From NCBI GenBank assembly GCA_937873445.1, contig CALMWF010000047.1, forward strand, positions 62,542-126,541: a stretch of DNA of 64,000 bases, written 5' to 3'. The DNA is from an uncultured Alphaproteobacteria bacterium (GTDB lineage: Bacteria > Pseudomonadota > Alphaproteobacteria > Rhizobiales > Aestuariivirgaceae). The notes under the pieces are model-generated. The model was not told the DNA's origin and did not search any database. It worked only from the letters and a program-made list of their open reading frames with translations. A program made the translations under genes and the position numbers. This document shows, piece after piece, positions 1 through 64,000 of this stretch (within the stretch, counting starts at the first letter, position 1; each line of letters opens with the position of its first letter).

Positions 1-315
1 TCCTTGACATTGGCGTTGCGCGCCAGCGGGTCCACCAGCTCTTCCGTCTTCACCGCCTTGGCGGCGTCGATTTCGGCTTGTGTGCGGTGGCGCACGAACA
101 CCGGATTGCCACGCCATTTGATGGTGATGCCCTGACCCTCGGCTATGGGGGCGAGGTCAAGCTCCACCGACGCCAGGGCCAGCACCGAGGCGTCCGGGTT
201 CATCTGGTTGATAAAGGGCCACAGGGCCAGCGCCGTGCCGGCTGCACCCACCACGCCCGTCGCGATGTAGATGAAGTCCCGGCGGGTCACATCCGTATGT
301 TCAATCGTGGACACG
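1..315 (-). CDS. petA: Rieske iron-sulfur subunit of the cytochrome bc1 complex, N-terminal part
   Basis: Only the first ~105 residues lie in the window; the gene runs off the left edge, so the 2Fe-2S binding loops are not visible. The reading frame starts at a GTG (315-313) with an AGGA ribosome site just upstream. A twin-arginine-like TRRDFIY motif (residues ~10-16) precedes a hydrophobic anchor, then the typical 'NPDASVLALASVELDL' and 'WRGNPVFVRHRT' blocks of alphaproteobacterial ubiquinol-cytochrome c reductase Rieske subunits. The protein transfers electrons from ubiquinol to cytochrome c1 at the inner membrane. It is divergent from trmL, a common alphaproteobacterial arrangement next to hemF. 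Identification is by family recognition. Confidence 0.9.
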
Positions 316-477
316 TTGATTTCCTCGCGTTGCCGAGGCGCCGCCGATATATTCAAGAAAAATGATCTAGCGCCACCGGCGGCTTTTTGGCACCCGACGG
401 GTCGCAAGTCCAGCCCCACGGTGACGCATTGAACGAATTTGCCATGCACTTCTGTCAGCCCTGGGCAAGAGCCTGAA

Positions 478-939
478 ATGCCGATCAAAATTGCTCTGTA
501 TCAGCCCGACATCGCGCCCAATGCGGCGACCGTCATCCGCATGGCGGCCTGTTTCGGGCTGGAAACCCTGGTGATTGAGCCGGCAGGCTTCCTATGGAGC
601 GATTCCGGCTTCCGCCGCGCCGGCATGGATTACCTTGATCTGGCCCGGGTGGAGCGCGTTCCGTCCTGGGAGGCCTTCCGCGACCGCCATGGCGCCAGCC
701 GGCTGATTCTCATGACCACCGCGGGCGACATAGCCCTCCATGAGTTCAGCTTTCGCCCTGGTGACATCATCATGATGGGAAGGGAAAGTGCCGGGGTTCC
801 GCAGGCGGTCCATGCCGCCGCTGCTGCCCGTCTGGTCATTCCCATGGCGGCGGGCGCGCGCGCGCTCAATATCGCCATGGCCTGCGCCATGGCCAGCCAT
901 GAGGCGCTGCGCCAGCTCAGCGCCCTGCCGGTGCGCTGA
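478..939 (+). CDS. trmL: tRNA (cytidine(34)-2'-O)-methyltransferase
   Basis: A 153-residue SPOUT-class methyltransferase of normal family length. It opens with IALYQPDIAPNAATVIR (the usual 'xPxIPxNxGxxxR' block), then GFRRAGMDYLDL, GRESAGVP and the knot-forming IPMAAGARALNIAMA near the C-terminus. Known family role: 2'-O-methylation of the wobble nucleotide of tRNA-Leu isoacceptors using SAM. I chose the ATG at 478, where the family homology begins; an upstream in-frame ATG at 439 would add 13 unrelated residues. It converges with the vWA gene; the stop codons are only a few bases apart with no obvious terminator. Confidence 0.92.
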   Translation: MPIKIALYQPDIAPNAATVIRMAACFGLETLVIEPAGFLWSDSGFRRAGMDYLDLARVERVPSWEAFRDRHGASRLILMTTAGDIALHEFSFRPGDIIMMGRESAGVPQAVHAAAAARLVIPMAAGARALNIAMACAMASHEALRQLSALPVR

Positions 940-942
940 AAT

Positions 943-2310
943 CTATTGTGTCAGACGGATGGCCGCCAGCGTGCCGGCAATGTTGGCAAAGGCCTGCTGC
1001 ATCTGGGCATTGTCCTCGGCATTGAAGGCCATGTCGGGTTCTGATGCACAGTCCTGCAGCATTTTCTGCGAGCTGGCATTGGTGACCATCAGCGCCACCG
1101 TGAATACCTTGATGCCCTGGGCCTTCACCGCCTCACACAGGGCAGCGGTCTTGGCGTCAGCCGCCGCCGTGTCGGTGTTGTCATGGCTGGGATAGCTTGC
1201 CGAACGGGTGTTGTCGCCATCCGTCATCAGCACCAGGGCCTTCACCCCGTTTGAGTCGCTGATCTCCGCGCTGGTCATGGCCCCGGCAAAGGGTTCCGCC
1301 GGGTCGAGCAGATTCCAGCCCCACAGCAGACCCTGGGCGATATAGGTGTCACCGGAACCCCACAGGCTGCTGATCTTGCTTGTCAGCAAGCCGAGATTGT
1401 CCGTCAACGGCAAAATCTCGGCCGGACAGTTGACGCCCGAAAGGCCAGGGTAGCGCACGCTGGCATCAGCCACCGTCTCATCGCGCGGCGCATTGCGCGA
1501 GCCCACGCAACCGGCCCAGGACACGCTGTAGCTGACCGGGGCGCAGGTGATCTCCGGCGTTCCCCAGTCGCACGCCTCATACTGATAGGTCGAGGGCTGG
1601 CCGTCGACCGTCGTGGAGGCCGTTTCCATGCGGCAGTTGGTCTTGTTTGGATAGGTGTAAGTGCAGTTGTCCGATGAGTAGGTCTGGCTTGCCGGCAAAT
1701 TAAGCCACGCGGTGGAGCTGTTCGCCGTGCCCACATTGACATAGGTGGCAAAGGGAACGATGCCGATCTTGGTGTACTGGCTGGCCGTCTTGTCCTTCAT
1801 CAGCGTATCGACGAGATCCTGCGCCGCTGTCTTGAGGGCCGGCAGACGGCCGTCGTAATTCATCGATCCGGTATTATCCAGGACCAGCGCCACTTCCAGC
1901 GCGCGGTTGCCCGATTGAGCCTCGGCAAAGGCCGACACATCCATGGTGTTGATGCCGGCCAACGCCATCAGCGACGTATTGAGCTTGCCCTTGACCGTCA
2001 GGCTGAAGGCACCCGTGGCGGTATCACGGTTTGGCGTAACCTCTGTCACCGCATCGACGGCATTGTTCAAGCCGTTGTTGACCAGATAATCATTGATCAT
2101 CCCGGTCAGTTCCGCGCCGGTGATGGACGGATTGTTGATGGCCGCAAGGGCTGCCGCGTCGGTGGCGGCCTGCAATGTCGTCTGCGCCTGATTGTACCGC
2201 ACCATGTCGATGGCTGCCCCCGCGCCAAGAATAAGGGGCACCGCCGACAGGGCGAAAATCAAACCGGTGTTGCCGCGGTTGGCATGCAGGAACGGCTTAT
2301 TCACAGTCAT
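943..2310 (-). CDS. TadG-like pilus/surface protein with von Willebrand A domain
   Basis: 455 residues starting at an ATG with a strong GAGGAAACC ribosome site. The N-terminus (residues ~8-40, 'NRGNTGLIFALSAVPLILGAGAAIDM') is the TadE/TadG-like prepilin-type transmembrane segment. A vWA domain follows, with a MIDAS motif LVLDNTGSMN (~residues 140-150) and later VLMTDGDNTRS; the C-terminus resembles vWA proteins of Tad secretion loci. Several Cys residues in the middle insert suggest disulfides outside the membrane. Members are thought to act in Flp/Tad pilus assembly or surface adhesion, but no other tad genes are nearby, so this is an orphan copy. It sits between trmL and hemF. Confidence 0.82.
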   Translation of the reverse strand: MTVNKPFLHANRGNTGLIFALSAVPLILGAGAAIDMVRYNQAQTTLQAATDAAALAAINNPSITGAELTGMINDYLVNNGLNNAVDAVTEVTPNRDTATGAFSLTVKGKLNTSLMALAGINTMDVSAFAEAQSGNRALEVALVLDNTGSMNYDGRLPALKTAAQDLVDTLMKDKTASQYTKIGIVPFATYVNVGTANSSTAWLNLPASQTYSSDNCTYTYPNKTNCRMETASTTVDGQPSTYQYEACDWGTPEITCAPVSYSVSWAGCVGSRNAPRDETVADASVRYPGLSGVNCPAEILPLTDNLGLLTSKISSLWGSGDTYIAQGLLWGWNLLDPAEPFAGAMTSAEISDSNGVKALVLMTDGDNTRSASYPSHDNTDTAAADAKTAALCEAVKAQGIKVFTVALMVTNASSQKMLQDCASEPDMAFNAEDNAQMQQAFANIAGTLAAIRLTQ

Positions 2311-2494
2311 GACGGTTTCCTCGATGCGCTTCTTTGCAGGCGCTTCATCCGGGGGTTGAAATACGATCAGGATGCTTAAGAACGTCTTGAACACCGTGGT
2401 AAATGGCCTTTGCCGCCACTGCCGATTTGGCTGTTATCCTTAATCGTTAAGAAACGGGCTTGGCAGGCGCCCTGGCAACGGACACAATGACCGC

Positions 2495-3358
2495 ATGACC
2501 CCCGAGGATGAACGTGAAAACCGCAAGGACGAAGCCCGCCTGTGGTTCGAGGCCCTGCGCGACGAGCTGACCCGGTCCTTCGAGGCGCTGGAGCAGGATT
2601 GTTCCGCCCCCGGCGCCCCCGGCACCTTCACCCGCACACCGTGGAACCGCGACGGCGGCGGCGGTGGCGTCATGAGCCTGATGCACGGCAGGCTGTTTGA
2701 AAAGGTTGGCGTGCACTGCTCCACCGTGCACGGCGAATTTTCACCGGAGTTCCGCCGGCAGATTCAGGGGGCGGAGGATGACCCGCGCTTCTGGGCCACC
2801 GGCATTTCGGTCATCGCCCACCCGCTCAACCCGCATGTGCCCACCGCCCACATGAACACCCGCTTTGTCATCACCACGCGGGAGTGGTTTGGCGGCGGCG
2901 CCGACCTCACCCCCATGCTGGACAAACGCCGCAACCAGAAAGACCCGGACACGCGCGCCTTCCACGCCGCCATGAACGAGGCCTGCGCCCCCCACACCAT
3001 GGCCGACTATCCGCGCTTCAAGCAGTGGTGCGACGATTATTTCTTCCTGCCCCACCGCCAGGAACCGCGCGGTGTGGGCGGCATCTTCTTCGATCATCTG
3101 AATTCCGGCGATCAGGCGGCTGACTTTGCCTTCGTGCAGCACGTCGGCCGGGCCTTTGCCCAGGCCTATGCCGCCATTGTCCGCCGCAACATGGACAAGA
3201 AATGGACCGAGGCCGAACGCGAGGAGCAGCTCATCCGGCGCGGCCGCTATGTCGAATTCAACCTGCTCCATGACCGCGGCACCATCTTCGGTCTCAAGAC
3301 CGGCGGCAATGTCGCCTCTATTCTGTCGTCACTGCCTCCGCTAGTGAAATGGCCCTGA
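2495..3358 (+). CDS. hemF: Oxygen-dependent coproporphyrinogen III oxidase
   Basis: 287 residues, close to the usual ~300. It converts coproporphyrinogen III to protoporphyrinogen IX by two oxidative decarboxylations in haem synthesis. Diagnostic blocks: [26 protein letters not shown], the signature [52 protein letters not shown] and the C-terminal [15 protein letters not shown]. The start ATG (2495) follows a tiny ATGACCGCATGA frame at 2486 that cannot encode it. It is followed 21 bases later by apt, probably co-transcribed. Confidence 0.96.
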
Positions 3359-3379
3359 CCTGTCCTTTCGGTGACTCAC

Positions 3380-3925
3380 ATGATTCTGCGCAACGGCTTT
3401 GACCTGAAGAAATATATCCGCACCATTCCGGACTACCCGAAGCCGGGCATCCTGTTCCGTGACATCACCACCCTGCTCTCTGACCTGCATGGCTTTCGCG
3501 CCGCCGTTGATGAATTGTGCTGGCCCTTCCTCAAGGACCAGATCGACTTCGTGGCCGGCATAGAGGCGCGCGGCTTCATTCTCGGCGGAGCGGTGGCCCA
3601 CACGCTGGGGCGCGGCTTCATTCCCATTCGCAAGAAGGGCAAGCTGCCCTACAGAACCATCGGCCAGGATTACACGCTGGAATATGGCGTGGACACCATC
3701 GAGGTGCATGAGGACGCCATGAAGAAGGGCGACCGCATCCTGCTCATTGATGATCTCATCGCCACCGGCGGCACGGCGGCCGCCGCCACCGATCTCATCC
3801 GCAAGTCAGGGAGCGTGGTGGTGGCTGCCGCCTTCGTCATCGACCTGCCGGAATTAAAGGGGGCGGAAATCCTGCGCAAAAAGGGCGTCAAGGTTCACAC
3901 CTTGGTGGAATTCGACGGCCACTGA
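3380..3925 (+). CDS. apt: Adenine phosphoribosyltransferase
   Basis: 181 residues. Purine salvage: adenine + PRPP -> AMP + PPi. Visible motifs: [18 protein letters not shown] at the N-terminus, [14 protein letters not shown], and the PRPP-binding loop [18 protein letters not shown] start at the ATG 3380, 5 bases after a GGTGA sequence; an in-frame GTG at 3371 would add three residues and is the alternative. It lies just downstream of hemF on the same strand and converges with the MaoC pair; the ~90-base gap beyond its stop shows no convincing terminator, only a GATAAGCCT direct repeat at 3949 and 3975. Confidence 0.95.
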
Positions 3926-4015
3926 CCACGCCGGCAGATGCCCCGGGCGATAAGCCTGATGACGCGGCAGTGCGGATAAGCCTTTCCCCCTGCCGGGCCC
4001 TTCCGGTTACGCCGG

Positions 4016-4501
4016 TCAGATGGCGGAACGCGCCTGAACCAGCACCACACCCTCATAGGCAAACACCAGTTCGCCATGCTGGTTATGGCCCTGGTGCAGG
4101 CCGAACATCAGCCCCCAGCCCGGCCGCGACGCCATGGGCCTGAGGGACTTCACAACACCGGAATAGGTCACCGTGTCTCCGGCATAAACCGGTTTCAGCC
4201 ACTTCATGTTTCGGAAGCCGGGTGAAGGCCCCATTTCAGGAAGGGGCATGCCCCGGCGGGCCAGTTCCTCCCGCACCGCGCTGGCATGGTTCAGGTAGCA
4301 CACCATCCAGCCACAGGCGACATGCAGGCCCGCCGCCGTGATCCGGCCATAGGGGCTTTTCGCCGCCGCCTCGTCATCAATGTGAAAGCCCACCGGATCG
4401 AAGCGCCGGTTGAAGGACAACAGCGCCTCGCGGGTAAAATGATGACTGCCGATGACCCAGTGTTCACCCGGCGCAAAGTCTTCCATGAACCAGCCCTTCA
4501 T
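4016..4501 (-). CDS. MaoC-like (R)-hydratase family protein, second gene of a pair
   Basis: 161 residues with the MaoC hot-dog fold pattern: FEDFAPGE-like opening (MEDFAPGEHW), FTREALLSFNRRFDPVGFHID (hydratase-type D-P-x-x-x-H block), AAGLHVACGWM, and NMKWLKPVYAGDTVTYSG. Family members hydrate enoyl-CoA or related thioesters; the real substrate is not deducible here. Its start overlaps the stop of the preceding MaoC gene (ATGA, 4498-4501), so the two are translationally coupled and probably form a heterodimer or act on related substrates. Confidence 0.85.
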   Translation of the reverse strand: MKGWFMEDFAPGEHWVIGSHHFTREALLSFNRRFDPVGFHIDDEAAAKSPYGRITAAGLHVACGWMVCYLNHASAVREELARRGMPLPEMGPSPGFRNMKWLKPVYAGDTVTYSGVVKSLRPMASRPGWGLMFGLHQGHNQHGELVFAYEGVVLVQARSAI

Positions 4502-4953
4502 GACCCGCGCACCCTGAAGAAGGCCATGCTCTTGGTGGTGGCCTTCACCGTGCCGAACTGATCGGCAACCTCGGCATCAAAGGTGACAATGCCCATCTCC
4601 GGCCTGGAGGCCGAACGGCGGGTGCCGGTGATGGTCATGGTGCCGCTCAGCACATCACCGGGAAAAACCGGCTTCAGCCATTTCATCTCCTTGATGCCGG
4701 ACGAACCGAGAATATCCGAACGCGCATAGACCGCATCGCACATCATGCGGGTCATGGCGGAAGCCGTATGCCAGCCGCTTGCCGACAATGATCCGAGCAC
4801 GGATTTTTCCGCCGCATCCTTGTCGAGATGGAAGGGCTGGAAATCGAATTCCCGAGCGAAGGCAATGATCGCCTCCTCGGTCATGAGATAGGGACCGAGG
4901 GCAAAGATCTGGCCCGCGTGGAAATCTTCAAAATGCAGCAGATTGTCGGTCAA
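4498..4953 (-). CDS. MaoC-like (R)-hydratase family protein, first gene of a pair
   Basis: 151 residues, similar to its downstream neighbour: FEDFHAGQIF, FAREFDFQPFHLDKDAA (the D-x-Q-P-x-H hydratase block), ASGWHTASAMTRMM and EMKWLKPVFPGDVLSG. A MaoC/enoyl-CoA hydratase-like hot-dog protein, cytoplasmic. It lies directly after ychF on the minus strand (9 bases), so it could belong to the rplY-pth-ychF transcription unit. The paired small MaoC genes after ychF are a recurrent alphaproteobacterial arrangement; substrate unknown. Confidence 0.85.
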   Translation of the reverse strand: MTDNLLHFEDFHAGQIFALGPYLMTEEAIIAFAREFDFQPFHLDKDAAEKSVLGSLSASGWHTASAMTRMMCDAVYARSDILGSSGIKEMKWLKPVFPGDVLSGTMTITGTRRSASRPEMGIVTFDAEVADQFGTVKATTKSMAFFRVRGS

Positions 4954-4962
4954 GGCATCCCG

Positions 4963-6060
4963 TCAGGTATTGAACCGGAAGTGCAGAACGTCGCCATCCT
5001 GCACCACATAGTCCTTGCCTTCCAGCCGGAATTTGCCGGCCTCGCGCGCGCCTGCTTCGCCTTTGTTGGTCACATAATCGTCATAGGCAATGGTTTCGGC
5101 GCGGATGAACCCCTTTTCGAAATCGGTGTGGATGACGCCTGCTGCCGCCGGGGCCCGCGTGCCCCTGGTGATGGTCCAGGCGCGCGCCTCCTTCGGCCCC
5201 ACGGTGAAGTAGGTGACGAGGTGGAGAAGATCATAACCCGCCCGGATGACCCGGTTGAGACCAGGTTCCGAAAGCCCCACCGCATCCAGATAATCCTTCT
5301 GGTCGGCCTCGGGCAGAACGGCAATCTCGCTCTCGATCTTGGCCGACACCACCACCGCCGAATTGCCTTCGCTTTCGGCAAACTCCTTCACCCGGTCGGA
5401 GAAGGCATTGCCCTTGTCGGCTGCCGCCTCCTCCACATTGCACACATAGAGCACCGGCTTGGACGACAGCAGGCCCAAGCCCTGAAACAGCTTTTCTTCC
5501 TCATGGCTGCGCTCGGTGAGGCGCGCCGGACGGCCCTCGCGCAGCAGCACCAGCGCCCGGCCCATCACATCGGCCTGCTCCTTGGCTTCCTTGTCGCCCT
5601 GCTTGGCCTTCTTCTCGATGTTGACGATGCGCTTTTCGAGGCTGTCGAGGTCAGCGAGCATCAATTCGGTTTCAATGGTCTCGATGTCGGCAATGGGATC
5701 GATCTTGCCCGACACATGGGTAATGTCGCCGTCTTCAAAGCAGCGCACCACATGGGCAATAGCGTCGGTCTCGCGGATATTGGCGAGGAACTGGTTGCCC
5801 AGCCCTTCACCCTTGGAAGCGCCCTTCACCAGCCCGGCAATATCCACAAAGGTAAGCCGCGTCGGAATGATCTGGCCCGAACCGGCAATTTCCGCCAGCA
5901 CCGCGAGGCGCGGATCCGGCACGCCCACATCGCCCACATTGGGTTCAATGGTGCAAAAGGGATAATTGGCCGCCTGCGCCGCACTGGTCTGTGTCAGCGC
6001 GTTGAACAGGGTGGACTTGCCCACATTGGGAAGGCCCACGATGCCGCATTTGAAACCCAT
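4963..6060 (-). CDS. ychF: Redox-regulated ATPase YchF (Obg-like)
   Basis: 365 residues, the usual family size. P-loop [15 protein letters not shown] near residue 8-22, G3-type [10 protein letters not shown], the ATP-specific N-V-E-E variant in place of NKxD ([11 protein letters not shown]), and a C-terminal TGS domain ending [13 protein letters not shown]. YchF binds ribosomes and hydrolyses ATP rather than GTP. The start at 6060 gives the canonical MGFKCGIVG; a longer frame upstream overlaps pth and has no homology. It follows pth by 2 bases, in an rplY-pth-ychF operon. Confidence 0.96.
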
Positions 6061-6062
6061 GT

Positions 6063-6671
6063 CTAATCCTTCTTGTCGCCGCCCGCTGCTGCCTTGGGCG
6101 GCGGCGGGTTGAGGGTGAGATGCACCCGATTCTGAAATGACCCCTCCTGGCCCTGGGCCAGAAGCGGTGAATGGTCGGCCACCGCCGCCAGCAGCGGTTC
6201 CAGCCACAGGCGGTCGGCCTTGGCAAAATCGCTCAGCACATAATTATGCACCAGCGCCTTGTCGCCGGGATGGCCGATGCCAAGCCGCACCCGCCCATAA
6301 TGCGGGCCCACATGGGCGCTGATGGAGCGGATGCCGTTATGGCCCGCCGCGCCGCCGCCCAGCTTCACCCTGAGCTTCCCCGGCTCCAGATCCAGCTCGT
6401 CATAGAACACGATGAGCCGCGACGGATCGAGATCGAGGAAGCGCAGCGCCTCGCCCACCGCCTGCCCGCTCTCGTTCATGTAGGTCTGGGGCTTCAGCAC
6501 CAGAACCTTCTCGCCCGCGAGATGGCCCTCGGAAAGGGCGCCGCGATATTTGCTGCGCCAGCCGGAAAAGCCATGGCGGCGGACGATTTCGTCCACCGCC
6601 ATGAAGCCGATATTGTGCCTGTTGCCGGCATATTTGGTTCCCGGATTGCCGAGTCCCACGAACAGATACAT
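6063..6671 (-). CDS. pth: Peptidyl-tRNA hydrolase
   Basis: 202 residues, starting [23 protein letters not shown], which holds the conserved Asn and the catalytic His of the family. Further motifs: [28 protein letters not shown] (catalytic Asp) and [13 protein letters not shown]. It recycles peptidyl-tRNA released from stalled ribosomes. The last ~15 residues are Pro/Ala/Lys-rich and probably disordered. Directly downstream of rplY (27 bases) and upstream of ychF, a widely conserved translation operon. Confidence 0.96.
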
Positions 6672-6698
6672 GCCGGACCCTCCTTATCGAGAGGGAGA

Positions 6699-7424
6699 TT
6701 ACTTCTTCTTCGGTGCTGCCGGGGCCGCCGCCGGGGCAGCGCCCTTGGCCGGAGCCGCCGCACCCTTGGCGCCCGCCGCGGGGGCCGCAGCCGCCGCCGG
6801 GGCCTTCTGGGCCGTGGCCGGAACTTCCGCCGTCACCGGCGCCTCGGTGGTCTCCACCTCGTGCTTCTTGGTGGTGACCGCCACGAGCGTCACGTCATCG
6901 TGGGCCGCCGAGGTCACACCCTTGGGCAGTTCGATGTTGGACAGATGGATGGAATGGTTGATCTGCAGGCCGGAGACATCCACCGTGATCTGGTCGGGGA
7001 TGAAGTCGGCCGAACACATCAGTTCCACCTCGTGGGCGGCGATGTTGAGGGTGCCGCCCGCCTTGACGCCGGCGCACACATCCTGGCCCTTGAACACCAC
7101 CGGCACTTCCACCGCAATCTTGGCGTCCTTGCCAAGCCGCAGGAAGTCCACATGGATGATGAAATCCCGCACCGGTTCAAACTGGATGTCGCGCGCAATG
7201 GCACGCACCACCTTGCCCTCGACATCGAGGTCAACCAGGGTGGAGAGGAAACGGCCGGTCTGAATGGCCGGTTCGAGATCGCGATAGGAAAGCGAGATGA
7301 GCTGGGCTTCCTTCTTGTCGCCATAGACGACACCGGGAACGAGACCTTCGCGACGGACTGCGCGGGAGGCCCCCTTGCCTGCCCGGCTACGGGACGTAGC
7401 CTTGAGCTGAACGATTTTGGACAT
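6699..7424 (-). CDS. rplY: 50S ribosomal protein L25/general stress protein Ctc
   Basis: 241 residues: the two-domain CTC form of L25, not the short E. coli type. N-terminal 5S-rRNA-binding domain (KATSRSRAGKGASRAVRREGLVPGVVYG), then the beta-rich TL5 C-terminal domain (IQFEPVRDFIIHVDFLRL...), ending in a ~45-residue low-complexity Ala/Pro/Lys tail (from about residue 195). First gene of the rplY-pth-ychF unit; the ~160 bases upstream hold its promoter region but I cannot point to a clear -35/-10. Confidence 0.95.
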   Translation of the reverse strand: MSKIVQLKATSRSRAGKGASRAVRREGLVPGVVYGDKKEAQLISLSYRDLEPAIQTGRFLSTLVDLDVEGKVVRAIARDIQFEPVRDFIIHVDFLRLGKDAKIAVEVPVVFKGQDVCAGVKAGGTLNIAAHEVELMCSADFIPDQITVDVSGLQINHSIHLSNIELPKGVTSAAHDDVTLVAVTTKKHEVETTEAPVTAEVPATAQKAPAAAAAPAAGAKGAAAPAKGAAPAAAPAAPKKK

Positions 7425-7588
7425 ATGTCACTCCGAAAATGAAATGATCCGCCGCCCGGTCTGCCTCCAGGGGTGTCTGCCACCGGGTTGTGACGGAATG
7501 GCGGGCCTTTAGCCCAGCGCCACCGTCTGCGCAACAAAAATGGAGCCTGATTTCCCAAGCTCCATCAGATTTTTGCAGGAAACAACAT

Positions 7589-7825
7589 TTACGCCAGATA
7601 GTGCTTTACCAGCTCAAAAATAACAATCGCAGCAATTCCGCACAACACGTTGACCGCCAGAGATTTGAAACTGGTGATCTCGGTCACCTGATCTTCCCGA
7701 ACGGCCTTCACGGCGAAATTTGAGTCACTTTGATAATCCAGGATTTTCGAGATGGTCAGCCGCAATCTCTTGCTGCGCCGGCCACCGGTGGAAGTCTCGT
7801 TACGATCGGCAGAATTTTCAGTCAT
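7589..7825 (-). CDS. Small tail-anchored membrane protein, function unknown
   Basis: 78 residues preceded by a GTGAGGATT ribosome site at a good distance from its ATG. The N-terminal ~55 residues are polar and basic (GGRRSKRLRLTISKIL); residues ~57-76 (LAVNVLCGIAAIVIFELVKHYLA region) form one hydrophobic helix at the very C-terminus, so the protein would face the cytoplasm with a C-terminal anchor. I do not recognise a family. The gene and its surroundings are more AT-rich than the neighbouring operons, in a patch that splits rplY from prs. Confidence 0.6.
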   Translation of the reverse strand: MTENSADRNETSTGGRRSKRLRLTISKILDYQSDSNFAVKAVREDQVTEITSFKSLAVNVLCGIAAIVIFELVKHYLA

Positions 7826-8150
7826 TTTGCAATCCTCACTTGCAGACTACGGGTAGCGATTAAGCATCAAGGCATATTGCGCACACTGCGGAATGCCCCT
7901 TTTGCGGTCTCCCATTGTTTCTCCTCACGAGCCTGATTGACGCCGGGGTCTCAGCCCGGCACGACCGAATGAACCACAAAATTAACGCACTCGCAACATG
8001 AAAATGTGATAATATGTTACTCTGTATGATGCTGTAGGCTTATTGACTACAATCCCCCACTGTGGCATATGAACCAAAGGTCCGCACGGCGAGCGCTTCG
8101 CGTCGCGTGCGGGCGTCCGAGGGGCATCAAGTGAACGCAAGGAGTATTTT
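7826..8150. other. 325-base AT-richer intergenic region with putative promoter and leader hairpin
   Basis: Divergent spacer between the small tail-anchored gene (minus) and the ribbon-helix-helix-like gene (plus). No coding frame is convincing. On the plus strand TTGACT (8043-8048) with a 17-base gap to CATATG (8066-8071) is a weak sigma70-like candidate. Between it and the gene, CCGCACG (8082-8088) pairs with CGTGCGG (8106-8112) around an inner GCG/CGC stem, a possible 5' leader hairpin. GCCGGG...CCCGGC near 7940-7958 is a second short hairpin. 7960-8045 is distinctly AT-rich for this genome. Confidence 0.4.
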
Positions 8151-8459
8151 ATGGTAGCTCTGGCAAAGGAGGCGTCGAGCACTGAGCTAACAGGCGCTGA
8201 GCATCGCAGCCAGCCAAGCACGGGTCTGACAGGGCGTGAACGCGAGAGATTTTCGATCACCCTCTCCCCTTCCGCAGCGAAGGCCTTTCACGAGCTGAAG
8301 ACGCTGACCGATGCTGACACCGACAGTGAGGTGTTCAGAAATGCGCTTCGCCTTCATATCTCTCTTGTCCGCGCCTTCAGGGACGGCAAGAAAATCTACC
8401 TGGAAACGGACGGTGACAAATCCCTCATCCCCGTCAATCTGTTCGCACCGGTAGACTGA
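8151..8459 (+). CDS. Ribbon-helix-helix-like small protein, possible DNA-binding regulator
   Basis: 102 residues with an excellent AAGGAG ribosome site 7 bases before the ATG. Residues ~30-70 (ERERFSITLSPSAAKAFHELKTLTDADTDSEVFRNALRLHISL) have the pattern of an RHH/Arc-MetJ fold: a beta strand followed by two helices with 'TDSEVFRNAL'. The C-terminus (IYLETDGDKSLIPVNLFAP) resembles small alphaproteobacterial proteins of unknown role. No toxin gene is next to it, so an antitoxin role is not supported. It has its own strong terminator and is monocistronic. Confidence 0.65.
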   Translation: MVALAKEASSTELTGAEHRSQPSTGLTGRERERFSITLSPSAAKAFHELKTLTDADTDSEVFRNALRLHISLVRAFRDGKKIYLETDGDKSLIPVNLFAPVD

Positions 8460-8477
8460 CAGTCACACCAGCATCAG

Positions 8478-8501
8478 GAAAGCGCCCCACCGGGCGCTTT
8501 C
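8478..8501 (+). terminator. Rho-independent terminator
   Basis: Perfect 10-bp stem GAAAGCGCCC / GGGCGCTTTC with a CACC loop, 18 bases after the stop of the RHH-like gene and followed by TTG-rich sequence. The T-run is part of the stem end, so strength is moderate. Confidence 0.75.
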
Positions 8502-8622
8502 TTGCGTTCCAGGCCACAGGGTCGGCCATGGCTTGGCAGGTTAGGCTTCACGTGGCCGTGCTTTGCCCCTGCCGCCCGGCTGGGCCATGATGCCGCCCAT
8601 CGCCCCCGGCCACAGGACAGCC

Positions 8623-10047
8623 ATGCACCGCCGCCATTTCCTTGCCCTTGCCGCCGGCTCTCTGGGGGCCGCCGCCCTGCCGCCCTCCCGTCCGGCTCTG
8701 GCGCTCTCCCCCGCCGTGCGCCTGGCCGCCACCACCCGCATCCTCGACATCAACGGCCGGCCTGGCACGGCCTATGGCCTGATGCAGCCCGACGGCAGGC
8801 AGGGTGCGGCCTTCATGGCGGGCGGAAATTTCCGCGTCGATCTCACCAATGCCCTGTCCGAGCCCACCCTCATCCACTGGCACGGGCTGGAGCCGCCCTG
8901 GGCTCAGGACGGCGTGCCCGGCCTGCCCCTGCCCCTGCTGCAGCCTTGGGAAATGCGGTCCTATGATTTTCCCCTTGCCCGCCCCGGCACCTACTGGATG
9001 CACGCCCACACCCTGCAGGAACAGGGCCTGCTGGCTGCCCCCCTCATCGTTCATGACCCCGCCGATCAGGCCCGCGACGAGCAGGAGGTGGTGATCCTGC
9101 TCCATGACTTTTCCTTCAAGACACCGGAGGAATTGCTCGCCGGGGTGAAGGGCAAGCCGGGTGCTGCCCTGCAGCCCATGGACCACGCCCACATGTCCGC
9201 CCAGCCCGGCATGGACATGTCCCACATGGACATGGGCGGCATGGCCATGGATGTGAACGATTTCCAGTTCGATGCCTATCTCGCCAACGACCGCACCCTC
9301 GATGACCCGGAAGTGGTGCGGGTGGAGCGGGGCGGCAGGATTCGCCTGCGCATCATCAACGGCGCCACCGCCACCGGCTACACCATCGACACCGGCACAC
9401 TGGACGCCACGGTCATGGCCGTGGACGGCACGGCGGTTGAACCGCTTGTCACCCGGCAATTCCCCCTCGCCATGGGCCAGCGGGTTGACCTTCGCCTTGC
9501 CCTTCCGGCGGCGGGGGCCTTCCCCATTCTGGCCCGGCGCGAGGGCGCGAAGGAGCGCGCCGGCATCATTCTCGCCACCGCCGGGGCGGCCATTCCGCGC
9601 CTTGCCGTCATGGGCACTGACGATGGCCCCCTTCTGACGCTGGCCATGGAGCAGCGCCTGCGAACTGCAGATCCCCTGCCCGCGCCCGCCGGAGACGCAA
9701 AGCCCTTCGAGGCCCACCTCTTCGGCAATATGGCAAGTTATGACTGGGGCATGATGCTGCCCACGCCGCTCAAGGTGCAGGCGGGCCAGCGCGCCACCAT
9801 CACCATGCACAACATGTCCATGATGATGCATCCCATGCATCTGCACGGCCATCATTTTCAGGTGGTGGAGATCAACGGCACGCCCCTGGCGGGTGCGGTG
9901 CGCGACACGGTTATTGTGCCGCCCATGGCAAAGGTGACCATTGCCTTCGACGCCGCCAATCCCGGCGGCGGCTGGCCCTTCCACTGTCACAACCTCTACC
10001 ACATGGCCAGCGGCATGATGACCACCATGGCCTATGACGGGGCCTGA
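8623..10047 (+). CDS. Multicopper oxidase, CopA/CueO-like, Tat-exported
   Basis: 474 residues starting at an ATG preceded by AGGACAG. The N-terminus MHRRHFLALAAGS is a Tat-type signal (RRHFL) ending near ALA at ~residue 27. Four copper-binding blocks: LIHWHG (~84), WMHAHTLQEQG (~126), HPMHLHGHHF (~402) and HCHNLYHMASGMM (~453), the last with the type-1 Cys, His and Met. A Met/His-rich insert (residues ~184-209, PMDHAHMS...MDMSHMDMGGMAMD) is typical of copper-tolerance oxidases. Expected role: periplasmic oxidation of Cu(I) or phenolic substrates. No cop/cus partner gene is adjacent. It lies in the accessory patch between rplY and prs, converging with prs. Confidence 0.88.
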   Translation: MHRRHFLALAAGSLGAAALPPSRPALALSPAVRLAATTRILDINGRPGTAYGLMQPDGRQGAAFMAGGNFRVDLTNALSEPTLIHWHGLEPPWAQDGVPGLPLPLLQPWEMRSYDFPLARPGTYWMHAHTLQEQGLLAAPLIVHDPADQARDEQEVVILLHDFSFKTPEELLAGVKGKPGAALQPMDHAHMSAQPGMDMSHMDMGGMAMDVNDFQFDAYLANDRTLDDPEVVRVERGGRIRLRIINGATATGYTIDTGTLDATVMAVDGTAVEPLVTRQFPLAMGQRVDLRLALPAAGAFPILARREGAKERAGIILATAGAAIPRLAVMGTDDGPLLTLAMEQRLRTADPLPAPAGDAKPFEAHLFGNMASYDWGMMLPTPLKVQAGQRATITMHNMSMMMHPMHLHGHHFQVVEINGTPLAGAVRDTVIVPPMAKVTIAFDAANPGGGWPFHCHNLYHMASGMMTTMAYDGA

Positions 10048-10064
10048 CCGGAGCGGGCCGAAGC

Positions 10065-10997
10065 CTATTCAAACAGGCTGGAAACGCTTTCCTCGCGGCT
10101 GGTGCGGCCGATGGCCTCGCCCAGCAGGGCGGCAATGGGAATGACGCGGATGTTGCGCGCCACCTTCATGGCCTCGGTGGGCTGGATCGAATCCGTCACC
10201 ACCAGGTTCTTGAGCTTGGATGAGGTGATGCGCGACACCGCCCCGCCCGACAGCACGCCATGGGTGATATAGGCGGTGACATCCCGCGCACCCTGCGCCA
10301 TCAGCGCGTCTGCCGCGTTGCACAGCGTGCCGCCCGAATCGACAATGTCATCGATCAGGATGCATGACTTGCCCGCCACCTCGCCGATGATGTTCATCAC
10401 CTCGGATTCACCGGCGCGCTCGCGACGCTTGTCCACGATGGCCAGCGGCGTGCCCAGCCTTTTGGCCAGCGCCCGGGCGCGCACCACGCCGCCCACGTCC
10501 GGCGACACCACCACCGTATTGGCCGTGTCATAATGCTGCTTGATGTCGCGCACAAACACCGGCCCGGCAAACAGATTGTCGGTCGGAATGTCGAAGAAGC
10601 CCTGGATCTGCCCGGCGTGAAGATCGACCGTCAGCACCCGGTCAGCCCCGGCGCGGGTGATGAGATTGGCCACGAGCTTGGCCGAAATCGGCGTGCGCGG
10701 GCCGGGTTTGCGGTCCTGCCGGGCATAGCCGAAATAGGGAATGACCGCGGTGATGCGCTTGGCCGAGGCGCGCTTCAGCGCGTCGATGATGATCAGCAGT
10801 TCCATCAGGTGATCATTGGTCGGGAACGAGGTGGACTGAACCACGAACATGTCCTGTCCGCGCACATTCTCCTGAATCTCGACGAAGATCTCCATGTCGT
10901 TGAAGCGCTTCACCACCGCCTTGGTGATGGGCAGATTGAGATAGGAGCAGATGGCTTCGGCCAGCGGCCGGTTGCTGTTGCCCGAAACGATTTTCAT
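10065..10997 (-). CDS. prs: Ribose-phosphate pyrophosphokinase (PRPP synthetase)
   Basis: 310 residues. Makes PRPP from ribose-5-phosphate and ATP for nucleotide, His and Trp synthesis. Motifs: [15 protein letters not shown] at the start, [39 protein letters not shown], and the PRPP loop [17 protein letters not shown]. The start is either of two adjacent ATGs (11000 or 10997); I take the second, which gives the canonical MKIVSG. No clear ribosome site is seen. Neighbours on the left are accessory; on the right a small membrane protein is divergent. Confidence 0.95.
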
Positions 10998-11184
10998 CAT
11001 GGGTAAGGACTCGGCGGCTCTGGGGTTCGCCGGGTCTATATCAATGCCCGCGCCCAAGCGCAAACCCGCCCTTGCCCCTGTTCACAGGCAGGGTGAACGG
11101 CAGTCCGCCCCCGGGCGGGTGGTTGCCCGCCCCCCTTCCTGCCTTTACCATCATAAACCCTGCATGACCGGAAGGGGCTGCACC

Positions 11185-11562
11185 ATGACGCCAAGGCCAA
11201 CCCGCCCGACCACCCCGCGCAGCATGGCCGTGGCCGCCATGCTCTTTGGTGTGCTCACCCTTCTCTCCGGGGGCCGGGCGCTGTTTGGCGGCGTCGACAT
11301 GGGCCATGTCGTGCCTTTTGTGCTGTGGTTCAATTTTCTCGCCGGTTTTGCCTATGTGGCCGCCGGCTGGGGCCTGTGGCGCGGGCTGGGCTGGGCCATG
11401 CCGCTCTCTGCCGTCATTGCCGCCGCCACCGCCCTCATTTTCCTTGCCTTTCTGGTCCATGTGGGGCGGGGCGGCGCCTATGAACCGCGCACCATGGCGG
11501 CCCTGGTGCTGCGCACCGGCTTCTGGACAGTGGTGACCCTGCTGCTCCGCCGCCGCCGCTGA
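11185..11562 (+). CDS. Small multi-pass membrane protein, function unknown
   Basis: 125 residues with a GGAAGGGG ribosome site 7 bases before the ATG at 11185 (an alternative ATG at 11164 lacks one). About four hydrophobic helices: residues ~15-35 (AVAAMLFGVLTLLSGGRALF), ~43-65, ~70-92 and a last one near the C-terminus that ends RRRR. The four-helix layout resembles DoxX-like or DUF-type integral membrane proteins, but I cannot name the family. It converges with the lipoprotein gene five bases away. Confidence 0.65.
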   Translation: MTPRPTRPTTPRSMAVAAMLFGVLTLLSGGRALFGGVDMGHVVPFVLWFNFLAGFAYVAAGWGLWRGLGWAMPLSAVIAAATALIFLAFLVHVGRGGAYEPRTMAALVLRTGFWTVVTLLLRRRR

Positions 11563-11567
11563 ACCGG

Positions 11568-12233
11568 TCAGCGGTTCTGCTGGACAATCTGGAAGATGCC
11601 GTCGGCGGCCCCCTGGGCAGCGAAGGTGGCGGCCTCGCCCCAGCCCTGCGCCAGACTGCCTGCCGCCACATCATTGGCCTGCGATAGATCGCCCAGTGAA
11701 CCGCCGTCTGGCCGTTCCACCCGCCAGTTGATGGTCACCATGTCCTTGCCCCCCTGCCCCGGCGCGATCTTCACCCGTCCGCGGATGGTCAGCGCATCCT
11801 TGCGGGGTGCCGTCAAAACCGGCCAGCCCGCATCGGCCAGCACCTTGCGCATGGCCGCCGTCAGTTCCTGGTTTTTCTTCGGTCCATCCCCCGTCACCGG
11901 CACCACCGCCACCGACGTGATCTCCACCGCATCCTTGCCGGGCTTAGGCCTGGCTTCGGGCGCGGGCCGGGCCGGCTCGCTGGCGGGCGGCGGCGGCGCC
12001 GGTGGGGCGGCCAGCGGCGGCGGCGCGGCCGCCATCGGGCCATTCAGCGTTTCCAGATCAATATCCTTGCCCGCGTCCGGCCCGGCCCGCACCAGTGCCT
12101 CCCACGGCGGGGCCACCATTTTCTCGGCCTCGCCCGACACCGGCTGCTCCTTGGCAAAGGGCAGCACCGCCGATGTGCAGCCCGCCAGCATCAGGGCCAG
12201 CAGCACAGGAAGAATGCGCTTCACGAAAATCAT
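11568..12233 (-). CDS. Putative lipoprotein with Pro/Ala-rich linker
   Basis: About 221 residues. A type II signal peptide ends in the lipobox LAGC within residues ~14-18, so it should be lipidated at Cys and exported. A Pro/Ala-rich stretch (residues ~66-100) is followed by a compact C-terminal domain (VEITSVAVVPVTGDG...LADAGWPVL...GRVKIAPG) of a type seen in uncharacterised alphaproteobacterial lipoproteins. It is the last gene of the lgt-midA-pgeF minus-strand run; Lgt is the enzyme that would attach its lipid. Start is uncertain: GTG at 12245 or ATG at 12233. Confidence 0.7.
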   Translation of the reverse strand: MIFVKRILPVLLALMLAGCTSAVLPFAKEQPVSGEAEKMVAPPWEALVRAGPDAGKDIDLETLNGPMAAAPPPLAAPPAPPPPASEPARPAPEARPKPGKDAVEITSVAVVPVTGDGPKKNQELTAAMRKVLADAGWPVLTAPRKDALTIRGRVKIAPGQGGKDMVTINWRVERPDGGSLGDLSQANDVAAGSLAQGWGEAATFAAQGAADGIFQIVQQNR

Positions 12234-12272
12234 GCCGTCTTTCACCGCACAATCATGGCCCCGGCGTGGCGT

Positions 12273-13031
12273 TCAGCTGGTCAGCGCAATGGCCGACACC
12301 TGCCGCCCATAATCGGCCTCGTGCCGGTGGGTGGTGCGGCGGAAGGAAAAGAACCAGCGCTCATGCTGATAGGTGCAGAGGTCGAGATTGCGGATGCGCT
12401 CGACGCCCGCCGCCCCCAGCCGGGCCATCAGATAGGCGGGCAGGTCAAACATGAGATGGCCAGGCCTGACCGATGGCGTGAAGTAGCGTTCGCTGTCGGC
12501 ATCTCTCTCAAGAAAGGGTGTGGGAAAATCGGTGCTCACCTCATAATTGCGCGCCGAGATGGTGGGGCCCAGCACGGCCACGATGTTTTCGCGGCGGGCG
12601 CCAAGCTGCACCATGGCGGCCACCGTCGCCTCGGCAATGCCATGCAGCGCCCCCTTCCAGCCGGCATGGGCCGCCCCGATGACCCGTGCTGAAGCATCAG
12701 CAAAGAGCAGCGGCCCGCAGTCCGCCGTCAGCACGCCCAGCGCCAGCCCCGGCATGTTGGTGACCAGCCCGTCCACCCGCGGCCGCTGGTCTGCCGGCCA
12801 TGGTCGGTCCACCACCGCCACCTCGGCGCTGTGCACCTGAAAACCCGTTATCAGATCGGAGGCCCGCAGATGCTCCACCACCCGCGCCCGGTTCTCGGCC
12901 ACCAGAACGGGATCATCGCCCGATCCCAGCCCGCAGTTGAGCGAGGCGAACACACCCGACGACACGCCGCCCTCGCGGGTGAAGAAGCCGTGCGTGATGC
13001 CACGGTGGGTGAGGAGCGGGGAAGTGATCAT
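12273..13031 (-). CDS. pgeF: Purine nucleoside phosphorylase / peptidoglycan editing factor (laccase-domain, YfiH family)
   Basis: 252 residues. Motifs: HGFFTREGGVSSGVFASLNCGLGSGDD, QVHSAEV, ADCGPLLFAD, GAAHAGWKGALHGIAEATV and the C-terminal CTY...FFSFRR. The zinc site (His, Cys, His) is intact: H in QVHS, C in TADCGP, H in AAHAGW. The family has been described as adenosine deaminase/purine phosphorylase-type enzymes and, in E. coli, as an editing activity in peptidoglycan synthesis. Overlaps the midA-like gene by ATGA (13028-13031). Confidence 0.93.
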   Translation of the reverse strand: MITSPLLTHRGITHGFFTREGGVSSGVFASLNCGLGSGDDPVLVAENRARVVEHLRASDLITGFQVHSAEVAVVDRPWPADQRPRVDGLVTNMPGLALGVLTADCGPLLFADASARVIGAAHAGWKGALHGIAEATVAAMVQLGARRENIVAVLGPTISARNYEVSTDFPTPFLERDADSERYFTPSVRPGHLMFDLPAYLMARLGAAGVERIRNLDLCTYQHERWFFSFRRTTHRHEADYGRQVSAIALTS

Positions 13032-14086
13032 GACACCCCGAAGGGATAGGGAGCCGGAGTGCGGGGAGAATGGACGGTCATGACCTTGAACAGTGCGCCC
13101 ATTGCCGCCTCCTCCGCAAGCCGTCTTGCAGCACTGAGGAAGTTTTCCCTATCGCCCCCCTGCAGCTGCCCCGCCAGCCGCTCCACCCTGGCCGCCAGCC
13201 CCATGGCGGTGAGAAAATCGCCCTGCCTCATCACCGGCGGCACCACCGCTCCGCCGCGCCGGAAGGCATGGCCCAATTGCTCGAAATCCACATGGGAGGT
13301 GATGTCGGCCTCCCCCGGCCGCTCCAGCACAGCGGCAAAACCATGGGCGCGCACCGCCTGCAATGTGTCGCCCGGCGCTGTGACCGTGTGGCCGTAATCA
13401 ATGACCAGCGCCGCCCCTCCCTGGGCCTTCAGCCGGTCGCCCAGCGCCTCGGCCACCGCCTCGCGCTCCGGCGCCACTTCCATGACCGCGCCGTCCTGTC
13501 CCGACAGGCCAAGCTTCACCGGCTGCGCCGCCAGGCCAAGCTTCAGCCCGCCGCCCTGCAGCCCCACCAGCCGCTCGAACCAGCGCCCGCCCCGGCATTC
13601 AAACTGGCGGATGGGCAGGGCATCGAAAAATTCATTGGCAATGACCAGGGCAGGCCCGGCAGGCAGGCTTTCCAGGCTGAAATGCCAGGTCGCCCCCGGC
13701 CCCAGCCGCGCCGCCTGAGCGGCGCGCAGCACCGGGCTGGTCTCGATCAGATGCAGCTTCGCCGCCTTGCCGAAATGCGGCCTGACCTGCGCGGCGCGCA
13801 ACAGATCGGCCATCAGCGTGCCCCGCCCCGGCCCCAGTTCCACCAGCAGGAAGGACTGAGGCTCGCCCATGGCCTGCCATTGCGCCACCGCCCACACGCC
13901 AATCAGTTCGCCGAACACCTGCGAAATCTCCGGCGCGGTGGTGAAGTCTCCCGCCGTGCCAAGGGGGTCGCGGGTGATGTAATAGCCGTGCTGCGGGTGG
14001 GCCAGCGCCACGGTCATGAAGCGGTCAATCCCCATGGGACCGTCAGTCTCGATCATCGTGCGGATGATGCGTGACAAAGGCGTCAT
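13028..14086 (-). CDS. SAM-dependent methyltransferase of the MidA/NDUFAF7 family
   Basis: 352 residues. Motifs: MGIDRFMTVALAHPQHGYYITRDPLG, DFTTAPEISQVFGELIGVW, the SAM-binding VELGPGRGTLMADLLRA, NEFFDALPIRQF and VIDYGHT. The mitochondrial homologue NDUFAF7 methylates an arginine of a complex I subunit; the bacterial role is assumed to be similar but is not shown here. The start at 14086 overlaps the lgt stop (ATGA), so lgt-midA-pgeF are translationally coupled. Confidence 0.92.
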   Translation of the reverse strand: MTPLSRIIRTMIETDGPMGIDRFMTVALAHPQHGYYITRDPLGTAGDFTTAPEISQVFGELIGVWAVAQWQAMGEPQSFLLVELGPGRGTLMADLLRAAQVRPHFGKAAKLHLIETSPVLRAAQAARLGPGATWHFSLESLPAGPALVIANEFFDALPIRQFECRGGRWFERLVGLQGGGLKLGLAAQPVKLGLSGQDGAVMEVAPEREAVAEALGDRLKAQGGAALVIDYGHTVTAPGDTLQAVRAHGFAAVLERPGEADITSHVDFEQLGHAFRRGGAVVPPVMRQGDFLTAMGLAARVERLAGQLQGGDRENFLSAARRLAEEAAMGALFKVMTVHSPRTPAPYPFGVS

Positions 14087-14892
14087 GGCGTCCGGCCCGA
14101 GCGCCCCCACAGCCACACCCCCACCGCAAACAGCGGCAGCGACAGGATCATGCCCATGGTGAGGAAGCCGCCGAAGGTGCCGAGAAAGGCGTCCGGCTCG
14201 CGCACCGTTTCAACGGCCATGCGCGAGGCCGCATAACCCATGGCAAAAATGGCCGAGGCCCGCCCCGGCCGGGCCAGCGCCCGATAGGCCCACACCGCCA
14301 CATTCACGGCAATGAACAGGGCCACCCCCTCCAGCGCCATTTCATAAAGCTGGCTGGGGTGGCGGGCGCCACCCGCCGTCGGGAATGCCACCGCCCAGGG
14401 CACATCGGTCACCCGCCCATAGAGTTCGCCGTTGATGAAATTGGCAAGCCGGCCGAACCCCAGCCCCACCGGTACTGCGGCCGCGCCGAGATCGAGCAGC
14501 CGGTCAAGCCGCACCCCCTGCTGGCGGCCCCAGATGAGACAGGCCGCCACCACGCCAAGGAAGCCGCCATGGAACGACATGCCGCCATCCCACACCTTGA
14601 AGATGTCGAGCGGCGCGGCAAGGTAGCGCAGCGGCTCATAGAACAGCACATAGCCCAGCCGCCCGCCCAGAATGACCCCCAGCATGGTCCAGAAAAACAG
14701 GTCATCCACCTGCTCGCGGGCAAGCGTCGGCACCGTGCCCGGCCACAGCTTTGGCGTCGTCACCAGCCGCTTCATGTACCAGTTGGCGAAGATGAAGGCG
14801 GCAATGTAGGCAAGCCCATACCAGCGCACCGCCAAAGGGCCGATGGAAAAGGCGACGGGATCAAAGTCCGGAAAGGCGATGGCTGCCAGCAT
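14083..14892 (-). CDS. lgt: Phosphatidylglycerol-prolipoprotein diacylglyceryl transferase
   Basis: 269 residues, about seven membrane helices. Signature GFGRLANFINGELYGRVTDVPWA (Lgt motif with the essential Arg and Asn), plus HPSQLYEMALEG and GGMSFHGGFLGV with the conserved His. The first step of lipoprotein maturation: transfers diacylglycerol from phosphatidylglycerol to the lipobox Cys. Start at 14892 is backed by AGGAAGG. First gene of the lgt-midA-pgeF-lipoprotein run, divergent from ubiK. Confidence 0.95.
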   Translation of the reverse strand: MLAAIAFPDFDPVAFSIGPLAVRWYGLAYIAAFIFANWYMKRLVTTPKLWPGTVPTLAREQVDDLFFWTMLGVILGGRLGYVLFYEPLRYLAAPLDIFKVWDGGMSFHGGFLGVVAACLIWGRQQGVRLDRLLDLGAAAVPVGLGFGRLANFINGELYGRVTDVPWAVAFPTAGGARHPSQLYEMALEGVALFIAVNVAVWAYRALARPGRASAIFAMGYAASRMAVETVREPDAFLGTFGGFLTMGMILSLPLFAVGVWLWGRSGRTP

Positions 14893-15027
14893 GCTGCCTT
14901 CCTGCCCCGGAACGCGGCTGCTGTCCAGCACACGCCTTTACCAGTTTCCGGCCTTGCCCCTTGAATGTGGCGCCCCCCGGCCCTAGCTAGGGGAAAGATT
15001 GAGGCCCCTGCCCCGGAAGGTTACACC

Positions 15028-15285
15028 ATGACCCAGAATTCCTCGCGCTTCTTCGATGAAATTGCTAAGATGATGTCCAACGCCTCCGGCATGGCTCAGG
15101 GCTTTCGCCGTGAAATCGACACTCTGGTGCAGGCCCAGGTCGAGCGTGTGCTCAACAATCTCAATGTTGTGAAGCGCGAAGAGTTTGATGTCGTCCGCGA
15201 TCTCGCGGAGAAGGCGCGCACTGAAAATGACGCGCTGGCAGCCCGCATTGCCGAACTGGAACAGCGCCTCTCGGCCAGGGGCTGA
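15028..15285 (+). CDS. ubiK: Ubiquinone biosynthesis accessory factor UbiK (BMFP/YqiC family)
   Basis: 85 residues, family-typical. N-terminal amphipathic part (FFDEIAKMMSNASGMAQGFRREID) and a C-terminal coiled coil (VKREEFDVVRDLAEKARTENDALAARIAELEQRL). The family trimerises, binds membranes and assists the Ubi complex in aerobic ubiquinone synthesis. Start chosen at the ATG 15028 after GGAAGG. It is divergent from lgt, the usual alphaproteobacterial neighbour. Confidence 0.87.
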   Translation: MTQNSSRFFDEIAKMMSNASGMAQGFRREIDTLVQAQVERVLNNLNVVKREEFDVVRDLAEKARTENDALAARIAELEQRLSARG

Positions 15286-15422
15286 AAGAGCGCCGCCTGA
15301 TTCGCGCCTGCTCCCTCTGCAACTTTGATGTGGAGGAATCAGTTGCGGCGTTGCTGCGACTCAAACGCACCGTCATCTTCGCCCCGTGACCCGGACGATT
15401 CGTCCGTTGGCAGAGGAATGAG
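15286..15422. promoter_or_regulatory. Intergenic region with four GANTC methylation sites and a palindrome
   Basis: Between ubiK and ybjN. GANTC pentamers (CcrM target in alphaproteobacteria) at 15299-15303 (GATTC, overlapping the region start), 15336-15340 (GAATC), 15358-15362 (GACTC) and 15397-15401 (GATTC). The last is inside a perfect 13-base palindrome GGACGATTCGTCC (15393-15405) close to the ybjN start. This density suggests that ybjN transcription is linked to cell-cycle methylation (GcrA/CcrM); that is inference. The ribosome site is GAGGAATGAG. Confidence 0.5.
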
Positions 15423-15920
15423 ATGGGCGCGGCGCTTGCACAGACCACCGACTTCGTAAATCCGCTGGACCGCGTTGAGCGCCTGGCTGAGCGGCGCGAC
15501 TGGCCGGTGGACCGCACCAATGACCATGAAGTCAACATGCGCGTGGCCAGCGCCTGGAATGACCTGTCGCTGTCGCTCAACTGGCATGATGATCTGGAGG
15601 CGCTGCACCTTGCCTGCGCCTATGACATCAAGGTGCCGGACAAGCACCGCCCCGAAGTCATCCGCCTTCTGGCGCTCATCAACGCCCGTCTCTATGCCGG
15701 GCACTTCGACCTGTGGAATGACGGCAGTGTCATCTATCGCCACAGCCTGACGCTGGCCGGCGGGGCGGTGGCCAATGATGCCCAGTGCGAGGCCATGATC
15801 CGCCAGGGGCTGGCGGCCTGCGAGGTTTATTTTCCGGCCCTGCAATTCGTCGTCTGGGCCGGGCGCAACGCCGAGGACGCCATGGCCGGCGCCCTGTTTG
15901 AAACCATGGGTGAGGCCTGA
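15423..15920 (+). CDS. YbjN domain-containing protein
   Basis: 165 residues with the alphaproteobacterial YbjN pattern: NPLDRVERLAERRDWPVDR, NDLSLSLNWHDDLEALHLACAYD, VPDKHRPEVIRLLALINARLYAGHFDLW, IYRHSLTL and AACEVYFPALQFVVWAG. YbjN resembles type III secretion chaperones in fold and is described as a pleiotropic stress/motility factor; no enzyme activity is expected. It is followed by proC after 3 bases. The dense GANTC cluster upstream is notable. Confidence 0.88.
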   Translation: MGAALAQTTDFVNPLDRVERLAERRDWPVDRTNDHEVNMRVASAWNDLSLSLNWHDDLEALHLACAYDIKVPDKHRPEVIRLLALINARLYAGHFDLWNDGSVIYRHSLTLAGGAVANDAQCEAMIRQGLAACEVYFPALQFVVWAGRNAEDAMAGALFETMGEA

Positions 15921-15923
15921 GTC

Positions 15924-16748
15924 ATGACCGCCATAAAGCTCACCGGCACACTGGTTCTGATCGGCGCGGGCAAGATGGGCGGCGCCATGCTGGAAGGCTG
16001 GCTGGCCGGTGGCGTTGATGCCGCCCGCGTCACCGTGATGGAGCCCGCCCCGTCGGAAGCCCTGCTGGCCCTGCAGGGGCGTTACGGCTTTCGCCTCAAC
16101 CCCGATGCCGCCACCATCACCAATGCCGAAGTCATTCTCATCGCGGTCAAGCCGCAGGTGATGGACGAGGTTCTGCCGCCGGTGGCCGGTGTGGTCCGGC
16201 CCGGCGCGCTGGTTCTGTCGGTGGTGGCGGGCAAGACCATTGCCGGCATTGCCCGCCACTTTGCCGAGGGCGTGGCCATCATCCGCACCATTCCCAACAC
16301 GCCTGCCGCCGTGGGCCGGGGCATCACCGCCATGACCGCCAGTCCCGACGTCACCCCAGCTCAGGCCAGGCTGGCCGAGACCCTGCTGTCGGCCATCGGC
16401 GAGGTGGTGACGGTGGCCGATGAAAGCCTGATTGACGCCGCCACCGCCGTGTCCGGGTCCGGCCCGGCCTATGTGTTCTATCTCACCGAATGTCTGGCGG
16501 CAGCGGGCGAAAAGCAGGGCCTGCCGCCCGATGTGGCCACCCGGCTGGCGCGCGCCACCGTGGCCGGAGCGGGCGAACTGATGCGCGCCACCGGCACCGC
16601 GGCGGCCACGCTGCGCCAGAATGTGACCTCGCCCAAGGGCACCACCTATGCCGCCCTGCAGGTGCTGATGGCCGGCAACGGCCTGCAGCCGCTGCTGGAT
16701 GAGGCGGTTGCCGCTGCCTGCGCCCGCTCACGGGAATTGGCCTCGTGA
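15924..16748 (+). CDS. proC: Pyrroline-5-carboxylate reductase
   Basis: 274 residues. Last step of proline synthesis (P5C + NAD(P)H -> proline). Rossmann GAGKMGGAMLEGWL near residue 13, VKPQVMDEVLPPV, RTIPNTPAAVGRGITAM, and the family signature AVSGSGPAYVFYLTECLAAAG with later VTSPKGTTYAAL. Third in order after ubiK and ybjN; its last bases overlap the start of the tRNA-binding protein gene. Confidence 0.95.
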   Translation: MTAIKLTGTLVLIGAGKMGGAMLEGWLAGGVDAARVTVMEPAPSEALLALQGRYGFRLNPDAATITNAEVILIAVKPQVMDEVLPPVAGVVRPGALVLSVVAGKTIAGIARHFAEGVAIIRTIPNTPAAVGRGITAMTASPDVTPAQARLAETLLSAIGEVVTVADESLIDAATAVSGSGPAYVFYLTECLAAAGEKQGLPPDVATRLARATVAGAGELMRATGTAAATLRQNVTSPKGTTYAALQVLMAGNGLQPLLDEAVAAACARSRELAS

Positions 16749-17083
16749 CCCCCATCAGCTTTGCCGACTTTGAAAAGGTCGATATCCGCATCGGCACCAT
16801 CATCGAGGTGCTGCCCTTTCCGGAGGCTAGGAAACCCGCCTTCAAGCTGAAGATCGACTTCGGCCCCGCCATCGGCGTGAAGAAATCCTCGGCCCAGATC
16901 ACCAAGCATTACACGGCCGCTGAACTGGTCGGGCGGCAGGTGGCGGCGGTGGTCAATTTTCCGCCGCGCCAGATCGGCCCCTTCATGTCCGAGGTGCTGA
17001 CCCTTGGCTTTCCGGATGAGGAAGGCGGCGTGGTGCTGGTGGCCGTCACCCATGCCGTGCCCAACGGCGGCAAGCTGTTCTGA
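16745..17083 (+). CDS. tRNA-binding (CsaA-like) protein
   Basis: 112 residues, a stand-alone OB-fold tRNA-binding domain: FADFEKVDIRIGTIIEVLPFPEARKPAFKLKIDFG, KKSSAQITKHYTAAELVGRQVAAVVNFPPRQIGPFMSEVLTLGF. CsaA-type proteins bind tRNA or act as export-linked chaperones. GTG start at 16745 overlaps the proC stop. It converges with the sensor kinase gene (6-base gap). Confidence 0.9.
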   Translation: MTPISFADFEKVDIRIGTIIEVLPFPEARKPAFKLKIDFGPAIGVKKSSAQITKHYTAAELVGRQVAAVVNFPPRQIGPFMSEVLTLGFPDEEGGVVLVAVTHAVPNGGKLF

Positions 17084-17089
17084 CAGGCT

Positions 17090-18451
17090 TTACACCGGCA
17101 CCTTGATGGCCACACGCAGGCCGCCCAGCGGGCTGTCTTCCAGCCCAATGTCGCCGCCATGCGACTGGGCAATGTCGCGGGCAATGGCCAGCCCCAGGCC
17201 AGAGCCGGTGGCATCCAGAGTGCGCGCCGGATCCAGCCGCACGAAGGGTTTGAACACCTCCTCGCGGCTTTCCGGCGGAATGCCGGGGCCATTGTCATCG
17301 ACATGGAGCCACAGCCGGTCGTCACGGATCATCCCGGCCATTTCCACCCGGCTGCCATGGCGCACCGCATTGGCCAACACATTGGCCAGCAGCCGCCGGA
17401 AGGCGTTGGCGCGCAACCGCACCGGCTGCTCCGGCAGGGTGCCCAGCGTCACCGTGCCGCCGCTGCGGCCGGTGGCCTGGGCCACCTCGGCGGCCAGCTG
17501 CGCCACATTGGTAAGGGTGGCCGCCTCGCCCTCGTCACCGCGCACAAAGGCCAGATAGGCCTCCAGCATATGATGCATTTCGCGCACATCATCCTGAAGC
17601 GGCTTCACCTTGGGGCTGTCGCCCAGCACCGCCAGTTCCAGCTTGAAGCGGGTGAGAATGGTGCGCAGATCGTGGCTGACGCCAGCCAGCATGGCGGTGC
17701 GCTGTTCGACATGGCGGGCAATGCGGCGGCGCATGTCAAGAAAGGCCTCACCCGCCTGGCGCACTTCTGCCGCCCCGCGCGGCCGGAAATCGGCGCTGCC
17801 CCGGCCCATGCCGAAATCCTGCGCCGCCCGCGCCAGATCCACAATGGGGCGCACCTGATTGCGCATGAACACCGCCGCCAGCAGGCCGAGCGACAGGGTG
17901 GACAGCAGCATGGCCAGCAGCAGCCAGCGCGTACCCGACGCATAGGTGCGCTCCTCATCGGCGAGAATGCGGAAGATCAGGCCCTTCTCCACCTCGACCC
18001 TGATATCGACCTTGCCGTCATCGGCCGAACTGTCAATCCAGAAGGCGCGGCCGGTTTCCCGCTCCAGATATTTGGTGAGCTTGTCATCCACCAGCGAATA
18101 GAACATGCGGTTGATGGGCGCTGGCAGTTGTCCATCGCGGGTGATGTCGAGGGTCAGGTTGAGGCGGTGGCTGGCCGTGTATTCAATCTGCTTCAGGGCC
18201 GCCTCGCTCTTGTCGGAAGTGTCGTAAAGTTCGGTGATGAGGCCAATCTCGCGCGCCAGCGACCGGCCCAGCACCTTGGTCACATTGTCCCAGTGCCGGT
18301 CGAGAATGATGCCGCCCATGATGGTTTGCAGAATGACCAGAGGCGCTATGACAATGATCAGCGACCGGGCATAAAGCCTGGACGGCAGGTGGCGTTCAAG
18401 AAAACGGTTGAACCGGTAATAGAGACTGGTGCGCGGGGAGCGGTCGGTCAT
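17090..18451 (-). CDS. EnvZ-like sensor histidine kinase
   Basis: 453 residues. Two membrane helices (~27-50 and ~175-198) flank a periplasmic sensor region; then a HAMP linker (MRNQVRPIVDLARAAQDFGMGR), H-box GVSHDLRTILTRFKLEL with the phospho-acceptor His near residue 260, N-box FRRLLANVLANAVRHG, and G-boxes VDDNGPGIPPE and GSGLGLAIARDIAQSHGG. Last gene of a marR-ompR-envZ-like operon; its start overlaps the regulator stop (ATGA). Signal unknown; envelope or osmotic stress is the usual assignment for this family. Confidence 0.92.
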   Translation of the reverse strand: MTDRSPRTSLYYRFNRFLERHLPSRLYARSLIIVIAPLVILQTIMGGIILDRHWDNVTKVLGRSLAREIGLITELYDTSDKSEAALKQIEYTASHRLNLTLDITRDGQLPAPINRMFYSLVDDKLTKYLERETGRAFWIDSSADDGKVDIRVEVEKGLIFRILADEERTYASGTRWLLLAMLLSTLSLGLLAAVFMRNQVRPIVDLARAAQDFGMGRGSADFRPRGAAEVRQAGEAFLDMRRRIARHVEQRTAMLAGVSHDLRTILTRFKLELAVLGDSPKVKPLQDDVREMHHMLEAYLAFVRGDEGEAATLTNVAQLAAEVAQATGRSGGTVTLGTLPEQPVRLRANAFRRLLANVLANAVRHGSRVEMAGMIRDDRLWLHVDDNGPGIPPESREEVFKPFVRLDPARTLDATGSGLGLAIARDIAQSHGGDIGLEDSPLGGLRVAIKVPV

Positions 18452-19140
18452 GACCGGCGCTCATCCACATGCAGCGCATAGCCCGCCCCGCGCACGGTTT
18501 GCAGAAACACCGGATTGGCCGGATCGTCCTCGATCTTCTGGCGCAGCCGGTTGATCTGCACATCCACGCCGCGGGCGCTGTCCTCCTGCCCCGGCGCGGC
18601 CAGTTCCTGCCGCGACAGGGGCTGGCCCGCCCGCTTCACCAGCAGCCGCAGCATGTCGCGCTCGCGCGTGGTCAGCCGGACCGGTGCGCCGGCCCGCATC
18701 AGGTCGCCGCGCTGCACATTGAACACCAGATCGCCGAACAGCGCCTCGCGCGGTTCCACCGCGGCGGGGGCAGACCGCCGCAGCAGGCTCTGGATGCGCA
18801 GCAAAAGCTCGCGCGGCTCAAACGGCTTGCTCAGATAATCGTCGCTGCCCGCCGCCAGGCCGGCAATGCGGTCAGGGGTTTCCGACAGGGCTGAAAGCAT
18901 GAGAATGGGCACCGTCTGGCGGCCCTGACGCAACGATTGCGCCAGCCCCACGCCGCTTTCCCCCGGCATCATCACATCAAGGATGATGAGATCAAAGGCC
19001 AGACCCTGCATGCGGGCACGCGCTTCGGCGGCGGTGCCGGCCATGCTCACCCGATAGCCATTGTCCACCAGATAGGAGCGCAGCAGTTCCCGGATGCGCC
19101 GGTCGTCGTCCACCACCAGAATGTGGCTGGCCTGATCCAT
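18448..19140 (-). CDS. OmpR-family response regulator
   Basis: 230 residues. Receiver domain: HILVVDDDRRIRELL, phospho-acceptor Asp in DLIILDVMMPGESG (~residue 54), and KPFEPRELLLRI with the conserved Lys. C-terminal winged helix (FGDLVFNVQRGDLMRAGAPVRLTTRERDMLRLL...VDVQINRLRQKIEDDP...GYAL). Start at 19140 overlaps the marR stop by one base (TGATG). Partner of the downstream kinase. In many alphaproteobacteria this trio is conserved. Confidence 0.93.
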   Translation of the reverse strand: MDQASHILVVDDDRRIRELLRSYLVDNGYRVSMAGTAAEARARMQGLAFDLIILDVMMPGESGVGLAQSLRQGRQTVPILMLSALSETPDRIAGLAAGSDDYLSKPFEPRELLLRIQSLLRRSAPAAVEPREALFGDLVFNVQRGDLMRAGAPVRLTTRERDMLRLLVKRAGQPLSRQELAAPGQEDSARGVDVQINRLRQKIEDDPANPVFLQTVRGAGYALHVDERRS

Positions 19141-19646
19141 CAGCCGTCCCCGTCCGGTTTGCGACTGCGCTTCAGCCACCCCTCCACCTCGGGGCGGTTT
19201 TCCGGGCTGATCATGTGCAGCAGCATGTCGCGGAAGGCGGGGTTGCCCACTGCCCCCAGTTCACGGGCTGCGCGCCGCACCCGCGCCGCCTGCGGCGCCA
19301 GCAGGTCATGGCGCAGCGCCTCGCCCTTGTCCGTCAGATGCAGCAGGCGCTGGCGGCGGTCGGCCGCCCCCTCGCGCTGATAGATATAGCCCTTGGCGAT
19401 CAGTTCCTTCAGCACCCGGCTCAGGCTCTGCTTGGTGATGCGCAACAGGTCGAGCAGCTGCGCCACCGTCATGCCCGGATCACGCCCGACGAAATGAATG
19501 ACCCGGTGATGAGCGCGGCCAAAGCCCTTGCCGGCCAGAATCGCGTCAGGATCAGACACGAAGTCGCGGTAGGCGAAGAACAGAAGCTCGATCAGCGCCA
19601 TCACCTCGGAATCAGGCAGAGAGCGGCGGGGCGGGGCGTCAGTCAT
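19140..19646 (-). CDS. MarR-family transcriptional regulator
   Basis: 168 residues. Winged-helix pattern: LIELLFFAYRDFVSDPDAILAGKGFGRAHHRVIHFVGRDPGMTVAQLLDLLRITKQSLSRVLKEL in pieces, then the wing REGAADRRQRLLHLTDKGEAL. Cytoplasmic DNA-binding dimer. First gene of the operon with the OmpR/EnvZ-like pair, so it probably regulates or is co-regulated with that system. A Lys/Arg-rich tail precedes the overlapping start of the response regulator. Ligand unknown. Confidence 0.92.
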   Translation of the reverse strand: MTDAPPRRSLPDSEVMALIELLFFAYRDFVSDPDAILAGKGFGRAHHRVIHFVGRDPGMTVAQLLDLLRITKQSLSRVLKELIAKGYIYQREGAADRRQRLLHLTDKGEALRHDLLAPQAARVRRAARELGAVGNPAFRDMLLHMISPENRPEVEGWLKRSRKPDGDG

Positions 19647-19729
19647 GGCACTCCAGGGGGCAAATATCACGAACGGCAGAACCGCCGCCATCATAGGCGA
19701 AACCCCGCCCTGCGCCAAATCGGCCCTTC

Positions 19730-19981
19730 TCAGCCGCCGGTAACCGGCGGAAAAAAGGCCACCTCGCGCGCGCCAGCGATGGAACTGTCAAGGCTGGCAT
19801 GGGCCTGATCCACCGCCACGCGAATGATCCGGCGGTCGGCAAAGGCCGCCGCACAGGCTTCATCGGTGGCGGCAAGATGCTCAAGCAGACCGCCCACCGT
19901 GGTCACCGATGCCGGTGGGGTGATGTCGTCAGAGCCCCGGCCCAGCACCTGCCGGAAGCGCGCGAAATAAAGCACCCTCAT
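19730..19981 (-). CDS. moaD: Molybdopterin synthase small subunit MoaD
   Basis: 83 residues with a ubiquitin-like beta-grasp: MRVLYFARFRQVLGRGSDDI at the start and FFPPVTGG at the end. The C-terminal Gly-Gly is the site of thiocarboxylation needed to build the molybdopterin dithiolene. It follows pgsA directly (zero gap). moaE is not next to it in this window; in some related genomes it comes right after moaD. Confidence 0.92.
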   Translation of the reverse strand: MRVLYFARFRQVLGRGSDDITPPASVTTVGGLLEHLAATDEACAAAFADRRIIRVAVDQAHASLDSSIAGAREVAFFPPVTGG

Positions 19982-20587
19982 TCAATCCACCACATGCCGG
20001 AGGCCGGCGCGGAAATAGTCATAGCCGGTATAGAGCGTCAGCGCCGCCGCCACCCACAGGCCGATGATGCCAAGCCTGGTCACCACCGGCACAAGCTGGT
20101 CGCCCGCCGGCCCGGCAATAAGAAACCCGATGGCAATGAGCTGCACCGTGGTTTTCCACTTGGCGATCTGCGTCACCGGCACCGACACCTGCAATTCGCC
20201 CAGGAATTCACGCAGGCCCGACACCAGCACCTCGCGCGCCAGAATGATGATGGCCGCCCAGATATGGCCGCCGAACAGGATGCCGTCCGCCGACAGCACC
20301 AACAGCACCACCGACACCAGCACCTTGTCGGCGATGGGGTCGAGCATCCGGCCAAGAGCCGACTGCTGCTGCCACAGCCGGGCCAGATAGCCGTCGAGAA
20401 AGTCGGTGATGGCGGCGGCGATGTAAATGGCCAGCGCCAGCCAGCGCGCGCCGTTGCCGCCCCACATCAGCAGACCCGCCACCAGCGGCACGGCAATGAT
20501 GCGGCCATAGGTCAAAAGGTTCGGAAGGTTCCAAACCTTGGAAAAGGCCACCGGCTCATGTGCATGCCGCAAATTCATCCGCCTCAA
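19982..20587 (-). CDS. pgsA: CDP-diacylglycerol-glycerol-3-phosphate 3-phosphatidyltransferase
   Basis: 201 residues, 4-6 membrane helices. [15 protein letters not shown] at the N-terminus, then the CDP-alcohol phosphatidyltransferase motif [27 protein letters not shown], matching D-x2-DG-x2-AR-x8-G-x3-D-x3-D. It makes phosphatidylglycerophosphate, the precursor of phosphatidylglycerol used by Lgt and in cardiolipin. Starts 4 bases inside the uvrC stop (ATGA overlap), giving the common uvrC-pgsA-moaD order. Confidence 0.95.
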
Positions 20588-22461
20588 GCCGCTCCCGCAT
20601 GGAAATGGTCGTAGATCATCTGCGCCAGCCCCCGGCTTACCCCCGGCACGGCGGCAAGATCGGCAGCACTGGCACGCGCCACAGCTTTCGCCGATCCGAA
20701 GCTCTGGAGCAAGGCCTTCTTGCGGGTGGGACCGATGCCGGGAATATCGTCCAGCGGGTTCTGGCCGATGGCCCGGCTGCGCCGCGCCCGGTGGCTGCCG
20801 ATGACGAAGCGGTGGGCCTCGTCGCGCAGCCTCTGGACGTAGTAGAGCACGGGATCGCGCGCTTCGAGCATGAAGGAGGGCTTGCCCTCCATGTAGAAAT
20901 GTTCGCGGCCCGCATCGCGGTCCGGCCCCTTGGCCACGCCCGCCAGCACCACATCACTGACCCCCAGTTCCGCCAGTGCCGCCCGCGCCGCCGCCAACTG
21001 GCCCGCACCGCCGTCAATCAGCACCAGGTCGGGCCGCTTGCCCTGGCCTTCGCCCTCCTCCTTCACCAGCCGGGCAAAGCGCCGGGTTAGGACCTCGCGC
21101 ATCATGGCAAAGTCATCGCCCGCCGCCATGTCCTCGCCCCTGATGTTGAACTTGCGGTATTCGCCCTTTTCAAAGCCCTCGGGCCCCGCCACGATCATCG
21201 CACCCACCGCATGCGAACCCTGAATGTGGGAATTGTCATAGACCTCGATCCGCCCCGGCGGTTCGTCGAGCCCGAACACATCGCGCACCCCGGCCAGAAG
21301 CCTGGCCTGCGAGGTGGTTTCCGCCAGCCGCCGGCCATTGGCCTCGCGGGCATTGGCCAGTGCGTGGTCCACCAGCGCCCGCTTCTCGCCACGCTGCGGG
21401 GCTGCCACCTCCACCCGGAGGCCCGCCTGCGCCGACAGCGCCTCGGCCAGCAGCGCCATGTCCTCCACCGCATGCGACAGCAGCACCAGCTTCGGCACCG
21501 GCTTGCCGTCATAGAACTGGGTGACGAAGCTCTGCATCACCTCGGCCTCGTCAAGGCCCTTGTCGGCGCGCGGAAAATAGGCGCGGTTGCCCCAGTTCTG
21601 GCCGCTGCGGAAGAAAAACACCTGCACGCAGAACTGGCCCCCCTCCTGGGCCAGGGCAAAGACATCGGCCTCCTCCACCCCCTGCGGGTTGATGCCCTGA
21701 TGCTGGCTGACAAAGCTCATGGCCTGAATGCGGTCACGGAACCGCGCCGCCCGCTCATAGTCCATGGCGTCCGAGGCCTGTTCCATGGCCTGGGCCAGCG
21801 CCTCCTTCACCCCCTGGCTGCGGTTTTCCAGAAAATCCTCAGCCTGTTCCACCAGCCCGTCATAGTCAGCCTGGCTGATCAGCCCCACGCACGGGGCCGA
21901 ACAGCGCTTGATCTGATGGAGCAGGCAGGGCCGCTTGCGGTTGTCATAGATGCTATCCGGGCAACTGCGCAGCAGAAACGCCTTTTGCAGCGTGTTGATG
22001 GCCTGATTGACCGCCCCCGCCGAGGCAAAGGGGCCATAATATTCGCCCTGCCGGTTGCGGGCGCCGCGGTGTTTGGTCAGTTGCGCCACCGCATGGTCGC
22101 GGGCAATGAGAATATAGGGAAAGCTCTTGTCGTCGCGCAGAATGACGTTGAAGCGCGGCTTCAGCTTCTTGATGAGGTTGGCCTCCAGCAGCAGCGCCTC
22201 GGCCTCGGTGGTGGTGGTGACGAACTCCATGCTGCGGGTCAGCGCGATCATCAGGGCGATGCGGTTGTTGTGGCCCTGGCCGCGGGCATAGCTGGACACC
22301 CGGTTCTTCAGGTTGCGCGCCTTGCCGACGTAGATGACATCGCCCTTGCCGTCGATCATGCGGTAAACGCCGGGCCTGCCGGGCAGCCGGGTCACCACAT
22401 CGGCAATCAGTGCTGCCCCTTCCAGGCCGCCCGCCGCCCTGTTTCCGTCGTCCTCAACCAT
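20584..22461 (-). CDS. uvrC: Excinuclease ABC subunit C
   Basis: 625 residues. GIY-YIG nuclease domain near the N-terminus ([24 protein letters not shown]), UVR motif ([28 protein letters not shown]), the RNase H-like second nuclease domain ([32 protein letters not shown]), and a C-terminal helix-hairpin-helix ([20 protein letters not shown]). It makes both incisions in nucleotide excision repair. The start overlaps the folB stop by one base. Confidence 0.96.
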
Positions 22462-22874
22462 CAGCGTCTGCGCGATTTCACCCGCTCGATCTCAATGCCC
22501 ACACTGCGCGCATTGGCAATGATGTCGGGCTTCTCGATGCGCACCCGTGCGGCCACCACGCGCCGGTCCTTCAGGCAGGCGGCGGCGATCTTTTCCGCCA
22601 GCGTCTCCACCAGATTGACATGGCCCTCGGCCACCATGGCTTCAACCTTCCTCACCACGATTTCATAGGACACCACACTGTCAATGGTATCGGCCACCGG
22701 GTCGGTGCCCTCCAGCACCGACAGGTCGATGTTGACGATGATGCGCTGCGCCTTCAGCTTCTCGTGTTCGTGAATGCCCAGCGTGGCCATCACCGAGAGA
22801 TCACGCACGAACACATGGCGCAGCCCCTTGGCGGCATCCGACACATGGTGCCCGATCATGGCTTTGCGACTCAT
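22461..22874 (-). CDS. folB: Dihydroneopterin aldolase
   Basis: 137 residues: [30 protein letters not shown], then [35 protein letters not shown], with the conserved Glu of the aldolase site. Catalyses 7,8-dihydroneopterin -> 6-hydroxymethyl-7,8-dihydropterin in folate synthesis. The ATG at 22874 overlaps the stop of the SDR gene (ATGA). The pairing with an SDR of the FolM type suggests pterin metabolism for both. Confidence 0.92.
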
Positions 22875-23629
22875 TCCCTCACCTCCATCACATCTGGTGT
22901 CTGCCACGACAGATGCTGCCCACCGTCAAGCGCAATCATCTGGCCGGTCAACGCCGGCTGCGACAGGATGAACTTCACCGCCGCCGAAATTTCACCGGGC
23001 GACGTGCCGCGCTGTAGCAGGGTCAGGCCCGCCTGCTTGCGGAATTCCGCCTCATCCATGCGCGGCGACGGCAGCGCCGGACCGGGGCCAATGGCATTGA
23101 CCCGGATGCGCGGCGCGAGCGCCTGGGCCAGCGTGCGGGTGGCCGTCCACAGGCCGGATTTGGAGGTGGTGTAGGAGAAAAACTGCGGATTGAGCTTCCA
23201 CACCCGCTGGTCGATGATGTTGATGATGTTGCCCTCCGCCCCCGGCGGCAGCTGGCGGGCAAAGGCCTGGGCCAGCATGACGGGCGCGCGCAGGTTGATG
23301 TCCATGTGGCGGGCCCAGCTGTCGGGCGAAATCTGCCCCACCTCGTCAGGCTCGAACACCGAGGCATTGTTGATGAGACAGCAAAGCCCGGCAAAGGCGT
23401 CCGCGGCCTCGGCCACCAGCCGCTCCGGCGTGGCCGCATCGGCAAGATCGCCCACCACCACCACCGCCCGGCGGCCCATGGCGCGGATGGCCTCCGCCAC
23501 CTCACCGGCAGCAGGCTGCGAGGCATGGGCATGAACCGCCACATCCCAGCCGTCACGGGCCAGATCAAGCGCCATCTGGCGGCCGATGCGCCGCGCCGCC
23601 CCGGTAATCAGAACCGATTTCACGCTCAA
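22871..23629 (-). CDS. SDR-family oxidoreductase, FolM/pteridine reductase-like
   Basis: 252 residues. Short-chain dehydrogenase: N-terminal VLITGAARRIGRQMALDLARDGWDVAVH with the TGxxxRIG form seen in pteridine reductases, then LINNAS, and FSYTTSKSGLWTATRTLA with the catalytic Tyr/Lys (YTTSK). C-terminus IALDGGQHLSW. Known relatives reduce dihydromonapterin or biopterin. Being translationally coupled to folB on one side and to the cupin gene on the other supports a pterin role. Confidence 0.85.
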   Translation of the reverse strand: MSVKSVLITGAARRIGRQMALDLARDGWDVAVHAHASQPAAGEVAEAIRAMGRRAVVVVGDLADAATPERLVAEAADAFAGLCCLINNASVFEPDEVGQISPDSWARHMDINLRAPVMLAQAFARQLPPGAEGNIINIIDQRVWKLNPQFFSYTTSKSGLWTATRTLAQALAPRIRVNAIGPGPALPSPRMDEAEFRKQAGLTLLQRGTSPGEISAAVKFILSQPALTGQMIALDGGQHLSWQTPDVMEVRE

Positions 23630-23991
23630 CCCTTCGGCAGCAGGATGACGTAATGCTTCTTCACCGTCTTCACCGTTTCCCAGGTGCCCTTGAAGCCGGC
23701 GGGAATGATGAAGGCATCCCCCTTCCTGAAACGCCAGCTCTTGCCCTCGTCATTGGTCAGTTCCGCCACGCCGGAAATGATGTGGCAGAACTCCCATTCG
23801 TCATAGGACACCTTCACCTTGCCCTTCTTCGACTGCCAGATGCCGCAGTAAAGCCGCTCATCCTCGCCGGTGAAGTGGTTCCAAGTCTTGGTTGCGGCCT
23901 TGCCGGATATGAGCTTTTCGGCGGCGGGCGTGGCCCGCTCCGGCTGCGGCGCCTGCTTGCCCTTGGTTTTCATCACCACCAGATCAACCAT
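23626..23991 (-). CDS. Cupin-domain protein (DUF861-like)
   Basis: 121 residues with a clear GGAGGG ribosome site before the ATG at 23991. Single cupin barrel: HFTGEDERLYCGIWQSKKGKVKVSYDEWEFCHIISGVAELTNDEGKSWRFRKGDAFIIPAGFKGTWETVKTVKKHYVI in pieces; the D/E-W-E-F-C-x-x-x-x-G metal-type pattern matches the (S)-ureidoglycine aminohydrolase-like DUF861 cupins. Substrate unknown. Overlaps cca at its start and the SDR at its stop. Confidence 0.82.
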   Translation of the reverse strand: MVDLVVMKTKGKQAPQPERATPAAEKLISGKAATKTWNHFTGEDERLYCGIWQSKKGKVKVSYDEWEFCHIISGVAELTNDEGKSWRFRKGDAFIIPAGFKGTWETVKTVKKHYVILLPKG

Positions 23992-25183
23992 CTTTTCCCT
24001 CCTTTGCCAGCGCCAGCAATTCGCGCCGGGTGGGCGCAAAATCATGATCAAGCCAATATTGTTCCAGCCGCCGCAAGGTGCGGCCCATCAGCGGACCGGG
24101 CGGAAAGCCCAAGCCCACCAGATCCTGCCCGGTGACCGGCATCCGTGGCGTGATCCAGCGTTCCGGCAGGTCGCGCAGCGCCCGCCAGCCGCCATCATCC
24201 AGAGCCGCCCCCGACAGCGCCCATGAAATGTCAACGCCATCCTCCCAGGCCTGGGCGCCGCGCGCATAGAGCAACACCCGCTGCTCATGCGCGGCCATGT
24301 CGGGCGCCACATCCGGCATGTTGAGGGCGGACATGATGCGCGCCGCCTCCTCATTGGCCAGCCGCAACCGGCTTTTCAGCTGTTCCGGCTCGGCCGCCAG
24401 CACCGCCAGCCGCAAAATGCCGTCGCGCGGCAGACGTTCCAGAACGGCAAACTGCTCCGTGAACGGAATGATCTCCGCCAGAATGCCGCTCTCGGCCATG
24501 ACCATCAGCGTCGGCACCGCGCCCGGCGCCTCCAGAAGCTTCAACAGCTCCTGGCGGATGCGCTCCGCCGACAGACCGGCAATCCCCGTCTTCAGCGCCA
24601 CACAGGCGGCAAGGCCGCGCTCGTCGGGGCGGCCCTCGCCAAACCGGGCATGAAAGCGGAAGAAGCGCAGAATGCGCAGATAGTCCTCGCGGATGCGCGC
24701 TGCTGCGTCGCCGACAAAGTTGATTCTGCGTGCCAGAAGATCGCGATAACCATTTGTATAGTCATACAATTTTCCGTGCGCATCACAGTAGAGCGCGTTC
24801 ATGGTGAAGTCGCGGCGCAGGGCATCCGTCATCCAGTCCGAGGTGAAGGCCACCTGGGCATGGCGGCCATCGGTGGCCACATCCTGCCTCAGGCTGGTCA
24901 CCTCGAAGGGCTGGCGCTCCACCACCACCGTCACCGTGCCGTGGTCAATGCCGGTGGGATGCACCGCAAAGCCTGCCGCCCGGCAGGCCAGCATGACCTG
25001 CTGCGGTGTGAGTGTGGTGGCAATGTCGATATCGGCAATGGCCACCCCCAGCAGCGCATTGCGCACTGCCCCGCCCGCCACCCGGCCCTCGCCGCCCGTC
25101 TCCGACAGCACGGCAAACAGGCGCTGCAGACGCGGCTCGTTCAGCCACGCCTCCTGCGCCAGCGAAGGCAGGGTCTGGGTCAT
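23984..25183 (-). CDS. cca: CCA tRNA nucleotidyltransferase (poly(A) polymerase family)
   Basis: 399 residues. Catalytic head AGGAVRNALLGVAIADIDIAT (G-G-x-V-R and D-x-D), then QPFEVTSLRQDVATDGRHAQV, DALRRDFTMNALYCD and RIREDYLRILRFFRFHARF. It adds or repairs the CCA end of tRNAs, although the two tRNA genes seen in this window encode CCA themselves. Gene order DUF1285-nudix-cca is conserved in the Hyphomicrobiales. Stop overlaps the cupin start by 8 bases. Confidence 0.93.
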   Translation of the reverse strand: MTQTLPSLAQEAWLNEPRLQRLFAVLSETGGEGRVAGGAVRNALLGVAIADIDIATTLTPQQVMLACRAAGFAVHPTGIDHGTVTVVVERQPFEVTSLRQDVATDGRHAQVAFTSDWMTDALRRDFTMNALYCDAHGKLYDYTNGYRDLLARRINFVGDAAARIREDYLRILRFFRFHARFGEGRPDERGLAACVALKTGIAGLSAERIRQELLKLLEAPGAVPTLMVMAESGILAEIIPFTEQFAVLERLPRDGILRLAVLAAEPEQLKSRLRLANEEAARIMSALNMPDVAPDMAAHEQRVLLYARGAQAWEDGVDISWALSGAALDDGGWRALRDLPERWITPRMPVTGQDLVGLGFPPGPLMGRTLRRLEQYWLDHDFAPTRRELLALAKEGKDG

Positions 25184-25818
25184 GCCCCGTCACCATAGAG
25201 GCGAAGATAAAGCGCGCGCAACATGCCCGCCGTGGCCCCCCAGATGTAGTGCCGGTCATAGGGCATGGCATAATAATAGCGCGTCTTGCCGTTCCAGTCG
25301 CGGCTATGCTGCTGGTGGTTGGCGGGCGTCATCAGAAAGCGCAGCGGCACCTCGAACACCTCGTCCACCTCGCCCGCATGCGGGGTAATGGTGAAGCCTT
25401 CGCGCACCAGCGCCACCACCGGCGTCACGAAATAATTGGTCACCGTGTGATAGGCATCGAGAAAACCCAGCGGCTCGACGAAGCCCGCCGTCAGGCCGGT
25501 TTCCTCCTCGGCCTCGCGCAAGGCTGCCGCCACCGCCGTCTCATCGCCATCCAGCCTGCCGCCCGGAAAGGCCACCTGGCCCGCGTGTTTGGACATCTGG
25601 GCCGTGCGCCGGGTCAACAGCACGGTGAGTTCCGGCCGCCGCAGCACCAGCGGCACCAGCACCGCGGCGGGCCGGGGCGTCTGGCCGGGGGCAATCATCG
25701 CCGCCGCCGGATTGAGGTCATCATCGCTGAAGCGCGTCACATCCGGCGCCGTGGGCCGCAGCCTGCCCGCCCGCTCGCGCACGTCCGCTTCGCTGAATTG
25801 CCCGTCAGGTCTCAACAT
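25180..25818 (-). CDS. CoA pyrophosphatase, Nudix (NudL-like)
   Basis: 212 residues. Nudix box GGRLDGDETAVAAALREAEEETGL together with the NudL-specific upstream block LTRRTAQMSKHAGQVAFPGG (residues ~82-101). Family members split CoA into 3',5'-ADP and phosphopantetheine. The start at 25818 overlaps the end of the DUF1285 gene; the C-terminal sequence YIWGATAGMLRALYLRL is also typical. Coupled to cca by ATGA overlap. Confidence 0.9.
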   Translation of the reverse strand: MLRPDGQFSEADVRERAGRLRPTAPDVTRFSDDDLNPAAAMIAPGQTPRPAAVLVPLVLRRPELTVLLTRRTAQMSKHAGQVAFPGGRLDGDETAVAAALREAEEETGLTAGFVEPLGFLDAYHTVTNYFVTPVVALVREGFTITPHAGEVDEVFEVPLRFLMTPANHQQHSRDWNGKTRYYYAMPYDRHYIWGATAGMLRALYLRLYGDGA

Positions 25819-26371
25819 CAATCTCGCTTGCCCTCTGCATGGCAAAGAAGCGGCCACCCGACCAGATGCCGAACCAGCCGTCCCGCACCGTGCCCAGTTG
25901 CACCAATTCGTAATAGAGGCTGCGCGTCACCAGCGCCTCCAGCCCGCCCCGCACCCGCACATAGGGCTTCAGCCCCTCGCCCGAGGCCGCAAAGCGCAAG
26001 GGATGTTCCGGCCCCGCCGCCACCTCATCGTCCACATTGGTGTCGAAGTGCAGCTGTTGGCCCTCGCCCTCACCCTCGATGCGCAGCCGCACCGCCATGA
26101 ACGGCGCATCATCCACCCGGATGCCCACCTTCTCCACCGGCGTCACCAGATAATACGCCTCGCCCTCGCGCCGCAGCACCGAGGCAAAGAGCTTCACCAG
26201 GGGGGCGCGGCCAATGGGCGTGCCAAGATAATACCAGGTGCCGTCCGCGCCGATCCGCATGTCGATGTCGCCGCAAAAGGGCGGGTTCCACTGCTCCGGC
26301 GAAACCCGCACCGGCGCGGTCAGGCCCTTGAGCAGGCCCGCCGCATCGCCGGGATTTTGCGCCTTCACCAT
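25805..26371 (-). CDS. DUF1285 domain-containing protein
   Basis: 188 residues matching DUF1285: PFCGDIDMRIGADGTWYYLGTPIGRAPLVKLFASVLRREGEAYYLVTPVEKVGIRVDDAPF in pieces, and C-terminal LYYELVQLG...GIWSGGRFFAM. No function is established. First gene of the minus operon running to cca/folB, and divergent from moxR with ~120 bases between. Confidence 0.9.
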   Translation of the reverse strand: MVKAQNPGDAAGLLKGLTAPVRVSPEQWNPPFCGDIDMRIGADGTWYYLGTPIGRAPLVKLFASVLRREGEAYYLVTPVEKVGIRVDDAPFMAVRLRIEGEGEGQQLHFDTNVDDEVAAGPEHPLRFAASGEGLKPYVRVRGGLEALVTRSLYYELVQLGTVRDGWFGIWSGGRFFAMQRASEIDVET

Positions 26372-26492
26372 TCTGCCACCCCTCCGCGCCGCAAGGCGCC
26401 TCTTTTAGGCCATTCTCATTGCCCAAGAACCGCCTATAAGACAGCCCCTGACAGCATGTCCCGACAGATAGGGCAGAATTGAGTTGAACACC

Positions 26493-27491
26493 ATGTCCGC
26501 AGACCGTCTGACCAGCCAAGCCCTTCTTGCCCGCATGGAACAGGCGGGTAAGCAATTCGCCCGCGCCCGCCGCCACATCGGCCAGATCATCTTCGGCCAG
26601 GAACAGGTCATTGACGAGGCGCTCATTGCCCTGCTGGCCGGCGGCCATGCCCTGCTGGTGGGTGCACCGGGCCTCGCCAAGACCAGGCTGGTGGCCAGCC
26701 TGGGCAAGGTTCTGGGCCTTGCGGAACAGCGCATCCAGTTCACCCCCGATCTCATGCCCGCCGACATCACCGGCAGCGAAATCCTCGACGAGGACGCCAG
26801 CGGTTCCCGCGCCTTCCGCTTTGTGAAGGGTCCGGTGTTCTGCCAGTTGCTCATGGCCGATGAAATCAACCGCGCCTCGCCGCGCACCCAGTCGGCCCTG
26901 CTGCAGGCCATGCAGGAACATCACGTCACCGTGGCCGGCCAGCGCCATGACCTGCCCCGGCCCTTCCATGTGCTGGCCACCCAGAACCCCATTGAGCAGG
27001 AGGGCACCTATCCCCTGCCCGAGGCCCAGCTTGACCGTTTCCTTCTCGAAATTCAGGTGCCCTATCCGTCACGCGAGGCCGAGCGCCGCCTGATGATCGA
27101 AACCACCGGCGCTGCCGAGGGCGAGGCCGAAGCCGCCCTCACCGCCACCGAACTGGAGACCGCCCAGGCGCTGGTCCGCCAGATGCCGGTGGGTGAACAG
27201 GTGGTGGAGGCCATTCTGCGCGTGGTGCGCAGCGCCCGCCCCGGCCCGGAGGCCACAGCGGAGGTTTCCCGTCTGGTTGCCTGGGGTCCGTCGCCGCGCG
27301 CCGCCCAGGCCCTCATGCTGGGGGCGCGCGCCCGCGCCCTGCTGCAGGGCCGTCTGTCGCCCTCGCTTGATGATGTGGCCGCCCTGCTTGACCCGGTGTT
27401 GCGCCACCGCATGGCGCTCACCTTCGCTGCCCGCGCCGATGGCAAGACCGTGGCCGATGTCATTTCCGGTCTGAAGGCAGGCCTCGCCTGA
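26493..27491 (+). CDS. MoxR-family AAA+ ATPase
   Basis: 332 residues. Walker A GAPGLAKTRLV, Walker B LLMADEINRASPRTQSALLQAMQE, sensor FHVLATQNPIEQEGTYPLPEAQLDRFLL, all typical MoxR. ATG at 26493 chosen over a TTG at 26484. MoxR ATPases act as chaperones for vWA-domain partners; here DUF58 and DUF4159 genes follow at 4 and -4 bases. Divergent from DUF1285. Confidence 0.93.
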   Translation: MSADRLTSQALLARMEQAGKQFARARRHIGQIIFGQEQVIDEALIALLAGGHALLVGAPGLAKTRLVASLGKVLGLAEQRIQFTPDLMPADITGSEILDEDASGSRAFRFVKGPVFCQLLMADEINRASPRTQSALLQAMQEHHVTVAGQRHDLPRPFHVLATQNPIEQEGTYPLPEAQLDRFLLEIQVPYPSREAERRLMIETTGAAEGEAEAALTATELETAQALVRQMPVGEQVVEAILRVVRSARPGPEATAEVSRLVAWGPSPRAAQALMLGARARALLQGRLSPSLDDVAALLDPVLRHRMALTFAARADGKTVADVISGLKAGLA

Positions 27492-27495
27492 TCCC

Positions 27496-28392
27496 ATGCG
27501 TGACACCGCCGCCAGCCTGAAACAGGCCCGCGCCGCCGAACAGGCGGCCGGTGATCTGCCTGCCCTGCTGGTGGCTGCGGAGCGTCTGGCCCAGGCCATC
27601 ATGCTGGGCCAGCATGGCCGCCGCCGGGCCGGGCCCGGTGATGCCTTCTGGCAGTTCCGCCCCTATGGCTTTGGCGATTCCACCCAGCGCATTGACTGGC
27701 GGCGCAGCGCCAAGGCCTCGCGCCTGTTCATCCGCGAGAATGAATGGGAAGCCGCCAACACACTGTGGCTCTGGGTCTCGGCCTCGCCGCGCATGGATTA
27801 TGCCTCGCCTCTGGCCCGCGAGACAAAGCGCAGCCGCGCCCTGCTGCTGGCGCTGGCCATGGGCTTTCTGGCGCTGGAGGGCCATGAACGCGTCGGCCTG
27901 CTGGCGGGGGAACCGCCGGTGCTTGCCCGTGCCGGCCTGCCGCGCCTTGCCGCCGAACTGCTGGCCGCAACGCCAGAGCCCCTGCCGCCCCGGGCCAGGC
28001 TGTCGCGCGCTTCCGCCCTTGTCATCGCCGCGGATTTTCTCGACCCCCTCACCGCCATCGAGGCCGCACTGACGCCGCTCGCCGCGCAAGGCGTGAAGGG
28101 CCATCTCGTGCAGGTGACCGACCCCGCCGAGGAAACCCTGCCCTTTTCCGGCCGCACCGAATTTCTCGGACTGGATACGCCACAGCGCCTGCTGGCCGGC
28201 CGGGCCGAGGCGCTGCGCGCCGCCTATGTGGAGAAATTCGCCGCCCAGCGCGACGGCGTGCAAACCATCGCCCGCCGCCTTGGCTTCACCTTCACCGTGC
28301 ACCACACCGACCGCGCCCCCGCCGCCACCCTGCTTGCCCTTCATGCCCTCATCGGCCAGCGCCTGCCGCCGCAGGCCGGGGGGGTGGCATGA
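27496..28392 (+). CDS. DUF58 domain-containing protein
   Basis: 298 residues with the DUF58 core GPGDAFWQFRPYGFGDSTQRIDWRRSAK and RLFIRENEWEAANTLWLWVSAS. The domain is vWA-related and is almost always encoded next to MoxR. Likely cytoplasmic side partner of the ATPase. Start 5 bases after moxR; its stop overlaps the next gene by ATGA (28389-28392). Confidence 0.9.
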   Translation: MRDTAASLKQARAAEQAAGDLPALLVAAERLAQAIMLGQHGRRRAGPGDAFWQFRPYGFGDSTQRIDWRRSAKASRLFIRENEWEAANTLWLWVSASPRMDYASPLARETKRSRALLLALAMGFLALEGHERVGLLAGEPPVLARAGLPRLAAELLAATPEPLPPRARLSRASALVIAADFLDPLTAIEAALTPLAAQGVKGHLVQVTDPAEETLPFSGRTEFLGLDTPQRLLAGRAEALRAAYVEKFAAQRDGVQTIARRLGFTFTVHHTDRAPAATLLALHALIGQRLPPQAGGVA

Positions 28393-31130
28393 ACGTCCTC
28401 AGCTTTGTCAATCCGCTGGCCCTCACCGCCCTTCTGGCCCTGCCGGTGCTGTGGTGGCTGCTGCGCTTCACCCCGCCCAAGCCGCAGACCGTGCGCTTTC
28501 CGCCGCTTCGCCTTCTGCTGGAACTGGTGAACCGTGAGGAAACGCCCGACAAGACGCCCTGGTGGCTGCTGCTGTTGCGCATGGCGCTGGCCGCCGCCGT
28601 CATCATTGCCGTGGCCGGGCCGGTGCTGGCGCCGCGCCCGTCCAGCACTGCCACCAGCCGCCAGCCGCTGCTCATGGTGGTTGATGACGGCTGGGCTGCC
28701 GCCGCCCAGTGGGACCAGACGGAAGCACGGCTGCTGTCACTCATCCGCGAAGCCGAGGGCGAAGGCCGCACCATAACGCTTGCCACCACCGCGCCTGGCC
28801 CGGCGCAAAATCTCGCCAGCCTGAATGCCGCCGAGGCCGCCGCCCGCGCCCGCACCATCAGGCCCGTGGCCCTGAGCACCGACCGGCTGGCCGCCCTCAC
28901 CCAGATCAAAGCCGCCGTCACCGGCCCGCATGACATCATCTGGCTTTCCGATGGCCGCGACAGTGCCAGTGCCCGGCCCTTTGCCGAAGGGCTGCTGGCG
29001 CTCGCCCCCGGCACCACCCTGTCTGTTGCCGTGCCGGAGCATGCGCCACTGGCCCTGGCGCCACCGAAGCTCAGCGATGCCGGGGTGGCTTTCACCGTGC
29101 TGCGTGATACCGCCGCGGGACCGGCCAGTGCCAGCGTCATCGCCACCTCGGCCAAGGGCCTGCCGCTGGGCGAGGCAACCGCGCTGTTTGCACCGGGGGC
29201 GGCCAGCGCCACCACCCGCCTCGACCTGCCGCTGGAACTGCGCAACACCCTGCGCACCGCCACGATCGCCGGTGAGCGTCATGCCGGGGCGCGCCAGCTG
29301 TTTGATGACCGCTCGCAGCGGCGCAGCGTGGCGCTGCTGTCCTCGGCCACCCAGGAACAGTCCCAGCCGCTGCTGTCACCCCTGCATTATGTTTCCGCCG
29401 CCCTTGAACCCTTTGCCACGCTGGAGCGCCCCGCCGCCGCCGACGATGTGGTGGCGCGCCTCGACGGCGGCCTGTCCATGCTGGTGCTGGCCGATGTGGG
29501 CGTGCTGCCGGAAGGCGTGCAGGCTGCTGTGGGCCAGTGGGTTGAGCGCGGCGGCCTGCTGCTGCGCTTTGCCGGGCCGCGCCTGGCCGCCGCCAGCGAT
29601 GCGCTGGTGCCGGTGCTGCTGCGTCAGGGCGGCCGCGCCTTCGGCTCCAGCCTCAGCTGGGAACAGCCGCAGGGCCTGCAGCCCTTCCCCGCCGCCAGCC
29701 CCTTTGCCGGTCTTGTGCCCGACCCCGAGGTCACCGTGCGCCAGCAGGTTCTGGCCGAGCCGGTGAGCGATCTGGCCGCCCACAGCTGGGCCAATCTCGC
29801 CGACGGCACGCCGCTCATCACGGCCTCACCGCGCGGCAAGGGTGTCATTGTGCTGGTCCACACCACGCCCAATGCCGACTGGTCCAACCTGCCGCTCTCC
29901 GGCCTGTTCGTGGACATGATGCAGAAGCTGGTGGAAATGGCCCCGCCCGCAGGCTCCGGCGGCACCACCATGGCCGCCACTGCCGACACGGCCTTTGCCC
30001 CCATGAGCCTGATGGACGGCTTCGGTGATCTGGTGCCGCCCGGCCCCGCCGTGGCCCCCATTGCCGCCGCCGCCTTTGACCGCGCCACCGCCACGGCGCT
30101 GACTCCGCCCGGCCTCTATGCCCGCGGTGCTGAAGACCGCGCCATCAATCTTGCGCTGGCCCCCGCCGATCTCACCGCCATCGGCAGCCTTCCGGCAGGC
30201 GTGCAGCGCCTGAGCAATGATCCCGCCCCGCGCCTGGCTCTGGCGCCGGCCCTGTTCACCGCCGCGCTGCTGCTGTTCCTGCTCGACATGCTGGCGAGCC
30301 TGTGGCTCGGCGGCGCCTTCCACCGTGGCCGCACCGCCGCATTGGCACTGGCGCTGCTGCTGCCGCTGCCGCCCTCTGGCCATGCCCAGACGGCGGATGA
30401 ATTTGCCCTGCAGGCCAGTCTGGAAACCCGGCTCGCCTATGTTGAAACCGGAGATGCCGCCGTGGACGCCGCCAGCAGGGCGGGCCTTACCGGCCTCGGC
30501 TTCATCCTGCGCGACCGCACCTCGGTCAGCCTTGCGGCACCCATGGCGGTCACGCTTGAACGCGACGAAATATCGTTCTTCCCGCTGCTGTACTGGCCCA
30601 TCAGCGCCGAAACCCCAAAGCCTTCAGCCGCCGCACTCGCCCGGCTCACGGCCTATATGAAACAGGGCGGCACGCTGTTCTTTGATCTGGGCGATGACGG
30701 CCTCACCGACCAGCTGGGCGGCCAGACGCAGGCGGGGGCAGCACTGCGCCGCATCACCGCCGAACTCGATCTGCCGCCGCTTGAGCCGGTGCCCGCCAAC
30801 CATGTGCTGACCCGCAGCTTCTATCTGCTCAAGTCCTTTCCGGGCCGCAGTGCCGCAGGCCAGCTCTGGGTGGAACAGCAACCCCAGGACGATGGCGCGC
30901 CCACCACCAGCGACGGCGTGTCGCCGGTTCTCATCGGCAGCAATGACTATGCCGCCGCCTGGGCGCTCGACGATCAGGGCAATGCCCCCTATGCCATGGC
31001 CGCAGGCGGCGAGGAGCAGCGCGAAATGGCCTGGCGCACCGGCGTCAACATCGTCATGTATGCGCTGACCGGCAATTACAAATCCGACCAGGTTCACCTT
31101 GAGACCATCCTGAAAAGGCTGGGCGAATGA
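28389..31130 (+). CDS. BatA-like / DUF4159 membrane protein
   Basis: 913 residues. An N-terminal BatA-type anchor (FVNPLALTALLALPVLWWLLRFTPPKPQTVRFP) and second helix at ~58-80, a long central extracytoplasmic region (no MIDAS motif that I can see), a helix at ~620-640, and a C-terminal DUF4159 domain (FFPLLYWPISAETPKPSAAALARLTAYMKQGGTLFFDL). Together with MoxR and DUF58 this is the usual alphaproteobacterial four-gene set; thought to assemble or process envelope proteins. ATGA overlaps at both ends. Confidence 0.88.
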   Translation: MNVLSFVNPLALTALLALPVLWWLLRFTPPKPQTVRFPPLRLLLELVNREETPDKTPWWLLLLRMALAAAVIIAVAGPVLAPRPSSTATSRQPLLMVVDDGWAAAAQWDQTEARLLSLIREAEGEGRTITLATTAPGPAQNLASLNAAEAAARARTIRPVALSTDRLAALTQIKAAVTGPHDIIWLSDGRDSASARPFAEGLLALAPGTTLSVAVPEHAPLALAPPKLSDAGVAFTVLRDTAAGPASASVIATSAKGLPLGEATALFAPGAASATTRLDLPLELRNTLRTATIAGERHAGARQLFDDRSQRRSVALLSSATQEQSQPLLSPLHYVSAALEPFATLERPAAADDVVARLDGGLSMLVLADVGVLPEGVQAAVGQWVERGGLLLRFAGPRLAAASDALVPVLLRQGGRAFGSSLSWEQPQGLQPFPAASPFAGLVPDPEVTVRQQVLAEPVSDLAAHSWANLADGTPLITASPRGKGVIVLVHTTPNADWSNLPLSGLFVDMMQKLVEMAPPAGSGGTTMAATADTAFAPMSLMDGFGDLVPPGPAVAPIAAAAFDRATATALTPPGLYARGAEDRAINLALAPADLTAIGSLPAGVQRLSNDPAPRLALAPALFTAALLLFLLDMLASLWLGGAFHRGRTAALALALLLPLPPSGHAQTADEFALQASLETRLAYVETGDAAVDAASRAGLTGLGFILRDRTSVSLAAPMAVTLERDEISFFPLLYWPISAETPKPSAAALARLTAYMKQGGTLFFDLGDDGLTDQLGGQTQAGAALRRITAELDLPPLEPVPANHVLTRSFYLLKSFPGRSAAGQLWVEQQPQDDGAPTTSDGVSPVLIGSNDYAAAWALDDQGNAPYAMAAGGEEQREMAWRTGVNIVMYALTGNYKSDQVHLETILKRLGE

Positions 31131-33190
31131 ACGGCTGGAGTGTGCATTTTGCCCCGCTGCTGCCGCCGCCCTTGCTGGCGGGACTGGCCCTCATTGCGGC
31201 CGTGCTGCTCGGCCTCATGATCTGGCACCGGTGGCGCGGTGCGGCGCTGCGCGCCGCAGCACTCGCCCTGCTGCTGGCGGCGCTGTTCAACCCCAGCCTC
31301 CGCCAGGAAGACCGCCAGCCCATTGCCGACATTGCCGTGGCGGTGGTGGACCAGAGCCAGAGCCAGCAAACCGGCAACCGTCCCGCCCGGACGGCTGAGG
31401 CCCTCGCCGCCCTCACCGCCCAGGTGAAGGGGCTGGGCATGGAGCTGCGCACCGTGACCGTGCGCTCGGGGCTTGATGCCCAGGGCGGCACCCGGCTCAT
31501 CGCCGGGCTGGAACGGGCGCTCGCCGACATTCCGCCGGAACGCTTCGCCGGGGCGGTGTTCATCAGCGATGGCGCCGTCCATGATGTGCCCGCCGATGTG
31601 AAGCCGCTGGCGGCGCACGGCCCTCTCCATGCCCTCATCACCGGCAGCAAGGAAGAGACCGACCGCCGCGTGGTGATCGACGAGGCGCCGCGCTTTGCCA
31701 TCACCGGCAAGGAACAGCATCTCCGCTTCCACCTTGATGACGGGGCGGGTCAGCCGTCAGCCCCCGTCGCCGTCACCCTGCGCCGCGACGGCGGCACGCC
31801 GGAAACCATCACCGTCACCCCCGGCCAGAGCGTCGATCACGCCTTCACCCTCGACCATGCCGGTGCCAGCATGATCGAGATCGAGGCCCCGGCGCTGGCC
31901 CAGGAACTGACCACCGCCAACAACCGCGCCATCATTGCCGTGCAGGGGGTGCGCGACCGGCTCAAGGTACTGCTGGTGTCGGGCCAGCCCCATGCCGGTG
32001 AACGGGTCTGGCGCAGCCTGCTCAAATCCGACACGGCGGTGGATCTCATTCATTTCACCATTCTGCGTTCCACCGACGGCATGGACCCCACGCCCTCCTC
32101 CGAACTCGCCCTCATTCCCTTCCCCACCGGCGAATTGTTTGGCGACAAGCTGAAGGAGTTTGACCTCGTCATCTTCGACCGTTACCGCATGCGCGACGTG
32201 CTGCCCGACCTCTATCTCATGAACGTCGCCGACTATGTGAAAAAGGGAGGCGCCCTGCTGGTGGCCTCGGGGCCGGAGGTGGAAACGCCGGAAAGCCTCT
32301 ACAATTCCCCGCTGACCGATGTGCTCGCCACCGCCGCCACCGGTACGGTGACCGAAGACGCCTTCCGCCCTGCCATCACCGGTCAGGGCCGCCGCCATCC
32401 GGTCACCCAGGGCCTGCCGGGCGGCGATGCCGACCCGCCGCGCTGGGGCCGCTGGTATCGCACCGTTGATGTGAAACCGCCCGCCGCCGGCGCTGCCGTG
32501 GTGATGGCGGGCGCAAATGCTGCGCCGCTTCTGGTGCTGTCGCGCCAGGGCGAAGGCCGGGTGGCCGAATTGCTGTCCGATCATGGCTGGCTGTGGAGCC
32601 GGGGGCATGACGGCGGCGGCCCGCAGATGGAGCTGCTGCGCCGGCTGGCCCACTGGCTGATGAAGGAGCCCGATCTGGAAGAGGAAAAACTTTCGGCCCG
32701 CCAGCAGGGCGAGACCCTGACCGTCGAACGCCGCAGCATGGCCGATGCCGCAGGCGATGTGACGGTGACGCTGCCTTCCGGCAAAACCGAGACGGTGAAG
32801 CTTCAGCCCGCGGGGCCCGGCCGCTTCACCGGCACCGTGCCGGTTGCTGAGAGCGGCATGGCGCGCCTGTCGGATGGCACCCTCACCGCCGCCGCCGGTC
32901 TCGGCAATGGCGATGCCCGCGAGGCCATGGATGTGCGCGCCACCGCCACGGTGCTGGCGCCGCTGGTGCAGGCGGCGGGCGGCGGCCTGTTCTGGCTCGA
33001 GGACGGCATGCCGCGCATTCTGGCCCAGGCGAAGAACCGGCCCATGACCGGGCCTAACTGGCTGGCGCTGCGCGCCAATGGCCTGTCGCGCACCCTGGCC
33101 GTCAGGGAACTGCCGCTGTTTTCAACTTTGCTGGCGCTGGCGGCCCTGCTCCTCGCCCTCACCTTCATGTGGCACCGCGAGGGTCGCTAA
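31127..33190 (+). CDS. Large membrane protein with glutamine-amidotransferase-like domain
   Basis: 687 residues. Two N-terminal helices (~15-34 and ~40-57), a vWA-like region near 66-160 (IAVAVVDQSQSQQTGNRPA...GAVFISDGAVHDVP), a GATase-like segment around 270-430 (RLKVLLVSGQPHAGERVWRSLL...YVKKGGALLVASGPE), and a C-terminal helix followed by MWHREGR. The catalytic triad of real amidotransferases is not evident. Last gene of the MoxR operon, followed by the palindromic repeats at 33193. Confidence 0.83.
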   Translation: MNGWSVHFAPLLPPPLLAGLALIAAVLLGLMIWHRWRGAALRAAALALLLAALFNPSLRQEDRQPIADIAVAVVDQSQSQQTGNRPARTAEALAALTAQVKGLGMELRTVTVRSGLDAQGGTRLIAGLERALADIPPERFAGAVFISDGAVHDVPADVKPLAAHGPLHALITGSKEETDRRVVIDEAPRFAITGKEQHLRFHLDDGAGQPSAPVAVTLRRDGGTPETITVTPGQSVDHAFTLDHAGASMIEIEAPALAQELTTANNRAIIAVQGVRDRLKVLLVSGQPHAGERVWRSLLKSDTAVDLIHFTILRSTDGMDPTPSSELALIPFPTGELFGDKLKEFDLVIFDRYRMRDVLPDLYLMNVADYVKKGGALLVASGPEVETPESLYNSPLTDVLATAATGTVTEDAFRPAITGQGRRHPVTQGLPGGDADPPRWGRWYRTVDVKPPAAGAAVVMAGANAAPLLVLSRQGEGRVAELLSDHGWLWSRGHDGGGPQMELLRRLAHWLMKEPDLEEEKLSARQQGETLTVERRSMADAAGDVTVTLPSGKTETVKLQPAGPGRFTGTVPVAESGMARLSDGTLTAAAGLGNGDAREAMDVRATATVLAPLVQAAGGGLFWLEDGMPRILAQAKNRPMTGPNWLALRANGLSRTLAVRELPLFSTLLALAALLLALTFMWHREGR

Positions 33191-33192
33191 CG

Positions 33193-33349
33193 CATCATCC
33201 CGAAAAGTGCGGAACGCGGTTTTCGGACAGGATGATGCGAAATGACTCCATCATCCCGAAAAGTGCGGAACGCGGTTTTCGGACAAGATGATGCGAAATG
33301 ACTCCATCATCCCGAAAAGTGCGGAACACGGTTTTCGGACAGGATGATG
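33193..33349. repeat. Three tandem copies of a 56-bp palindromic intergenic element
   Basis: Units begin at 33193, 33249 and 33305 with an exact 56-base period; units 1 and 2 differ at one base, and unit 3 at one more. Each contains a nested palindrome: CATCATCC...GGATGATG outside and CGAAAA...TTTTCG inside. The linker GCGAAATGACTC carries a GANTC site (33244-33248 and 33300-33304). Located between two convergent genes, so the hairpins may end transcription from both sides. The 'CCCGAAAAG..CGGTTTTCGG' core resembles short repeats that are frequent in rhizobial genomes. Confidence 0.9.
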
Positions 33350-33358
33350 TGGAAAGCC

Positions 33359-33898
33359 TCACCCCCGCCGCAGGCGGGCGATAATGTCATCATGCCGCCA
33401 GGGCGGCAGCATCAGGCCGGAGGCTCCGGCCAGTGCGCCGGGCTTCAGTTCGAGATGGAGAAAGCGCGCCCTGTTGAGCGGCCCCGGCATGAGAATGGCC
33501 TCGTGCGGCAGGGGCGCAAATCCCACCTTGGCGTAATAGGGCGCATCCCCTACCAGCACCACCAGCCCATGGCCCTGCGCCTTGGCCAGGGCCAGACCAT
33601 GGCGCATCAGCATCAGGCCAAGGCCCCGGCCCTGAAGGCCCGGATCCACCGCCAGCGGCCCCAGCAGCAGCGCCTCATGCCCGGCCAGACCGATCTTCAC
33701 CGGCCAGAAACTGATGGTGGCCACCAGCGCAGCGCCGTCCCGCACCACAAAGGACAGGCCCGGCACGGCTGCACTGCCCTCACGTAGCCGATAGCTGCTC
33801 TTGGTCCGGCGGGTCATGCCGAAACACCGGTCAAGCAGGGCATCAATGGCGGGCTGATCAGCCGCCGTGGCAGGCACGGGAGAAAGGGAAGACGTCAT
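33359..33898 (-). CDS. GNAT-family N-acetyltransferase
   Basis: 179 residues. GNAT fold: LLDRCFGMTRRTKSSYRLREG, LLLGPLAVDPGLQGRGLGLMLMRHGLALA (acetyl-CoA pyrophosphate loop Q-G-R-G-L-G) and LVGDAPYYAKVGFAPLP. This YhbS-like subtype modifies unknown small amines or peptides. The start is either 33910 or 33898 (no clear ribosome site; I use the second ATG). Convergent to the MoxR operon across the tandem repeats. Confidence 0.87.
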   Translation of the reverse strand: MTSSLSPVPATAADQPAIDALLDRCFGMTRRTKSSYRLREGSAAVPGLSFVVRDGAALVATISFWPVKIGLAGHEALLLGPLAVDPGLQGRGLGLMLMRHGLALAKAQGHGLVVLVGDAPYYAKVGFAPLPHEAILMPGPLNRARFLHLELKPGALAGASGLMLPPWRHDDIIARLRRG

Positions 33899-34068
33899 CA
33901 CATCACACAAGAAGCTCGGAAGGGCGGTGGTCCGCCAGCATCAGGGTGATGGCCAAACGGACCGGTTACACGGGCAGGAGGAACTGCCGTGCGCGTCGTC
34001 GCGAAACCGTGGTCCGGATGATGGTCATGGAGAGCGCGCATAAACCCTGCGCCCGCGCCGGTCAAGCC

Positions 34069-34557
34069 TCACCAGCGCGCCTCGCCCTTCCGCCCCTCGA
34101 CAATTTCCGCGATGCGCCGCGCCGTGCCGCCGCTGGTGCCCTCCGGCAGGGCGGCTATGGGAAAGAACCGGGCCGCGCGGATTTCCGCCGTTGGCCGCCA
34201 CGCCTCCCGCGCGAAGCTGCGCACCACAAACACCGCCACATGGTCGCCGCGAAAATTCTCGTCATTGAGGAAAACGCCATGCAAGACGGGCTCGCCCTGC
34301 ATCACCACGCCCGCCTCCTCGCGGAGTTCGCGGCGGGCCGCCTCGGCCAGGGTTTCGCCGCGTTCCACCCCGCCGCCCGGCAAAATCCAGCCCGGCGCAT
34401 AGGAATGGCGCACCAGCAGCACTTCCCGGTCGAAGGCCCCCAGCACCGCCACCCGGACCCCCAGCGTCATGCCCCTGACCTGACGGTAATAGGGGTGCAG
34501 CAGAGCAACCGAGGCCGCCCGGAACAGTGCCCGCTTCATTGCCTTTGCCATCGCCAT
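34069..34557 (-). CDS. Nudix hydrolase
   Basis: 162 residues. Nudix box GGGVERGETLAEAARRELREEAG (residues ~66-88) after YAPGWILPGG. Start at 34557 is supported by a GGGAGAGG site. Resembles small Nudix proteins in which the N-terminal helix (RALFRAASVALLHPYYRQVRGMTLGV) is conserved in alphaproteobacteria; substrate unknown. Divergent from the ABC exporter; the two starts are ~50 bases apart so they share a promoter region. Upstream of the GNAT gene (170-base gap). Confidence 0.88.
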   Translation of the reverse strand: MAMAKAMKRALFRAASVALLHPYYRQVRGMTLGVRVAVLGAFDREVLLVRHSYAPGWILPGGGVERGETLAEAARRELREEAGVVMQGEPVLHGVFLNDENFRGDHVAVFVVRSFAREAWRPTAEIRAARFFPIAALPEGTSGGTARRIAEIVEGRKGEARW

Positions 34558-34606
34558 GGCCTCTCCCTTGAGTTCGCGGTTCCAAACCTCTATTCCTCCG
34601 CCCATC

Positions 34607-36340
34607 ATGCGGCAAGTTCTGAACATTTTCTTCAAGGCCGAAGGCACCAAGCCCTGGCTGGTGCTGCTCGGCCTGCTGCTGGCCGGCATGGCCGAGGCGC
34701 TGGGCATGACCACGCTGCTGCCCGCTGCCGCGGCCATCCTCGACCCGACTTCGGCCGGAACCGGCATTGGCGCCACCATCCGCGGCGTCATCGAGCGGCT
34801 GGGCATCACGCCCACGGTTGGCTCCATGCTGGCCATCATTGTTGGCCTCATGCTGTTCCGGGCCATCCTGTCCTTTGCCGCCATGGTCTATGCCGGCATG
34901 ACCGCGGCCCGCGTTTCCATCAACCTGCGCCGCCGCCTTATTGCCGCCCTGTTCAACGCCCGCTGGCGCTTCTATTCCGATCAGCGCAGCGGCCGCATGG
35001 CCAACGCCATCAGCAACGATGCCACCCGCGCCGGGGACGCCTATAATCTGGCGGCCGCCCTGACGGCCAACATCTTCCAGCTTCTCGCCTATGCGGTGGT
35101 GGCGCTGCTGGTGGACTGGCGCGTCGCCCTGGTGGGCTTCTTCTCCGGCTCCCTCATGGCGCTGGCCACCGGCTGGCTGGTGCGCCTGTCAAAGCGCTCC
35201 AGCTACAAGCAGACCGACCGCCAGTCGCAGTTGACCGGCGACATGGTGGACATGATCACCAACATCAAGGCCCTCAAGTCCATGAACCGCTACGGCTTCA
35301 TGATCGACGGGCTGAGCCAGCAGTTGCACCGTCTGAAGCGCACACTGGTCACCCTGCAACTGGCCAAGCATGGCGTGTCCTATGGCAATGATGCGCTGGT
35401 CGCCGTGCTGATCGCCTTTGGCGCCTGGCTGATGCATGTCTACTGGCACAAGACCTTGCCGGAAATGGTGGTGATGGGCATTGCCTTCGTCCAGATCGTC
35501 TCCAGCGTCTCCAAGTTCCAGAAGCAGCTGAACACCGCCATCCAGATGGAAAGTGCCTTCATCCGCACCGAACAGCTGATCGCCGGAGCCGAGGCCGAAC
35601 GTGAGGTGCTGACTGGCACGGCAGCGCCCCACCTCGGCACCGGCGCGCGCTTTGCCAATGTCAGTTTCGGCCATGGCGATGCCCCGGTGGTGAAGAACGT
35701 GAGCTTTGCCATTCCGGCCGGCCAGATCACCGTGCTGCAGGGACCGTCGGGGGCGGGCAAGACCACCCTCATTGATCTGCTCATCGGCCTCCATCTGCCG
35801 CAAGCGGGTGACATCTTCATCGGCACCGATGCCATCCAGACCGTGGACCTGAAGGCCTGGCGCCAGCGCATCGGCTATGTGCCGCAGGAGCTGGTGCTGT
35901 TCCATGACACCATCCGCACCAACATCACCCTGGGCGATCCGTCCCTCGGCGACGAGGCGGTGCGGGCCGCCCTCGAACAGGCCGGTGCCACGGATTTCAT
36001 CGCCTCGCTGCCGCATGGCCTCGACACGGTGGTGGGCGAAATGGGCGGCAAGCTGTCGGGCGGCCAGCGCCAGCGCATTTCTCTGGCCAGGGCACTGGTC
36101 AAGCAGCCTGAACTGCTCATCCTTGATGAAGTGACCAGCGCCCTCGACCCCGAGGTTGAAGCCGCCATTGTGGCCAACATCTCGGAATTGCGCGGCCGCT
36201 ACACCATCATTGCCATCACCCACCGTCCGGCCTGGACCGCCATTGCCGATCAGCTCTATCAGGTGCAGGCTGGCCATGTGCGCCCGGTTGCCACCCAGCG
36301 CACGCCCAGATCTGCCAGCAAACGAAAGCCGCGCCCGTGA
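34607..36340 (+). CDS. ABC exporter, fused permease-ATPase, first gene of the sphingolipid-type operon
   Basis: 577 residues. Type-1 exporter membrane domain with about six helices (residues ~12-300), then a nucleotide-binding domain: Walker A GPSGAGKTTLIDLL, Q-loop YVPQELVLFHD, signature KLSGGQRQRISLARAL, Walker B LLILDEVTSALD and H-loop AITHRP. Half-transporter acting as a homodimer, of the MsbA/lipid-exporter kind by layout. Its stop overlaps the next start (GTGA, 36337-36340), so it is coupled to the GNAT acyltransferase; this suggests a lipid or lipid-linked substrate, by inference. Confidence 0.9.
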   Translation: MRQVLNIFFKAEGTKPWLVLLGLLLAGMAEALGMTTLLPAAAAILDPTSAGTGIGATIRGVIERLGITPTVGSMLAIIVGLMLFRAILSFAAMVYAGMTAARVSINLRRRLIAALFNARWRFYSDQRSGRMANAISNDATRAGDAYNLAAALTANIFQLLAYAVVALLVDWRVALVGFFSGSLMALATGWLVRLSKRSSYKQTDRQSQLTGDMVDMITNIKALKSMNRYGFMIDGLSQQLHRLKRTLVTLQLAKHGVSYGNDALVAVLIAFGAWLMHVYWHKTLPEMVVMGIAFVQIVSSVSKFQKQLNTAIQMESAFIRTEQLIAGAEAEREVLTGTAAPHLGTGARFANVSFGHGDAPVVKNVSFAIPAGQITVLQGPSGAGKTTLIDLLIGLHLPQAGDIFIGTDAIQTVDLKAWRQRIGYVPQELVLFHDTIRTNITLGDPSLGDEAVRAALEQAGATDFIASLPHGLDTVVGEMGGKLSGGQRQRISLARALVKQPELLILDEVTSALDPEVEAAIVANISELRGRYTIIAITHRPAWTAIADQLYQVQAGHVRPVATQRTPRSASKRKPRP

Positions 36341-37470
36341 CCGTCACCATCCGTGAAGTCCGCAGCCGGGCCGACAGGATCGCCTTCCTCAAGGTGCCCT
36401 TCGCCCTCTACCGCAATGACCCCAACTGGGTGCCGCAACTGTTCTTCGAGCGCCTGGAACATCTGAGCGAGAAGAAGAACCCCTATTTCGACCATGCCGA
36501 GGCACAGCTGTTCATCGCCGAACGCCAGGGCAGCGCCGTGGGCCGCATCTCCGCCCAGATCGACCGGCTGCACCTTGAGCGCTACAACGACGCCACCGGC
36601 CAGTTCGGCTTTCTCGAGGCCGAGGACGACCCGCAGGTTTTTGCCGCCCTGTTTGCCGCCGCCGAAAACTGGCTGCGGGCGCGCGGCATCCGGCGTGTGC
36701 AGGGGCCCTTCAGCTTCTCCATCAATGACGAAGTGGGCCTGCTCATCGACGGTTTCGATACACCCCCCAACATCATGATGGGCCACGCCCTGCCCTATTA
36801 CCGGCAGCGCGTGGAGGAAAAGGGCTTCACCAAGGCCAAGGACGTCATTGCCTATTACTATGACGCCCATGCCAAGCTGCCGCCGGTTGTTGAAAAGGTT
36901 TTCACCCGCGCCATGGCCTCGCCCGACATATCGGTCAGGCCCATCGACATGAAGAACCTGAAGCGCGACCTGGCCATCATCATGGACATCTTCAATGATG
37001 CCTGGTCGGACAACTGGAACTTCGTGCCCTTCACCCAGCGCGAACTGGAAGCACTCGGCACCAATCTGAAGATGCTGGTGAAGCCGGAATATGTCTCCAT
37101 CGTGAATTACAAGGGCGAGCCCGCCGCCATGGCGGTGACCCTGCCCAATCTCAACGAATGGATTGCCGGACTGAACGGCCGCCTTCTGCCCTTCGGCTGG
37201 GCCAGGCTGCTGCGCGAAGTGATCCGCAAGCGGCCGCGGACCGGGCGCATGCCGCTCATGGGCGTGCGCAAGAAATACCAGTCGGGCCTGCTCGGCTCAT
37301 CGCTGGCCATTGCCGCCATCAAGACCGTCAATGACTATCACTACGGCCGCGGCACCCGCGCCGGAGAGGTGGGCTGGGTGCTGGAGGACAACACCGCCAT
37401 GCGCCACATCATCGAAACCCTCGACAGCAAGCCCTACAAGACCTACCGCGTGTTTGAAAAGGCCCTGTAA
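36337..37470 (+). CDS. bcerS: GNAT-like acyltransferase, bacterial ceramide synthase candidate
   Basis: 377 residues, much longer than ordinary GNATs. N-terminal half: FLKVPFALYRNDPNWVPQL, YFDHAEAQLFIAERQGSAVGRI, WLRARGIRRVQGPFSFSINDEVGLL, GFDTPPNIMMGHALPYY; second half IIMDIFNDAWSDNWNFVPFTQREL and C-terminal GWVLEDNTAMRHIIE. In Caulobacter a GNAT-type enzyme encoded in the ceramide locus N-acylates 3-ketosphinganine (bCerS). Same size class and same position relative to spt, so I assign it as the ceramide synthase, from context and resemblance. GTG start, coupled to the ABC gene. Confidence 0.72.
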   Translation: MTVTIREVRSRADRIAFLKVPFALYRNDPNWVPQLFFERLEHLSEKKNPYFDHAEAQLFIAERQGSAVGRISAQIDRLHLERYNDATGQFGFLEAEDDPQVFAALFAAAENWLRARGIRRVQGPFSFSINDEVGLLIDGFDTPPNIMMGHALPYYRQRVEEKGFTKAKDVIAYYYDAHAKLPPVVEKVFTRAMASPDISVRPIDMKNLKRDLAIIMDIFNDAWSDNWNFVPFTQRELEALGTNLKMLVKPEYVSIVNYKGEPAAMAVTLPNLNEWIAGLNGRLLPFGWARLLREVIRKRPRTGRMPLMGVRKKYQSGLLGSSLAIAAIKTVNDYHYGRGTRAGEVGWVLEDNTAMRHIIETLDSKPYKTYRVFEKAL

Positions 37471-38309
37471 TGGCAGAGCATTCCTGGCAGGCGCTGGTGC
37501 TGGCGGCGGGCCGCGGCCCCGATGACCCCATGGCGCGCGCCTATGCCATCACCCACAAGGCCGGCCTGATGCTGGCGGGCAAGCCCATGCTGCTGCATGT
37601 GGTGGAGGCGCTGCGCCATTCCCCCGGCATTGCCGGCATTACTGTGGTCATTGAGAATGAGGCGCTGCTCAACGCCATTCTGGGGCCAGACCGGGGCGAC
37701 GTTGCCTTTGCCCCCGCCATGGCCTCCGCCCCGGCCTCCGCCATGGCGGCCATGCGCACCCTTGCCTATCCGGTGCTCATCACCACCGGCGATCATGCCC
37801 TCCTCACCCCGGCCATGATTGCCTGCGTGCTGGAACAGGCCGAGCGCAACGAGGCCGATGTCGGTGTGGCCCTGGCCACCGCTGAGACCATCACCGAACA
37901 TTGGCCGGAAACCCGGCGCACCTATTTCGCCCTCGGCCCCGACCGCGTTTCCGGCTGCAACCTCTTTGCCATCCGCCACCCGCGCGGCCTGAAGCTGCTT
38001 GACCGCTGGCAATATCTCGAAGGCGTGCGCAAGAAGCCGTGGCGTCTGGTGGCCGCCTTCGGCATGAAGCCGCTGTGGCTCTTCCTCACCGGCCGGATCA
38101 ATCTGGACCGCGCCTTCCGGCTGGTCGGACAGCGCCTCGGCCTCACCATCCGGCCCATTCTCATGCCCTTTGCCGAAGCGGCCATGGATGTGGACAAACC
38201 GTCCGACAAGGACCTGGCAGAACAGATCCTGCTGGCCCGCGCAACCGCTGACGTCGATGCCGATCAGCACGAGTCTGATCCGCTTTCCCCGCCCGCGCCA
38301 AACCGCTAA
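37470..38309 (+). CDS. MobA-like nucleotidyltransferase
   Basis: 279 residues. NTP-transferase opening WQALVLAAGRGPDDPMARAYAITHKAGLMLAGKPMLLHVVEAL: an enlarged version of the L-A-A-G-x-G...K-x-L-x-x-x-G-x-P loop, with ITTGDHALLTPAMI carrying the metal-binding Asp. Members activate sugars, polyols or amino alcohols as NDP/CDP derivatives. Its ATG overlaps the previous stop by one base (TAATG). In this operon it may prepare the head group used by the CDP-alcohol enzyme, but that is inference. Confidence 0.78.
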   Translation: MAEHSWQALVLAAGRGPDDPMARAYAITHKAGLMLAGKPMLLHVVEALRHSPGIAGITVVIENEALLNAILGPDRGDVAFAPAMASAPASAMAAMRTLAYPVLITTGDHALLTPAMIACVLEQAERNEADVGVALATAETITEHWPETRRTYFALGPDRVSGCNLFAIRHPRGLKLLDRWQYLEGVRKKPWRLVAAFGMKPLWLFLTGRINLDRAFRLVGQRLGLTIRPILMPFAEAAMDVDKPSDKDLAEQILLARATADVDADQHESDPLSPPAPNR

Positions 38310-38344
38310 AAGCGGAACTCCGATTCAACCCGCATCCGCGCCCC

Positions 38345-39262
38345 GTGATCTTCACCCTCGCCCAGCTTTCCGACGTTCATCTCGGCCCCCTGCCCAGGGG
38401 CGCCATCTGGCGCGACTTCTCGCCCAAGCGGATCATCGGCGGCGCCTCCTGGCTGTTCAACCGGCAGCACATGCATGTGCCGGAAATTGCCGCCGCCCTG
38501 CGCGCCGACATCATGGCCGCCCGGCCTGATCACATCGCCCTCACCGGCGATCTGGTCAACATTGCCGCCCCGGCGGAATTTCCCCGCGCCGCCCAATGGC
38601 TTCAGGACTTTGCCCCCCCGGCCGACCTGTCCTTCATTCCCGGCAATCACGACACCTATGTGCCGGTTTACTGGGAACGCGGCCTGAAAGTGCTGGAACC
38701 GTGGATGAAGGGGGACATGACCGTGGCCAATGCGGTCATTTCGCCGCTTCTGGCCACACCCTTTCCCTATGTCCGGCTGCGCCGCAATGTGGCCCTCATC
38801 GGCCTGTCCACCGCCGTGCCCCAGTCGCTGCGCAAGGCCGGCGGCAGCCTGGGGCCGGGGCAGATTGCGGCGATGGCCCACCTGCTCCGCCAGCTGCGCG
38901 AGCGCGGCTATTACCGCGCCGTGATGATCCATCATCCGCCGCTGCCCGGCCAGAACAGCCCGCGCAAGGCCCTGACCGACGCCGAAGCCTTCACCGAGGT
39001 GCTCATTGCCGAGGGTGCCGAACTGGTGCTGCACGGCCACAATCACCGCGCCATGAACACCCCCCTGGCGGGCCGCCACGGCCCGGTGCCGGTCATCGGC
39101 GTGCCGTCGGCCTCCATGGTGGAGGGCGGCGTGCGCGATCCGGCTGCCTGGAACCGCTACACCATCGAACGCCGTGACGGCCGCTGGCACACAGAGGTTT
39201 CGGTGCGCCGCTGGCATGCCGCCTCGGCCAGCCTGGTGGATGCCGACAGCTTCCAGCTTTGA
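38345..39262 (+). CDS. Calcineurin-like metallophosphoesterase
   Basis: 305 residues from a GTG. All metal motifs are present: LSDVHLG, LTGDLVN, PGNHDTY, MIHHPPL and HGHNHR. Family members hydrolyse phosphomonoesters or diesters, including UDP-diacylglucosamine (LpxH/LpxI-like function) and other phospholipid intermediates. It is embedded in the sphingolipid operon, so a lipid-phosphate or nucleotide-lipid substrate is plausible but unproven. 35-base gap from the nucleotidyltransferase gene. Confidence 0.85.
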   Translation: MIFTLAQLSDVHLGPLPRGAIWRDFSPKRIIGGASWLFNRQHMHVPEIAAALRADIMAARPDHIALTGDLVNIAAPAEFPRAAQWLQDFAPPADLSFIPGNHDTYVPVYWERGLKVLEPWMKGDMTVANAVISPLLATPFPYVRLRRNVALIGLSTAVPQSLRKAGGSLGPGQIAAMAHLLRQLRERGYYRAVMIHHPPLPGQNSPRKALTDAEAFTEVLIAEGAELVLHGHNHRAMNTPLAGRHGPVPVIGVPSASMVEGGVRDPAAWNRYTIERRDGRWHTEVSVRRWHAASASLVDADSFQL

Positions 39263-39293
39263 TCCCGCCGCCCGACCGGCTACACTCCCCCCG

Positions 39294-39737
39294 ATGAACC
39301 CCACCCTGGAAAAATTCGGCTATCCCGGCAGTGTGCTGCTTGAGCTTGCGCACTGGGTGGTGCTGCTGCGCCCGGCCCAGGCCACGCTGGGAGCACTTGT
39401 TCTCGGCGCCAGGTCCCACGCCCGCAGCTTTGCCGCCCTGCCGCCAGAGGCACATGCCGAACTGGCCACCGCCAGCCGCCGCATCGAGGCGGCCCTGGCC
39501 GCCTTCCGGCCCCATGACCGCCTCAACTATCTGATGCTGATGATGGTCGATCCGGAGGTTCACTTTCACGTTCTGCCGCGCTATGCCACCGTACAGAATT
39601 TCAACGGCACGGCCTTTCCCGACCCCGGCTGGCCCGGCCTGCCCGACCTCAAATCCGCCCCGGTCTTGACCGAGGCTCAGCGCCTTGACCTTCACCGCGC
39701 CCTGGCGCACGCCTTCACCGCAACCGCCAGAGCCTGA
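39294..39737 (+). CDS. HIT-like protein with altered histidine triad
   Basis: 147 residues. HIT fold: VVLLRPAQATLGALVLGARSHARSFAALPPEAHAELATASRRIEAAL, NYLMLMMVDPEVHFHVLPRY. In the usual H-x-H-x-H-x-x motif the first His is Glu here (E-V-H-F-H-V-L-P-R), while the catalytic middle His and the third His remain. HIT proteins act as nucleotidyl hydrolases or transferases on AMP/ADP-type or NDP-linked substrates, which fits an operon of nucleotide-activated lipid enzymes. Start ATG at 39294; 31 bases after the phosphoesterase. Confidence 0.78.
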   Translation: MNPTLEKFGYPGSVLLELAHWVVLLRPAQATLGALVLGARSHARSFAALPPEAHAELATASRRIEAALAAFRPHDRLNYLMLMMVDPEVHFHVLPRYATVQNFNGTAFPDPGWPGLPDLKSAPVLTEAQRLDLHRALAHAFTATARA

Positions 39738-39741
39738 CCCC

Positions 39742-40962
39742 GTGCTGAAAACCCTCGACCGCTACATTCTGCGACAGGTGGCCACGCCGCTCACGGCGGC
39801 ACTGGCCATTGGCCTGTCCATGATGCTGGCCGAGCGTCTGGTGCGCCTGCTCGATGTCACCCTGGGCAAGAACAATTCCTTCGGCGTGGTCTTCGAGATG
39901 CTGGGCTATCTGGTGCCCCACTATCTCGCCACGGCCATTCCCGCCGCCCTGTTCCTTGGCCTGCTGCTGGGCTTCAACCGCCTGTCCAAGAACAGCGAAA
40001 TCACCGCCGCCCTGGCCTCCGGCGTGGGGCTGCACCGCCTGGCCCGTCCGGCCATTCTGCTGTCGGTCGCGTTCCTCGGCCTGTCGCTGGCCGTCTATGG
40101 CTGGCTCAAGCCCATCTCCTACTATGCCTACCGCTCGGTGCTGTTCAACGTGAAGAACGTCGAAATCTTCTATCTGGCCGAGGAAGGCGTGTTCATGCAG
40201 TCCGGCAGCCGCACCTTCATTCTCGACAAGCTCGACCACGCCACCAACACCTTCGAGCGCATCTTCCTGTTCGACTACAAAGGCCCCGGCGGCTCCGAAA
40301 CGCTCACCGCCACCAACGGCCAGCTCATTCCCGTGCCGGGTGAAAAACGCCCGGTGCTGCGCCTCGAAAACGGCCACCGCCTGGTCATCAACCGCTGGCC
40401 CACGCTGGACGAGAATGCCCCCCCGCCCGTGGCCGAAACGGGCGCCTTCGGGCAGATTGACACGCCGCTGGGCAAGCTTGATCTCAAGGCCTTCCGGCCG
40501 CGCGGCCAGGACGAGCGCGAATTGACCCTGCCCGAACTCTACCAGAAGCTTGACGCCCCGCCCACCGACGCCACGCCCCAGTCCATGCGCGCCGAATTCC
40601 ACAAGCGTCTGGTCAGCATCCTGTCCATGCTGATCCTGCCCTTCCTTGCCATTCCCTTCGCCATCGGCGACAGCCGCAGCCCGCGCAGCTACCGTATCGG
40701 CGTGGCCCTTGTCATTCTCATCGCCTATCACGAAATCATCGAGCAGGGGGCCATTGCCATCAAGGCCTCGGGCGCGCCGCCGCTGCTGGCCGTCTGGCTG
40801 CCTTTCGTGCTGCTTGCCAGCTTTGCGTTGTGGCGCTTCCGCGAAGCCTGCATTCACCTGCGCAGCGGCCGCCTCGATGCCATCCTCGAAACGGTCTACA
40901 GCCGGATCAGCCCCTACTGGAAAAGCTTCCGCCGCCGCATTGACTGGGAGGCCGAGGAATGA
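39742..40962 (+). CDS. lptF: LptF-like permease (lipid export), embedded in sphingolipid operon
   Basis: 406 residues from a GTG at 39742. LptF/LptG family: RYILRQVATPLTAALAIGLSMMLAERLVRLLD, LGYLVPHYLATAIPAALFLGLLLGFNRLSKNSEITAALASGVG, beta-jellyroll periplasmic region (~110-280), then the C-terminal helices LILPFLAIPFAIGDSRS. In the canonical system LptF and LptG move LPS from the inner membrane to LptA with the ATPase LptB. Here they sit with ceramide genes rather than with lptD/surA/pdxA/ksgA, so they may be a paralogous pair. Stop overlaps lptG start (ATGA). Confidence 0.85.
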   Translation: MLKTLDRYILRQVATPLTAALAIGLSMMLAERLVRLLDVTLGKNNSFGVVFEMLGYLVPHYLATAIPAALFLGLLLGFNRLSKNSEITAALASGVGLHRLARPAILLSVAFLGLSLAVYGWLKPISYYAYRSVLFNVKNVEIFYLAEEGVFMQSGSRTFILDKLDHATNTFERIFLFDYKGPGGSETLTATNGQLIPVPGEKRPVLRLENGHRLVINRWPTLDENAPPPVAETGAFGQIDTPLGKLDLKAFRPRGQDERELTLPELYQKLDAPPTDATPQSMRAEFHKRLVSILSMLILPFLAIPFAIGDSRSPRSYRIGVALVILIAYHEIIEQGAIAIKASGAPPLLAVWLPFVLLASFALWRFREACIHLRSGRLDAILETVYSRISPYWKSFRRRIDWEAEE

Positions 40963-42032
40963 GAGTTCTCGCCTGGATGCTGACCCGCATGGTGCTGGTG
41001 CGCTTTGTCTCCATTCTCATCGGCATCAGCCTGTTCGTGCTCACCCTTGAAGTGGTCGCCTATGCCAAGGAAATCCTGGCCGCGGGCCATGGCTCCCTGG
41101 GCTTCATTTTCCACTATGCCGTGATGCGATCGCCGGCCGTGCTGGCGGTTTTCCTGCCCATGAGCCTGCTGCTGGCCATGCTGCTCACCATGACCGAACT
41201 GTCCTACCGCAACGAACTGACCGCCATCTGGGGGGCGGGCGTGTCGCCGCTGCGCATTGTCTCCATGCTGCTGCCGGTTGCCATCATCACCGGCGGCATG
41301 CTGTTCCTGCTCAACAATTATGCCGCGCCCGCCGCCGCCCCCACCCTGCGCGCCTGGGGCATTGCCGACTATGCCGACAAGAAGGTGCAACTGGGCGAGA
41401 AGGATCCGCTGTGGATGCGCTCCGGCCCCGACATTCTGCGCGCCGCCGCCGCCAACGATGACGCCACCACCCTTGAGGATGTGGTGATTTTCCGGCGCGA
41501 TGCACAGGGCCTGCTGCATGAGCAGATCTTTGCCAAGACCGCCCATCTCGAGGGTGACCGCTGGAACCTGTCCGATGTCACCATCTACACGCGCTTCAAC
41601 CTGCCGCCCAACCGGCTGGCCACCCTGATCTATTCCGGCGCCATGAAACCGGCCGCCGCCGGTGCCCGCTCCGGTGATCCGGAGGAAATGACCCTGAGCG
41701 ACCTCAGCTATTTCATCAGCAATGCCGGTTTTGGCGTGCGCCCGGTCTGGGTCTATCAGACCTGGTGGCACAAGCGCCTGACCGCGCTGCTCACCACCAT
41801 CGCCATGATCGCGCTTTGCATTCCGCTGGCCTCGCACTTCCGGCGCGGCGGCGGCATTGGTGTTCTGTTTGCGGCCGGCGTCGGGCTGGGCTTCATCTAT
41901 TTCATCATCGACGGCATTGCCATGTCCGTGGGCGAACTGGGCTTTGTCACACCCTGGCTCGCCGCCTGGATGCCCACGCTAGTCTTTGCCCTTCTGGCGG
42001 TGGCCATGTCGCTCCGCGCCGAACGGGTCTGA
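40959..42032 (+). CDS. lptG: LptG-like permease, partner of the preceding LptF-like protein
   Basis: 357 residues. YjgP/YjgQ family pattern: RMVLVRFVSILIGISLFVLTLEVV, PAVLAVFLPMSLLLAMLLTMTELSYRNELTAIWGAGVSP, a periplasmic beta domain (~115-235) and three C-terminal helices ending LVFALLAVAMSLRAERV. No ATPase gene (lptB) is adjacent, so it would use a shared LptB or another ATPase. Coupled to lptF by a 4-base overlap; the CDP-alcohol enzyme gene follows 3 bases after its stop. Confidence 0.84.
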   Translation: MRVLAWMLTRMVLVRFVSILIGISLFVLTLEVVAYAKEILAAGHGSLGFIFHYAVMRSPAVLAVFLPMSLLLAMLLTMTELSYRNELTAIWGAGVSPLRIVSMLLPVAIITGGMLFLLNNYAAPAAAPTLRAWGIADYADKKVQLGEKDPLWMRSGPDILRAAAANDDATTLEDVVIFRRDAQGLLHEQIFAKTAHLEGDRWNLSDVTIYTRFNLPPNRLATLIYSGAMKPAAAGARSGDPEEMTLSDLSYFISNAGFGVRPVWVYQTWWHKRLTALLTTIAMIALCIPLASHFRRGGGIGVLFAAGVGLGFIYFIIDGIAMSVGELGFVTPWLAAWMPTLVFALLAVAMSLRAERV

Positions 42033-42035
42033 GCC

Positions 42036-43301
42036 ATGGACAAGACTGTGAAAGCAAAAAAGAAAAAAGCCGCCAGGCCGCCTGCTGCCGCTGCCGCCGC
42101 GGGGGCGGAAACCGCCACGCCGCCCCTCGGGGAAAGCCCCGCGCCGCGCCGCGAACTCACCGGCTTTTCGCCGGTTCTGTGCCTGCTGGGCGACAGTGCC
42201 CTGCGGCTGTTTGGCCGCAGCCTGCCGGAACGCCTCAAGCTGCAATTCGCCCGCGAGGGCATCACCGCGGTGAAAACCCTGGATGAAGCCCGTGATCATA
42301 ACGGCCCCATCATTCTGGTGCGCGCCGACTGTGTGCTCGATCCGCCGCTCATTCAGGCCGTGGTGAAGCGGCCGCAGTTTGTGCTGCTGGCCAGCGATGA
42401 CAGTGCCGCCCCCCTCGCCGCCCACATCCGCAAGGACAGCCTTGACAGGGCGGTGGCCGCCCTGCAGGGAAAGGGCGTGCCCGCCGGGCTTCTGGCCCGC
42501 CGCCCCGGCGAGCTTGATGCCCAGTTCTGGAAGGCGCTGCGCAAGCGCGAGGTGCCCTATGCCCTGACCGCCACAGCCGACACCCTGAAGGCGGTGGCCT
42601 GGCGGGTGTTCATGGGCACCTACAAGGGCGCCACCGATCTTGTTACCAAGCACGTCTGGCCGCGCCCTGCCTTTCACGTCACCTCCTGGCTGGCTGAACG
42701 CGGCGTCACCCCCAACATGGTCACCACGGTCGGCGCCATCGCCACGGTGCTGGCCTTCGTGCTGTTCTGGCGCGGCGACTATGCCCTGGGCCTCATTGCC
42801 GCCTGGGCCATGACCTTTCTTGACACGGTGGACGGCAAGCTGGCCCGCACCACCCTCACCTCATCCAAATGGGGTGACGTCTTTGACCACGGCATCGACC
42901 TCATCCACCCGCCCTTCTGGTATGTGGCCTGGGCACTGGGTCTCGCTGCCTGGGGTGTGGTCTGGCCCGCCGCCACCTTCTGGTGGGTCATCGCCATCAT
43001 TCTCGGCGGCTATGTGCTGCAACGGCTGATGGAGGGCATCGCCATCAAGTGGCTGGGTCTGGAAATCCACATCTGGCGGCCCATTGATACGCTGTTCCGT
43101 CAGGTGACGGCGCGGCGCAACCCCAACCTCATCCTGCTCAGTCTGTCGGTGCTGGCGCGGCGGCCCGACTGGGGCCTGCTGGCGGTGGCGGCCTGGACCC
43201 TCATCTGCCTGGTGCTGCACGGGCTGCAACTGGCCCAGGCCCTGCGCGCCAAGGCAAAACAGGGCGGCGGTCCACTGGTGTCGTGGATGACCCGGCCATG
43301 A
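42036..43301 (+). CDS. CDP-alcohol phosphotransferase with extra N-terminal domain
   Basis: 421 residues. The first ~195 residues are an Ala/Pro/Lys-rich tail followed by a Rossmann-like region without clear catalytic motifs. Residues ~215-400 hold a CDP-alcohol phosphotransferase domain with a full motif: Asp263, Asp266-Gly267, Ala270-Arg271, Gly280, Asp284, Asp288 (D-x2-DG-x2-AR-x8-G-x3-D-x3-D). These enzymes join a CDP-activated lipid or alcohol to an alcohol or phosphate. In Caulobacter a gene at this position helps make ceramide phosphoglycerate. The likely reaction here is CDP-ceramide plus head group, by inference. Confidence 0.85.
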   Translation: MDKTVKAKKKKAARPPAAAAAAGAETATPPLGESPAPRRELTGFSPVLCLLGDSALRLFGRSLPERLKLQFAREGITAVKTLDEARDHNGPIILVRADCVLDPPLIQAVVKRPQFVLLASDDSAAPLAAHIRKDSLDRAVAALQGKGVPAGLLARRPGELDAQFWKALRKREVPYALTATADTLKAVAWRVFMGTYKGATDLVTKHVWPRPAFHVTSWLAERGVTPNMVTTVGAIATVLAFVLFWRGDYALGLIAAWAMTFLDTVDGKLARTTLTSSKWGDVFDHGIDLIHPPFWYVAWALGLAAWGVVWPAATFWWVIAIILGGYVLQRLMEGIAIKWLGLEIHIWRPIDTLFRQVTARRNPNLILLSLSVLARRPDWGLLAVAAWTLICLVLHGLQLAQALRAKAKQGGGPLVSWMTRP

Positions 43302-44257
43302 GCCGCGCCGGCCTGCTGGTCAACCCGCGTGCCGCTCAGGGCAAGGGCAAGGGTCCGGCGCTGGCCGAGCGGCTGAACCACGATGCCTCCGTCTCGCTTG
43401 CCCGGCTTGATGACTTTGCCGCGCTGGAAGGCCACCTCCGCCGCTTCGCCGCCGAAGGCGTCAGCCATCTGTTCATCAGTTCCGGCGACGGCACCATACA
43501 GGCCATCCAGACCCTGCTGGCGGAAAACGCCATCTTCCCGGCCCGGCCCGCCCTTGGCCTTCTGCCCCACGGCACCACCAACATGACCGCCGCCGATCTC
43601 GGTTTCAGAAGCCGTGACCTCGATGCCCAGGCCCACTTCATCCGTTCCCTGAACATCACCCGGACCAGCACCCGCCCCACCCTGCGCATTGCCAACCCGG
43701 CTGACGGCAGGCCGCGCCACGGCATGTTCATGGGCACCGGGGCCGTGTCGGAAGCCACCCTCTATTGCCAGCGCGTCTTCAATGCCCGTGGCGTCACCGG
43801 CCACTGGGCCACCTTCGCCACCCTGGCGGGGGCGGTGGGCAAGGCCGCCTTTGCCCGGCCCAACCCGCATGATCCCCACCGTTTCGACCGGCCCTATGAA
43901 CTGGCGCTGGAGGCCGACGGCCACCGCCTTGCGGCGGGCAGCCACCTCATGGTCATCGCCACCACGCTGCACAAGCTGATCCTTCATGCCCGGCCCTTCT
44001 GGGCCGGCGGCGGCGCGGGCGCCATCCGCGCCAGCCTTTTCCCCTATCCCGTGCCCAATGTGTTCCGCTGGCTTCTGCCCATCATGTATGGCGGCGAACA
44101 GCGCCGCATGCCGCCGGGGGCGCAGTCGCTGCGCGCCAACCGGCTGGCCATTTCCTCGCGCGTTTCCTATGTGGTGGACGGCGAATTTTTTGCCGGGCCC
44201 GAGGGCGAGGCCCTGCGCGTGGAAACCGGGCCTGAATTCACCTATATGCTGGGCTGA
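43298..44257 (+). CDS. cpgB: Lipid kinase of the diacylglycerol/ceramide kinase type
   Basis: 319 residues. DAGK catalytic motifs: FISSGDGTIQAIQ (GDGT at ~63-66) and LGLLPHGTTNMTAADLG (~90-95). C-terminal beta region with SSRVSYVVDGEFFAG. In Caulobacter the kinase immediately upstream of spt phosphorylates ceramide (CpgB); here the kinase is followed by the Tam41-like gene and then a convergent spt, the same order. I chose the ATG at 43298 because it overlaps the previous stop (ATGA); an in-frame ATG at 43283 is the alternative. Confidence 0.75.
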   Translation: MSRAGLLVNPRAAQGKGKGPALAERLNHDASVSLARLDDFAALEGHLRRFAAEGVSHLFISSGDGTIQAIQTLLAENAIFPARPALGLLPHGTTNMTAADLGFRSRDLDAQAHFIRSLNITRTSTRPTLRIANPADGRPRHGMFMGTGAVSEATLYCQRVFNARGVTGHWATFATLAGAVGKAAFARPNPHDPHRFDRPYELALEADGHRLAAGSHLMVIATTLHKLILHARPFWAGGGAGAIRASLFPYPVPNVFRWLLPIMYGGEQRRMPPGAQSLRANRLAISSRVSYVVDGEFFAGPEGEALRVETGPEFTYMLG

Positions 44258-45114
44258 TGGACGCCCTCGCCACCTTTGCTGCCCGCGCACTCCGCCGCGC
44301 TCTGCCGCCGGAAACCCTGGCCATGGCGGAGGCCATCCGCAGCCGCCACCACAATGTGCAGGCTGTGCTCGCCTATGGCTCCACCCTGCGCGGCGTTGCC
44401 ACCGCCGACACGCTGATGGATTTCTATGTGCTGACCGCGACGCTGGCCGATGTGTCACCCAACATCATATCGCGCGCCGGAGCCGCACTGCTGCCGCCCA
44501 ATGTGTACTATGCCGAATGTTCCGTGAACGGACAGACCTTCCGCGCCAAATATGCCGTGCTGACGCTGGCCCGGTTCGCGCGCAAGATGCGCGTTGGCAA
44601 TCCCTATTTCTGGGCCCGCTTTGCCCAGCCCACGGCCCTCATCTTAGCCGCCGATGCGGCGGCCGAAGCGGCGGTGGCGGAAGCCGTGGCCCAGGCGCTG
44701 CGCACCGGCTGGGCGCGCGCCCTGGCGCTGCACCCACAAGGCCCCGCAGCGGCGCAATGGTCAGCACTCTTTGCCGAAACCTACCGCACCGAGCTGCGCC
44801 CCGAGGGCCAGAACCGCCCCGGCAGCATCGTCACCGCCTGGCCGGACTATTACGACGAAGCCGCGCGCCTGATGGCTGATGTAGCGCCCCACGCCGTGGC
44901 CTGGCCGCTGCGCCGCCTTGAGGGCAAACTGCTGACGATGCTGCGCCTCGCCAAGGCGGGCTTCACCTTCGCCGGTGGGGCCGACTACATCGTGTGGAAG
45001 ATCGAGCGCCACTCCGGCGCGAAAATCACCCTCACCGACTGGCAGCGCCGCCACCCGCTCATCGCCGGCCTGCTGCATCTGCCGTCGCTGTTGCGGCGTG
45101 GCGCGATCCGTTAA
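44257..45114 (+). CDS. Tam41-like CTP:lipid-phosphate cytidylyltransferase (CDP-ceramide synthase candidate)
   Basis: 285 residues. Nucleotidyltransferase-like start: VQAVLAYGSTLRG (YGS at ~40-42), then MDFYVLTA with Asp55; later PPNVYYAECSVNGQTFRAKYAVLTL and RFARKMRVGNPYFWARFAQPTALI. This combination (Y-G-S, M-D-F, N-V-Y-Y, K-Y-x-V) matches the mitochondrial CDP-diacylglycerol synthase Tam41 family. Lipid kinase first, cytidylyltransferase next and a CDP-alcohol transferase in the same operon make CDP-ceramide a natural product. Recognition is from memory of the family; a profile search should confirm. TGATG overlap with the kinase; overlaps the convergent spt stop by 4 bases. Confidence 0.72.
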   Translation: MDALATFAARALRRALPPETLAMAEAIRSRHHNVQAVLAYGSTLRGVATADTLMDFYVLTATLADVSPNIISRAGAALLPPNVYYAECSVNGQTFRAKYAVLTLARFARKMRVGNPYFWARFAQPTALILAADAAAEAAVAEAVAQALRTGWARALALHPQGPAAAQWSALFAETYRTELRPEGQNRPGSIVTAWPDYYDEAARLMADVAPHAVAWPLRRLEGKLLTMLRLAKAGFTFAGGADYIVWKIERHSGAKITLTDWQRRHPLIAGLLHLPSLLRRGAIR

Positions 45115-46301
45115 TTGCCCCGGCCCGCCACCACCCTGCCGAAGGTGGCGATGATCTGATCAATCTCGGCGTCGCTATGGGCCGCCGACACCGAGCAGCG
45201 CAGCAGGCACAATTTGTTGGGCGTGCCGGGCGGCAGGGCAATGTTCACATAGACGCCGTTCTGCAGCAGGGCGTTCCACATCATGATGGTGGTGGGTTCA
45301 TCCGGACATTTGACCGCCACCACCGGGCTCACCTGATCGGTGCCCAGTTCCAGACCCAGTGCCTTGAAGCCGTTGAACAGCCGCGCCGAATTGGCCGCCA
45401 GACGCGCCCGCCGCTCCGGCTCTGCCGCCAGCTTCTTCACCGCCGCCAGCGACGTGGCAATGGAAGCGGGCGACGATGACGCCGTGAACATATAGGGCCG
45501 CATGGCATAGCGCAGGGTTTCAAACAGCGGATGGTTGCCCGCACCAAAACCACCAATGGCGCCCACGCTCTTGGAGAAGGTGCCGACCACGAAATCAATG
45601 TCGTCCTCCAGCCCCACCTCATCGGCCAGGCCCCGGCCATGGGGGCCGAGCACGCCGAAGGAATGGGCCTCATCGGCCAGAAGCTGGAAGCCGTGCTTCT
45701 TCTTCACGGCCACGAAGTCGGCCAGCGGTGCGCGGTCACCCAGCATGGAATAGATGCCCTCCACCACCACCAGCTTGCCGCCCTCGCCCTCGGAGCGGGA
45801 AAGCCGCTTGTCGAGGTCGGTGGCGTCATTGTGCCGGAAGCGCACCAGCTTGGCGCCCGACAGGGTGCAGCCGTCATAGATGGAGGAATGGGAATCGGCG
45901 TCGAGATAGATGGTGTCATTGGGTCCGGCCAGACCTGAAAGCATGCCGAGATTGGCCTGATAGCCGGTGGTGAAGACAATGCAGTGCTTGCGGTTGAGGA
46001 AGCGCGCCAGCTCTGCTTCCAGTTCCTTGTGCATGGCATAGGAACCATTGGCAATGCGCGAACCGGTGGTGCCGGTGCCGAAGTCGGCCATGGCCTTCTG
46101 GCCCGCGGCAATGCAGTCGGCATCAAAGGTGATGCCCATGTAATTGTTGGTGCCCGCCAGAATGGTCTCGCGCCCCTGAATGAAGCCCCGCGTTGGCGAA
46201 AGGATCCGGTCATTGACCAGATTGACCGCATTGACGCCCAGTTCCATCATGCGCTTGTGGCGCTCGGCAATGCCGCGATGCTTGTCCAGCAGATCAACCA
46301 T
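45111..46301 (-). CDS. spt: Serine palmitoyltransferase (alpha-oxoamine synthase)
   Basis: 396 residues. AOS family: NNYMGITFDADCIAAG, FGTGTTGSRIANGSYAMHKELE, PLP-ring His138, LLADEAHSFGVLGPHGRG (Asp210, His213) and the PLP Lys244 in GTFSKSVGAIGGF. Condenses serine with an acyl thioester to 3-ketosphinganine; the downstream-encoded ACP next to it suggests an acyl-ACP donor. In the order FAAL-cerR-acp-spt it is the last gene of the minus operon, 3 bases after acp. It could otherwise be a KBL/BioF-type enzyme, but the context favours Spt. Confidence 0.9.
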   Translation of the reverse strand: MVDLLDKHRGIAERHKRMMELGVNAVNLVNDRILSPTRGFIQGRETILAGTNNYMGITFDADCIAAGQKAMADFGTGTTGSRIANGSYAMHKELEAELARFLNRKHCIVFTTGYQANLGMLSGLAGPNDTIYLDADSHSSIYDGCTLSGAKLVRFRHNDATDLDKRLSRSEGEGGKLVVVEGIYSMLGDRAPLADFVAVKKKHGFQLLADEAHSFGVLGPHGRGLADEVGLEDDIDFVVGTFSKSVGAIGGFGAGNHPLFETLRYAMRPYMFTASSSPASIATSLAAVKKLAAEPERRARLAANSARLFNGFKALGLELGTDQVSPVVAVKCPDEPTTIMMWNALLQNGVYVNIALPPGTPNKLCLLRCSVSAAHSDAEIDQIIATFGRVVAGRGN

Positions 46302-46304
46302 GTT

Positions 46305-46550
46305 TCATGCCTTCCTGCGCTTGGCCACCACCAGGGCGAGGTCGCCGATGGTGCGCGTCTCCGACACGACATTGAGCGGAATCTCGATGTCGTAGAAATC
46401 CTCCACCTCCATCACGAAATCCATGATGTCCACCGAGTCGATGTTGAGCTCGGCGGGAATGTCCGTCTCAGCGGTCAATGTCACCCCGCCCTTGTTATAG
46501 GGCTGAAGCAGGGTAACGATCTGGGCCACAATGTCGGCAGGTGCGTTCAT
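46305..46550 (-). CDS. Acyl carrier protein, dedicated to sphingolipid synthesis
   Basis: 81 residues, acidic, helical. Phosphopantetheine site Ser39 in ELNIDSVDIMDFVMEVEDFYDIEIP (the canonical D-S-L is D-S-V). Distinct from the housekeeping AcpP. Sits between cerR and spt with gaps of 11 and 3 bases. Probably receives the acyl chain from the ligase encoded at the start of the operon and hands it to Spt. Confidence 0.9.
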   Translation of the reverse strand: MNAPADIVAQIVTLLQPYNKGGVTLTAETDIPAELNIDSVDIMDFVMEVEDFYDIEIPLNVVSETRTIGDLALVVAKRRKA

Positions 46551-46561
46551 GTTTCATCCGT

Positions 46562-47503
46562 TTACTGATCTTTGAGTGGCGGCAGCCACCCCTCAGCCCG
46601 ATACCAGGCCAGTGTCTGTGCCATCCCCTCCTCCAGCAGAATGGCGTCATCACGCGGCCAGCCATCGCCGCGCACCACCCAGTCACCGGAAAAGTACAGC
46701 TCGTTTATCTTGCCGGCATTGATCATGGAAGGGCTTTGCCGGTGCCGCGCCCAGGCTTCTGCCGCCACCGCCGCCAGCACCGGAATGGCCTTGGGCAGAT
46801 GGGCAATGCGGCGCGGGCGGCCATGCACCCGGCGTGCTGCGGCCATGAGATCGGCCCAGTCATGGCCACCCCTGGTGGTGTCGCCCACCTCGCGCAGGCC
46901 CACCACTTCAGCGGCCGCCGCCCGCGCCACCACCCGGGCAAAATCCGCCGCGTGGATGAGGGAAAAGCGCTGGCCGCGCCGCCCCGGCACCAGCGCCACC
47001 GGCCGCGTCAGTTCGCGGAACAGCGGCAGGGTGGCCCGGTCGCCCGGCCCGTAAATCGCCGCCGGCCGCAGGATGAACAGCCGCTCCACCGGCATCAGGT
47101 CCACCAGCAGGGTTTCGGCCGCGCGCTTGCTGGCCGCATAGGCCGAAAGCTCCGGCTGGCGCGCCGCCAGCGAGGAAATATGGACAAAGCGGCCCACGCC
47201 CTCGGCCAGCGCCGCTTCGGCCAGGCTGCGCGTGCCGTCGCGGTTCACCCGGAAATAGTCTTCCGCCGAAAGCCCGGTGATGGCACCCGCCACATGCACC
47301 ACCACATCCGCCCCCCGGCACAGTTGGCGCAGCGCCGCCTGATCCGCCAGATCGCCCTCAACCACCCGCACGTCGTGGGGCAGCTTGGCCCGGCCCGGCG
47401 CGCGCGCCAGAGCCGCCACCGCATGACCCGCCGCCAGAAGTTCGGTCAGAATGAAACGCCCGGCGAAGCCGGTGCCGCCGGTCAATGCAACCTTCAGCGT
47501 CAT
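46562..47503 (-). CDS. cerR: NAD-dependent epimerase/dehydratase-family oxidoreductase, CerR-like
   Basis: 313 residues. Extended SDR: ALTGGTGFAGRFI (residues ~7-18), HVAGAITG, SSLAARQPELSAYAASKRAAE with Tyr122 and Lys126 as the Y-x3-K pair, and FILRPAAIYGPGD. In Caulobacter the corresponding gene product (CerR) reduces the 3-keto group of oxidised ceramide after N-acylation. Assignment by position between the ACP and the acyl ligase genes. Ten bases downstream of the ligase gene. Confidence 0.82.
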   Translation of the reverse strand: MTLKVALTGGTGFAGRFILTELLAAGHAVAALARAPGRAKLPHDVRVVEGDLADQAALRQLCRGADVVVHVAGAITGLSAEDYFRVNRDGTRSLAEAALAEGVGRFVHISSLAARQPELSAYAASKRAAETLLVDLMPVERLFILRPAAIYGPGDRATLPLFRELTRPVALVPGRRGQRFSLIHAADFARVVARAAAAEVVGLREVGDTTRGGHDWADLMAAARRVHGRPRRIAHLPKAIPVLAAVAAEAWARHRQSPSMINAGKINELYFSGDWVVRGDGWPRDDAILLEEGMAQTLAWYRAEGWLPPLKDQ

Positions 47504-47512
47504 GGCAAACCG

Positions 47513-49306
47513 TTACTGTGCCGCCACCATGGCCGGACGCGGCATTTCGGCAATCTCGCCGTCGAGATATTTCTGCCGTGCCCCCGCCCGCGACAGCTTG
47601 CCGGAGGAGGTGAAGGGCAGGCTCTTGGGCGGCACCAGCACGATCTGGCACTGCACGCCAGCGCTTTCATGCACCACTGCCCCCACCTCGCGGCGCAGCG
47701 CCTCGCGCGCCGCCGCGTCGGCCAGGCGGCATTCCACCAGCACCACCACCTCGTCCTCGCCGGTGGCGCCTTCCACCGCAAAGGCCGCCACATCGCCGGA
47801 GCGCACGCCGTCCACCCGTTCGGCCGCCCACTCAATGTCCTGTGGCCAGATGTTGCGGCCGTTGTGGAGAATGAGGTCCTTGGCCCGCCCGGTGATGACA
47901 ATCGCGCCATCGAGCAGATAGCCCATGTCGCCGGTGTCGAGGAAGCCATCCGCCCCCACCACCGCCGCCGTGGCCTCCGGCTTCTGGTAATAGCCCGCCA
48001 TCAGGCTCGGCCCCGTCACCATGATGCGGCCGATGCGCCGCTCCGGCAGGGCCTTGCCGTCCTCGCCGCGCACTTCCATGGCATGGCCCGGCAAGGGCTT
48101 GCCGCACACCACGAAGCTGCGCAGTTCCGCCTCCGGCTGGCCGGGGCGCGCCGGCACGGCGTGATGGAAGGTCTTCATGGCGGCGCGGTCAATGCGGTCC
48201 ACCTTGAGGTCGGAGCCGACATCGACGAAGGACACCGCCAGCGTCGATTCCGCCATGCCATAGCTCGGCATGAAGGCACTGGCCTTGAAGCCCGCCGCCG
48301 CCATGGTGCGCGAAAATTCCTCCAGCACATCGGCGCGCACCATGTCGCCGCCAATGCCGGCCACGCGCCAGGCCGAAAGATCAAGCGAGGCCGCATCGCC
48401 ATTGACCCGCCGCGCCGCCAGCTCATAGCCGAAGGTGGGCGAGAAGGCAGCGGTTGAGCGGTTGTCGCTCATCAGCTTCAGCCACAGCGCCGGGCGCCGG
48501 GCAAAGGCCGTCGTGGCCATGAAATCCACCGTCACCTGGCCCATCATCGGCGCCAGACAGAAGCCCACAAGGCCCATGTCGTGATAGAGCGGCAGCCATG
48601 AGAAGGCGCGGTCGGCGGGCGTGATCTTCAGGCCATAACGCAGAATGCCGGTGCCGTTGGCGGCAATGGATTTCTGGGTGATGAGCACACCCTTGGGATC
48701 AGACGTCGATCCCGACGAATACTGGATATAGGCCACGTCATCGGCGCTGAAGCCCTCAAGCCGCGCCATGCTTTCCGGCTGGGCCTGCAGTTCGGCATGA
48801 GTGAGCACCCGGCTCACCCCGGCGAGCCTGGCGCCATCGCCGATCTGCCCGGCCAGTTCGTCGGTGGTGATGACGGTGTTGGCGCGCGCCGCCTTCAGCA
48901 TGCCGGCCACGCGTTCCACATAGGCATCGCGGCCGCCGATATACATGGAATAGGGCATGGGGCACGGCACCAGACCGGCATACTGGCAGCCGAAGAACAC
49001 GGTCATGAAGTCAGCGCCGGTTTCGGCCACCACGGCCACGCGATCACCGGGCTTCACCCCGGCCGACAGCAGCTTGCGCGCCGTGGCAAGGGCGCGGTGG
49101 CGCAACTCGGCATAGGGCAGCACCGTCTGAAGCGCGCCGCGGCCGGAGTAGAAATTGAACCCGGTCACCCCCTGCGCGGCATAATCCAGCGCATCGGCAA
49201 TGGTGGCGAAGCCGCCAAGACGCTGGGGCAGATGGCGATTGGCCCGGGGTGTGCGTTGCAGTTCCGGCGTTGCCGCCATCCTGTCCCTGACCATGCTTGC
49301 CGTCAT
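47513..49306 (-). CDS. Fatty acyl-AMP ligase / acyl-ACP synthetase of the sphingolipid operon
   Basis: 597 residues. AMP-forming superfamily: core IQYSSGSTSDPKGVLITQKSI, LPLYHDMGLVGFCLAPM, PSYGMAESTLAVSFVD, YLLDGAIVITGRAKDLILHNGRNIWPQDIE and catalytic Lys in PFTSSGKLSRAGARQKYL. The Y-H-D-M-G-L and G-M-A-E-x-T blocks are typical of FAAL enzymes, which load ACPs rather than CoA. First gene of the minus operon. Start taken as ATG 49306 (AGGG 10 bases upstream); 49294 is the next option. Presumed partner: the ACP two genes downstream. Confidence 0.85.
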   Translation of the reverse strand: MTASMVRDRMAATPELQRTPRANRHLPQRLGGFATIADALDYAAQGVTGFNFYSGRGALQTVLPYAELRHRALATARKLLSAGVKPGDRVAVVAETGADFMTVFFGCQYAGLVPCPMPYSMYIGGRDAYVERVAGMLKAARANTVITTDELAGQIGDGARLAGVSRVLTHAELQAQPESMARLEGFSADDVAYIQYSSGSTSDPKGVLITQKSIAANGTGILRYGLKITPADRAFSWLPLYHDMGLVGFCLAPMMGQVTVDFMATTAFARRPALWLKLMSDNRSTAAFSPTFGYELAARRVNGDAASLDLSAWRVAGIGGDMVRADVLEEFSRTMAAAGFKASAFMPSYGMAESTLAVSFVDVGSDLKVDRIDRAAMKTFHHAVPARPGQPEAELRSFVVCGKPLPGHAMEVRGEDGKALPERRIGRIMVTGPSLMAGYYQKPEATAAVVGADGFLDTGDMGYLLDGAIVITGRAKDLILHNGRNIWPQDIEWAAERVDGVRSGDVAAFAVEGATGEDEVVVLVECRLADAAAREALRREVGAVVHESAGVQCQIVLVPPKSLPFTSSGKLSRAGARQKYLDGEIAEMPRPAMVAAQ

Positions 49307-49436
49307 AACATGAAACCCTGATCTCAACCCGATCCGCCAGCGGACCTGCCGGACCTGTTCCGGCAGGTTTGAGGTAGCCCTGCCGGGGCGGCAATTGAAA
49401 TCAATTGGTGTTTCGGATTGTAACACCCAAAAGGTG

Positions 49437-50009
49437 TTAAAAAACCAATCTTTTCAAGATAATATAGGCAATGCCCAGGGCGATGAAGGCCAGCGCGAAA
49501 CCGCTTGTCCAGGCATAGATCAGCGCCGCGGCGGAATAGCCGCCGGCCAGACTTGAGTCCGCAACTGCCGGGGCTGCCGCCGCAGGCGCGCCGGCAGAGG
49601 CTTGGCCGGCGCGGTCCATGGCTGCCGCAAGCCGCTCGCGCGCCACCAGACGGTGGGCAATATGGCGCACCACGAAATCCGCCATGGCGCTGCGCTCGCG
49701 GGTTTCGAACCGGACTTGTGCTTCGCCCCGCCCCTCCTCGATGAAGCGATAGGTGGGGCTGTCCTCCGCCATGGTGACGAAGGAAATGAGGTCAATCCAC
49801 AACTTCGGTTTTTCGCCGGGGGCCAGCGCCAGATCGAGCAGTCCCGCCGCCAGCGGCTGACCGGCCAGCGCCTCCTCCACATCCTCCTGCAGCACCCGCA
49901 GCCGCAGGCCCTCAGCGTCGGCCAGGCTGATCAGCGCTTCGCGATGGGCGGACTCGGCCAGCCGCGCCTGTTTCAGCGCGGTCATCAGCCGGTCGTCAAT
50001 CTGGGCCAC
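49437..50009 (-). CDS. Tail-anchored membrane protein, function unknown
   Basis: 190 residues starting at a GTG (50009) 8 bases after an AGGAG site; two further GTG codons just upstream would lie inside that site. Residues 1-120 are soluble and charged (DRLMTALKQARLAESAHREALISLADAEGLRLRVL), with TYRFIEEGRGEAQVRFETRERSAMADFVVRHIAHRLVARERL; then an Ala/Pro linker and a C-terminal hydrophobic stretch of ~27 residues (ALIYAWTSGFALAFIALGIAYIILK). One C-terminal anchor, bulk in the cytoplasm. I do not recognise a family. Confidence 0.62.
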   Translation of the reverse strand: MAQIDDRLMTALKQARLAESAHREALISLADAEGLRLRVLQEDVEEALAGQPLAAGLLDLALAPGEKPKLWIDLISFVTMAEDSPTYRFIEEGRGEAQVRFETRERSAMADFVVRHIAHRLVARERLAAAMDRAGQASAGAPAAAAPAVADSSLAGGYSAAALIYAWTSGFALAFIALGIAYIILKRLVF

Positions 50010-50109
50010 GGGCACCACTCCTGATCTGCAACTGTGCCATGCCGGGCCACCTTGACGGATAACCCGGCTGTCACACCATCGCCATGCAGGGCCAGTGCCA
50101 GACCGCGCC

Positions 50110-50805
50110 TCACCCGGCGCAACTGGCCGGCAGGCCCGCCGCGCCCAGCCACAGCTCAAAGGTGTTGGGCCTGACCTTGGCTGCCATGGCGGCATCGGCG
50201 GACACATCCTTCAGTGTCACCGGCAGGCCCACATTGGTGAAGATCTTGGCAATGTCGGCGCCGCGCGCTGCATCGGTTGGCCGGAAGAACCGGAGTTCAT
50301 GGCCCGCCCCCGCCCAGGTGGCGCGCGAATAGCCGGGAATGACCAGCGAGCTGCGGTCGGCGGCCGCCGCCTTGCCCAGAAGCTGGCGCACACAGGCGCG
50401 CTGGCCCTCATCCATGGCATAGACAAAAACCCGGCTCGGCATGCGCTCCAGCGCCAGCCTGTAGGTGTCGGCCACCTTGGCACTTTCCGCCGACGCCTTG
50501 ATCAGCGCCTGCTCCATCAGCGGCAGCAGTTCGCGGTCCGACGATGAATTGGCATAGGCCAGTTGTGCCGCCACGAATTCCACCGGCACCTTGTCGTTCT
50601 TCAGCAGATATTCAAACATGGCCACGCCGTATTTGCGCTTCTCGGCGTTCTGGTCGCTGACCAGATCAATCATCGTCTTGAGGTCATTCAGGTTCTGCTG
50701 CCAGCGTGTGTAATAGAGGCCGGTGCCCGCCACGGTGACGGGGATCATCACCGTCGCCAGAACCTGCACCAGGGTTTCGCGCCAGGGCTTGAAGGGGGTG
50801 GTCAT
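50110..50805 (-). CDS. Membrane-anchored protein with possible LytR_C-like domain, function unknown
   Basis: 231 residues with GGGAGACAGC before the ATG. One N-terminal helix (residues ~10-30, TLVQVLATVMIPVTVAGTGLYY), a helical repeat region (~40-110) and a C-terminal block HELRFFRPTDAARGADIAKIFTNVGLPVTL...PNTFELWLG that resembles LytR C-terminal-type domains. Role unknown. Same strand as the tail-anchored gene after it (100-base gap) and as the HAD gene before it. Confidence 0.65.
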   Translation of the reverse strand: MTTPFKPWRETLVQVLATVMIPVTVAGTGLYYTRWQQNLNDLKTMIDLVSDQNAEKRKYGVAMFEYLLKNDKVPVEFVAAQLAYANSSSDRELLPLMEQALIKASAESAKVADTYRLALERMPSRVFVYAMDEGQRACVRQLLGKAAAADRSSLVIPGYSRATWAGAGHELRFFRPTDAARGADIAKIFTNVGLPVTLKDVSADAAMAAKVRPNTFELWLGAAGLPASCAG

Positions 50806-50846
50806 GCTGTCTCCCGCGATTCGGCGGTGACTTTAGCATGCGGGCC

Positions 50847-51656
50847 TCAGGCGGTTGAAAGCCCCCGTGCCGCCAGCACCGCTTCGGCAAATTCCACAAA
50901 GCCTGCCCCGCCCTCAGCCGTGGTCACATAGGCGGGTGCGGCGGGCAGACGATCCAGAAAACGCCGCACATTGGCCACCCCCACGCTGAGACCGAAGGCG
51001 GCAAACATCGGCGCATCGTTCAGGCTGTCGCCGATATAGGCAATCCGCTCATTGTCGCGCTCCACCTCCAGGCCGAAGCGCTGCTGCAGCAGGGCGCGCG
51101 TCATGGTGAGCTTGTCGAAGGTCCCGATCCAGGCATTGACGTGGCTGCCGCTCATGGCGGCTGAGACCTGGGCGGCCTTGAACGCCTCCACCATGGCCAC
51201 CGCCTCGGCCACCGGCAGCGGTCCCACATCCTCGGAATAGTCGATGGCGTAATCAACCAGGCGATAGGGCTGGTCGCTGGCCGGCCGCGCCTTGGGAAAG
51301 CGCGCCAGCACCGCCGCCGCCACGGCGCTGAGCCGCGCCGCATTGGCCGCCCGCTCGCTGGCCGGCTGCAGAAAACGCTGCGCCATGCGGCTGCCGTCTG
51401 CATCGCAGGCAAACCAGAAGGCCCCGCCCTCGCCCACCACGCCATCCACCGGCCATTGCCGGGCCAGATGATCGCACCACCCCGCCGAACGGCCCGTCAC
51501 CGCCGCCACCCGGATGCCCGCCGCCCGCAACCGCGCCATGGCGGTAAACACCGGCGGCCACAGCCTGCCGTCATGGGTCAGCGTGCCGTCCACATCGGTC
51601 AGCACCAGCGCAAGCCCCGCCAGCGCGGCGCGTTCCATGTCCGCAATGGGCCGCAT
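50847..51656 (-). CDS. HAD-superfamily hydrolase (type IIB)
   Basis: 269 residues. Motif I VLTDVDGTLTHDG (nucleophile Asp), motif II VAAVTGRSAGWC, motif III Lys in TFDKLTMTRALLQ, motif IV IAYIGDSLNDAPMFAAFG. The cap lies between motifs II and III, as in Cof/phosphosugar phosphatases. Probably removes phosphate from a sugar or polyol phosphate; substrate unknown. Follows the FAD oxidoreductase gene by 2 bases, so in the same minus-strand unit. Confidence 0.87.
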   Translation of the reverse strand: MRPIADMERAALAGLALVLTDVDGTLTHDGRLWPPVFTAMARLRAAGIRVAAVTGRSAGWCDHLARQWPVDGVVGEGGAFWFACDADGSRMAQRFLQPASERAANAARLSAVAAAVLARFPKARPASDQPYRLVDYAIDYSEDVGPLPVAEAVAMVEAFKAAQVSAAMSGSHVNAWIGTFDKLTMTRALLQQRFGLEVERDNERIAYIGDSLNDAPMFAAFGLSVGVANVRRFLDRLPAAPAYVTTAEGGAGFVEFAEAVLAARGLSTA

Positions 51657-51658
51657 GG

Positions 51659-52729
51659 TCAGCCCATCAGCAGCCGGTTGAGCGGGAAGGGATCAAACAG
51701 CGGGTCGTTCTGGCCCAGCAGCAGATCATCGGCACAGGCCTTGCCGATGATCGGCGCCATGGTGACGCCGCCATGGCTCATGGCCACATAGAGGCCCTTG
51801 CGCCCCAGCGGCCGCCCGATGGCGGGAAAGCCATCGCCCGGCACCGGCTTGGCGCTCACCGTGAAAAAGTCCATGGTCACGGCTTCGCCCCCGGTCACCA
51901 GCATCTGCAAGCGGTGAAACAGTTCCCGCGCCGTGCTTTGCGGGTCATCGCCGGGGTTGCCGCCGGCAAAATCAACCCCCGCCGTCAGCCGCCCTTCCGC
52001 CGTCTGGCGGGCGTGAACGCCGGGCGCCATGACCAGGCCATTCAGCACCCGGTGGGCGGGAACGGAATGCACCAGCAGCCCCTTGGGGAAGGAGAATTTC
52101 AGGCCGATGCCAATGGTCTGGAGAATGGCGGGCATGCCCGCGCCCGCCGCCAGCACAATTTCATCGGCCTTCAGCGCCCCGGCATCGGTAATGGCCGAGG
52201 TCACATGGTCGCCCGTCTGTTCCAGCCACTGCACATGCACATTGCTGATGACCTTGGCACCAAGCGCGCAGGCCGCCTTCATCAGCACATGGGCGGCGGC
52301 AAGGCTTTCCACCATGCCTTCTTCGGCCACATGCACCGCCACCTCCGGCGGGCTGCGCAGGCCCGGCTCCAGACGGACAATCTCATCGCGGCCGATGAGC
52401 CGCGTGCCATAACCCCAGCGGCCATATTCGCGGGCGAACACTTCCAGTTTGTCCGGCGGCAGGTCATACATCAGCCCGCCGCACCAATCGACATTGAGGC
52501 CCGGAATATCGCGGTCGAGTTCGCGCCACAGGCCCATGGATTTGTGGCGCAGGTAGAAATAGGGTTCCGGGTTGCCCCAGTTGGCATTGAGCCAGCCCCA
52601 CGACCCGGTGGTGGCGTTGCCGCCTTCCTCGGTGTCCAGAACGGTCACATCGGCCCCGCCGCGCGCCAGATAATAGGCGATCGCTGCCCCCATGATGCCG
52701 GCTCCGGCGATGATGAATTTCTTTGCCAT
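51659..52729 (-). CDS. FAD-dependent oxidoreductase (DadA/glycine-oxidase family)
   Basis: 356 residues. Dinucleotide fold FIIAGAGIMGAAIAYYLARGGADVTVLD at the N-terminus, WLNANWG, VVLAAGAGMP-type block (DEIVLAAGAGMPAIL) and C-terminal GLYVAMSHGGVTMAPIIGKACADDLLLG. Amino-acid or sarcosine-type oxidase; substrate unknown. It follows the BKACE gene by 1 base and precedes the HAD gene, suggesting a small catabolic operon. Confidence 0.88.
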   Translation of the reverse strand: MAKKFIIAGAGIMGAAIAYYLARGGADVTVLDTEEGGNATTGSWGWLNANWGNPEPYFYLRHKSMGLWRELDRDIPGLNVDWCGGLMYDLPPDKLEVFAREYGRWGYGTRLIGRDEIVRLEPGLRSPPEVAVHVAEEGMVESLAAAHVLMKAACALGAKVISNVHVQWLEQTGDHVTSAITDAGALKADEIVLAAGAGMPAILQTIGIGLKFSFPKGLLVHSVPAHRVLNGLVMAPGVHARQTAEGRLTAGVDFAGGNPGDDPQSTARELFHRLQMLVTGGEAVTMDFFTVSAKPVPGDGFPAIGRPLGRKGLYVAMSHGGVTMAPIIGKACADDLLLGQNDPLFDPFPLNRLLMG

Positions 52730-52730
52730 G

Positions 52731-53672
52731 TCAGTGTTTCAACTCCGTGGCTGCCGCACCCTTGAGCGCCAGCATGGCCCGCACTTCGGCGGGGCTGGCC
52801 ACTTCCAGCGATAGTTCCTCGAGTATGTGCCGGATCTTCTGCACCAGTGCTGCGTTGGACGGCGCCAGCCTGCCCCGGCCGAGAAAGAGATTGTCCTCCA
52901 GCCCGACCCGCACATGGCCGCCCATCACCGCTGCCATGGTGCAGAAGGGAATCTGGTGGCGCCCCGCCGGCAGGATCGACCAGTGATACTGATCGCCGAA
53001 CAGACGCTCGGCCGTTTCACGCATGACAAGCACGTTCTGGGCTTCCGCCCCGATACCGCCGAGAATGCCGAAAATGGTCTGCACAAACAGCGGCGGTGTC
53101 ACCAGCTTGCGGTCGAGGAAATGCGCCAGCGTATAGAGGTGGCCCACGTCATAGCACTCGAACTCGAAGCGCGTGCCGTGACCCTTGCCCAGCAGTTCGA
53201 GAATGCTTTCGATGTCGCCTGGGGTGTTGCGGAAAATATAGTCGCGGGAGTTTTCCAGATGCGCCCGCTCCCACGGATGGGCGAAATTCTGATAGCGCTC
53301 GAGCATGGGATAGAGCGCGAAATTCATCGACCCCATGTTGAGCGAGCACATTTCCGGCGAAAACCGCTCGGCCGCCTTGAGGCGCTCGGCCACGCTCATG
53401 CCCTGGCCGCCGCCGGTGGTGATGTTGATGACGGCATCACAGGATGCCGCAATCTCCGGCAGGAAGGCCGCATAGTGGTCAGGATCGGGCGATGGCCGCC
53501 CGTCCACGGGGTCGCGCGCATGGAGATGCAGGATGCTGGCGCCAGCCCGCGCAGCGTCAATCGCCTGGGCTGCGATGTCGGCAGGCGCAAACGGCAGATG
53601 CGGCGACATCGACGGCGTGTGAATTGACCCCGTGATGGCGCAGGTGATGATCGTCTTTGTTTTCCTGAGCAC
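52731..53672 (-). CDS. BKACE-family beta-keto acid cleavage enzyme (DUF849)
   Basis: 313 residues from a GTG (53672) with CTGGAG 7 bases upstream; longer frames upstream lack homology. Kce motifs: TIITCAITGSIHTP, SILHLHARDPVDGRPSPD (zinc His pair), CSLNMGSMNF, FECYDVGHLYTLAHF and GGHVRVGLEDNLFL. Known members cleave 3-keto-5-aminohexanoate and many other beta-keto acids with acetyl-CoA. Actual substrate unknown. Lead gene of the BKACE-FAD oxidoreductase-HAD run. Confidence 0.9.
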   Translation of the reverse strand: MLRKTKTIITCAITGSIHTPSMSPHLPFAPADIAAQAIDAARAGASILHLHARDPVDGRPSPDPDHYAAFLPEIAASCDAVINITTGGGQGMSVAERLKAAERFSPEMCSLNMGSMNFALYPMLERYQNFAHPWERAHLENSRDYIFRNTPGDIESILELLGKGHGTRFEFECYDVGHLYTLAHFLDRKLVTPPLFVQTIFGILGGIGAEAQNVLVMRETAERLFGDQYHWSILPAGRHQIPFCTMAAVMGGHVRVGLEDNLFLGRGRLAPSNAALVQKIRHILEELSLEVASPAEVRAMLALKGAAATELKH

Positions 53673-53851
53673 GCTCACGCTCCAGAAAGTGGGCAACCCT
53701 AGGCCCGTCGCTGACGCTTTGTCATCACAAACCCGTGCCACCGAGCCTGACGCGGTGTCACAGGACACATGTATAACTCGTATAATAGGAAGTGCGAATA
53801 CCACCTGAGCGGCTGAAGAAGGTAAGCCACAACCACGGCGCGTCACCAGGC
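53673..53851. other. Intergenic region upstream of the BKACE gene
   Basis: About 180 bases with no gene. It is AT-richer around 53770-53795, where TATAACTCGTATAATA (a TATAA(C/T) pair on a 9-base period) could be part of a promoter or an operator for the BKACE unit on the minus strand. No other structure recognised. Confidence 0.3.
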
Positions 53852-53856
53852 CAAAA

Positions 53857-53885
53857 AAACACCCCGCAGCCAGTGCGGGGTGTTT
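53857..53885 (-). terminator. Rho-independent terminator of tRNA-Met
   Basis: Perfect 12-bp stem (AAACACCCCGCA / TGCGGGGTGTTT) with a 5-base loop, followed on the minus strand by a run of seven T. It begins 7 bases after the tRNA 3' end. Confidence 0.9.
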
Positions 53886-53891
53886 GGAAAC

Positions 53892-53968
53892 TGGTAGCGG
53901 GAGAGGGAGTTGAACCCCCGACCCCAGGATTATGATTCCCGTGCTCTAACCAACTGAGCTACCCCGCC
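53892..53968 (-). tRNA. tRNA-Met (anticodon CAT)
   Basis: 77 bases on the minus strand, GGCGGGGTAGCTCAG... to ...TCCCGCTACCA with CCA encoded. D-loop AGCTCAGTTGGTTAGAGC, anticodon stem CGGGA/TCCTG around loop ATCATAA, T-loop TTCAACT. Anticodon CAT. The D-arm and overall sequence fit an elongator tRNA-Met rather than an initiator (no three G-C pairs in the anticodon stem). Acceptor stem has G-U pairs at both ends. Confidence 0.93.
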
Positions 53969-54031
53969 AGGATGGCCGCGATATAGAAAGCTTCCTGCAC
54001 CCAAGTCAAGCGGGCTGATCCTGCCTCTTCG

Positions 54032-54811
54032 TCATGCCTCATCCTCGTGATCGACACCGGTGAAGGTGCGCCACAGCGAAATGCCGGCAAAATACAGCGA
54101 CGCCGCCCCCCACAGCCACAGCTGCACCAGATAGACCGTGTCGGTGGGGCCCTTGTCCTTGGATGAAATGACCAGCGACAGCGTCATGGCGGCCCACAGC
54201 ACCGTCATGGGAATGGTGACTTCGCGCCAGCGCGTCACCCGCAGCGGATGCACGAATTTGACCGGAATGAAGGTCAGCACCGCCAGCACCAGAACGGTGA
54301 TGAGGTTGATCAGCCAGCCGGTGTTGAGCAGATAGAAAAACAGCACCACCACATTCCAGATGGCCGGAAAGCCGACGAAGTAATAGTCCTGCGACTTCAT
54401 GCCGAGATTGGCGAAGGTATAGCACGACACCGCCATGATGATGACCGCGCAGATCAGGCTCCATGTCTGGCCGGTGAACCAGAAGGGTGCAGGCACCATG
54501 TTGAACCAGTAGATCATCAGCGCCGGCACGGCCACATAGGTGAAATAGTCGATGACCAGATCAAGCGCCGAACCGTCAAAATTGGGCGTGTATTCCCTGA
54601 CCCGCGCCTTGCGCGCCAGCGATCCGTCCACCCCGTCCACAAACAGCGCCACACCAAGCCAGATGAAGGCTGCCACGGCATCGTTTTTCAGAACCGCCAC
54701 CAGCGCCAGAAAGCCGGCGATGATGCCGCACACGGTAAAGGCATGCACCATCCAGGCGATGCCCTTCTTGATGTCCCGGTCCAGTTGGGGGTCGAGATTG
54801 AGTTTGGCCAC
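54032..54811 (-). CDS. pcs: Phosphatidylcholine synthase
   Basis: 259 residues, about eight membrane helices. Pcs-type CDP-alcohol phosphotransferase motif VDGVDGSLARKARVREYTPNFDGSALDLVIDYFTY, with DG-x2-DG-x2-AR and the D-x3-D end. It condenses CDP-diacylglycerol with choline to phosphatidylcholine in the inner membrane. C-terminus rich in aromatic residues as in the rhizobial enzyme. Neighbour pmtA provides the methylation route to the same lipid. Confidence 0.93.
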   Translation of the reverse strand: MAKLNLDPQLDRDIKKGIAWMVHAFTVCGIIAGFLALVAVLKNDAVAAFIWLGVALFVDGVDGSLARKARVREYTPNFDGSALDLVIDYFTYVAVPALMIYWFNMVPAPFWFTGQTWSLICAVIIMAVSCYTFANLGMKSQDYYFVGFPAIWNVVVLFFYLLNTGWLINLITVLVLAVLTFIPVKFVHPLRVTRWREVTIPMTVLWAAMTLSLVISSKDKGPTDTVYLVQLWLWGAASLYFAGISLWRTFTGVDHEDEA

Positions 54812-54875
54812 ATCCGCATCCGTTGTTAGGGGCCGACTATAGGCAATAGGCCGGGCTGGCGCAATTGACGCGGTT

Positions 54876-55514
54876 TCAGCCGCGCTTGCGAAAATCCAGC
54901 ATGGTGAAAAAGCCGAAGGGCCTGGCCGGCGTGACGGCCATCAGCTCCAGGGTTTCGCTCACCATGACCGTGCGCAGCGGAAATTCCGGCCGCCAGCCCA
55001 GCTTGGTCGCATGTTTGGCCAGCCCCTTCTCCACCGCACCGCGCAGGCCGTGCTCAACGCTGAAGTGATTGACCAGCACCACCGTGCCGCCGGGCCTGGT
55101 CACCCGTGCAAGCTCGTGCATCACCCGCGCCGGATCCGGCACCACGGTCATGACAAACATCGCCACCACCACATCAAAGTGAGCGTCCGGAAAAACCAGC
55201 GCCCCCGCATCCATCTCATGCAGGCTCACGCGCCTGCCCACCGTGCGGGCGCGCGCCGCGGCCTTGGCCAGCATGTGCGGCGACAGGTCCACCCCCGTCA
55301 CCTCAAACTGCGGCCCGTAATGGGGCAGCGCCAGACCGGTGCCCACCCCCACCTCCAGAAGCCGCCCCGACAGGCGGTTCACATGCGCTGCCGCCTGCTT
55401 CACCCCGGCCTCCACCAGCCGCCCGAAAGTGTGATCATAAACCGGCGCCCAGCGCCGATAGGCGCGGCGGACATCGTGCTGATCCATCTTCTGTAGATGA
55501 GCGCTGTGCGGCAT
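54876..55514 (-). CDS. pmtA: Phosphatidylethanolamine N-methyltransferase (PmtA-like)
   Basis: 212 residues. Start at 55514 with TGGAGG six bases upstream. Class I methyltransferase: RRAYRRWAPVYDHTFGRLVEAG, SAM loop LLEVGVGTGLALPHYG, VTGVDLSPHMLAKA, VVAMFVMTVVPDPARVMHELARVTRPGGTVV. The N-terminal Y-x-x-W-A-P-x-Y-D block is typical of the Rhodobacter-type PmtA. It methylates PE stepwise to phosphatidylcholine. Located upstream of pcs on the same strand, 64 bases apart. Could also be a different small-molecule methyltransferase, but context favours PmtA. Confidence 0.84.
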   Translation of the reverse strand: MPHSAHLQKMDQHDVRRAYRRWAPVYDHTFGRLVEAGVKQAAAHVNRLSGRLLEVGVGTGLALPHYGPQFEVTGVDLSPHMLAKAAARARTVGRRVSLHEMDAGALVFPDAHFDVVVAMFVMTVVPDPARVMHELARVTRPGGTVVLVNHFSVEHGLRGAVEKGLAKHATKLGWRPEFPLRTVMVSETLELMAVTPARPFGFFTMLDFRKRG

Positions 55515-55573
55515 GACAAACCTCCAATAGAGGTCGCAAAATGACGACAAAGCGTCGTTAATGCAAGATCTAA

Positions 55574-56746
55574 CTAGGCCTGGCGGGGCGGCGGGCTGAT
55601 GAAACCGCCCCCCAGCAGCCGCGCCCCTGCCCCCGCCCGGTCATAGAATACGCAGGCCTGGCCGGGGGAAACGCCCTCCTCGCCGCCCGCCAGATGAACC
55701 ACCGCCCCCTGCCCCTGACGGCACACCGTGGCGGCCACCGGGGCACGCGTCGAGCGGATGCGCGCCATCACCGCCACCGGCTCTGCCGCCAGCGGCTCAT
55801 CACCCAGCCAGTTCACGTCCGCAAGCGCCAGATCATGCTGCGCAAGGGCGGCCCGCGGCCCCACCACCACAAGGGCCTTCTCCGGCTCCAGCCGGACCAC
55901 ATAGAGCGGCTCGGCCTGCTCGATGCCCTGATCAACCTGAAGACCCCGGCGCTGGCCGATGGTGTAATGAATGATGCCCTGATGGCGGCCCACCACCCGC
56001 CCCTCGGTATTGACAATGGCGCCGGGCCGCGCCGCCTCGGGCCTGAGTTTCATCACCAGATCGGCATAGCGCCCCTCCGGCACGAAGCAGATGTCCTGGC
56101 TGTCGGGCTTGTCGGCCACCGCCAGCCCCATGCCAGCGGCCAGCGCACGGGTTTCGGCCTTGCTGATGCTGCCCAGCGGAAAGCGCAGGAAATCGGCCTG
56201 GGCCCGGGTGGTGGCAAACAGGAAATAGCTCTGGTCGCGGGCCACATCGGCGGGCACGTAAAGGCCGCGCCTGCCGCCCGCCAGCGCCCGGCTTTCAATA
56301 TAATGACCCGTGACCAGGGCGGCCGCACCAAGATCACGCGCCCTGGCCAGCAGATCGGCAAACTTGACCGTCTGGTTGCAGCGGATGCACGGCACCGGGG
56401 TTTCGCCGCGCACATAGCTGTCGGCAAAGTCGTCGATCACCGTTTCCCGGAAGCGGTCCTCGAAATCGAGCACATAATGGGGAATGCCAAGGTCGGCGGC
56501 CACGCGCCGGGCATCGTGAATGTCCTGGCCCGCACAGCAGGCGCCGCGCCTGGCCACCGCCGCCCCATGGTCATAGAGCTGGAGGGTGATGCCCACCGTG
56601 TCGAAGCCGGCCGCCTTGACCAGGCCCGCCGCCACTGAGGAGTCGACACCGCCCGACATGGCCACCACCACGCGGCTTGCCGCTGGCGGTCCGGCAAGGC
56701 CGAGGCTGTCACGCACGCTGTCAATCAGGCCGGTCATGGTCGTCAT
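55574..56746 (-). CDS. mnmA: tRNA-specific 2-thiouridylase
   Basis: 390 residues. PP-loop [18 protein letters not shown], active Cys in [14 protein letters not shown] and [10 protein letters not shown], GNxxY-like [12 protein letters not shown] and C-terminal beta domain. It thiolates U34 of tRNA-Glu, -Gln and -Lys. Starts are ambiguous: ATG 56746 or 56737. Divergent from sciP with ~180 bases between. Confidence 0.94.
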
Positions 56747-56924
56747 GAGATTCAGATGGTGCTTTTCCACACAAAACGCAACTGCCACGGCTCAATCTGT
56801 GCCGGATTGAACCACCGGAGCCTGCGAATTTGCCATTTATTCACTTCCGTTTCAGTCAATCTTAAGCGACTTGGCCTAGCCTGATCCACAGTGAGTGCCT
56901 GCGTATTAGGTAAGTGAGTTGAGT
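56747..56924. promoter_or_regulatory. Divergent intergenic region of mnmA and sciP
   Basis: About 178 bases. Contains a TTAAG half-site (ATCTTAAGCGACTTGG, ~56858-56873), which is half of the CtrA box TTAA-N7-TTAA but without a clear second half. AGGTAAGTGAG is the sciP ribosome site region. I see no other motif. Confidence 0.3.
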
Positions 56925-57200
56925 ATGTCTGGTCAGTTGCGTCCTCGTGTGAACTACGTCATCGGCCCCGATGGCAGCCCCCTCACCATTGCCGACCTGC
57001 CGCCTCCGGGCGCGCACCGGTGGGTGATCCGCCGCAAGGCGGAAGTGGTGGCGGCGGTCCGCGGTGGTCTTCTGAGTCTCGAAGAGGCCTGCGAGAGGTA
57101 CACCCTCACTGTGGAAGAATATCTCGGGTGGCAGCGGTCCATCGACCGTCATGGCCTTGCCGGTCTGCGCACCACGCGCATCCAGCAATACCGCCACTAG
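56925..57200 (+). CDS. sciP: CtrA inhibitor SciP (DUF1153)
   Basis: 91 residues: MSGQLRPRVNYVIGPDGSPLTIADLPP, WVIRRKAEVVAAVRGGLLSLEEACERYTLTVEEYLGWQRSIDRHGLAGLRTTRIQQYRH in pieces. In Caulobacter SciP binds CtrA-DNA or DNA directly and blocks CtrA-driven transcription in G1. Near full identity to the family core is evident. Starts at ATG 56925; the TTG at 56919 is less likely. Followed by a 14-bp-stem terminator. Lies 1.2 kb from ctrA with fliJ between on the other strand. Confidence 0.95.
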   Translation: MSGQLRPRVNYVIGPDGSPLTIADLPPPGAHRWVIRRKAEVVAAVRGGLLSLEEACERYTLTVEEYLGWQRSIDRHGLAGLRTTRIQQYRH

Positions 57201-57235
57201 GACTCTGGACGCTGGTTCAGCGATCCCCTGCGTAG

Positions 57236-57265
57236 AAAAGGCCAGTGCGCTCGCACTGGCCTTTT
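57236..57265 (+). terminator. Rho-independent terminator of sciP
   Basis: Very stable inverted repeat: AAAAGGCCAGTGCG (57236-57249) and CGCACTGGCCTTTT (57252-57265), 14 bp with a tiny loop, followed by CGTTTT. The A-rich 5' flank makes it bidirectional. Confidence 0.9.
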
Positions 57266-57297
57266 CGTTTTCACAGCCCATCCCCGGCTCAAAACAA

Positions 57298-57320
57298 AAG
57301 GCCCCGGAAACCGGGGCCTT
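57298..57320 (-). terminator. Rho-independent terminator of fliJ
   Basis: 10-bp stem AAGGCCCCGG / CCGGGGCCTT with AAA loop; on the minus strand it is followed by TTTTGTTTT. It begins 23 bases beyond the fliJ stop. Confidence 0.85.
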
Positions 57321-57343
57321 AGAAATTCGTGATGCCAGAGGCG

Positions 57344-57736
57344 TCAGCGGATGATGGCGCTGCTCATGGCCGGTGCGCTCACCGGCGTCGGCGGCGCCAG
57401 CGAGCCGCCCTCCTTCTCCACCAGCAGCTCAACCTTGCGCAGTTCGCGCTCCTGGTCTTCAAGCTGGGATTGTGCCGTGGCCTGCTGGTCCTTCAGGTCG
57501 CCGATGGATTTCAGCAGATTGTCGCGGCGGACGCGCGTTGCCTTGGCGGCCATGGAATAGTTGATATTGGCGGGGTCGGTGATGCCGTTCCGCCCCTCTT
57601 CATATTTCACATGGGCGTCCAGCTCGTCATATTTGCGCATCAGATCGGCCACCATCATTTCGATGTCGGCCACCTGGCGGCGGCATTCTTCCGTGCGGAA
57701 ACGGTGGAGCCTCAACAGGCCGTGGCGGTCACGCAT
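57344..57736 (-). CDS. fliJ: Flagellar export chaperone FliJ
   Basis: 130 residues, almost wholly helical coiled coil (LLRLHRFRTEECRRQVADIEMMVADLMRKYDEL ... LLKSIGDLKDQQATAQSQLEDQERELRKVELLVEKEGG in pieces). FliJ couples the FliI ATPase with the export gate of the flagellar secretion apparatus. No other flagellar gene is next to it; adjacency to ctrA and sciP is the known alphaproteobacterial arrangement and CtrA controls flagellar genes. Start: ATG 57736 with GAGG six bases upstream (57742 is the other candidate). Confidence 0.85.
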   Translation of the reverse strand: MRDRHGLLRLHRFRTEECRRQVADIEMMVADLMRKYDELDAHVKYEEGRNGITDPANINYSMAAKATRVRRDNLLKSIGDLKDQQATAQSQLEDQERELRKVELLVEKEGGSLAPPTPVSAPAMSSAIIR

Positions 57737-57776
57737 ACTCATCCTCACTCAAACACACTGAAAAAGTCCGTGTCCG

Positions 57777-57801
57777 GACTCTATTCACGATTCCCCGAAT
57801 C
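57777..57801. promoter_or_regulatory. Cluster of three GANTC sites
   Basis: GACTC, GATTC and GAATC within 25 bases; the last two form the inverted pair GATTC-CCC-GAATC. These lie ~45-65 bases upstream of the fliJ start and are likely methylated by a CcrM-type enzyme (methylation is not visible in sequence). Confidence 0.55.
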
Positions 57802-57917
57802 AACTACGCATGACCCGTGGCCTCATCACCGTTCATGATGAAGCAACAGGCTTAAGACCGGGTAAAGAGTTGCTGGCGGGCGTTCACCGTGTTTGCCGCT
57901 GGCCTTGTTCGGGCAGA

Positions 57918-57967
57918 AAACCCCATATCTAGGGGCAATTTGGCAGGCGCCACTAGATATGGGGTTT
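57918..57967. repeat. 15-bp perfect inverted repeat with 20-base spacer
   Basis: Arms AAACCCCATATCTAG (57918-57932) and CTAGATATGGGGTTT (57953-57967) are exactly complementary; spacer GGGCAATTTGGCAGGCGCCA. Lies between the two divergent transcription starts of fliJ and ctrA. No T-run, so not a typical terminator. Could be a regulator-binding site for two dimers, or an RNA structure in the ctrA leader. Confidence 0.85.
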
Positions 57968-58131
57968 ATGTGAGTCATCATATACCCGGTGCGGATTAGG
58001 TTTTGTTAACCTTTATCCGCCTATCTTAACCATCACAGTTAATGGTTCGTTGCGTCGCCTGGGCCTCATGTTTCGCCCGGCACCAACCAACAGGCTCCGG
58101 TCCGCACGGGGCGACGGCATAGGGGATTCGG

Positions 58132-58848
58132 ATGAGAGTACTGCTGATCGAAGACGATACCGCAACCGCCCAAAGCATCGAATTGATGCTCAAGTCAGAG
58201 GGGTTCAACGTCTACACCACGGATCTCGGCGAAGAGGGCGTGGACCTCGGCAAGCTCTACGACTACGACATCATCCTTCTCGACCTCAACCTGCCGGACA
58301 TGTCGGGCTATGAGGTGCTGAAGTCGCTGCGCGTCTCCAAGGTCGGCACCCCCATCCTCATTCTCTCCGGTCTTGCCGGCATTGAAGACAAGGTGAAGGG
58401 TCTGGGCTTCGGCGCTGACGACTACATGACCAAGCCCTTCCACAAGGATGAGCTGGTGGCCCGCATTCACGCCGTGGTGCGCCGCTCCAAGGGCCATGCC
58501 CAGTCGGTGATCGTCACCGGCGACCTGCTGGTCAACCTCGACACCAAGACCGTGGAAGTGGGCGGCTCGCGCGTTCACCTCACCGGCAAGGAATATCAGA
58601 TGCTGGAACTGCTCTCGCTGCGCAAGGGCACCACGCTGACCAAGGAAATGTTCCTGAACCACCTCTATGGCGGCATGGATGAGCCGGAACTGAAGATCAT
58701 CGACGTGTTCATCTGCAAGCTGCGCAAGAAGCTGGCGGCGGCGGCAGAAGGCAAGAATTACATCGAAACCGTGTGGGGCCGCGGCTATGTGCTGCGCGAG
58801 GGCGCACCCCCCATGCATGATGACGACAACATGCGCGCCAGCGCCTGA
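58132..58848 (+). CDS. ctrA: Cell-cycle master response regulator CtrA
   Basis: 238 residues. Receiver [22 protein letters not shown] with phosphorylated Asp51 in [54 protein letters not shown], then the OmpR-type DNA-binding domain with [19 protein letters not shown] and the recognition helix region [16 protein letters not shown]. In Caulobacter it activates and represses many cell-cycle genes and blocks replication. C-terminus MRASA ends Ser-Ala, where the Caulobacter degron has Ala-Ala. Terminator follows. Confidence 0.97.
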
Positions 58849-58868
58849 TTGTCTTGCCCCTGAAATTC

Positions 58869-58895
58869 AAAAGCCCGGCCTCGCGCCGGGCTTTT
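58869..58895 (+). terminator. Rho-independent terminator of ctrA
   Basis: 11-bp stem AAAAGCCCGGC / GCCGGGCTTTT with CTCGC loop, continuing TGTTT. 20 bases after the ctrA stop. With A-rich flanks it may also serve the minus-strand gene that ends at 58903. Confidence 0.9.
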
Positions 58896-58902
58896 TGTTT
58901 CA

Positions 58903-59226
58903 TCACTGCCGGCAGGCGGCAGTGAGCATGGCGTTGCGCGCCGGGGTGGCCCTGAGGCCGGTGGGGGAGGCCCGCTGGTGCAGCCGCTGCAGCGTGTGAT
59001 GGTCATAATAAACCAGTGTCACCGCCGCTTCGTCCCGGGCGGTCACTTCATAACAGCCCTGCACCGCGCGCAGATAGAGCGGCGCCAAGCCATCGGCGCG
59101 CGCCTGCGCAAAGGCCTGCAGCCGCGTGGCGGTGGCGGGTGTGGCCGCACCCGCAGCACAGGCATGCAGCGGAACGGCAATGACCAGACCGAGAAACATC
59201 AACTGCAAGACAACAATGGGTTTCAT
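58903..59226 (-). CDS. Small secreted protein, function unknown
   Basis: 107 residues with GGAGG seven bases before ATG 59226. Signal peptide KPIVVLQLMFLGLVIAVPLHACAAGA (residues ~2-28), cleaved near AAG/A. Mature part has two Cys (QGCYEV, TAACRQ) that could form a disulfide, and a VTLVYYDHHTLQRLHQRA segment. I do not recognise a family. Convergent with ctrA and downstream of chpT on the same strand. Confidence 0.6.
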   Translation of the reverse strand: MKPIVVLQLMFLGLVIAVPLHACAAGAATPATATRLQAFAQARADGLAPLYLRAVQGCYEVTARDEAAVTLVYYDHHTLQRLHQRASPTGLRATPARNAMLTAACRQ

Positions 59227-59324
59227 GACCAACCTCCATGACTGCCAGCCTTCATGACTGCAATCATGGCCGGTCATAGCTGAGGGCGCCTGACACCCTC
59301 CGCACAGAAGCCGTCAGGCCGCTG

Positions 59325-59984
59325 TCAGGCGGCGCTGTCGGTGGCCGCGGGTCTGGGCGTTGCCGTCACCAGCACGTCCTCGCCGTCCATGGCCATGGCC
59401 AGATCAAGGCCCGCCGCCTCGGCCAGAAGCTGGGCGTAATAGGGCTGCACCAGCCGCGCATCCAGCGTTTCCAGCGCCGTCTTGCCCGCCAGCACCTCGG
59501 CCATCGGCTCCGGCACGCGCGCCCGGTCGCCCTTGGCGCGCACCGTGAGCGTGTCACCCGCCACCGTCACTGTCACCACCCCGCCGCGCGGCACCCCGGC
59601 CATGGCCATGAGCAGCATGTTGAGCAGCAGCTTCACCTGCTGCTTCGGGCGGTTTTCACGCGGCGCCTGCCAGTCGAGCTTGGCCTTCTCGTCGCCCATG
59701 AAGGCCTTGGCCGTCTCGCCCGCCTCGCTGAGGTCGATATGCGCTCCCGCCGACCCCGCCGCGCCAAAGGCAATGCGGCAGAACTTCAGCCGCGCCGTGG
59801 CGGTGCGCGCCGAATTGCGCACCATGTCCAGCGCCGTGGCCCGCGTCTCGGCATCCATGTCGGGATCGTCATAAAGCTCGAGCGCATTGGCAATGGCACC
59901 GGCCGGCGAGATGATGTCATGGCACACCCGGCTGCACAGCAGGGCACCAAGGTCGAGATCGGAAAGACGAGGGCGGTCAATCAT
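59325..59984 (-). CDS. chpT: Histidine phosphotransferase ChpT
   Basis: 219 residues. Phospho-accepting His22 in LLCSRVCHDIISPAGAIANALELYDD, then a degenerate ATPase-like domain (KQQVKLLLNMLLMAMAGVPRGGVVTVTV). In Caulobacter ChpT relays phosphate from CckA to CtrA and CpdR. Being 0.5 kb from ctrA is compact. Region upstream contains a GATTC at 60004-60008 near its promoter. Confidence 0.94.
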   Translation of the reverse strand: MIDRPRLSDLDLGALLCSRVCHDIISPAGAIANALELYDDPDMDAETRATALDMVRNSARTATARLKFCRIAFGAAGSAGAHIDLSEAGETAKAFMGDEKAKLDWQAPRENRPKQQVKLLLNMLLMAMAGVPRGGVVTVTVAGDTLTVRAKGDRARVPEPMAEVLAGKTALETLDARLVQPYYAQLLAEAAGLDLAMAMDGEDVLVTATPRPAATDSAA

Positions 59985-60102
59985 GAAGCATTTCCCGGTA
60001 ACTGATTCGTGGTTCTGTCATACCAAAAGCCGCCGGCAATTTCCGCATTGACGATGGCGGCAAGGCCGCGCATAGACGGGACGCCTTCCGGCCCGCTGCC
60101 CC

Positions 60103-60888
60103 ATGCTCAACCCCTCCCCAACATTGAAGCACCTTCTCCGCCTGGCCCAACTGGCCGGCCGCGAGATCATGGACATCTACGAAACCGAATTCGATGCCCG
60201 CGAGAAGGACGACCTGACGCCGGTGACCGATGCCGACCTGCGCGCCGAGGACGTGATCCTGGCCGGTCTGGCCAGCACCTTCCCCGATGATCCCGTGCTG
60301 TCCGAGGAAAGCGCCGCCAGCGCCTGCCTGCTGCCCACCACCACGCGCTTCTTTCTGGTGGACCCGCTTGACGGCACCCGCGAATTCATCAAGCGCCGTC
60401 ACGAATTTACCGTCAACATTGCCCTGATCGACCGTGGCACCCCGGTCATGGGCGTGGTCTATGCCCCGGCGCTGGCCCGCATGTTCTGGGGCGAAATGGG
60501 CAAGGCCGCAGCCCAGGCGCGGCTTCAGCCCGACGGTCATCTGCCCAGTGTGGAATGGCAGCCCATGCAGGCCCGGCCCCGCCAGTCCGGGCCGCCGCGC
60601 GCCGTGGCCTCGCGCTCGCACCGCGACGCCGAAACCGACCGCTGGCTCCACGATGCCCACATCCGCAAGGTCACGGCCATCGGCTCATCGCTGAAATTCT
60701 GCCTGCTGGCGGCGGGCGAGGCCGATGTCTACCCGCGCTTTTCGCGCACCATGGAATGGGACACGGCCGCAGGCCACGCCGTGCTGCTGGCAGCAGGCGG
60801 CCGGGTGGCCACGCCGGACGGCCAGCCCCTCACCTATGGCAAGCGCGCGCGCGGTTATGACAATCCGCCCTTCATTGCCTCGGTCTGA
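60103..60888 (+). CDS. cysQ: 3'(2'),5'-bisphosphate nucleotidase CysQ
   Basis: 261 residues of the inositol monophosphatase superfamily. Metal/phosphate sites: LSEESAA (Glu), FLVDPLDGTREFIKRRHEFTVNIALI (D-P-L-D-G-T), and EWDTAAGHAVLLAAGG. Hydrolyses PAP to AMP in sulfur assimilation. The KRRHEFTVNI block separates CysQ from plain inositol monophosphatase. Divergent from chpT. Confidence 0.92.
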   Translation: MLNPSPTLKHLLRLAQLAGREIMDIYETEFDAREKDDLTPVTDADLRAEDVILAGLASTFPDDPVLSEESAASACLLPTTTRFFLVDPLDGTREFIKRRHEFTVNIALIDRGTPVMGVVYAPALARMFWGEMGKAAAQARLQPDGHLPSVEWQPMQARPRQSGPPRAVASRSHRDAETDRWLHDAHIRKVTAIGSSLKFCLLAAGEADVYPRFSRTMEWDTAAGHAVLLAAGGRVATPDGQPLTYGKRARGYDNPPFIASV

Positions 60889-61020
60889 GGCGGTCTCACT
60901 CTTTTCCTTTCGTTAACCATGCGGAAAGCCTGTTGCGGCTAAAACCGTTTTGGACGGATTTTCGCCGCAGCCACGCCACAGCCCGGCGTGATGCTGACGG
61001 CTCCAACGATGGTGAACAAC

Positions 61021-61641
61021 ATGCTGATGCGCCGCCTCATGCCCTCCGGCATCATGAACCCGCTGGCCCCGCTTGCGCTGGCCTTCGCGCTCGCCCTGTG
61101 CTTCCCCCATGCCGCCCCGGCCCAGACCACCGGCAGCATTTCCAAACAGCAGCAGCGCTCCACCTACAGCAATGAAGAAATCATGGCCGCCGGCCACCAG
61201 TTCTTCGGCAAGACCTCGCGCGGCATTGGCAAGGCGGTGGAATATGTCTTCCAGTCGCAGGGTGAACCCTCGGCCTATATCGTCGGCGAGGAAGGCTCCG
61301 GCGCCATTGTCGGCGGCCTGCGCTATGGCGAAGGCACCATCTATTACAAGAACGGCGCCACCCAGAAAATCTACTGGCAGGGCCCCTCCGTCGGTTTTGA
61401 TTTCGGCGGCAACGGCTCGCGCACCATGACGCTGGTCTATAATTCCAGCACCCCTGCCGACCTCTATGACCGTTTCATCGGGGTTGAGGGCACGGCCTAT
61501 CTGGTGGGCGGCGTGGGCGTCAATTTCCAGAAGAAGGACAACATCATTCTGGCCCCCATCCGCACCGGCCTGGGCGCCCGGCTGGGCGCCAATGTCGGCT
61601 ATCTCAAATATTCCAGCAAACCGTCGTGGAACCCCTTCTGA
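61021..61641 (+). CDS. eipA: Cell-envelope integrity protein EipA (DUF1134)
   Basis: About 206 residues. Signal peptide with [24 protein letters not shown]; mature domain with YSNEEIMAAGHQFFGKTSRGIGKAVEYVFQSQGEPSAYIVGEEGSGAIVGGLRYGEGTI, IYWQGPSVGFDFGGNGSRTMTLVYN, DLYDRFIGVEGTAYLVGGVGV (all in pieces), ending SSKPSWNPF. In Brucella EipA is periplasmic and supports envelope integrity. Start ambiguous: GTG 60988, ATG 61009, 61021 or 61027; I use 61021 after GGTGA. Strong terminator follows. Confidence 0.88.
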   Translation: MLMRRLMPSGIMNPLAPLALAFALALCFPHAAPAQTTGSISKQQQRSTYSNEEIMAAGHQFFGKTSRGIGKAVEYVFQSQGEPSAYIVGEEGSGAIVGGLRYGEGTIYYKNGATQKIYWQGPSVGFDFGGNGSRTMTLVYNSSTPADLYDRFIGVEGTAYLVGGVGVNFQKKDNIILAPIRTGLGARLGANVGYLKYSSKPSWNPF

Positions 61642-61676
61642 CCCTTTAAACCCCCGCAGCACCGATTAAAAACACT

Positions 61677-61701
61677 GCCGCCACGCCGCCCGCGTGGCGG
61701 C
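61677..61701 (+). terminator. Rho-independent terminator of eipA
   Basis: Perfect 10-bp stem GCCGCCACGC / GCGTGGCGGC, CGCCC loop, then TTTTTCG. 36 bases after the eipA stop. Confidence 0.9.
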
Positions 61702-61835
61702 TTTTTCGTTGCCTTGCGGCCTGCCAGAATTCCGTCGCAACACGGCGCTAACCGGTTTACAGTCACAGGCCATTTCTGGCACAGACAAGGCCGGGCCGCA
61801 GGGGTCCAAGGGGTCGTAACGTTTTAGGGGTTCGC

Positions 61836-62723
61836 ATGGCTCTGTCCGAGAGCATGATGCTGGTTGTGCTGGGCTTCGTGCTCGGACTGATCGTGGTGCT
61901 GCTGCTGGCGCGGCTGGCCTGGGCGCTGGCGCTGCGCGCTGCCGCCCGCCGTCAGGCCGACAGCATTCCCGCCACCATCCTTGATCTCAAGGCCGAGCGA
62001 GACCGGCTGCGCGCCGAACACGCCATGATGGCCCAGAAGCTGGACTCCCGGCTGGAAGAAAGCCGCCTGCGCATGGGCGAGCATATGGCCGAGGTGACCC
62101 GCAGCCGCAACCGCGTCGAACTGGTGGCGCAGGATCTGGCCGAACGCGAGACAACCCTGGCCGCGCGTGAGGCCGAATTGAAGACGCTGCGTGCCGACCT
62201 GGCCGCGCGCGAGGCCGACATCAAGTCGCAGGCCCTGGTCATCGAACAGCTCACCAGCCAGTCCCAGGCCAAGGATCAGGAACTGGCCACGCGCGCCGCC
62301 GAGATTGCCCGCCTCACCCGCTTTCAGGCCAGCCTGCAGGCCAGCCTTGGCGCGGGTGGTGATGCCGCCCTGCCCGCCGATGCCGGAGAAAGCCCGGAAA
62401 ACCGCATTCACCGCCGCATTGCCGAGTTGACCAGCCTGTCGCGCGAAATCCATCATGACCGCACACTGGAGCCGGGGCTGGCGCCGGGCGCCACCTGGGT
62501 GAAGGAGGCCGGTGCCGAAAGCCCCCACTTCACCGCCGAAGATGTGTTCGGCCAGCCGGTGGCCAATGACGAGGCCGCCCCCGCCGCCAATCCCTTCGAT
62601 CTGGCCGATATTCCGCAGCCGGAGGCCAAGCCCCAGTCGGCCCTGCCCGGCGAAGCGCCGCGCCATGACCGGCAGGCACTGGCCCGCCGCATCCGCTCCC
62701 TGCAGGGAACCTCAAAGGGCTGA
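61836..62723 (+). CDS. Membrane-anchored coiled-coil protein, function unknown
   Basis: 295 residues. One N-terminal helix (residues ~7-30, MMLVVLGFVLGLIVVLLLARLAWALAL), then a long coiled coil (~50-170) rich in Glu, Arg, Ala and Leu with heptad spacing, and a disordered C-terminal third (AAPAANPFDLADIPQPEAKPQS...). Layout like alphaproteobacterial 'DUF'-type envelope or septum proteins, but I cannot name it. Followed by tRNA-Glu on the other strand. Confidence 0.65.
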   Translation: MALSESMMLVVLGFVLGLIVVLLLARLAWALALRAAARRQADSIPATILDLKAERDRLRAEHAMMAQKLDSRLEESRLRMGEHMAEVTRSRNRVELVAQDLAERETTLAAREAELKTLRADLAAREADIKSQALVIEQLTSQSQAKDQELATRAAEIARLTRFQASLQASLGAGGDAALPADAGESPENRIHRRIAELTSLSREIHHDRTLEPGLAPGATWVKEAGAESPHFTAEDVFGQPVANDEAAPAANPFDLADIPQPEAKPQSALPGEAPRHDRQALARRIRSLQGTSKG

Positions 62724-62730
62724 AGGGGAG

Positions 62731-62805
62731 TGGCGCTCTCTACGGGAATCGAACCCGTCTTTGCAACGTGAGAGGCTGCCGTCCTAACCGATAGACGAAG
62801 AGAGC
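62731..62805 (-). tRNA. tRNA-Glu (anticodon CTC)
   Basis: 75 bases on the minus strand, GCTCTCTTCGTCTATCGG... to ...AGAGAGCGCCA, CCA encoded. Anticodon stem GCAGC/GTTGC around loop CTCTCAC gives CTC. T-loop TTCGATT. Perfect 7-bp acceptor stem. Reads GAG codons. Confidence 0.94.
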
Positions 62806-62854
62806 TTCAAACGCCGGGGGTGTTCTATCGAAGCGCCGCCGCAAAGGCAAGCGC

Positions 62855-63175
62855 TCAGGGCGCATTCAGCGGCAGACGCAGCATCACCCGGTGCTGGCGC
62901 ACATCGACAATGATGATGTCCTTCAGGGTGGTGATCATCAGCCGGTCGCCGTCAAGCGCGGTCGCGCGGATGTCGGCAGCCGCCAGATTGAGGGTGAGGG
63001 TGGGTTCCGCCGTCGCCTCCGGGGCAGGCCGGTGCCGGGCCTTCCAGATAATGCCCGCCACCAGTGTTATGAAAAGCACCACGAGAATGATGCCCATGAT
63101 ATAGACAAGCCGCAGCAGCGCCTTTTGCGGCACAGAAGCCTCGGGGCTGCTGCTGTTTTGAGGTTCGCTGATCAT
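62855..63175 (-). CDS. DUF6476-type small membrane protein
   Basis: 106 residues. GAGGATGAC before ATG 63175. One hydrophobic helix (residues ~25-47, VYIMGIILVVLFITLVAGIIW) with a short N-terminal cytoplasmic tail, then a C-terminal domain with beta pattern LTLNLAAADIRATALDGDRLMITTLKDIIIVDVRQHRVMLRL in pieces. This matches what I remember of an alphaproteobacterial DUF, with no known role. Its start codon overlaps that of the rluD-like gene. Confidence 0.72.
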   Translation of the reverse strand: MISEPQNSSSPEASVPQKALLRLVYIMGIILVVLFITLVAGIIWKARHRPAPEATAEPTLTLNLAAADIRATALDGDRLMITTLKDIIIVDVRQHRVMLRLPLNAP

Positions 63176-64000
63176 GTCATCCTCGGGCGAAATTCTACAC
63201 TGTGTGGCGGCGGGCGGCGAACGCCTCGACCGGCTGCTGGCGCTGGCCTTTCCGCAGCTGAGCCGCGCCCGCTTCCAGCGGCTTATCGCCGAGGGCGGCG
63301 TTGCTGTCGAGGGAAAGATCATCCGCGACCCCGGCGCCAAGCCGAAGGCCGGTGCAACGGTGCAGGTGACGGTGCCGGAAGCCCGGGCGCCGGAACCCGC
63401 CGCCGAGGCCATGCCGCTGGCCATTGTGCATGAGGACCGCGACCTCCTCGTCCTCGACAAGCCCGCCGGCCTCGTGGTCCATCCCGGCGCGGGCAATGCC
63501 AGCGGCACGCTGGTCAACGCCCTCATTGCCCATTGCGGCGACAGCCTGTCCGGCATTGGCGGGGTGAAGCGCCCCGGCATTGTCCACCGTCTCGACAAGG
63601 ACACATCGGGCCTGCTGGTGGTGGCCAAGAATGATGCCGCCCACCGCGCCCTGTCAGAACAATTCGCTGCCCATGGCCGCGACGGAAGGCTGGAGCGCAG
63701 CTATCTGGCCCTGGTCTGGGGCGTGCCGGAGCGCCGGGCCGGAACAATTTCCGCAGCGCTGGCCCGCGCCACCGCCAACCGCCAGAAAATTGCCGTCTCG
63801 CGCGCTGCCACGGCCCGCGAGGCGGTGACCCATTTTGAGGTGGTGGAGGATTTCGGCGGCCTGGCCAGCCTCGTCCGCTGTGTGCTGGAAACCGGCCGCA
63901 CCCACCAGATCCGGGTTCACCTGGCCCACATCGGCCATCCGCTGCTGGGGGATGCCACCTATGGTTCAGGCTTCCGGGCCTCGCTCGCCAAACTGCCGGA
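63174..64000 (+). CDS. rluD: RluA-family 23S rRNA pseudouridine synthase (RluD-like), C-terminal end cut by window
   Basis: About 275 residues visible; runs off the right edge. N-terminal S4 RNA-binding domain (ERLDRLLALAFPQLSRARFQRLIAEGGVAVEG), catalytic Asp in GIVHRLDKDTSGLLVVAK, then YLALVWG and RTHQIRVHLAHIGHPLLGDATYG. Isomerises uridines in helix 69 of 23S rRNA if RluD proper. ATG at 63174 shares two bases with the divergent DUF6476 start in CATG; a later GTG at 63201 would shorten it. Confidence 0.9.
   Translation, partial: MSSSGEILHCVAAGGERLDRLLALAFPQLSRARFQRLIAEGGVAVEGKIIRDPGAKPKAGATVQVTVPEARAPEPAAEAMPLAIVHEDRDLLVLDKPAGLVVHPGAGNASGTLVNALIAHCGDSLSGIGGVKRPGIVHRLDKDTSGLLVVAKNDAAHRALSEQFAAHGRDGRLERSYLALVWGVPERRAGTISAALARATANRQKIAVSRAATAREAVTHFEVVEDFGGLASLVRCVLETGRTHQIRVHLAHIGHPLLGDATYGSGFRASLAKLP

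Follow-up and report, generated by a model that had tools for sequence, protein, structure and literature searches.

Two convergent operons in a 64,000-nucleotide stretch of DNA from an uncultured alphaproteobacterium (the window) combine genes for a sphingolipid with a pair of LptF/LptG-type permeases. This raises the question of what head group the lipid bears and how it arrives at the outer membrane, a route stated as unknown in the available sections of PMC11324152 and PMC11087976. The analysis described here makes it rather probable that the locus serves to build a ceramide with an anionic phosphoglycerate head group, which would travel along the Lpt bridge to reach the outer membrane, and that lipopolysaccharide (LPS) has been lost.

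A sphingolipid locus of the Caulobacter type

Inspection of the window ORFs confirmed that all 14 genes named in an earlier note on this DNA are open, of full length and in the order claimed, within a single block of about 15 kb (Table 1). At their stop codons the two operons overlap by 4 bp (45111-45114). The short overlaps reported for both operons were found in the plus-strand operon (1, 1, 4, 4 and 19 bp), together with gaps of 35, 31, 4 and 3 bp, but not among the minus-strand genes spt, acpR, cerR and aasR, which are separated by 3, 11 and 9 bp. The true start of LptF is probably the GTG at 39742, just past the end of the HIT gene at 39737, and not the mechanical TTG at 39685.

Table 1. 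Features of the sphingolipid locus and its flank, in window coordinates.
Feature	Position	Strand	Basis or remark
ABC exporter, MsbA/HepA-like, candidate flippase	34607..36340	+	PF00005, PF00664
CerS, bacterial ceramide synthase	36337..37470	+	gene context and literature; 4-bp overlap with ABC gene
NT1, MobA/CofC-like nucleotidyltransferase, CC_1153 type, not CpgD	37470..38309	+	PF12804
35-bp gap, site of antisense cpgD in relatives	38310..38344		cpgD absent
MPE, calcineurin-like phosphoesterase, CC_1158 type	38345..39262	+	PF00149
HIT-family protein, probable nucleotide hydrolase/transferase with CpgA	39294..39737	+	PF01230, sub-threshold
LptF, sphingolipid-linked type	39742..40962 (start inferred; mechanical ORF 39685-40962)	+	PF03739, 225 bits
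LptG, sphingolipid-linked type	40959..42032	+	PF03739, 218 bits
CpgA, CDP-alcohol phosphotransferase with N-terminal cytidylyltransferase-fold domain (~46-180)	42036..43301	+	PF01066
CpgB, ceramide kinase, DAGK family	43283..44257	+	PF00781
CpgC, Tam41-fold nucleotidyltransferase, proposed CTP:ceramide-1-phosphate cytidylyltransferase	44257..45114	+	predicted fold
Spt, serine palmitoyltransferase	45111..46301	-	aminotransferase I/II Pfam; NF047599
AcpR, dedicated acyl carrier protein	46305..46550	-	PF00550
CerR, oxidised-ceramide reductase, epimerase/NDUFA9 type	46562..47503	-	PF01370
AasR, fatty acyl-AMP ligase	47513..49306	-	PF00501, NF006624
X1, protein with C-terminal hydrophobic stretch (by eye)	49437..50054	-	adjoins aasR in part of the group
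X2, protein with N-terminal hydrophobic stretch (by eye)	50110..50805	-	in 7/80 named cpgC loci

The testable enzyme calls behind the proposal of a Caulobacter-type ceramide locus with a head-group and export branch held. Pfam supports the ABC exporter, MobA-like nucleotidyltransferase, metallophosphoesterase, both LptF/LptG permeases, CDP-alcohol transferase and lipid kinase, as well as Spt (aminotransferase I/II), the acyl carrier protein, the epimerase-type CerR and the AMP-binding ligase. All five ceramide genes (aasR, cerR, acpR, spt and cerS) are present, cerS being assigned by context alone. The predicted fatty acyl-AMP ligase, AasR, exceeds the cut-off of model NF006624 (781.8 versus 600 bits). 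Spt exceeds that of the serine palmitoyltransferase equivalog NF047599 (585.6 versus 500 bits), and the solved structures that it resembles best are also of serine palmitoyltransferases (PDB 2x8u, E 2e-134). Grouping of Spt with the KBL/BioF families, named beforehand as one finding that would overturn the proposal, was not supported by NCBIfam profile scores (bioF 313 versus a cut-off of 426, glycine C-acetyltransferase 277 versus 460). AcpR is 96% identical in the corresponding locus of the window's nearest relative (L050). CerS has no Pfam or NCBIfam match. Of the 80 named cpgC loci, 52 contain both cerS and NT1, and in 51 of these the two genes are same-strand neighbours. In the available text of PMC11324152 and PMC11087976 it is a GNAT-type ceramide synthase, and CerR reduces oxidised ceramide (PMC11087976). 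AasR and AcpR would supply acyl-AcpR, and 3-oxo-sphinganine from Spt would be acylated by CerS and then reduced by CerR, as others have shown in Caulobacter.

The ABC exporter, matched in 24/80 loci, was rejected as an MsbA lipid A flippase equivalog (TIGR02203, 249.3 bits versus a cut-off of 602). Upstream of aasR, X1 was matched in 13/80 loci and has no NCBIfam match, and its longest ORF (49437-50207) has no Pfam match; X2 likewise lacks Pfam matches and has a dN/dS of 0.165.

The locus is of the same type as the phosphosphingolipid region published for Caulobacter. As described in the available part of Olea-Ozuna 2024 (PMC11324152), that region, CC_1152-CC_1168, comprises 17 genes, among them the nucleotidyltransferases CC_1153 and CC_1152, the phosphoesterase CC_1158 and LptC2/F2/G2; mutants place CC_1158-1161, 1152 and 1153 in CPG/CPG2 formation. 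The nucleotidyltransferase, phosphoesterase and LptFG that had been taken for extra members of a poorly described branch are therefore mostly in print already. Both regions have the five ceramide genes, CpgA/B/C, the CC_1153-type nucleotidyltransferase, the CC_1158-type phosphoesterase, LptF2/G2 and a potential flippase, with orthology to CC_ numbers based on published descriptions, domain content and neighbourhood. The earlier claim of a shared gene order is correct for CpgA-B-C facing spt-acpR-cerR-aasR but not for the cerS-NTase and MPE-HIT-LptFG blocks. The window also differs in lacking cpgD (CC_1152), and LptC2 (CC_1168) was not found by the LptC profile.

Head-group genes and the missing cpgD

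Ceramide phosphorylation would be carried out by CpgB, whose Caulobacter counterpart was assayed as a ceramide kinase (PMC12275187, available sections). CpgC has no Pfam match, and its assignment as Tam41-like was upheld by fold: the model (pLDDT 94.0) has the Tam41 structures 7ecd and 6ig2 as its top two matches (7ecd: E 7e-7, TM about 0.5, 15% identity), and residues Y40, G41, D55 and K98 are invariant in 29 sequences. With the predicted fold of the CDP-DAG synthase Tam41 but ceramide-1-phosphate instead of phosphatidate as proposed substrate, CpgC most likely uses CTP to form CDP-ceramide en route to ceramide phosphoglycerate.

CpgA would add a second unit. Its fold matches (5d92, AF2299 4o6n and IPCT-DIPPS 4mnd) include two-domain enzymes of the IPCT-DIPPS and AF2299/PIP synthase kind, which it resembles in build and in an intact catalytic motif (D263, D266, G267, A270, R271, G280, D284 and D288, invariant in 30 sequences), whereas its N-terminal domain, judged by eye, lacks the glycine-rich nucleotidyltransferase signature. 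CpgA is under constraint (dN/dS 0.163; 16 other genes compared span 0.064-0.39). The HIT protein co-occurs with CpgA. In the window it falls below the PF01230 cut-off (19.0 versus 21.5 bits), but four of five scanned orthologues lie above it; both histidines of its HxH motif are invariant in 42 sequences. NT1 has TTHA0179 (2dpw) as its best solved relative and a weak F420_cofC match, and MPE was found in 58/80 loci.

The usual donor maker for CpgA, CpgD, was assayed as a CTP:phosphoglycerate cytidylyltransferase (PMC12275187, available sections). Twenty-three named loci that contain CpgA have NT1 followed by MPE; in 22 of them cpgD is inserted antisense between the two, the sole exception being L050, and it occupies this place in none of ten loci without CpgA. 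The earlier description of the locus as complete is right for ceramide and for the genes that CPG requires, but not for CPG2. An ordinary CPG2 locus, whose cpgD would be located at another site or missed by the assembly, with the chemistry unchanged, is possible but doubtful. The host assembly has 47 contigs and a completeness of 98%, all 19 other CpgA-containing genomes have a strong CpgD match, and L050 is seen as a 20.9-kb locus, not a whole genome. Yet cpgD is gone from its usual site, with intact flanking genes, in two separate assemblies (the window and L050), and the host genome has no strong CpgD match, the best one (30 bits) falling in an ORF that reads as MurU-like. With cpgD missing but CpgA still constrained, the expected head group is either one phosphoglycerate, the product stopping at CPG, or one with a different second unit, for which CpgA would draw on some other supply of a CDP-alcohol.

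LPS genes in the host genome

The following observations go beyond the earlier note, since they needed the rest of the genome. Of the lipid A genes, the search covered LpxC and LpxK; neither was found in the host, and the same searches were positive in the E. coli and Caulobacter controls. A KdsB-like cytidylyltransferase is retained, so Kdo may be made. Also retained are lptB, lptC, lptA and one lptD, with an operon of rpoN, an ABC ATPase at the place of lptB, LptA and LptC. The LptC profile has its single host match beside lptA, although a divergent second LptC may escape it; most LpxC-positive and LpxC-negative genomes alike have one match, and 4/37 have none.

In LpxC-positive loci the lptF-lptG pair directly precedes lptD in 10/11, with pepA on the other side in seven. 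In one such locus (L166) lptD was unmatched, but surA follows the pair. In the host, 189 bp separate pepA and lptD without lptF-lptG, and the pair is likewise missing from this site in two other LpxC-negative genomes. The only LptF/LptG pair of the host is that in the cluster; a third match is an EamA transporter. Caulobacter vibrioides, in contrast, has both LpxC and LpxK. From this gene content, the organism has probably lost LPS.

Cluster-linked and ordinary LptF/LptG

In a phylogenetic tree, ordinary pairs, taken from LpxC-positive genomes and unlinked to cpgC, formed one clade of 19 LptF (support 0.999) and one of 19 LptG (support 1.0). The window proteins and every cluster-linked pair fall outside these clades; as a single clade, the cluster type has support of 0.69 for LptF and 0.96 for LptG. 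The two types cannot be told apart by NCBIfam cut-offs, which the window proteins narrowly miss (LptF 217.2 versus 230 for TIGR04407, LptG 214.8 versus 240 for TIGR04408) but which cluster pairs from other genomes pass. In window LptG, A, L and A occupy the positions of K34, K40 and K41 in the solved structure 6mit of LptG.

The window pair could be an ordinary LPS exporter that moved beside the ceramide genes, with LPS still produced through a pathway that is divergent or missing from the assembly. The retained KdsB-like gene, LptD, LptA, LptC and LptB-like ATPase fit this, as do the NCBIfam labels of cluster-type pairs elsewhere as LPS exporters. We consider it very unlikely, given the failure to find LpxC and LpxK with positive controls, the position of the pair outside the ordinary clades, the empty site beside lptD, and the repetition of low LptFG numbers in other families described below. 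The host shares PF03739 permeases, LptC, LptA, LptD and an LptB-like ATPase with the canonical LptB2FGC-A-D exporter, but its permease genes lie among sphingolipid genes.

Distribution in the class

We scored a class sample of 289 genomes for CpgC, LpxC and LptF/G matches. CpgC occurred without LpxC in 20 and with LpxC in 14; 26 had neither and 229 had LpxC only (Fisher 6e-10 on raw counts, shared ancestry ignored). The 20 CpgC-positive, LpxC-negative genomes span 13 families. At least four LptF/G matches were present in 14/14 genomes with both genes (four or five each), in 0/20 with CpgC only and in 2/229 with LpxC only. The 20 CpgC-only genomes had two matches (17 genomes), three (two) or none (one). 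LptD was found in 34/34 CpgC-positive genomes. LpxK was absent from all 20 CpgC-positive genomes without LpxC and present in 17/17 LpxC-positive genomes tested, once as a fragment. Two genomes fit the Lpt reading less well: G071 (82% complete) has CpgC and LptD and zero LptFG matches, and G244 has three.

The survey counts and the tree together indicate that cluster-type LptFG most likely loads the phosphosphingolipid onto the shared Lpt bridge, as its sole load after LPS loss. The paralogue pair, probably old, would pull the lipid out of the inner membrane, handing it on to LptB, LptC, LptA and LptD, no longer used by LPS. It is also conceivable, if unlikely, that the sphingolipid takes another route and that LptF2/G2 and Lpt carry a different lipid, such as a glycolipid, the cpg linkage being regulatory. 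Cluster-type LptFG also occurs in a family (f14) whose sampled genomes have neither LpxC nor CpgC, so it may carry something other than CPG; moreover, the available sections of PMC11087976 state that no flippase or transporter was identified, and transport lay outside the scope of PMC11324152 as available. Against this, the genes are tightly packed, with a 4-bp overlap between LptF and LptG and a spacing of 3 bp between LptG and cpgA; among the 80 named cpgC loci, 60 have a match to LptF and 61 one to LptG; and cofitness connects CC_1168 and CC_1156 to CC_1159 (PMC11324152, available text).

Discussion

The proposed loading of phosphosphingolipid by cluster-type LptFG may be set beside a known group. 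Sphingomonads are LPS-free. In S. wittichii and Z. mobilis, orthologues of the genes for ceramide, CPG and Lpt2 are spread over 6-10 regions and not in one 15-kb block as in the window; in Z. mobilis, CC_1159 and CC_1157 are both missing (PMC11324152, available text), which fits the CpgA-HIT link in the window's group.

New beyond print are a host without LpxC and LpxK whose sole LptFG is that of the cluster, the LptF/G copy pattern, and the absence of cpgD from a locus that still has CpgA. A more far-reaching reading, which we offer tentatively as the less probable course, is that an ancient LptF/LptG pair is a dedicated sphingolipid loader, that this lineage and genomes from as many as a dozen further families in the class gave up LPS along with the LptFG pair proper to it, so that LptB-C-A-D would serve the sphingolipid alone, and that cpgD was deleted with CpgA in use, making the second head group something other than phosphoglycerate.

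The retention of CpgA without cpgD, like the pairing of CpgA with HIT, hints at unassigned steps in head-group chemistry. Automatic annotation can name cluster-type permeases LPS exporters, which calls for caution. For the route to the outer membrane, the survey offers a sharp genomic answer, namely the Lpt system with a second LptF/G pair as its loader, and genomes without LpxC and LpxK are good test organisms, as LPS should not compete there. The results suggest that Lpt machinery can outlive LPS, which bears on how some bacteria live without it.

Locus layout and published counterpart

The sphingolipid locus, about 15 kb long, is made up of two gene sets that converge and share 4 bases at their stop codons, and the genes found on the plus and minus strands bear out the arrangement proposed in the earlier note. 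Just upstream lies an aerotolerance-type gene set. Spt is a serine palmitoyltransferase according to an NCBIfam equivalog model and to solved relatives; its match to NF047599 led us to reject BioF or KBL and agrees with the earlier assignment of Spt to sphingolipid synthesis.

Features of the window, of its genome and of a Nevskia locus
Feature	Location	Strand	Content
Aerotolerance-type gene set	window 26484-33190		MoxR-type AAA ATPase, BatA/DUF4159 protein, large protein without Pfam match
Plus-strand set, in order	window	+	ABC exporter, CerS, NT1, MPE, HIT, LptF, LptG, CpgA, CpgB, CpgC
Minus-strand set, in order	window	-	AasR, CerR, AcpR, Spt
First small protein after aasR	window 49437-50207		no recognised family; hydrophobic stretch (by eye)
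Second small protein after aasR	window 50110-50805		no recognised family; hydrophobic stretch (by eye)
KdsB-like CMP-Kdo synthetase	G000:C39 (L039:1432-2184), genome of the window		PF02348; read by us as KdsB
CpgD-like gene and the fatty acid hydroxylase gene after it	L124:423-1816, Nevskia		PF04116 (hydroxylase)

Searches with a 10-sequence CpgC subset found 390 relatives, the best 80 of which, i.e. the closest fifth, are referred to as named loci. CerS gave zero domain matches in Pfam or NCBIfam and was named from the published pathway and from its place beside NT1, the CC_1153-type nucleotidyltransferase, which it adjoins in 51 of the 52 named loci with both genes (best 80 of 390). Loci with cpgC also occur outside Alphaproteobacteria, both in Nitrospirales and relatives (L083-L086, L126, L128) and in Nevskia and Stagnimonas (L111, L124, L125, L127).

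According to the available portion of PMC11324152, the 17-gene Caulobacter region holds five ceramide genes, the head-group genes CC_1161 to CC_1158, CC_1153 and CC_1152, and transport genes (LptC2/F2/G2 and a potential flippase) that fell outside that study. The available portion of PMC12275187 assigns CTP:phosphoglycerate cytidylyltransferase activity to CC_1152 (ccna_01210), named CpgD, and ceramide kinase activity to CpgB, without assigning CpgA or CpgC. Spt and CerS are cytoplasmic and CerR is periplasmic according to the accessible text of PMC11087976, which states that neither a flippase nor a transporter has been identified. Since these three papers describe the Caulobacter counterpart, the window locus is a new member of a published locus type, and the head-group and transport branch that had been called poorly described is largely in print already.

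LPS genes and the Lpt bridge

Neither LpxC nor LpxK gave a match in the genome containing the window (2.58 Mb, 47 contigs, 98% complete). This genome has a single LptD, and one operon holds LptC, LptA, an ABC ATPase at the lptB place and sigma-54. The cluster pair is its only LptF/LptG pair; a third candidate gene, matched at 19 bits, belongs to the EamA transporters according to Pfam. In LpxC-positive genomes, lptF-lptG stand immediately before lptD in 10 of 11 loci examined; in L166, from an LpxC-positive genome, lptD was unmatched and surA follows lptF-lptG. On the far side of the pair, pepA is found in 7 of the 11 loci, the rest having short flanks or no pepA match. The distance between pepA and lptD in the genome of the window is 189 bp, and in two LpxC-negative genomes of other families (G037, G093) pepA adjoins lptD without an LptFG pair between them. 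We conclude that the usual LptFG pair has been lost from its lptD-side place and that the remaining bridge genes have been kept.

The two small proteins after aasR are matched in 13 and 7 named loci, respectively (best 80 of 390). One of them might supply a bridge component that is missing; a search for domain support for such a role found none in either protein. The KdsB-like gene, which precedes a prephenate dehydratase-like gene, is kept although LpxC and LpxK are absent; it may supply Kdo for a capsule, or it may be a relic.

Distribution of CpgC, LpxC and LptF/LptG

Among the 289 genomes of the class sample, CpgC was found in 34 and LpxC in 243. LpxC is absent from 20 of the 34 CpgC-positive genomes versus 26 of the 255 CpgC-negative ones (Fisher 6e-10, kinship ignored); all survey counts are raw and ignore shared ancestry. 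LpxK and LpxC calls were concordant in all 37 genomes tested, and the 20 genomes with CpgC and without LpxC are spread over 13 families. LptD is present in all 34 CpgC-positive genomes.

Every genome with both CpgC and LpxC (14 of 14) has four or five LptF/LptG matches, and four matches occur in 2 of the 229 genomes with LpxC only. The 20 genomes with CpgC only have two matches in 17 cases, three in two and zero in one. The genome with zero matches is 82% complete; those with three are G244 and the genome of the window, where the third is spurious. Two genomes in this tally were assumed to be G255 and G280, with which the total of 267 is consistent. The LptFG coordinates lie near cpgC in at least 7 of the other 19 LpxC-negative, CpgC-positive genomes. 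A low LptFG number is general among CpgC-positive genomes that lack LpxC.

Two LptF/LptG lineages

We built a tree of 125 LptF/LptG domains, in which pairs unlinked to cpgC in LpxC-positive genomes (19 loci) were designated ordinary. The 19 ordinary LptF form one clade (support 0.999), as do the 19 ordinary LptG (support 1.0). Adjacency to lptD was viewed in 11 of these 19 loci and found in 10; in L142 and L143 the LptD of the genome is on a different contig. Every cluster-linked pair in the tree, whether from LpxC-positive genomes, LpxC-negative genomes or 27 named loci picked for spread, falls outside both ordinary clades, and so do LptF and LptG of the window; L144 is represented by one domain of a fused ORF and L148 by one protein only. 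Support for the cluster-type clade is 0.96 for LptG and 0.69 for LptF. Judged by their sequences, ordinary and cluster-linked LptFG are separate lineages.

In pairwise alignments, the solved LptG (6mit) has a basic pair, KK, at positions 40-41; ordinary LptG from L141 has RR there, and LptG of the window has Leu-Ala there and Ala in place of K34. K40 and K41 are presumably residues with a role in LPS binding. A column-wise comparison revealed 7 columns in LptF and 2 in LptG fixed differently at >=80%. NCBIfam cut-offs, considered as a test of type, fail to discriminate the two.

Two genomes of family f14 (G145:C1 and G012:C1; L152, L153) have neither LpxC nor CpgC, yet they keep LptD and a cluster-type LptFG pair, both pairs falling outside the ordinary clades. 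Therefore another cargo may exist, and the cluster-type exporter in f14 may carry another lipid.

Head-group genes

A CpgD-like protein was found beside NT1 in the Nevskia locus L124. In a PDB search it resembles IMPCT and CTP:phosphocholine cytidylyltransferase; the CpgD structures described in the available part of PMC13228409 were missing from the results of that search. We identify it as CpgD because of this resemblance, its position and its co-occurrence with CpgA (19 of 20 genomes). With this protein as query, strong matches (E < 1e-50) were found in 19 of the 34 CpgC-positive genomes, namely all of the 20 with CpgA (E < 1e-70) except the genome of the window. G159, a CpgC-positive genome without LpxC or LpxK, gave no CpgA match. 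A fatty acid hydroxylase encoded after the CpgD-like gene in L124 is a candidate for ceramide acyl-chain hydroxylation, as proposed for CC_0202.

Among the named loci (best 80 of 390), cpgD is encoded on the opposite strand between NT1 and MPE, the CC_1158-type phosphoesterase, in 22 of the 23 CpgA-positive loci of that order and is found between them in 0 of 10 CpgA-negative loci. The sole exception is L050, the nearest relative of the window (CpgC 79% identical). The window has 35 bp at the cpgD place. The loss of cpgD from the locus is real; the gene may be located elsewhere, in an unassembled part of the genome. CpgA has an intact CDP-alcohol motif, dN/dS between the window and L050 is 0.163 for CpgA, 0.163 for LptF and 0.197 for CpgB, and CpgA seems to be still in use. 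Second CpgA-like genes were also observed: two flank CpgB-CpgC in L083, L085 and L086, and in Dongia-type loci (L093, L109, L114, L116, L129) one lies between CerS and LptG, beside the main CpgA and with 34-38% identity to CpgA of the window.

HIT and CpgA were counted as linked genes in 53 named loci (best 80 of 390) in which LptF, LptG, CpgB and CpgC were all matched and 1.5 kb of sequence precedes LptF, leaving out 21 of the 80 without one of the four genes and 6 with a short flank. Both genes are present in 33 loci, CpgA alone in 7, neither in 13 and HIT alone in 0 (Fisher 9e-8, kinship ignored). By its position, CC_1157 would be the HIT gene. In print, CC_1157 is regarded as probably unrelated; the available text of PMC11324152 notes that CC_1159 and CC_1157 are missing together in Z. 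mobilis, and the confinement of HIT to CpgA-positive loci among these 53 opposes the printed view. We read HIT as a putative helper of the CpgA step; the 7 CpgA-positive loci with no linked HIT argue against a strict requirement.

NT1 was considered as CpgD and rejected: it resembles CofC/TTHA0179, and a distinct CpgD-like protein adjoins it in relatives. NT1 is kept in loci without CpgA and therefore probably serves more than CpgA alone. The Caulobacter CC_1153 mutant accumulates ceramide and ceramide phosphoglycerate, according to the available part of PMC11324152.

Proposed mechanism

In full-text searches of open-licence PMC papers, no title or abstract opening among the matches listed (10 of 160 in one search) linked loss of LPS and ordinary LptFG to kept sphingolipid-linked LptFG; Caulobacter LPS can be dispensable when anionic sphingolipids are present, as stated in the accessible part of PMC12275187. 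Others have demonstrated the ceramide steps and CpgB activity in Caulobacter. The CpgC model (pLDDT 94) has 7ecd and 6ig2 (Tam41) as its top fold matches, and a sequence search of the PDB with CpgC gave zero matches; given the Tam41 fold, CDP-ceramide is the likely product. CpgA is a CDP-alcohol phosphotransferase of two-domain build, as are AF2299, PIP synthase and IPCT-DIPPS. The cluster ABC exporter, MsbA-like yet far under the NCBIfam MsbA cut-off, may be the flippase. Cluster LptF and LptG would extract the finished lipid from the inner membrane, and it would be handed to LptC, LptA and LptD, with LptB as the power source. In the organism of the window, there should be no LPS as a competing load.
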